From: Chitinophagaceae bacterium
Lineage (GTDB): Bacteria; Bacteroidota; Bacteroidia; Chitinophagales; Chitinophagaceae
Direction: 5' to 3'
Length of the DNA stretch: 12,269 nt
Assembly: GCA_009996555.1 (NCBI GenBank)
Contig: JAACZX010000026.1
Location: forward strand, 1-12,269
The notes below the pieces were generated by a model that saw nothing but the letters and a program-made list of their open reading frames with translations, was not told the origin of the DNA and searched no databases. The position numbers were made by a program, and so were the translations under genes. Shown here piece after piece: positions 1 through 12,269 of the stretch. How positions within the stretch are numbered: position 1 is the first letter of the stretch; each line of letters begins with the position of its first letter.

Positions 1-1
1 C

Positions 2-586
2 AGAACAATTACGTTTATTAGAAAAGAGTTCAAACCAACAGAGTATTTCGATACAATTTATATTAGTTTATTACAAAAATCTATCCTTTTAAAAAGAGGA
101 AAAGAATTGCTTGAAATTGATTCTATAGTCAAGTTGAAAGAGGTTTTATTCGGCTTTGGAGTAGGTAGTATTTCAGAAAATGGCACCATAAAGGGGTTGG
201 CTTTTTCGATAGAAGATAAAGTAGTTAAAGCTGAAATTTCAACCTTTCATGATAGATGGGCTTGGGATATTAGAATTGAGGAGAAGACGAAAACTATACT
301 CATAGAATATAATGAGTTTAAGGATAATCGATTAAGTCATATTTATGTACGAGACGAAAATCTTCGGTCTGGTTTTGTTGTTTCAACGTCTCTTAGAACG
401 CTTAAAAAAATTGAAACCGTAGAGTCGTTGTACAGTGATACCATAAAAATTAATAACACTACTGTTAGAACAAATGTTATTGCGCCAAATCAACGTTTTT
501 ACTTTAGCTATAAGAAATCTGGAAGTCTAAAATCCATACAAGGAAAAGGCGAAATGAAGCTTTGTGATTGCACAACTCAGTTTTGA
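2..586 (+). CDS. Unrecognised protein, 5'-truncated by the window edge
   Basis: I do not recognise this protein. The frame is open from base 2 to the TGA at 584-586, and no ATG occurs before the conserved-looking part. The gene therefore probably begins upstream of the window; a TTG at 107 is only the first start-like codon. About 194 residues are visible. The piece is mainly short beta-type stretches rich in Ile, Val, Lys and Glu (for example [19 protein letters not shown], then [11 protein letters not shown]) with no signal peptide, no long hydrophobic segment and no catalytic motif I can name. Its base and codon use is visibly more AT-rich than thyA, folA or the other genes here, which could mean a different history (inference). 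The stop is followed after 6 bases by a 9-base-period repeat array that separates it from thyA. It could be an immunity-like or accessory protein, but nothing in the sequence proves that. Confidence 0.6.
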
Positions 587-592
587 GGGTTC

Positions 593-643
593 AATCCACA
601 GTTTCCCCACAATCCCAGTAATCCCATCAATCACGGTTCAGAC
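593..643. repeat. Period-9 micro-repeat array upstream of thyA
   Basis: Nine-base units follow one another: AATCCACAG at 593-601, TTTCCCCAC at 602-610, AATCCCAGT at 611-619, AATCCCATC at 620-628, AATCACGGT at 629-637, then a TCAGAC tail. Four of five units begin AATC. The array fills most of the gap between the unknown upstream gene and thyA. The motif ending in GGTTCAGAC resembles dispersed repeats I remember from Bacteroidota genomes; that is memory, not a search. It is not a CRISPR array, because there are no long identical repeats and no spacers. Confidence 0.55.
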
Positions 644-662
644 TTTTCTTTACCTTGCAGCC

Positions 663-1457
663 ATGCAACAATACCTCTCTTTACTGCAACATATATTGGA
701 TAACGGAACCGAAAAAACCGATCGTACCGGTACGGGTACCAAAAGTGTATTCGGTTACCAGATGCGTTTTAATTTAAGCGAAGGATTTCCGTTGGTAACA
801 ACCAAGAAAGTGCACATGCGCAGTATTATTCATGAATTACTTTGGTTCCTGAAAGGCGAAACCAATATTGCATACCTCAAAGAGAACAACGTAAGCATTT
901 GGGATGAATGGGCTGATGCAAACGGTGAGCTTGGTCCGGTGTATGGCAAACAGTGGCGTAGCTGGGAAGGAGCGAATGGCGTAGTAATTGACCAGGTGAA
1001 AGATTTGATTGAACAGATCAAAAAAAATCCCGACAGCCGCCGGCTTATTATCAGTGCATGGAATGTAGCCGATCTGCCAAAGATGGCACTGATGCCGTGC
1101 CATACTATTTTTCAGTTTTATGTGGCTGATGGAAAACTCAGTTGCCAGTTATACCAACGCAGTGCCGATGTGTTTTTAGGTGTACCGTTCAACATTGCAT
1201 CGTATGCGTTGTTAACGATGATGATAGCACAGGTGTGTGATCTGCAGCCCGGCGATTTTGTGCATACGTTTGGCGATGTGCATATTTACAGCAATCACAT
1301 GGAACAGGTGAACTTGCAGTTAAGCCGATCACCATTTCCATTACCAGCCATGAAACTGAATCCTGCAGTAAAAGATATTTTCGAATTTAAGTTTGAAGAT
1401 TTTACGCTGGAGAATTACCAGAGTCATGGGGCCATTAAAGCGCCGGTAGCGGTGTAA
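663..1457 (+). CDS. thyA: Thymidylate synthase
   Basis: Cytoplasmic enzyme that methylates dUMP to dTMP with 5,10-methylene-tetrahydrofolate, releasing dihydrofolate. The ATG at 663 gives 264 residues, the same length as E. coli ThyA. All key parts are visible: the phosphate-binding Arg21 in RTGTGT, the [20 protein letters not shown] segment (80-98), catalytic Cys146 in [10 protein letters not shown], the RRL arginines near 126-127, Asp169 in QRSAD, Asn177 in FNIASY, and HIYSNH (207-212) contacting the nucleotide. The C-terminus APVAV matches the family's folate-closing tail. A GTG at 564 would add 33 residues, but these overlap the previous gene and the repeat array and are not family-like, so I reject it. 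folA follows 42 bases later on the same strand and recycles the dihydrofolate made here, so co-transcription is likely. A GC-rich palindrome begins on the first base after the stop. Confidence 0.97.
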
Positions 1458-1480
1458 TGCCCCCATCCCCTAAAGGGGTG
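1458..1480 (+). repeat. GC-rich palindromic repeat, copy 1
   Basis: Starts at the base after the thyA stop. It holds the hairpin core CCCC (1467-1470), TAAA, GGGG (1475-1478), preceded by TGCCCCCA. Aligned with the reverse complement of the sequence at 1537-1560, about 20 of 24 positions agree, so these are two copies of one element in opposite orientation. Such C-rich/G-rich palindromes are REP-like in form. Confidence 0.75.
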
Positions 1481-1499
1481 TTCATAACATCAAACTAAA

Positions 1500-2060
1500 A
1501 TGAATCAATCTGAAATGGCAGTAGGGAAATTTAACAGCCCCCCTTCAGGGGTTGGGGGCATCATAAGTTTAATTGTAGCTGCATCATCCAACAACGCCAT
1601 TGGCAGAGATAATCAATTGCTGTGGCACTTGCCAACCGATCTGAAGTTTTTCAAAAATACTACCTGGGCATTGCCGGTTATTATGGGACGAAAAACATTT
1701 GATTCAGTTGGAGGCAAACCGTTGCAGGGCAGAACAAATATTATCATCACCCGTCAGCAAGGGCTGCAATCCGCTTACGACAATGTATGGTTTGCATCTT
1801 CGCTGGAAGATGCAATAGCGCAGGCAAAGAAACTGGAAACAAAAGAGATCATGATTGCCGGTGGTGCAAATATTTATGAGCAGGCATTGCCAATTGCCAA
1901 TCGCATTTATCTTACCCGTGTACATGCGCATATTGATGCAGCAGATGCATTCTTCCCTGCTTTTGATGTGAATGAATGGACGCTCAGCAGTAACAGCGAT
2001 TTTGCTGCTGATGAAAAACATGCGTATTCGTTTTCTATTCAACAGTGGGACAGACAATGA
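1500..2060 (+). CDS. folA: Dihydrofolate reductase with repeat-derived N-terminal extension
   Basis: NADPH-dependent reduction of dihydrofolate to tetrahydrofolate in the cytoplasm, closing the cycle opened by ThyA just upstream. The family core runs from residue 21: IISLIVAASSNNAIGRDNQ, then LLWHLPTDLKFF (acidic catalytic Asp47), VIMGRKTFDSVGGKPLQGR (60-78, cofactor-binding region) and MIAGGANIYEQALP (118-131, GG pair), then RIYLTRV. The 186 residues exceed a compact DHFR by about 20. The extra N-terminus (MNQSEMAVGKFNSPPSGVGG) is not DHFR-like, and its second half is encoded by a GC-rich palindromic repeat. Residue 21, an ATC Ile codon at 1560, aligns with the usual initiator Met. No ATG, GTG or TTG lies in frame between 1515 and the core, so translation probably starts at ATG 1500 or ATG 1515. 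The stop TGA at 2058 is also the first three bases of a heptamer array. Confidence 0.93.
   Translation: MNQSEMAVGKFNSPPSGVGGIISLIVAASSNNAIGRDNQLLWHLPTDLKFFKNTTWALPVIMGRKTFDSVGGKPLQGRTNIIITRQQGLQSAYDNVWFASSLEDAIAQAKKLETKEIMIAGGANIYEQALPIANRIYLTRVHAHIDAADAFFPAFDVNEWTLSSNSDFAADEKHAYSFSIQQWDRQ
1537..1560 (-). repeat. GC-rich palindromic repeat, copy 2, inside folA
   Basis: Inverted partner of the repeat at 1458-1480, with core CCCC, TTCA, GGGG (the run of C at 1538-1543 and G at 1548-1551) followed by TTGGGGGCA. It is read in frame as folA residues 13-20 (SPPSGVGG). Because the two copies face each other 56 bases apart, a transcript spanning the junction could fold into one long stem with the folA start codon at 1500 in its loop. 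That fold is inference from complementarity. Confidence 0.75.
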
Positions 2061-2117
2061 GTGATGAGTGGTTTCCTGATTCCTAATTCCTAATTCCCAA
2101 TAGCTAATTCCTCACTT
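2058..2117. repeat. Heptamer-type array between folA and the methyltransferase operon
   Basis: Two blocks are visible. The first is TGAGTGA (2058-2064) and TGAGTGG (2065-2071), whose first three bases are the folA stop codon. The second has CTGATTC (2076), CTAATTC (2083), CTAATTC (2090), CCAATAG (2097), CTAATTC (2104) and CTCACTT (2111), all exactly 7 bases apart. The word GATGAGT at 2063-2069 is the reverse complement of ACTCATC, the unit repeated four times inside the rsmF-like gene. The array leaves only 4 bases before the next start codon. Confidence 0.75.
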
Positions 2118-2121
2118 CTTC

Positions 2122-2922
2122 ATGTACACTGTTTTTCAACTTGGTAAAAAATATTTACGCTACTATTTTACAGCTGCCAATGGTAAAGGGCATGGTGTGC
2201 ATTCTCCTTTTGTGTTTGATCTAATTACCAAGGTGCTGAATGATGGAACAACGTATGCAGCTTACAAAGAAGTAGAAACACAACGCAACCTTTTGCTGGG
2301 TAATGAAACCATTATTACAGTTGAAGATTTTGGTGCAGGCTCAACTAAAGGATTAACAAAACAGCGTGTGGTGCAACAGATTGCAACTACATCGTTAAAG
2401 CCGAAAAAATATGCACAACTGTTATATCGGTTAGTAAACTACTTTCAACCGAAACAAATACTGGAGTTAGGCACATCGCTGGGAATAACAACCGCTTATC
2501 TGGCCAAAGCAAATCCTTCTGCTACAGTTACAAGCATGGAAGGTTCTGGAGCCATTGCAACGATTGCACAACAGCAGTTCGATGCATTGCAGTTGAAAAA
2601 TATAAACGTTGTTACAGGTAACTTCGATGAAACATTACAACCGCTGATCGATAATGCACAGCAATCGTTCGATTTTGTTTTTATCGATGGGAACCACCGC
2701 AAAGAACCAATGCTTCGTTATTTCGAACAGTTATTGGCAAAAGCAAATAACGATACAGTATTTGTGTTTGATGATATTTACTGGAGTGCAGAAATGGAAG
2801 AATCATGGGAGAGCATCAAACAGCATTCATCTGTAACCTTAACAATTGACCTGTTTTTTATCGGACTTGTGTTTTTGAGAAAGGAACAGAAGGAGAGGGA
2901 GCATTTTATTATCAGATATTAA
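2122..2922 (+). CDS. Class I SAM-dependent methyltransferase (O-methyltransferase-like)
   Basis: Predicted cytoplasmic methyltransferase of 266 residues; substrate unknown. The Rossmann-type SAM fold is clear: motif I ILELGTSLG at 113-121, an acidic strand end TVTSMEG near 135-141, DFVFIDGNH at 184-192 and VFDDIYW at 215-221. The FIDGNH and DDIYW pair resembles O-methyltransferase and macrocin-type families, where acidic residues often bind a metal, but a specific substrate cannot be read. The N-terminal 100 residues (KYLRYYFTAANGKGHGVHSPFVFDLI) form a lead-in that I recall from many Bacteroidota homologues. No signal peptide or membrane helix is seen. The ATG at 2122 follows a heptamer array, with no Shine-Dalgarno. 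The next gene starts 10 bases after its stop and the third gene 3 bases after that, so the three are probably one transcript. Confidence 0.88.
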   Translation: MYTVFQLGKKYLRYYFTAANGKGHGVHSPFVFDLITKVLNDGTTYAAYKEVETQRNLLLGNETIITVEDFGAGSTKGLTKQRVVQQIATTSLKPKKYAQLLYRLVNYFQPKQILELGTSLGITTAYLAKANPSATVTSMEGSGAIATIAQQQFDALQLKNINVVTGNFDETLQPLIDNAQQSFDFVFIDGNHRKEPMLRYFEQLLAKANNDTVFVFDDIYWSAEMEESWESIKQHSSVTLTIDLFFIGLVFLRKEQKEREHFIIRY

Positions 2923-2932
2923 ACTGAAGTTG

Positions 2933-3370
2933 ATGCGCAATAATATATCAGGACAATGGAAGGGTTATTTTTGGTATGGCAAAGAATATGGAGAATTGGA
3001 AGGTGAGTCCGTTGAGTTTATGATGTTTTTAGAAGATAAGGAAGGTGAGGTGAGTGGGAAGTGTTTTGAAATGGGTGGAGTGGGCGTTGCTGCAGGAGCT
3101 GACTTGGCAGAGATCAGCGGATTTATGAAGGACAATCAAATAAGTTTTATTAAAAAATATGCAGCCGCAACTTTTCTTCATGAAGATGGTAGTGCACATA
3201 TTGATCCTTCTAAACCATCTCATGAAATACATTATGAGGGTGAGTTTAATAGAAGCAAGGAGCAGTTTGAGGGGTCGTGGGAGATTATTGAAAAAGTTGA
3301 AGATTACGGGGATACGCTTATTGAATACTTAGCTACAGGTACATGGATGATGAAAAAAGAAAATGAATAA
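2933..3370 (+). CDS. Small uncharacterised beta-rich protein
   Basis: I do not recognise the family. From ATG 2933 the product has 145 residues; a TTG at 2930 would add one residue and is less likely. There is no signal peptide or membrane segment. The chain alternates short hydrophobic or aromatic strands with Gly turns: SGQWKGYFWYGKEYGELEGESVEF at the start, GEVSGKCFE in the first third, HYEGEFNRSKEQFEGSWEI late, ending LATGTWMMKKENE. Repeated G-x-W and E-G-x-F patterns suggest an antiparallel beta barrel or sandwich, perhaps calycin-like (inference only). One Cys is present and no catalytic motif. It lies 10 bases after the SAM methyltransferase and 3 bases before the rRNA methyltransferase, so it is presumably co-transcribed with both. 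Confidence 0.8.
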   Translation: MRNNISGQWKGYFWYGKEYGELEGESVEFMMFLEDKEGEVSGKCFEMGGVGVAAGADLAEISGFMKDNQISFIKKYAAATFLHEDGSAHIDPSKPSHEIHYEGEFNRSKEQFEGSWEIIEKVEDYGDTLIEYLATGTWMMKKENE

Positions 3371-3373
3371 TAA

Positions 3374-4774
3374 ATGAATCTACCGGCTTCCTTGATGACT
3401 TCGCTCAGTAAGATCAACAGTTTTGATCGGGATGCTTTTGTGCAGGTGCATGAAAGTGGAGAGCAGGTTGTCTCGGTAAGGATGAATCCATTGAAGAAGT
3501 CAATGGTCAATGGTGAATGGTCAATAAGCAACCAGGAGCCGGGTACTCATCACTCATCACTCATCACTCATCAACCTGTTCCCTGGTCCTCCAATGGTTA
3601 TTACCTCAGCGAACGTCCTTTGTTTACACTCGATCCGATGTTACATGCCGGAGTTTATTATGTACAGGAAGCAAGCAGCATGTTTGTGGAAGAGGCAATG
3701 AAGCAAACCATTGATCTTTCGCAACCGCTACTGGTGCTCGATTTGTGTGCAGCACCGGGCGGTAAATCAACACTGCTGCAATCCATCATCAGCAACGAAA
3801 GTTTATTGGTGAGCAATGAAGTCATTCAATCACGGGTAAATATTCTCAAAGAAAACATCATTAAGTGGGGCGCCGATAATGTTGTAGTAACGAATAATGA
3901 TCCATCTGCATTTTCAAAACTCAGCGGTTTGTTTGATGTACTGGTGATTGATGCGCCTTGCAGTGGCAGTGGTTTGTTCCGTCGTGATCCCGAAGCCATC
4001 AATGAATGGAGCGAAGCAAATGTAGAACTCTGCAGCCAGCGGCAGCAACGCATCTTGGCAGATGTATGGCCTTGTTTAAAAGAAGATGGCGTGCTGATCT
4101 ACAGTACCTGTTCATATTCTGCGGAAGAAGATGAAGAGATACTTGAATGGTTGGGCGAAAGATTTGAGGTGGAAGGTATAAGGTTAAAGGTTGATGAGAA
4201 CTGGCATATTGATGAAGTACAAACAAACAGCGGTGCTCATGGCTATCGTTTCTGGCCTAACAAAATAAGAGGCGAAGGATTTTTTATTGCAGCCTTTCGA
4301 AAAAAAGAAACACCTGCGCCGTTGCGCATCAAAATAAAAAACACACAAGCTCCTGCAAAGAAAGATGCAGCCATTGCTGCGCAGTGGATGCAAAAAACCG
4401 ATGCCTATAGTTTTGTAATGCAGGGACAACTTATTGCAGCTGTACCAACTGCATGGCACGATACCATACAATTTCTGATGCAGGAATTGAAAGTGCGTTA
4501 TGCAGGAGTAGAGTTAGGTACTATTGCAAAAAATGATCTGTTGCCCGAGCATGCATTGGCGCTGAGTACAAATGTGCACAGCAATGTGGTACGTGTTGAA
4601 CTAACCAAAGAACAGGCATTGGATTATTTGCGTAAGAACGATTTGCAGCTCGATCATCCGCATAAAGGATGGGCACTGGCAACCTACAACGGAATGGGCT
4701 TAGGCTGGATGAAGTTGCTGGGCAACCGGATGAATAATTATTATCCAAAAGAGTGGCGGATCTTGATGCGATGA
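3374..4774 (+). CDS. rsmF: RsmF-like rRNA (cytosine-C5) methyltransferase, NOL1/NOP2/Sun family
   Basis: Cytoplasmic enzyme expected to transfer a methyl group from SAM to C5 of a cytosine in rRNA; RsmF acts on 16S rRNA C1407 in E. coli, and the exact target here is inference. The 466 residues contain VLDLCAAPGGKS (121-132, SAM binding), FDVLVIDAPCSGSG (187-200, motif IV with Cys196) and LIYSTCSYSAEEDEE (241-255, motif VI with catalytic Cys246). Residues 310-466 form the C-terminal extension typical of the RsmF branch, ending with LDHPHKGWALATYNGMGLGWMK, which suits RNA binding. The start ATG is 3 bases after the preceding stop. Odd point: residues 42-67, between VRMNPLKK and VPWSSNGYYLSERP, are encoded by two heptamer arrays and look like an in-frame insertion in a loop of the N-terminal region. 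The motifs around it are intact, so the protein is probably functional. Confidence 0.9.
   Translation: MNLPASLMTSLSKINSFDRDAFVQVHESGEQVVSVRMNPLKKSMVNGEWSISNQEPGTHHSSLITHQPVPWSSNGYYLSERPLFTLDPMLHAGVYYVQEASSMFVEEAMKQTIDLSQPLLVLDLCAAPGGKSTLLQSIISNESLLVSNEVIQSRVNILKENIIKWGADNVVVTNNDPSAFSKLSGLFDVLVIDAPCSGSGLFRRDPEAINEWSEANVELCSQRQQRILADVWPCLKEDGVLIYSTCSYSAEEDEEILEWLGERFEVEGIRLKVDENWHIDEVQTNSGAHGYRFWPNKIRGEGFFIAAFRKKETPAPLRIKIKNTQAPAKKDAAIAAQWMQKTDAYSFVMQGQLIAAVPTAWHDTIQFLMQELKVRYAGVELGTIAKNDLLPEHALALSTNVHSNVVRVELTKEQALDYLRKNDLQLDHPHKGWALATYNGMGLGWMKLLGNRMNNYYPKEWRILMR
3499..3572 (+). repeat. Two heptamer arrays embedded in frame in the rsmF-like gene
   Basis: Block one has four units 7 bases apart: GTCAATG (3499), GTCAATG (3506), GTGAATG (3513) and GTCAATA (3520). 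After an 18-base spacer, block two has four perfect ACTCATC units at 3545, 3552, 3559 and 3566. Seven is not a multiple of three, so successive units are read in different frames, giving a non-repetitive peptide (residues 42-67). The reading frame is nevertheless preserved across the whole insertion. Confidence 0.9.
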
Positions 4775-4862
4775 AAGTGTCTGTTGTTTCAAGGAGCACC
4801 CGGCATGTTGTAAATACGAATTCAGGATTGCGTTTGCTGCATCTCAACTACACTCATATTCA

Positions 4863-6506
4863 CTACTTGAATTTTGTATTGAAGATGAGCTTTAAGCCCG
4901 TCCACACAATAATTACAACACTTGTATAAAACAGAATTTTGCTTCCGGTATTTTGGGGCTGAAAGATCATGAGCAGTGTGGCACAAATAAGTACGAGCCC
5001 AATGATGAACACAAAGGCCAGCCTGTTAAAATTTTGACGTAGTGCTTTATTTGTAAAGCTGTCTTCACGAAAGTTAATTTCATGTTTCAATGTTCCTTTG
5101 CGCAGGTTATTAATGATCTCTTTCAGATCATCGGGCAAACGATCAACTATGTACAGGTAATCTTCAGCTGAATTAATGACCTTGTTGATAATGGCATCAA
5201 AACTGAATTTCTCTTTGATCTTTTCCCTTGCATACGGTTCAATCATGTTGATGATGGATATCTCGGCTTCCAATGCTTCTGCAAATTTCTGAATGGTGCC
5301 AAGTGCTTTCAGCAGCATGTATAAGTTTGTCGGTACTTTTAATCCATGCCGCAAGATCACTTTAAACGTATCGGCCATCAGGCTCGAAATATCTACTTTA
5401 TCGTAAGGGATATAACTGTACTTCTGTATCAGTTCGCTGATCTCAAATTCAAGATCTGCATGGTCTTTATAAAAATTTACATTCAGCAGTTCAAGCAATG
5501 CCTTGCTGATGCGATGTGTATCCTGCCGTGCAAACCCCAGCATGAAATTAATGAGTGCCTGTATTTGTGCAGGTTTTAAACTGGCCGTCATGCCATGGTC
5601 AAGCAGTACAACCTGGTTGTTTTCACGAATGAGTAAGTTGCCTGCATGCGGATCGGCATGAAAAAAACCATGCTTCAGGATCATCTTTAAAATGATCTGT
5701 GTGCCGTTAACAGCAATCTGGTTAATGTCGTATCCCTTTGCAAGCAGTTGTTCTTTTGCATCGGGCTCAATGCCTTCTACAAATTCCATTACAAGAATTT
5801 TCTGCGTGGTGTAATGGCTGTACACTTTTGGAATATAGCAATAGTCGTCATGCTTGAACATTTCAGCAAACCGCATCATATTTGATGCTTCATTGGTAAA
5901 ATCAAGTTCCTTTTTCATGATCTCACCAAAGTCTTCCACAAATTCAATCACATTAAAGCTTGCCAGTTCGGGATATGATTTTACTACCTGTTCAGCCAGC
6001 ACACGCATCAGCACAAGGTCGATACTGATTTTTTGTTTGATGTGCGGGCGCTGCACTTTTATTGCCACGGTTTCGCCACTACGCAGTACGCCTCTGTACA
6101 CCTGTGCAATAGATGCAGATGCAATCGGTCGTTGATCAAGCTGTGCAAATACTTCATGAACAGGATCGCCCAGTTCTTCTTCCATAATGCGCCATGCCTG
6201 TGTATTGTCAAAAGGTTTGGCCGAGGTCTGTAATTTTTTTAATTCATTGCGCAACTGTTCACTTACAAGATCCGGACGGTCGGCAATGATCTGTCCAAAC
6301 TTGACAAAGGTGGGGCCAAGGTCTTCGATCATCAAACGCAATCGCTCAGCACGTGTAGTAAGATTTTTTCCTTTGGGGTCAACTATTTTACGCAGAAACC
6401 GGTTGTTGTTAATGCCGTTACGGATAGCATGTTTCAGGATGATCAGGATGATACTGATTAACCTGAAACTGTTCCTGAATAAGCGATTAACACGGAATAA
6501 CCACAT
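4863..6506 (-). CDS. ABC1/AarF/UbiB family kinase-like protein
   Basis: Membrane-associated atypical kinase-like ATPase of the family containing UbiB and AarF, which supports quinone or lipid metabolism in other organisms; in a presumed menaquinone-based bacterium its target is unknown. I use ATG 6506 (547 residues) rather than a TTG two codons earlier. Signature parts: PTFVKFGQIIADRPDLVS (65-82, the KxGQ motif), the Ala-rich loop PIASASIAQVYRG (127-139), Lys150 in VAIKVQRP, KELDFTNEASN (199-209), FFHADPHAGNLL (281-292) and LLDHGM (301-306, the metal-binding DFG equivalent). Two C-terminal hydrophobic helices (about 497-515 and 524-541) would anchor it in the inner membrane. An N-terminal hydrophobic stretch lies near 16-28. 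Transcription runs towards the rsmF-like gene; 88 bases separate the two convergent stops. A hairpin terminator lies between it and the YtxH-like gene upstream, so it probably has its own promoter. Confidence 0.92.
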   Translation of the reverse strand: MWLFRVNRLFRNSFRLISIILIILKHAIRNGINNNRFLRKIVDPKGKNLTTRAERLRLMIEDLGPTFVKFGQIIADRPDLVSEQLRNELKKLQTSAKPFDNTQAWRIMEEELGDPVHEVFAQLDQRPIASASIAQVYRGVLRSGETVAIKVQRPHIKQKISIDLVLMRVLAEQVVKSYPELASFNVIEFVEDFGEIMKKELDFTNEASNMMRFAEMFKHDDYCYIPKVYSHYTTQKILVMEFVEGIEPDAKEQLLAKGYDINQIAVNGTQIILKMILKHGFFHADPHAGNLLIRENNQVVLLDHGMTASLKPAQIQALINFMLGFARQDTHRISKALLELLNVNFYKDHADLEFEISELIQKYSYIPYDKVDISSLMADTFKVILRHGLKVPTNLYMLLKALGTIQKFAEALEAEISIINMIEPYAREKIKEKFSFDAIINKVINSAEDYLYIVDRLPDDLKEIINNLRKGTLKHEINFREDSFTNKALRQNFNRLAFVFIIGLVLICATLLMIFQPQNTGSKILFYTSVVIIVWTGLKLIFNTKFK

Positions 6507-6539
6507 AAGCAATGTTTAACCTTGTGAAGAATGGGACTG

Positions 6540-6552
6540 TTTTACTGTAAAA
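6540..6552. promoter_or_regulatory. Perfect 13-base palindrome upstream of the UbiB-like gene
   Basis: TTTTAC, a central T, then GTAAAA. It lies between the YtxH-gene terminator and the UbiB-like start codon, 33 bases upstream of ATG 6506. It could be an operator or simply AT-rich sequence extending the terminator; nothing here decides. Confidence 0.25.
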
Positions 6553-6555
6553 TAC

Positions 6556-6579
6556 AAAAGGAGCCGGAAACCGACTCCT
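6556..6579 (-). terminator. Rho-independent terminator after the YtxH-like gene
   Basis: On the minus strand a 9-bp stem, AGGAGTCGG pairing with CCGGCTCCT (one T-G wobble), closes a TTT loop and is followed by a short run of T. It lies 23 bases past the YtxH-like stop and separates that gene from the UbiB-like gene. The plus strand also gives a stem but has no strong T tract, so I assign it to the minus strand. Confidence 0.7.
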
Positions 6580-6601
6580 CTTATTTGCATCCGGTACCAG
6601 T

Positions 6602-6889
6602 TTAAGAAACCAGTTGCTCCTTGATATGATTACCGGTTAGCTTCGTTGCCTGCAAAATTTCAAGCACACGTTTTCTTGTATCTTCTTTTAAGCCCGCAAT
6701 TTCATGTTTAAATACTTCTTTCAGTTCTTCTATTTCTGTACTGCTGCTTTTAACCTTGTACAATCGTTCCTTAAGATCACTGAATTTTTCAGAGATCATA
6801 TTACGCATCGAACTTCCACGTTCAGGGGCCATCAGCATACCAACAGCTGCACCTGCAGCCACGCAGGCAAAAATTAATTTCATACTCAT
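6602..6889 (-). CDS. YtxH-domain-like small membrane protein
   Basis: 95 residues. The N-terminus MSMKLIFACVAAGAAVGMLMAPERGSSMR is a hydrophobic, Gly/Ala-rich helix followed by the APxxG turn that marks YtxH-type proteins. The rest (about 30-95) is a charged, heptad-like helix (EIEELKEVFKHEIAGLKEDTRKRVLEIL) likely to form a coiled coil in the cytoplasm. Related small proteins in other bacteria are linked to general stress, but the molecular role is unknown. ATG 6889 is the first start; ATG 6883 is equally possible and would remove two residues. The gene is probably monocistronic, since a terminator follows it. The 283-base gap behind its start is filled largely by three heptamer arrays, leaving about 65 bases for a promoter. 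Confidence 0.8.
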   Translation of the reverse strand: MSMKLIFACVAAGAAVGMLMAPERGSSMRNMISEKFSDLKERLYKVKSSSTEIEELKEVFKHEIAGLKEDTRKRVLEILQATKLTGNHIKEQLVS

Positions 6890-6954
6890 AATGCTGTGTG
6901 TTTAAAGGTGAATAATGATGTGGTATTTTCAAGAACCTTGCCAAAATGAAAGAC

Positions 6955-6989
6955 GAAGTAAGAAGTACGAGGTACGAAGTAGGAAAGCT
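6955..6989. repeat. Heptamer array, GARGTAC type, copy 1
   Basis: Five units 7 bases apart: GAAGTAA (6955), GAAGTAC (6962), GAGGTAC (6969), GAAGTAG (6976) and a decayed GAAAGCT (6983). The same word family recurs at 8957-8991. Confidence 0.8.
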
Positions 6990-7028
6990 ACATGAGACAA
7001 GGCACAGAAAAGAAGAAAATCCAACACC

Positions 7029-7077
7029 CCAAAAACCAAAAGACAAAATCCAAAGTCCAAAAACCAAAATACAAGGG
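7029..7077. repeat. Heptamer array, CCAAAAN type
   Basis: Seven units in register: CCAAAAA (7029), CCAAAAG (7036), ACAAAAT (7043), CCAAAGT (7050), CCAAAAA (7057), CCAAAAT (7064) and ACAAGGG (7071). It lies in the gap between the RNase H and YtxH-like genes, between two other heptamer arrays built from different words. Confidence 0.8.
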
Positions 7078-7105
7078 TTGAAGCAACGTGTATAATAAGA
7101 AGCCT

Positions 7106-7175
7106 GTAACCGGCAACAAGAAACCAGCAACATCTAGCTACAAGCCATCAACTTCAAACTATAAACCAACAATCA
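7106..7175. repeat. Heptamer array, NNAACNN type, reaching the RNase H stop
   Basis: Nine or ten units in strict 7-base register: GTAACCG (7106), GCAACAA (7113), GAAACCA (7120), GCAACAT (7127), CTAGCTA (7134), CAAGCCA (7141), TCAACTT (7148), CAAACTA (7155), TAAACCA (7162), then ACAATCA (7169). An A-A-C or A-G-C core sits at unit positions 3-5 in most. The last unit contains the minus-strand TGA stop of the RNase H gene. Confidence 0.75.
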
Positions 7176-7808
7176 TTTTCTTCCAAAATCAGCAGGGTTT
7201 TCGCCCCATGCTTCTGTTTCCCATTTTAAAACTTTATTGCGGTATGAGTTTTCGGTCAGCCATTTTTCTGCACGGTAAATAAGATCGAAAATGTGTTGTG
7301 TTTTTGCCGATTGTTCAAGATTGGTTTTGCATTTTTTTGCTTTTACCCAGCCTATGGCATTACGGCTGTCGCTGTAAATGGGCATGGTTGCAAGCCCGTG
7401 TTTTTTACAGTAACCCAATGCATGTACAATGGCTAAAAACTCACCAATATTGTTGGTTCCGTTTGCCAGCGGCCCCATGTGAAAAATGCGGGAGTTGGTT
7501 TTGTAAAGGATGCCCTGGTATTCCATATCTTTCTGCACACTGTTCCATGCAGCATCAACAATAATACTGTCGTGTATGGGTGTGCCCACTGCCGAAAGAT
7601 CTTTTGCTGTAATGTCTTTCTCTTTTTTGTAAATGTGTTTGGCAAAGTTTTCTTTGAAGGCCTGCTCAGCTTCGGTTTTAGAAGTAAACGATTTGTAAGC
7701 AGCACCTGTAAAACCTTCTACCTGTGTTTTACAATCGTTCCAGTTTGTGTAAATGCCGGGCTCTTTTCCTTTCCAGACAACGTAGTATTTCTGCGTTACT
7801 TTGCTCAT
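7173..7808 (-). CDS. rnhA: Ribonuclease H with N-terminal viroplasmin/hybrid-binding domain
   Basis: Degrades the RNA strand of RNA:DNA hybrids in the cytoplasm. The 211 residues begin with the hybrid-binding (viroplasmin) domain, KYYVVWKGKEPGIYTNWNDCKTQVEGFTGAAYKSFTSKTEAEQAF (7-51), followed by the RNase H fold. The carboxylate set is present: Asp85 in SIIVDAAWN, Glu123 in NNIGEFLAIVHAL, Asp147 in PIYSDSRNAIGWV and Asp207 in ENPADFGRK. After Asp85 the homologues I remember have a small-residue turn of the VDAACSGNPG kind; here it is VDAAWNSVQKD, so this loop is unusual. ATG 7808 gives a normal N-terminus. It is divergent from the LysM gene across 158 bases, and its stop lies in a heptamer array. 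Confidence 0.92.
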   Translation of the reverse strand: MSKVTQKYYVVWKGKEPGIYTNWNDCKTQVEGFTGAAYKSFTSKTEAEQAFKENFAKHIYKKEKDITAKDLSAVGTPIHDSIIVDAAWNSVQKDMEYQGILYKTNSRIFHMGPLANGTNNIGEFLAIVHALGYCKKHGLATMPIYSDSRNAIGWVKAKKCKTNLEQSAKTQHIFDLIYRAEKWLTENSYRNKVLKWETEAWGENPADFGRK

Positions 7809-7913
7809 GAGGCTGCAATGTTAATAAAAGAAACGTTAAGCCGGATGAAACAGCATTTGAAAGGGCATAGACCGGTATCTGTGTAATTGCAAAAATTGGG
7901 TTAAGCTTTTCTT

Positions 7914-7928
7914 TGGCACAATACTTTC
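7914..7928 (+). promoter_or_regulatory. Possible sigma-54-like promoter for the LysM gene
   Basis: TGGCAC (7914-7919), five bases, then TTTC (7925-7928) fits the -24/-12 layout TGGCAC-N5-TTGC with one mismatch in the critical GC of the -12 element. The transcript would begin about 25 bases before ATG 7967. Alternatives are a -7-like TACTTTCG at 7922-7929 or CATCTTTG at 7950-7957. No rpoN or activator gene is visible in the window. Confidence 0.3.
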
Positions 7929-7966
7929 GTGGAATTCTGCATCTTTGCAGAGAAAATAATGATCAC

Positions 7967-8953
7967 ATGAAGAGAGCCTTTTTGTTTTTTTCGCTCCTGT
8001 TAACTGGTTTTTTGGCAATGGCACAAACAACACCATTGCAGGTGCAACTGGATAACCAGGGCAAACCCTATCTTAATCACAGCATTGGGCCGAAGGAAAA
8101 TTTTTACAGCATCGGCCGTATTTACAATATCAGTCCACGGGTGTTTGCGCCTTATAATGGGTTGGAGTTAACCTCGCCATTAAGCATTGGTCAGCAAATG
8201 CGTATTCCGTTGAACGAAGTGAATTTCTGGCAGTCAGGTACAAGAAAAGAGAACGAGATAGTGGTGCCTGTTTATTATGCTGCAAAGCAAGGCGAAACTG
8301 TTGGAAAGATCAGTCAGCTGTTTGGTACTGATAATGCATCCATCCAGTCATGGAACAATATCAGCGGTAATGCAGTAAGTGCCGGAAGTAAAATAATTAT
8401 TGGTTTTTTGAAAGTTGATAAAACATTGTCTTCGTTGGCAGCGCATGGTATGAGTGTGCGTACTGAACCTCCTGTGGTAAAGCAGCAGCCCAAACAGGAA
8501 GAGCCGAAGAAACAGGATGTGGTGGTGAAAAAAGAAGAACCTAAACAGGAAGTGAAGGTAGATACGCCAAAGCCTGAACCGAAAAAAGAAGAACCAAAAG
8601 TGGTGAATGATGCAGTGAGTTATGCAGGGAACGGTTTTTTTAAAGATGAGTTTAACCGCCAAACAAATAACGGTCGCCGTACAGATGCAAACAATGGTCC
8701 GGGATCAGTATTTAAAAGTACCAGTGGCTGGAGCGATGGCAAGTATTATGTGCTTATTGACAATGTAGAAAAAGGAACCATTGTGATGGTGCGCAATCCT
8801 TCAAATGGCAAAGCCGTATATGCAAAAGTGCTGGGCAGCGTGGAAGAAACAAGCCCCGGCAGTGGTTTGATGTTTCGCCTGAGTAACTCTGCTGCTGCAC
8901 AACTGGGTATAAGTGCAGAAAAGTTTAATGCGGAATTGGTGTGGGGGAAATAG
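7967..8953 (+). CDS. Secreted LysM protein with RlpA-like C-terminal domain
   Basis: Exported envelope protein of 328 residues. MKRAFLFFSLLLTGFLAMAQ is a signal peptide with likely cleavage after AMA or AQ. Two LysM-type modules follow: residues 38-82 (HSIGPKENFYSIGRIYNISPRVFAPYNGL to QMRIPL) and 104-148 (YAAKQGETVGKISQLFGTDNASIQSWNNI to KIIIGFL), expected to bind peptidoglycan glycans. A Lys/Glu/Pro/Gln-rich linker spans about 167-213. The C-terminus (218-328), with SYAGNGFFKDEF, the YYVLIDNVEKGTIVMVRNPSNGKAVYAKVLG strand set and FRLSNSAAAQLGI, resembles the double-psi beta-barrel of RlpA-like proteins; lytic activity cannot be assumed. A TTG at 7913 would precede the signal peptide and is rejected. 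The TPM lipoprotein gene follows 63 bases downstream. A heptamer array begins 3 bases after the stop. Confidence 0.9.
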   Translation: MKRAFLFFSLLLTGFLAMAQTTPLQVQLDNQGKPYLNHSIGPKENFYSIGRIYNISPRVFAPYNGLELTSPLSIGQQMRIPLNEVNFWQSGTRKENEIVVPVYYAAKQGETVGKISQLFGTDNASIQSWNNISGNAVSAGSKIIIGFLKVDKTLSSLAAHGMSVRTEPPVVKQQPKQEEPKKQDVVVKKEEPKQEVKVDTPKPEPKKEEPKVVNDAVSYAGNGFFKDEFNRQTNNGRRTDANNGPGSVFKSTSGWSDGKYYVLIDNVEKGTIVMVRNPSNGKAVYAKVLGSVEETSPGSGLMFRLSNSAAAQLGISAEKFNAELVWGK

Positions 8954-8956
8954 AGA

Positions 8957-8991
8957 GAAGTACGAGGTATGAGGTACGAAATACGAAGCAG
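8957..8991. repeat. Heptamer array, GARGTAC type, copy 2
   Basis: Five units 7 bases apart: GAAGTAC (8957), GAGGTAT (8964), GAGGTAC (8971), GAAATAC (8978) and GAAGCAG (8985). It matches the array at 6955-6989 in unit, orientation and copy number, and starts 3 bases after the LysM gene stop. Confidence 0.8.
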
Positions 8992-9016
8992 ATTTCTCAA
9001 CCTTAATAAACTTAAC

Positions 9017-9589
9017 ATGATAGTCAAAAAGAAAACAGGCATATTGATCTTTTTCTTTTTGGCTATTTTTCTTTCTTGTACTGATACAAAAAACAAAGGC
9101 GGCGGAACGCAGGCAACCAATGCCGCTCAAACGGATGGAGTTCTAAACAGGAATTTATTTCTTAAGAATCTTCCTGCTCCGACTGGCTACGTGAATGATT
9201 ATGATAATTTGTTTACAGACACGGAGCAGACACATTTAGATAGCTTAATTGATGCGTTTGAGAAAGCAACCACAATTGAAATAGCAATCATCACTCTTGA
9301 TTCTTCTGCTTGTACTAAAGAGGACTTTGATTCGCTCACCCTGGAAATTGCAAGGAAGTTGGGAGTTGGAAAGAAGAACGCCAATAATGGAGTTTTGATT
9401 GGTATTTGCCATGGATACAGGAGAATAAGAATACAGAATGGATATGGTATTGAAAAGATATTGAGTGACGAAGAAACCAAACAAATCATTGTCAACTACT
9501 TTGTTCCTGGATTTAAACAGGAGGGCTACTATAAAGGAACTTATAATGGACTAACAGAACTAATGCGGATTTTGTCTGCAAGAATATAG
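9017..9589 (+). CDS. TPM-domain lipoprotein
   Basis: 190 residues from ATG 9017. MIVKKKTGILIFFFLAIFLSC is a lipoprotein signal with the lipid-modified Cys at 21 (FLSC lipobox); a polar Gly/Thr/Ala linker follows, so the protein should be tethered to a membrane and face the periplasm. Residues from about 57 form a TPM domain (named for TLP18.3, Psb32 and MOLO-1): GYVNDYDNLFTDTEQTHLDSLIDAFEKATTIEIAIITLDS, then GKKNANNGVLIGICHGYRRIRIQNGYGIEKILSDEET and a C-terminal helix. The domain is linked to phosphatase or protein-stability roles elsewhere, but the function here is unknown. Many TPM proteins have a C-terminal membrane helix; this one lacks it. An in-frame ATG at 8969 lies inside the heptamer array and would bury the signal peptide, so I reject it. 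Confidence 0.88.
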   Translation: MIVKKKTGILIFFFLAIFLSCTDTKNKGGGTQATNAAQTDGVLNRNLFLKNLPAPTGYVNDYDNLFTDTEQTHLDSLIDAFEKATTIEIAIITLDSSACTKEDFDSLTLEIARKLGVGKKNANNGVLIGICHGYRRIRIQNGYGIEKILSDEETKQIIVNYFVPGFKQEGYYKGTYNGLTELMRILSARI

Positions 9590-9591
9590 AG

Positions 9592-9647
9592 TTAGCTAAC
9601 TTCTTTTCTCATTCCACTCGTTCAAACTCTTAGCTTCTTAACTTCTA
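9592..9647. repeat. Degenerate heptamer array between convergent TPM and fmt stops
   Basis: Weak 7-base register across the 48-base gap: TTAGCTA (9592), ACTTCTT (9599), then decayed pyrimidine-rich units, CTTCTTA (9634) and ACTTCTA (9641). ACTTCTT and ACTTCTA lie exactly 42 bases (six units) apart. The array begins 2 bases after the TPM stop and runs over the fmt stop at 9638-9640. This is the least certain of the arrays. Confidence 0.4.
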
Positions 9648-10636
9648 TATCCCCTCAAAAAATCTTCAATCAACATTCTCTTTTTCCCTTCAAGCTGTAG
9701 TTCCAATACATGAATAAAGCCATTGCTGCAGGCGAATTTGAAAAAGGTTTTGCCATCGGTGGTAAAGCTGTTGTCGGTCAGACCGCTTTCAGCGGGCCGA
9801 CCGACTGTTACTTCCTTCTTCGATTTATAGATCTTCATCATCTTTCCGTTAAACGTTGTAAACGCACCGGGAAAAGGAGAGAGCCCACGAATGAGATTGT
9901 GTACTTCATCAACAGGTTTACTGAAGTCGATCTTACAGGTTTCGGTAAAAATTTTAGGTGCATGTTTGAGATTGCTCCACTGTCCACTGTCCACAGACGA
10001 TGGTAAAACATCAGCACTCAACTGTGGACTATTGACTGTGGTCTGTGGACGTTCTTCAATCGTTCCGTTCATCAATCCTTCAACTGTTTTTACCAGCAAC
10101 TGTGCTCCAATCTCTTTCATGCGGTCGTGTACCTCACCTGCTGTTTCATCTTCACCAATCGGAAATGATTCCTGTAACAGAATATCGCCGGTATCAATTT
10201 CATGTTTCAGTTTAAACGTAGTAACACCGGTTTCTTTTTCGCCATTGATCACAGCCCAGTTAATAGGCGCTGCTCCACGGTAATGCGGCAATAAGCTGCC
10301 ATGTACATTCACTGTACCCATCTTTGGCATGTTCCAGACTGCTTCGGGTAACATACGGAAGGCCACCACGATCTGCAGATCGGCACGCAGCGATATTAAT
10401 TCTTTCAGGAAAACAGGGTTCTTCAGTTTCTCCGGTTGCAGCACAAACAAGTTATGTTCAGTTGCGTATTTCTTCACTGCACTTTCTGTGATCTTCATGC
10501 CACGTCCAGCCGGTTTATCAGGAGCTGTAATAACAGCAACAATATTGTAACCTGCCTTCACCAATGCATCTAACGATGCCACTGCAAATTCAGGTGTACC
10601 CATAAACACAATGCGTGGAGATTCTTTTGTAACCAT
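9638..10636 (-). CDS. fmt: Methionyl-tRNA formyltransferase
   Basis: Formylates Met-tRNA(fMet) with 10-formyl-tetrahydrofolate for translation initiation. From ATG 10636 the product has 332 residues. Landmarks: RIVFMGTPEFAV (8-19), ITAPDKPAGRG (36-46), catalytic Asn110 and His112 in VNVHGSLLPHYRGAAPINW (109-127), the SLLPHYRG folate motif, and Asp148 in HEIDTGDILL. The C-terminal tRNA-binding domain starts near LKHAPKIF (223) and ends LELQLEGKKRMLIEDFLRGYRS. A start 14 codons earlier is rejected because it lies upstream of a good -7 element. Residues 195-220, between NGTIEERP and LKHAPK at the linker joining the two domains, are encoded by heptamer arrays and look like an in-frame insertion. 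A second palindrome (9773-9805) lies in the C-terminal domain. It is convergent with the TPM gene and follows parA on the same strand after 166 bases. Confidence 0.95.
   Translation of the reverse strand: MVTKESPRIVFMGTPEFAVASLDALVKAGYNIVAVITAPDKPAGRGMKITESAVKKYATEHNLFVLQPEKLKNPVFLKELISLRADLQIVVAFRMLPEAVWNMPKMGTVNVHGSLLPHYRGAAPINWAVINGEKETGVTTFKLKHEIDTGDILLQESFPIGEDETAGEVHDRMKEIGAQLLVKTVEGLMNGTIEERPQTTVNSPQLSADVLPSSVDSGQWSNLKHAPKIFTETCKIDFSKPVDEVHNLIRGLSPFPGAFTTFNGKMMKIYKSKKEVTVGRPAESGLTDNSFTTDGKTFFKFACSNGFIHVLELQLEGKKRMLIEDFLRGYRS
9773..9805. repeat. Palindrome within fmt
   Basis: Outer arms GTCGGTC (9773-9779) and GACCGAC (9799-9805) enclose inner arms CCGCT (9783-9787) and AGCGG (9791-9795), with 3-base internal mismatches and a TTC loop. 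It encodes part of VGRPAESGLTD in Fmt, a segment that varies between Fmt proteins. It is notably GC-rich against its surroundings. Confidence 0.6.
9977..10053 (-). repeat. Heptamer arrays embedded in frame in fmt
   Basis: On the plus strand, CCACTGT occurs at 9977 and 9984, then CCACAGA at 9991; after a 21-base spacer come CAACTGT (10019), GGACTAT (10026), TGACTGT (10033), GGTCTGT (10040) and GGACGTT (10047). In the fmt sense these include GTCAATA, also a unit of the array in the rsmF-like gene. The two blocks are partly complementary (GTCCACAG with CTGTGGAC), so the mRNA could form a hairpin. It encodes Fmt residues 195-220. Confidence 0.85.
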
Positions 10637-10640
10637 GCCG

Positions 10641-10648
10641 CAAAAGTA
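10641..10648 (-). promoter_or_regulatory. Bacteroidota-type -7 element of fmt
   Basis: The minus strand reads TACTTTTG, a full match to the TAnnTTTG -7 consensus of Bacteroidota. It ends only 4 bases before the fmt ATG, so transcription would begin at or close to the start codon, giving a very short leader or none. I see no convincing -33 element at normal spacing. Confidence 0.5.
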
Positions 10649-10670
10649 AAGAGAAAGCAGATAGTAATTT

Positions 10671-10801
10671 TTTGCCACTAAGGCGCAAAGGCCCGAAGCT
10701 GCACAAAGAAGAAAATAAGAAAGAAATTTTTAGTGACGCTTGTCCGTTAAAATTTCTTTGCTGAATTAAATTTCAATTGAAGAATGTGGCTTTGTGGCAA
10801 A
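10671..10801. repeat. Inverted-repeat element filling the parA-fmt gap
   Basis: Terminal arms TTTGCCAC (10671-10678) and GTGGCAAA (10794-10801) are perfect inverse complements. Next to the left arm, 8-base units follow (CTAAGGCG, CAAAGGCC, CGAAGCTG); the right side mirrors this loosely with GTGGCTTTGTGGC. An 11-bp stem lies inside. The element ends one base before the parA stop. This layout resembles dispersed repeats I remember from Bacteroidota genomes. No ORF lies inside, so it is non-autonomous if it is mobile. Confidence 0.65.
10720..10759 (-). terminator. Possible terminator hairpin of parA
   Basis: AAAGAAATTTT (10720-10730) and AAAATTTCTTT (10749-10759) form a perfect 11-bp AT-rich stem with an 18-base loop. 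On the minus strand it is followed by a T-rich stretch. It lies 44 bases past the parA stop, inside the larger inverted-repeat element. The AT-rich stem and large loop are weaker than a classic terminator. Confidence 0.35.
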
Positions 10802-10802
10802 C

Positions 10803-11630
10803 TCAACCGGCGGTTTCTTCTTCCTCATCCATTTCAATGATCTTGTCTTCCTGGTTGATCTTTGTGAGATTATTGCGTTGCAGAATTTCTTTTGCAAGGT
10901 TGAGATAGTTGATGCTGCCTTTGCTTTCGCTGTCGTATAAGATTACCGGTTTGCCAAAGCTGGGCGCTTCACTTAAACGGGTGTTGCGGTGTATGATGCT
11001 GTCGAACACAATGCCTTCAAAATGCCTGCGCACTTCACTCACCACCTGGTTGCACAAACGCAAACGGCCATCATACATCGTCATCAAAATACCTTCAATC
11101 ACCAGTTGCGGATTTAAACGGCTTTGTACAATCTTGATGGTGTTGAGTAATTTACCCAAACCTTCCAATGCAAAGAATTCAGTTTGCACAGGCACAACAA
11201 CTGAGTCGGCAGCGGTTAATGCATTTACCGTAATTAAACCAAGCGATGGTGAACAGTCGATGATAATAAAATCATACTCGTTTTTGATCGGCTCAAGCAA
11301 TTGCTTCAGCACCGATTCACGGTTGGGCTGATTGATCATTTCAATTTCAGCACCCACCAGGTCAATATGCGAAGGAATAAGATCGAGGTTGGGAATTTCG
11401 CTTTTCAGCACCACATCTTTTGCATTGGCACCATTTACAAAGCAATCATACAGGCTTTGCTGAATATTGTGCAGATCAAAACCAATACCTGTGGTGCTGT
11501 TTGCCTGCGGATCAGCATCAATCAGTAATGTTTTGTATTCAAGCACAGCAAAGCTGGCAGCAAGGTTTATTGCAGTAGTGGTTTTTCCTACGCCACCTTT
11601 TTGATTCGCTATTCCAATAATTCGACCCAT
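10803..11630 (-). CDS. parA: ParA/Soj family chromosome-partitioning ATPase
   Basis: Cytoplasmic P-loop ATPase that binds DNA non-specifically and, with ParB bound to parS, moves replicated origins apart. The 275 residues carry the deviant Walker [11 protein letters not shown] at 11-20 with its signature Lys11, [10 protein letters not shown] at 35-44 (A' motif, Asp38 and Asp40), [18 protein letters not shown] at 121-138 (Walker B), [14 protein letters not shown] at 145-158, and [14 protein letters not shown] at 215-228, typical of chromosomal Soj-type proteins. There is no N-terminal helix-turn-helix domain, which argues against a plasmid type Ia ParA. The last residues ([12 protein letters not shown]) form an acidic tail. 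No parB follows; the next gene is fmt behind an inverted-repeat element. The UPF0173 hydrolase ends 23 bases upstream on the same strand, so the two may be co-transcribed. Confidence 0.95.
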
Positions 11631-11640
11631 ATATTCAGCT

Positions 11641-11654
11641 ATCAGTTTTCAGTT
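11641..11654. repeat. Two-unit heptamer remnant between parA and the hydrolase gene
   Basis: ATCAGTT (11641) and TTCAGTT (11648) are adjacent 7-base units differing at one base, within the 23-base gap, and the second touches the hydrolase stop codon. Two units alone are weak; I list it because of the pattern elsewhere in the window. Confidence 0.3.
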
Positions 11655-12268
11655 CAAAGGGTAATGGTTTCGCCAATGCCCGGTAATTTCAGATCAAGTC
11701 CGTTGTGTTGAAAATGTGCTTTCGCCACCGCTTCATCGATCACAATGTACGGGAAGCTGTTGTAATGCACGCCAATTACCGTGTGGCAGCTCATCATGTG
11801 GGCTGCTCTTGCTGCATCTTCATAACCCATGGTAAAGTTATCGCCAATAGGTAAAATGCAGAACGAGAGCGGTGCACCTTGCGGTGCTAACTGCATATCC
11901 AGTGTGAGTGCTGTATCGCCGCTATAATAAAAATTTTTACCGCTGCTGATCACAAAACCCATGGGGTTGCCTGCATAAGTACCATCGGGCAGGGAAGAAG
12001 AGTGTTGTGCAGTTACACATTTCACCGTTCCAAAATCAAAGGCTTTTTTACCACCCGTGTTCATGGGGTGAATATTTTCAACGCCCTGCTTTTGCAGCCA
12101 CACATAAATTTCCCAATTGCAGATCACCAATGCACCGGTGCGTTTGGCGATTGATACCAGGTCGGCCACATGATCAGCATGACCATGGCTCACCAGGATA
12201 TAATCGGCCTCAACACTGTTTACATCAATATGCTTTGCCAATTCGTTTGGTGAAATAAACGGATCGAA
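11654..12268 (-). CDS. UPF0173 metal-dependent hydrolase (metallo-beta-lactamase fold), 5'-truncated
   Basis: Predicted cytoplasmic metal-dependent hydrolase of the beta-lactamase fold; the physiological substrate of UPF0173 proteins is unknown. The frame is open to the window edge and reads FDPFISPNELAKHIDV at its visible beginning, so the first stretch (roughly 20 residues by comparison with the usual size) lies outside; a TTG at 12241 is not the start. Metal ligands: SHGHADHVADL (HxHxDH), the His of TAQHSSS, YYSGDTAL (Asp) and GVHYNSFPYI (His). The IGDNFTMGYEDAARAA segment and the C-terminus KLPGIGETITL are typical of this family. It lies upstream of parA on the same strand. The gene is too ordinary in composition to suggest transfer. 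Confidence 0.92.
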   Translation of the reverse strand, partial: FDPFISPNELAKHIDVNSVEADYILVSHGHADHVADLVSIAKRTGALVICNWEIYVWLQKQGVENIHPMNTGGKKAFDFGTVKCVTAQHSSSLPDGTYAGNPMGFVISSGKNFYYSGDTALTLDMQLAPQGAPLSFCILPIGDNFTMGYEDAARAAHMMSCHTVIGVHYNSFPYIVIDEAVAKAHFQHNGLDLKLPGIGETITL

Positions 12269-12269
12269 A

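Follow-up and report, generated by a model that had tools for sequence, protein, structure and literature searches.

Facing arrays of seven-base repeats with changing words in a Chitinophagaceae genome and its relatives

Seven-base arrays at the locus

The window analysed in this study is a stretch of 12,269 nucleotides from a Chitinophagaceae bacterium (contig JAACZX010000026.1, assembly GCA_009996555.1). Between and within its genes, which include a DHFR gene, an rsmF-like gene and fmt, it carries short tandem arrays with a period of seven bases (Table 1). The in-gene, open-frame sites lie at 3498-3576 and 9973-10048. For the array behind the LysM gene, no facing arm was seen up to the TPM gene.

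Table 1. Heptamer arrays of the window, their setting and the basis on which each was recognised (TRF, period-7 row of Tandem Repeats Finder; ≥11/14, at least 11 of 14 matches at lag 7).
Position	Strand	Array and word	Setting	Basis
2057-2071	+	G-rich arm, GATGAGT	starts at DHFR gene stop codon (2058-2060)	sequence
2072-2112	-	C-rich arm, CTAATTC; faces 2057-2071	gap before methyltransferase gene	TRF 2073-2112; ≥11/14 at 2070-2104, G-C = -6
3498-3525	+	G-rich arm, GTCAATG/GTGAATG	rsmF-like gene, open frame	TRF 3499-3525; orthologous site in sister genomes
3543-3576	-	C-rich arm, ACTCATC x4	rsmF-like gene	TRF 3545-3573; orthologue comparison; folding
4172-4194	+	weak array, AAGGTTN	rsmF-like gene	lag-7 scan; orthologue comparison
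6953-6986	+	G-rich arm, GTACGAR family		TRF 6953-6985; shared unit order GTAAGAA-GTACGAG-GTACGAA
7028-7074	-	C-rich arm, CCAAAAN; faces 6953-6986		TRF 7029-7069; lag-7 scan
7106-7175	-	second, weaker C-rich array, NNAACNN	ends at RNase H1-like gene	lag-7 identity 0.56
8956-8991	+	G-rich array, GTACGAR	directly after LysM gene stop codon	TRF 8960-8979; lag-7 scan
9973-10000	-	C-rich arm, CCACTGT	linker between two Formyl_trans domains of fmt	TRF 9976-9994
10027-10048	+	G-rich arm, GTGGACT	same fmt linker as 9973-10000	≥11/14 only
11634-11655	-	short weak array	before start of ParA-like gene	≥11/14 only

A sequence-only reading of the window had proposed a family of arrays that keep a seven-base register while their words change. 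Its seven main intervals hold, with lag-7 identities of 0.68 (2058-2117), 0.75 (3499-3572), 0.71 (6955-6989, 7029-7077 and 8957-8991), 0.59 (9977-10053) and 0.56 (7106-7175). The interval 11641-11654 has an identity of 0.86 but spans only 14 bases. Two other intervals are not seven-base arrays: 9592-9647 matches better at lag 8 (0.46) than at lag 7 (0.33), and the left end at 593-632 matches at lag 9 (0.65) and hardly at lag 7 (0.21). The array at 4172-4194 and the pairing of arrays of opposite polarity were both missing from that reading.

A constant period with changing words

The constant register is borne out by counts far above those of shuffled sequence. At a threshold of at least 12 of 14 matches, the window contains 6 lag-7 arrays, compared to a mean of 0.05 and a maximum of 2 in 1000 shuffles; at the threshold of at least 11 of 14 there are 11 arrays, compared to a mean of 0.47 and a maximum of 3 (1000 shuffles). 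In 195 kb sampled from this genome there were 25 arrays at lag 7 and 0–5 at lags 4–6, 8–11 and 13, and a control of 60 kb of E. coli gave none at lag 7. Noncoding bases of the window match at a frequency of 0.362 at lag 7, 0.243–0.306 at lags 3–6 and 8–13, and 0.337 at lag 14. Tandem Repeats Finder adds a short period-7 row at 1886-1901 to those of Table 1. Random stretches of the relative G003 are an exception, with 20 arrays at lag 6 and 15 at lag 7. The relative G008 has 90 matches to GTANGAR x3, and a 20-kb stretch of it (L330), excluded from all density and polarity counts, has no lag-7 array at the threshold of at least 12 of 14.

The period stays at seven while the words vary between loci, genomes and phyla, which agrees with the earlier view that this is not slippage of a single word. 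The arrays are not CRISPR either, as that reading had also held: a repeat search with seed 12 and length 18 or more gives four direct-repeat families of 2–3 copies in the window, without even spacing in any of them, and the Tandem Repeats Finder rows consist of contiguous units.

Word turnover at orthologous sites

Array sites are retained within the genus. At the orthologous fmt and rsmF sites of sister genomes the array is kept and in frame, with changed words. Site lengths differ by steps of 21 bases, or three units (94 v 115 bases in rsmF, 109 v 88 in fmt), and irregular lengths occur as well (97 and 85 in fmt, and those of prmC), in a comparison between species. Across 10 genomes, the interval at 4172-4194 keeps its length but not its words. 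Open-frame copies occur in fmt, the rsmF-like gene, prmC, trmN6, a copper-type ATPase and a FAD/2Fe-2S reductase. The array in trmN6 of G006 and G008 is present without added length, and hence overwriting without insertion is possible.

The sequence-only reading had also suggested a protein that reads DNA in seven-base steps. Such putative binding sites would fit the fixed spacing, and two ACCATTAACCATTAAACCTTA boxes are unchanged across five genomes. Yet words vary so widely between loci and between orthologues that there is no constant site, and we consider this explanation very unlikely.

Shared vocabulary and unit order

The independence of the words from each other, implicit in the earlier reading, is not supported. 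GTGAATG x3 occurs in at least 117 stretches from many phyla. In the GTACGAR family, the only one covered by the unit-order test, 25 of 59 loci from four genomes have the cyclic order GTACGAG>GTACGAA>GTAAGAA and 3 of 59 the reversed order; shuffling the units gave 12.5 ± 2.6 loci with the forward order and at most 22 in 5000 shuffles. The ten loci of the genome under study with this order have unrelated flanks and share array blocks of up to 31–33 nearly identical bases. Since unrelated loci have the same order of unit variants, blocks of words appear to have been copied between loci. A reused vocabulary with a common unit order thus calls for copying between loci besides a step that measures length.

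This bears on local slippage alone, in which slipped-strand mispairing in place, by a polymerase that holds about seven bases, lengthens whatever sequence it starts from. Slippage tied to polymerase contact length was proposed together with the excess of bacterial heptamers (Mrazek 2007, as cited in PMC4679880 and PMC4692102), and the same tandem excess is seen in the present genome; the citing passages do not mention polarity, unit order or word turnover. In line with slippage, the passages of PMC4679880 considered here report differences between Cyanothece strains that come mostly in 7-nt increments, and unit number varies at 7-base loci among Xanthomonas strains in those of PMC8002079, a strain-level variation that speaks for local slippage too. 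The 21-base steps at rsmF and fmt and the long pure arrays seen in G010 point the same way. However, slippage in place accounts neither for a unit order common to unrelated loci nor for a vocabulary common across phyla, and it does not predict the strand polarity described below. As a sufficient explanation we regard it as rather improbable.

Inward polarity of neighbouring arrays

Neighbouring arrays 8–120 bp apart are strongly ordered. Among 79 clear pairs, covering many words and phyla, 56 have the G-rich array first and the C-rich array second, 13 are G-G, 10 are C-C and none is C-then-G. Both arms of these pairs are clearly skewed; 12 ambiguous pairs were set aside, two pairs holding N were dropped (one G-then-C, one G-G), and the genus pairs in the count derive from about eight distinct sites. 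The order remains in pairs without GTGAATG or CATTCAC in either arm (14 G-then-C, 0 C-then-G). Likewise, 25 of the 80 GTGAATG loci have an inverted partner within 150 bases downstream, and none has one upstream. At distances of 300–3000 bp the order turns, with 30 C-then-G and 13 G-then-C neighbours, as expected if modules are separate and each directed inward. One C-then-G pair is 257 bp apart (L244), and the fmt arms of the window are also C-then-G, below the counting threshold. Neighbours of the G-G and C-C kinds amount to 23 of the 79 clear pairs, an observation that counts against the explanation that we favour below.

The arrays are also oriented with respect to genes. The nearest open reading frame lies 5' of the G strand in 56 of 74 noncoding arrays and 3' in 18, with median distances of 20 bp on the 5' side and 95.5 bp on the 3' side. 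That GTGAATG arrays lie close to stop codons was left out as evidence, because this word itself holds an ORF-ending stop codon. Array-free intergenic gaps lean G-then-C as well (38 versus 9, in 629 gaps), and background may therefore account for some of the polarity.

Matching of the arms is modest: words agree at 6–7 of 7 positions in 27 of 56 pairs, compared to 32% when arms are shuffled between loci. Arms of one copy often differ in word, and polarity holds for such arms too. Hence, polarity is a more constant feature than arm pairing.

The inverted pairs raised the suspicion that a hairpin is essential. The 94-base rsmF-like site of the window folds better than 200 of 200 shuffles (z -3.9), and folding is stronger in fmt of G001 (z -8.2) and rsmF of G009 (z -7.8). 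Paired arrays might accordingly be selected as RNA or DNA stem-loops that end transcription or protect mRNA. However, orthologous copies in fmt of G006 (z +1.6), fmt of G012 (z +2.2) and rsmF of G013 (z +1.0) do not fold, copies within genes need no terminator, and polarity extends to arms of unlike words. Selected hairpins are therefore a doubtful explanation, with little probability in our estimation. As an essential feature the hairpin was rejected, because orthologues are often unfolded and arm matching is only moderately above that of shuffled arms.

Candidate enzymes and mobile elements

The earlier reading had expected a marker gene that accompanies the arrays. Y1 transposase, Ku and RVT_1 were tested, and none of these families tracks them. 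Of the 14 genus genomes G006 alone has Ku, which occurs in 11 of all 38 relatives, and Ku end joining (NHEJ) is not supported for the genus on that count. RVT_1 was found in 6 of 14 genus genomes; its absence from the other 8, including the array-bearing G004, G006, G010 and G013, excludes an RVT_1 reverse transcriptase as a general requirement. Inspection by eye found no break footprint, and neither a target duplication nor an enzyme was found.

REP elements with RAYT (Y1) transposases are dispersed palindromic repeats, and they occur in the same genomes as the heptamer arrays. Y1 is missing, however, in the array-bearing G006, and the 12 Y1 loci examined have flanking palindromes of their own, not heptamers, with one weak lag-7 array among them; a REP/Y1 transposase origin is not supported on these grounds. 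More generally, a non-autonomous MITE- or REP-like element with heptamer arrays as its inverted-repeat ends, spread by a transposase, would explain dispersed copies, inverted arms and the occurrence in several genes. A REP-like palindrome lies between the arms in prmC of G010 and G011, and 77 bp of array and palindrome are the same at two loci (L020 and L024). Against this, besides the Y1 results, the arms of one copy are often unlike in word and the copies showed no outer end in common. A mobile element is thus an unlikely source. A 12-mer scan found no longer parent element in the sample of the genome itself (71 12-mers) or among the G003 matches listed (about 70 of 508). These G003 matches are filled by one 240-base repeat; in the genome's own sample, heptamer words are among the most dispersed 12-mers, alongside ordinary-looking ones. 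The window has no match to tRNA or Rfam families.

Comparison with known repeats

One close likeness is to the GGGAATC and GGGGA(C/T)T repeats known from Xanthomonas and Nostoc, which the passages of PMC4692102 considered here describe as mostly intergenic, with lengths that differ between species. The word GGGAATC also occurs in Xanthomonas typing studies. Convergent pairs of one word number 70 in Xcc and 75 in Xac, with few in Nostoc; Xanthomonas sites are more conserved than controls, and a functional role is still to be elucidated (PMC4692102). Convergent pairs and a G strand that starts near the 5' neighbouring ORF are features in common with our arrays. In contrast to those G-tract words with G-quadruplex potential, our arrays have many words and pairs of unlike words, and the 11 window arrays lack repeated GGG units.

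TAACTGA repeats occur in Beggiatoaceae, Cyanobacteria and some Bacteroidetes; according to the passages of PMC4679880, they are intergenic, mixed with other heptamers and mostly just before start codons, and of the 170 sets in one genome a single one forms an inverted repeat. Intergenic heptamers across distant phyla and 7-nt length steps are common to both. However, none of the window arrays has TAACTGA as its unit, and unlike this single word before start codons, window arrays also lie after stop codons or within genes.

The heptamer excess, the polymerase-slippage idea and convergent pairs for one Xanthomonas word are thus already known from these passages (PMC4692102 for the pairs). The parts of the literature on bacterial heptamer arrays considered here do not describe multi-word polarity, a common unit order or orthologous word turnover.

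Mammalian interstitial telomeric repeats consist of one hexamer word. They lie where double-strand breaks are taken to have been repaired, and telomerase has been proposed for some, in the passages of PMC2246262. By analogy, an RNA-templated activity might write the G-rich strand at broken ends; inward G-rich 3' ends would fit two joined telomere-like ends, and a common template would give a common unit order. Our arrays differ in their varying words, too many for one template, and need no RVT_1 enzyme, given its distribution. A telomerase-like activity is accordingly highly improbable.

Possible origin of the arrays

Period seven, inward polarity, recurrence of words at different loci and in different phyla, orthologous word turnover and open-frame in-gene copies are seen in the samples named above, and a unit order common to unrelated loci is seen in one word family. 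The reading that we tentatively prefer, with a probability of somewhat more than one in three (about 0.37), is that the modules consist of two facing heptamer arrays with filler between them, their G-rich strands running 5'-to-3' toward the middle, and that they arose by extension of 3' ends followed by joining. At breaks or single-strand gaps, each 3' end would grow with an array from another place as its template, the copying being primed by a few matching bases. Re-annealing in 7-base jumps would lengthen the array and move blocks of words between loci; the size of the jump is probably set by how much duplex a replicative or repair polymerase holds, an idea already put forward for heptamer repeats in bacteria. 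Joining of the two extended ends would then leave G-rich followed by C-rich arrays around the filler. Sites within genes would persist only if the reading frame remains open and the insert does not harm the protein. Besides the G-G and C-C neighbours and the C-then-G pairs, several observations speak against this reading: no footprint, target duplication or enzyme was found, array-free gaps share the lean in polarity, trmN6 shows overwriting, array sites are retained in the genus and conserved in Xanthomonas, and the matching of arms is modest.

A wider version, to which we give a rather low probability, is that this process is widespread: G-rich heptamers would be written on 3' ends, blocks copied and ends joined, and ordinary polymerases would thereby give bacterial genomes a counterpart of interstitial telomeric repeats.

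The strong inward polarity and the common unit order narrow the possible mechanisms, and any complete genome would serve to test both. The pairing of arrays and their apparent copying hint at a reason for the frequency of seven-base repeats in bacteria. If end extension holds, the arrays would be repair scars and a source of protein segments, as in fmt, prmC, trmN6 and the rsmF-like gene. If the end-writing process is general, they would record past repairs and feed new in-frame segments into proteins.

Abundance of arrays with a seven-base period

The sequence-only reading had described short arrays in which the seven-base period stays constant while the words change, and its positions were mostly recovered by TRF (score 30) as period-7 rows. 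With an array counted wherever at least 12 of 14 adjacent bases match the base seven further on, the window held 6 arrays, whereas 1000 dinucleotide shuffles averaged 0.05. A larger sample of the same genome (the window plus 20 contigs, 195,304 bases) gave 25 arrays at lag 7, 5 at lag 6, 3 at lag 8 and 0–1 at each of lags 4, 5, 9, 10, 11 and 13, while a single shuffle gave none at lag 7.

Densities per 100 kb, from samples of which several were picked around named genes and are hence non-random, were 12.8 in this genome and, in relatives of its genus, 15.4 (G004), 11.0 (G001), 8.0 (G010), 7.6 (G006), 7.5 (G002), 5.7 (G013), 4.0 (G007) and 2.2 (G005); G003 had 7.1 in its fmt region and 3.9 in random stretches. 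The 20-kb fmt regions of G009, G011 and G012 were even denser (20–50). Another genus of the same family (G017) reached 5.5, and no arrays were found in 40 kb of a member of the same order (G025) or in 60 kb of E. coli. Shuffled, the samples gave 0–4 arrays per sequence set. The excess is unequal in strength among samples, since lag 6 (20) exceeded lag 7 (15) in the random stretches of G003. G004, among the densest genomes, yet without a single GTANGAR or GTGARTG triple unit, uses words such as TTAGTAA and ACAACCT, so the period is kept while the words change.

At one G010 locus (L325, 9276–9343) the word shifts gradually in one register, from GTAGCCG through GTAGTAG to GTAGGAA/GTAAGAA. A G003 stretch (L069) carries, from ~9600, a 240-base tandem repeat of ~9 copies by 12-mer counts.

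Genomic setting

The window takes in all 12,269 bases of contig C344, one of the 801 contigs that make up a 4.13-Mb draft genome. No tRNA was detected in it, and no Rfam family reached its gathering score.

Genes and open reading frames of the window, with the databases on which the calls rest
Feature	Position	Strand	Basis
ORF without Pfam match	2–586	+	
Thymidylate synthase	663–1457	+	Pfam/NCBIfam
DHFR	1500–2060	+	Pfam/NCBIfam
SAM methyltransferase	2122–2922	+	Pfam/NCBIfam
ORF without Pfam match	2936–3370	+	
RsmF-like rRNA methyltransferase	3374–4774	+	Pfam/NCBIfam
ABC1 kinase-like gene	4863–6512	-	Pfam/NCBIfam
YtxH	6602–6889	-	Pfam/NCBIfam
RNase H1-like	7173–7808	-	Pfam/NCBIfam
LysM	7967–8953	+	Pfam/NCBIfam
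TPM-domain ORF	8969–9589	+	Pfam/NCBIfam
Methionyl-tRNA formyltransferase (fmt)	9638–10636	-	Pfam/NCBIfam
ParA-like	10803–11630	-	Pfam/NCBIfam
Metallo-beta-lactamase fold	11654–12268	-	Pfam/NCBIfam

Shared words and a common unit order

Among 103 arrays from the own-genome sample, four 210-kb sister segments and 19 other G003 stretches, with orthologous copies entered separately, there were 58 word classes, several of them recurrent. Triples of GTANGAR occurred at 20 loci of the window's genome (merged listing); the reversed control had zero matches in 13 of the 14 genus genomes and one in G010. The GTDB collection yielded at least 117 stretches with GTGAATG triples; judged by record title, they include Bacteroidota, Chloroflexi, Acidobacteria, Cyanobacteria, Alpha-, Beta- and Gammaproteobacteria, Campylobacterota, Geobacter relatives, Lentisphaerae, Planctomycetes and Clostridia.

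Within the GTACGAR family, units differ at two positions. Their cyclic order GTACGAG, GTACGAA, GTAAGAA was found in 25 of 59 loci from four genomes and the reverse order in 3, compared with 12.5 ± 2.6 forward (maximum 22) in 5000 within-locus unit shuffles. Forward exceeded reverse order by 10 to 0 in the window's genome (n = 20), 6 to 1 in G003 (n = 13), 5 to 1 in G001 (n = 16) and 4 to 1 in G009 (n = 10), although these genomes are not independent because some loci are orthologous. In a comparison of 13 own-genome stretches that include all ten forward-order loci, similarity sits at the array, mostly over 17–45 bases, with weaker matches of 59 and 72 bases and one of 77 bases, palindrome included (L020 versus L024); the remaining flanks are unmatched, which rules out duplicated regions. 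The common order is predicted by block copying and not by independent slippage at each locus.

Inward polarity of paired arrays

In the 80 GTGAATG loci examined of the 117 fetched, an inverted partner (at least 15/21) lay within 150 bases downstream in 25 and upstream in none. Within 250-base flanks, 27 of the 80 had an inverted and 19 a direct partner; for 395 positions drawn at random from these loci, the corresponding counts were 29 and 35. For neighbouring arrays of any word 8–120 bases apart, the cross-phylum set (117 loci, 841,167 bases) gave 43 pairs with a G-rich then a C-rich arm (from 37 sequences; two N-holding pairs excluded), 12 GG, 9 CC, 8 ambiguous and no C-then-G pairs. The genus set (68 sequences, 1,867,805 bases) gave 13, 1, 1, 4 and 0, respectively, at ~8 distinct sites, because fmt, rsmF and the YtxH–RNase H gap recur across genomes. 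At 120–300 bases, cross-phylum pairs were 6 G-then-C and 1 C-then-G; at 300–3000 bases C-then-G (30) exceeded G-then-C (13). The fmt pair of the window is C-then-G, with one arm under threshold. A caveat on polarity is that array-free gaps are also biased (38 G-then-C versus 9 C-then-G, 25 GG, 18 CC; 629 intergenic gaps of genus segments); ordinary gaps may bear the mark of decayed arrays or of some other process.

Convergent GGGAATC pairs are described for Xanthomonas (70 and 75 cases) and as scarce in Nostoc in the available text of PMC4692102. Of 74 noncoding arrays here, 56 lay nearer the 5' ORF and 18 nearer the 3' ORF, in agreement with the closeness to the 5' ORF given there for its repeats.

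Orthologous sites

In ten genus genomes, a longer segment separates the two Formyl_trans domains of fmt, and nine of these genomes (all except G013) hold an array there. The segment is short in G004, G005, G007 and six aligned genomes of other genera; G008 had no comparable match. The words differ among long segments: CCACTGT (window, G013), GTGAATG/GTGAGTG with CATTGAC (G001, G003, G009), GATGAGT (G006, G011, G012) and GTCAGTC-like (G002, G010). Site lengths were 109 in six genomes, 97 in two, and 88 and 85 in one each. The rsmF-like site lies within the N-terminal Pfam match and outside any linker; among seven genomes compared, its length was 94 in four and 115 in the other three. G011 has a different palindrome at this place. 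Folding of the sites ranged by orthologue from strong (z down to -8.2) to absent (z up to +2.2).

The ParA–fmt gap of the window (~10660–10805) holds a long imperfect inverted repeat, TTTGCCACTAAGG...GGCTTTGTGGCAAA; in sister genomes the arms are very different (GCTAGCTGATAGC type), that is, arms were replaced at one gap.

In many genomes, arrays stand directly before methyltransferase motif I of prmC and trmN6, and in several the 5' arm is GTACGAR-like and the 3' arm CACTCACC-like. Across 14 genomes, prmC sites measured 99 (G004) and 102 bases (G007) without arrays, 141 in G005, which has no clear array, and 108–210 elsewhere. Among the 10 of 13 trmN6 loci parsed, four genomes without arrays had 93, G001 had 111, and G003, G009 and G013 had 132. 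G006 and G008 carry arrays at length 93, which counts against a model of pure insertion. Open-frame arrays also lie within the hydrolase domain of a copper-type ATPase (L019) and, in a reductase (L264), in the segment that separates the NAD domain from the 2Fe-2S domain.

REP-like palindromes of the form CGTCTGACGCCCYCGTCTGACGG, with variants, occur between or beside arms in some copies (prmC of G010 and G011; L069 ~430–455; L273). In L021 (8035–8219), two direct ACCATTAACCATTAAACCTTA boxes ~144 bases apart flank, by eye, a terminator-like hairpin. The boxes are identical in L021 and its orthologues in G003, G006, G013 and G001 despite drift of other arrays, and are perhaps a real regulatory element.

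Possible mechanism

A co-occurring gene was also expected, but none of three families tested qualifies. Y1 transposase is present in 13 of 14 genus genomes; none was found in G006, though it bears arrays, and G002 has seven matches, yet few of the tested words. Twelve fetched Y1 loci held a single weak array; by eye, the genes in L312–L321 are bordered by several palindrome families of their own. Ku occurs in 1 of 14 genomes, and RVT_1 in 6, being missing from G004, G005, G006, G008 and G010–G013.

In their available text, PMC4679880 and PMC4692102 credit to Mrazek (2007) both the finding that, in most genomes, heptamers outnumber every other class of long simple repeat and the idea of slippage tied to polymerase length. 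The words heptamer and heptanucleotide are absent from the available text of PMC4060949. Typing tables for Xanthomonas list seven-base loci differing in unit number among strains (part of PMC8002079). Within the literature searched, which left many subscription papers outside, we found no report of a cross-word polarity rule, of a unit order common to several loci, or of orthologous sites whose words turn over.

The polarity is present inside genes of either direction and with unlike words in the two arms, so that transcription, translation and hairpin selection fit poorly. Possibly, 3' ends of the G-rich strand are extended, with copying from other arrays and re-annealing in seven-base steps, a reading to which we give somewhat more than one chance in three. 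If this strand grew at both edges of a gap, the inward polarity would follow; copying out of other arrays would spread a common vocabulary and order, and re-annealing by seven-base jumps would maintain the period while letting the words drift.
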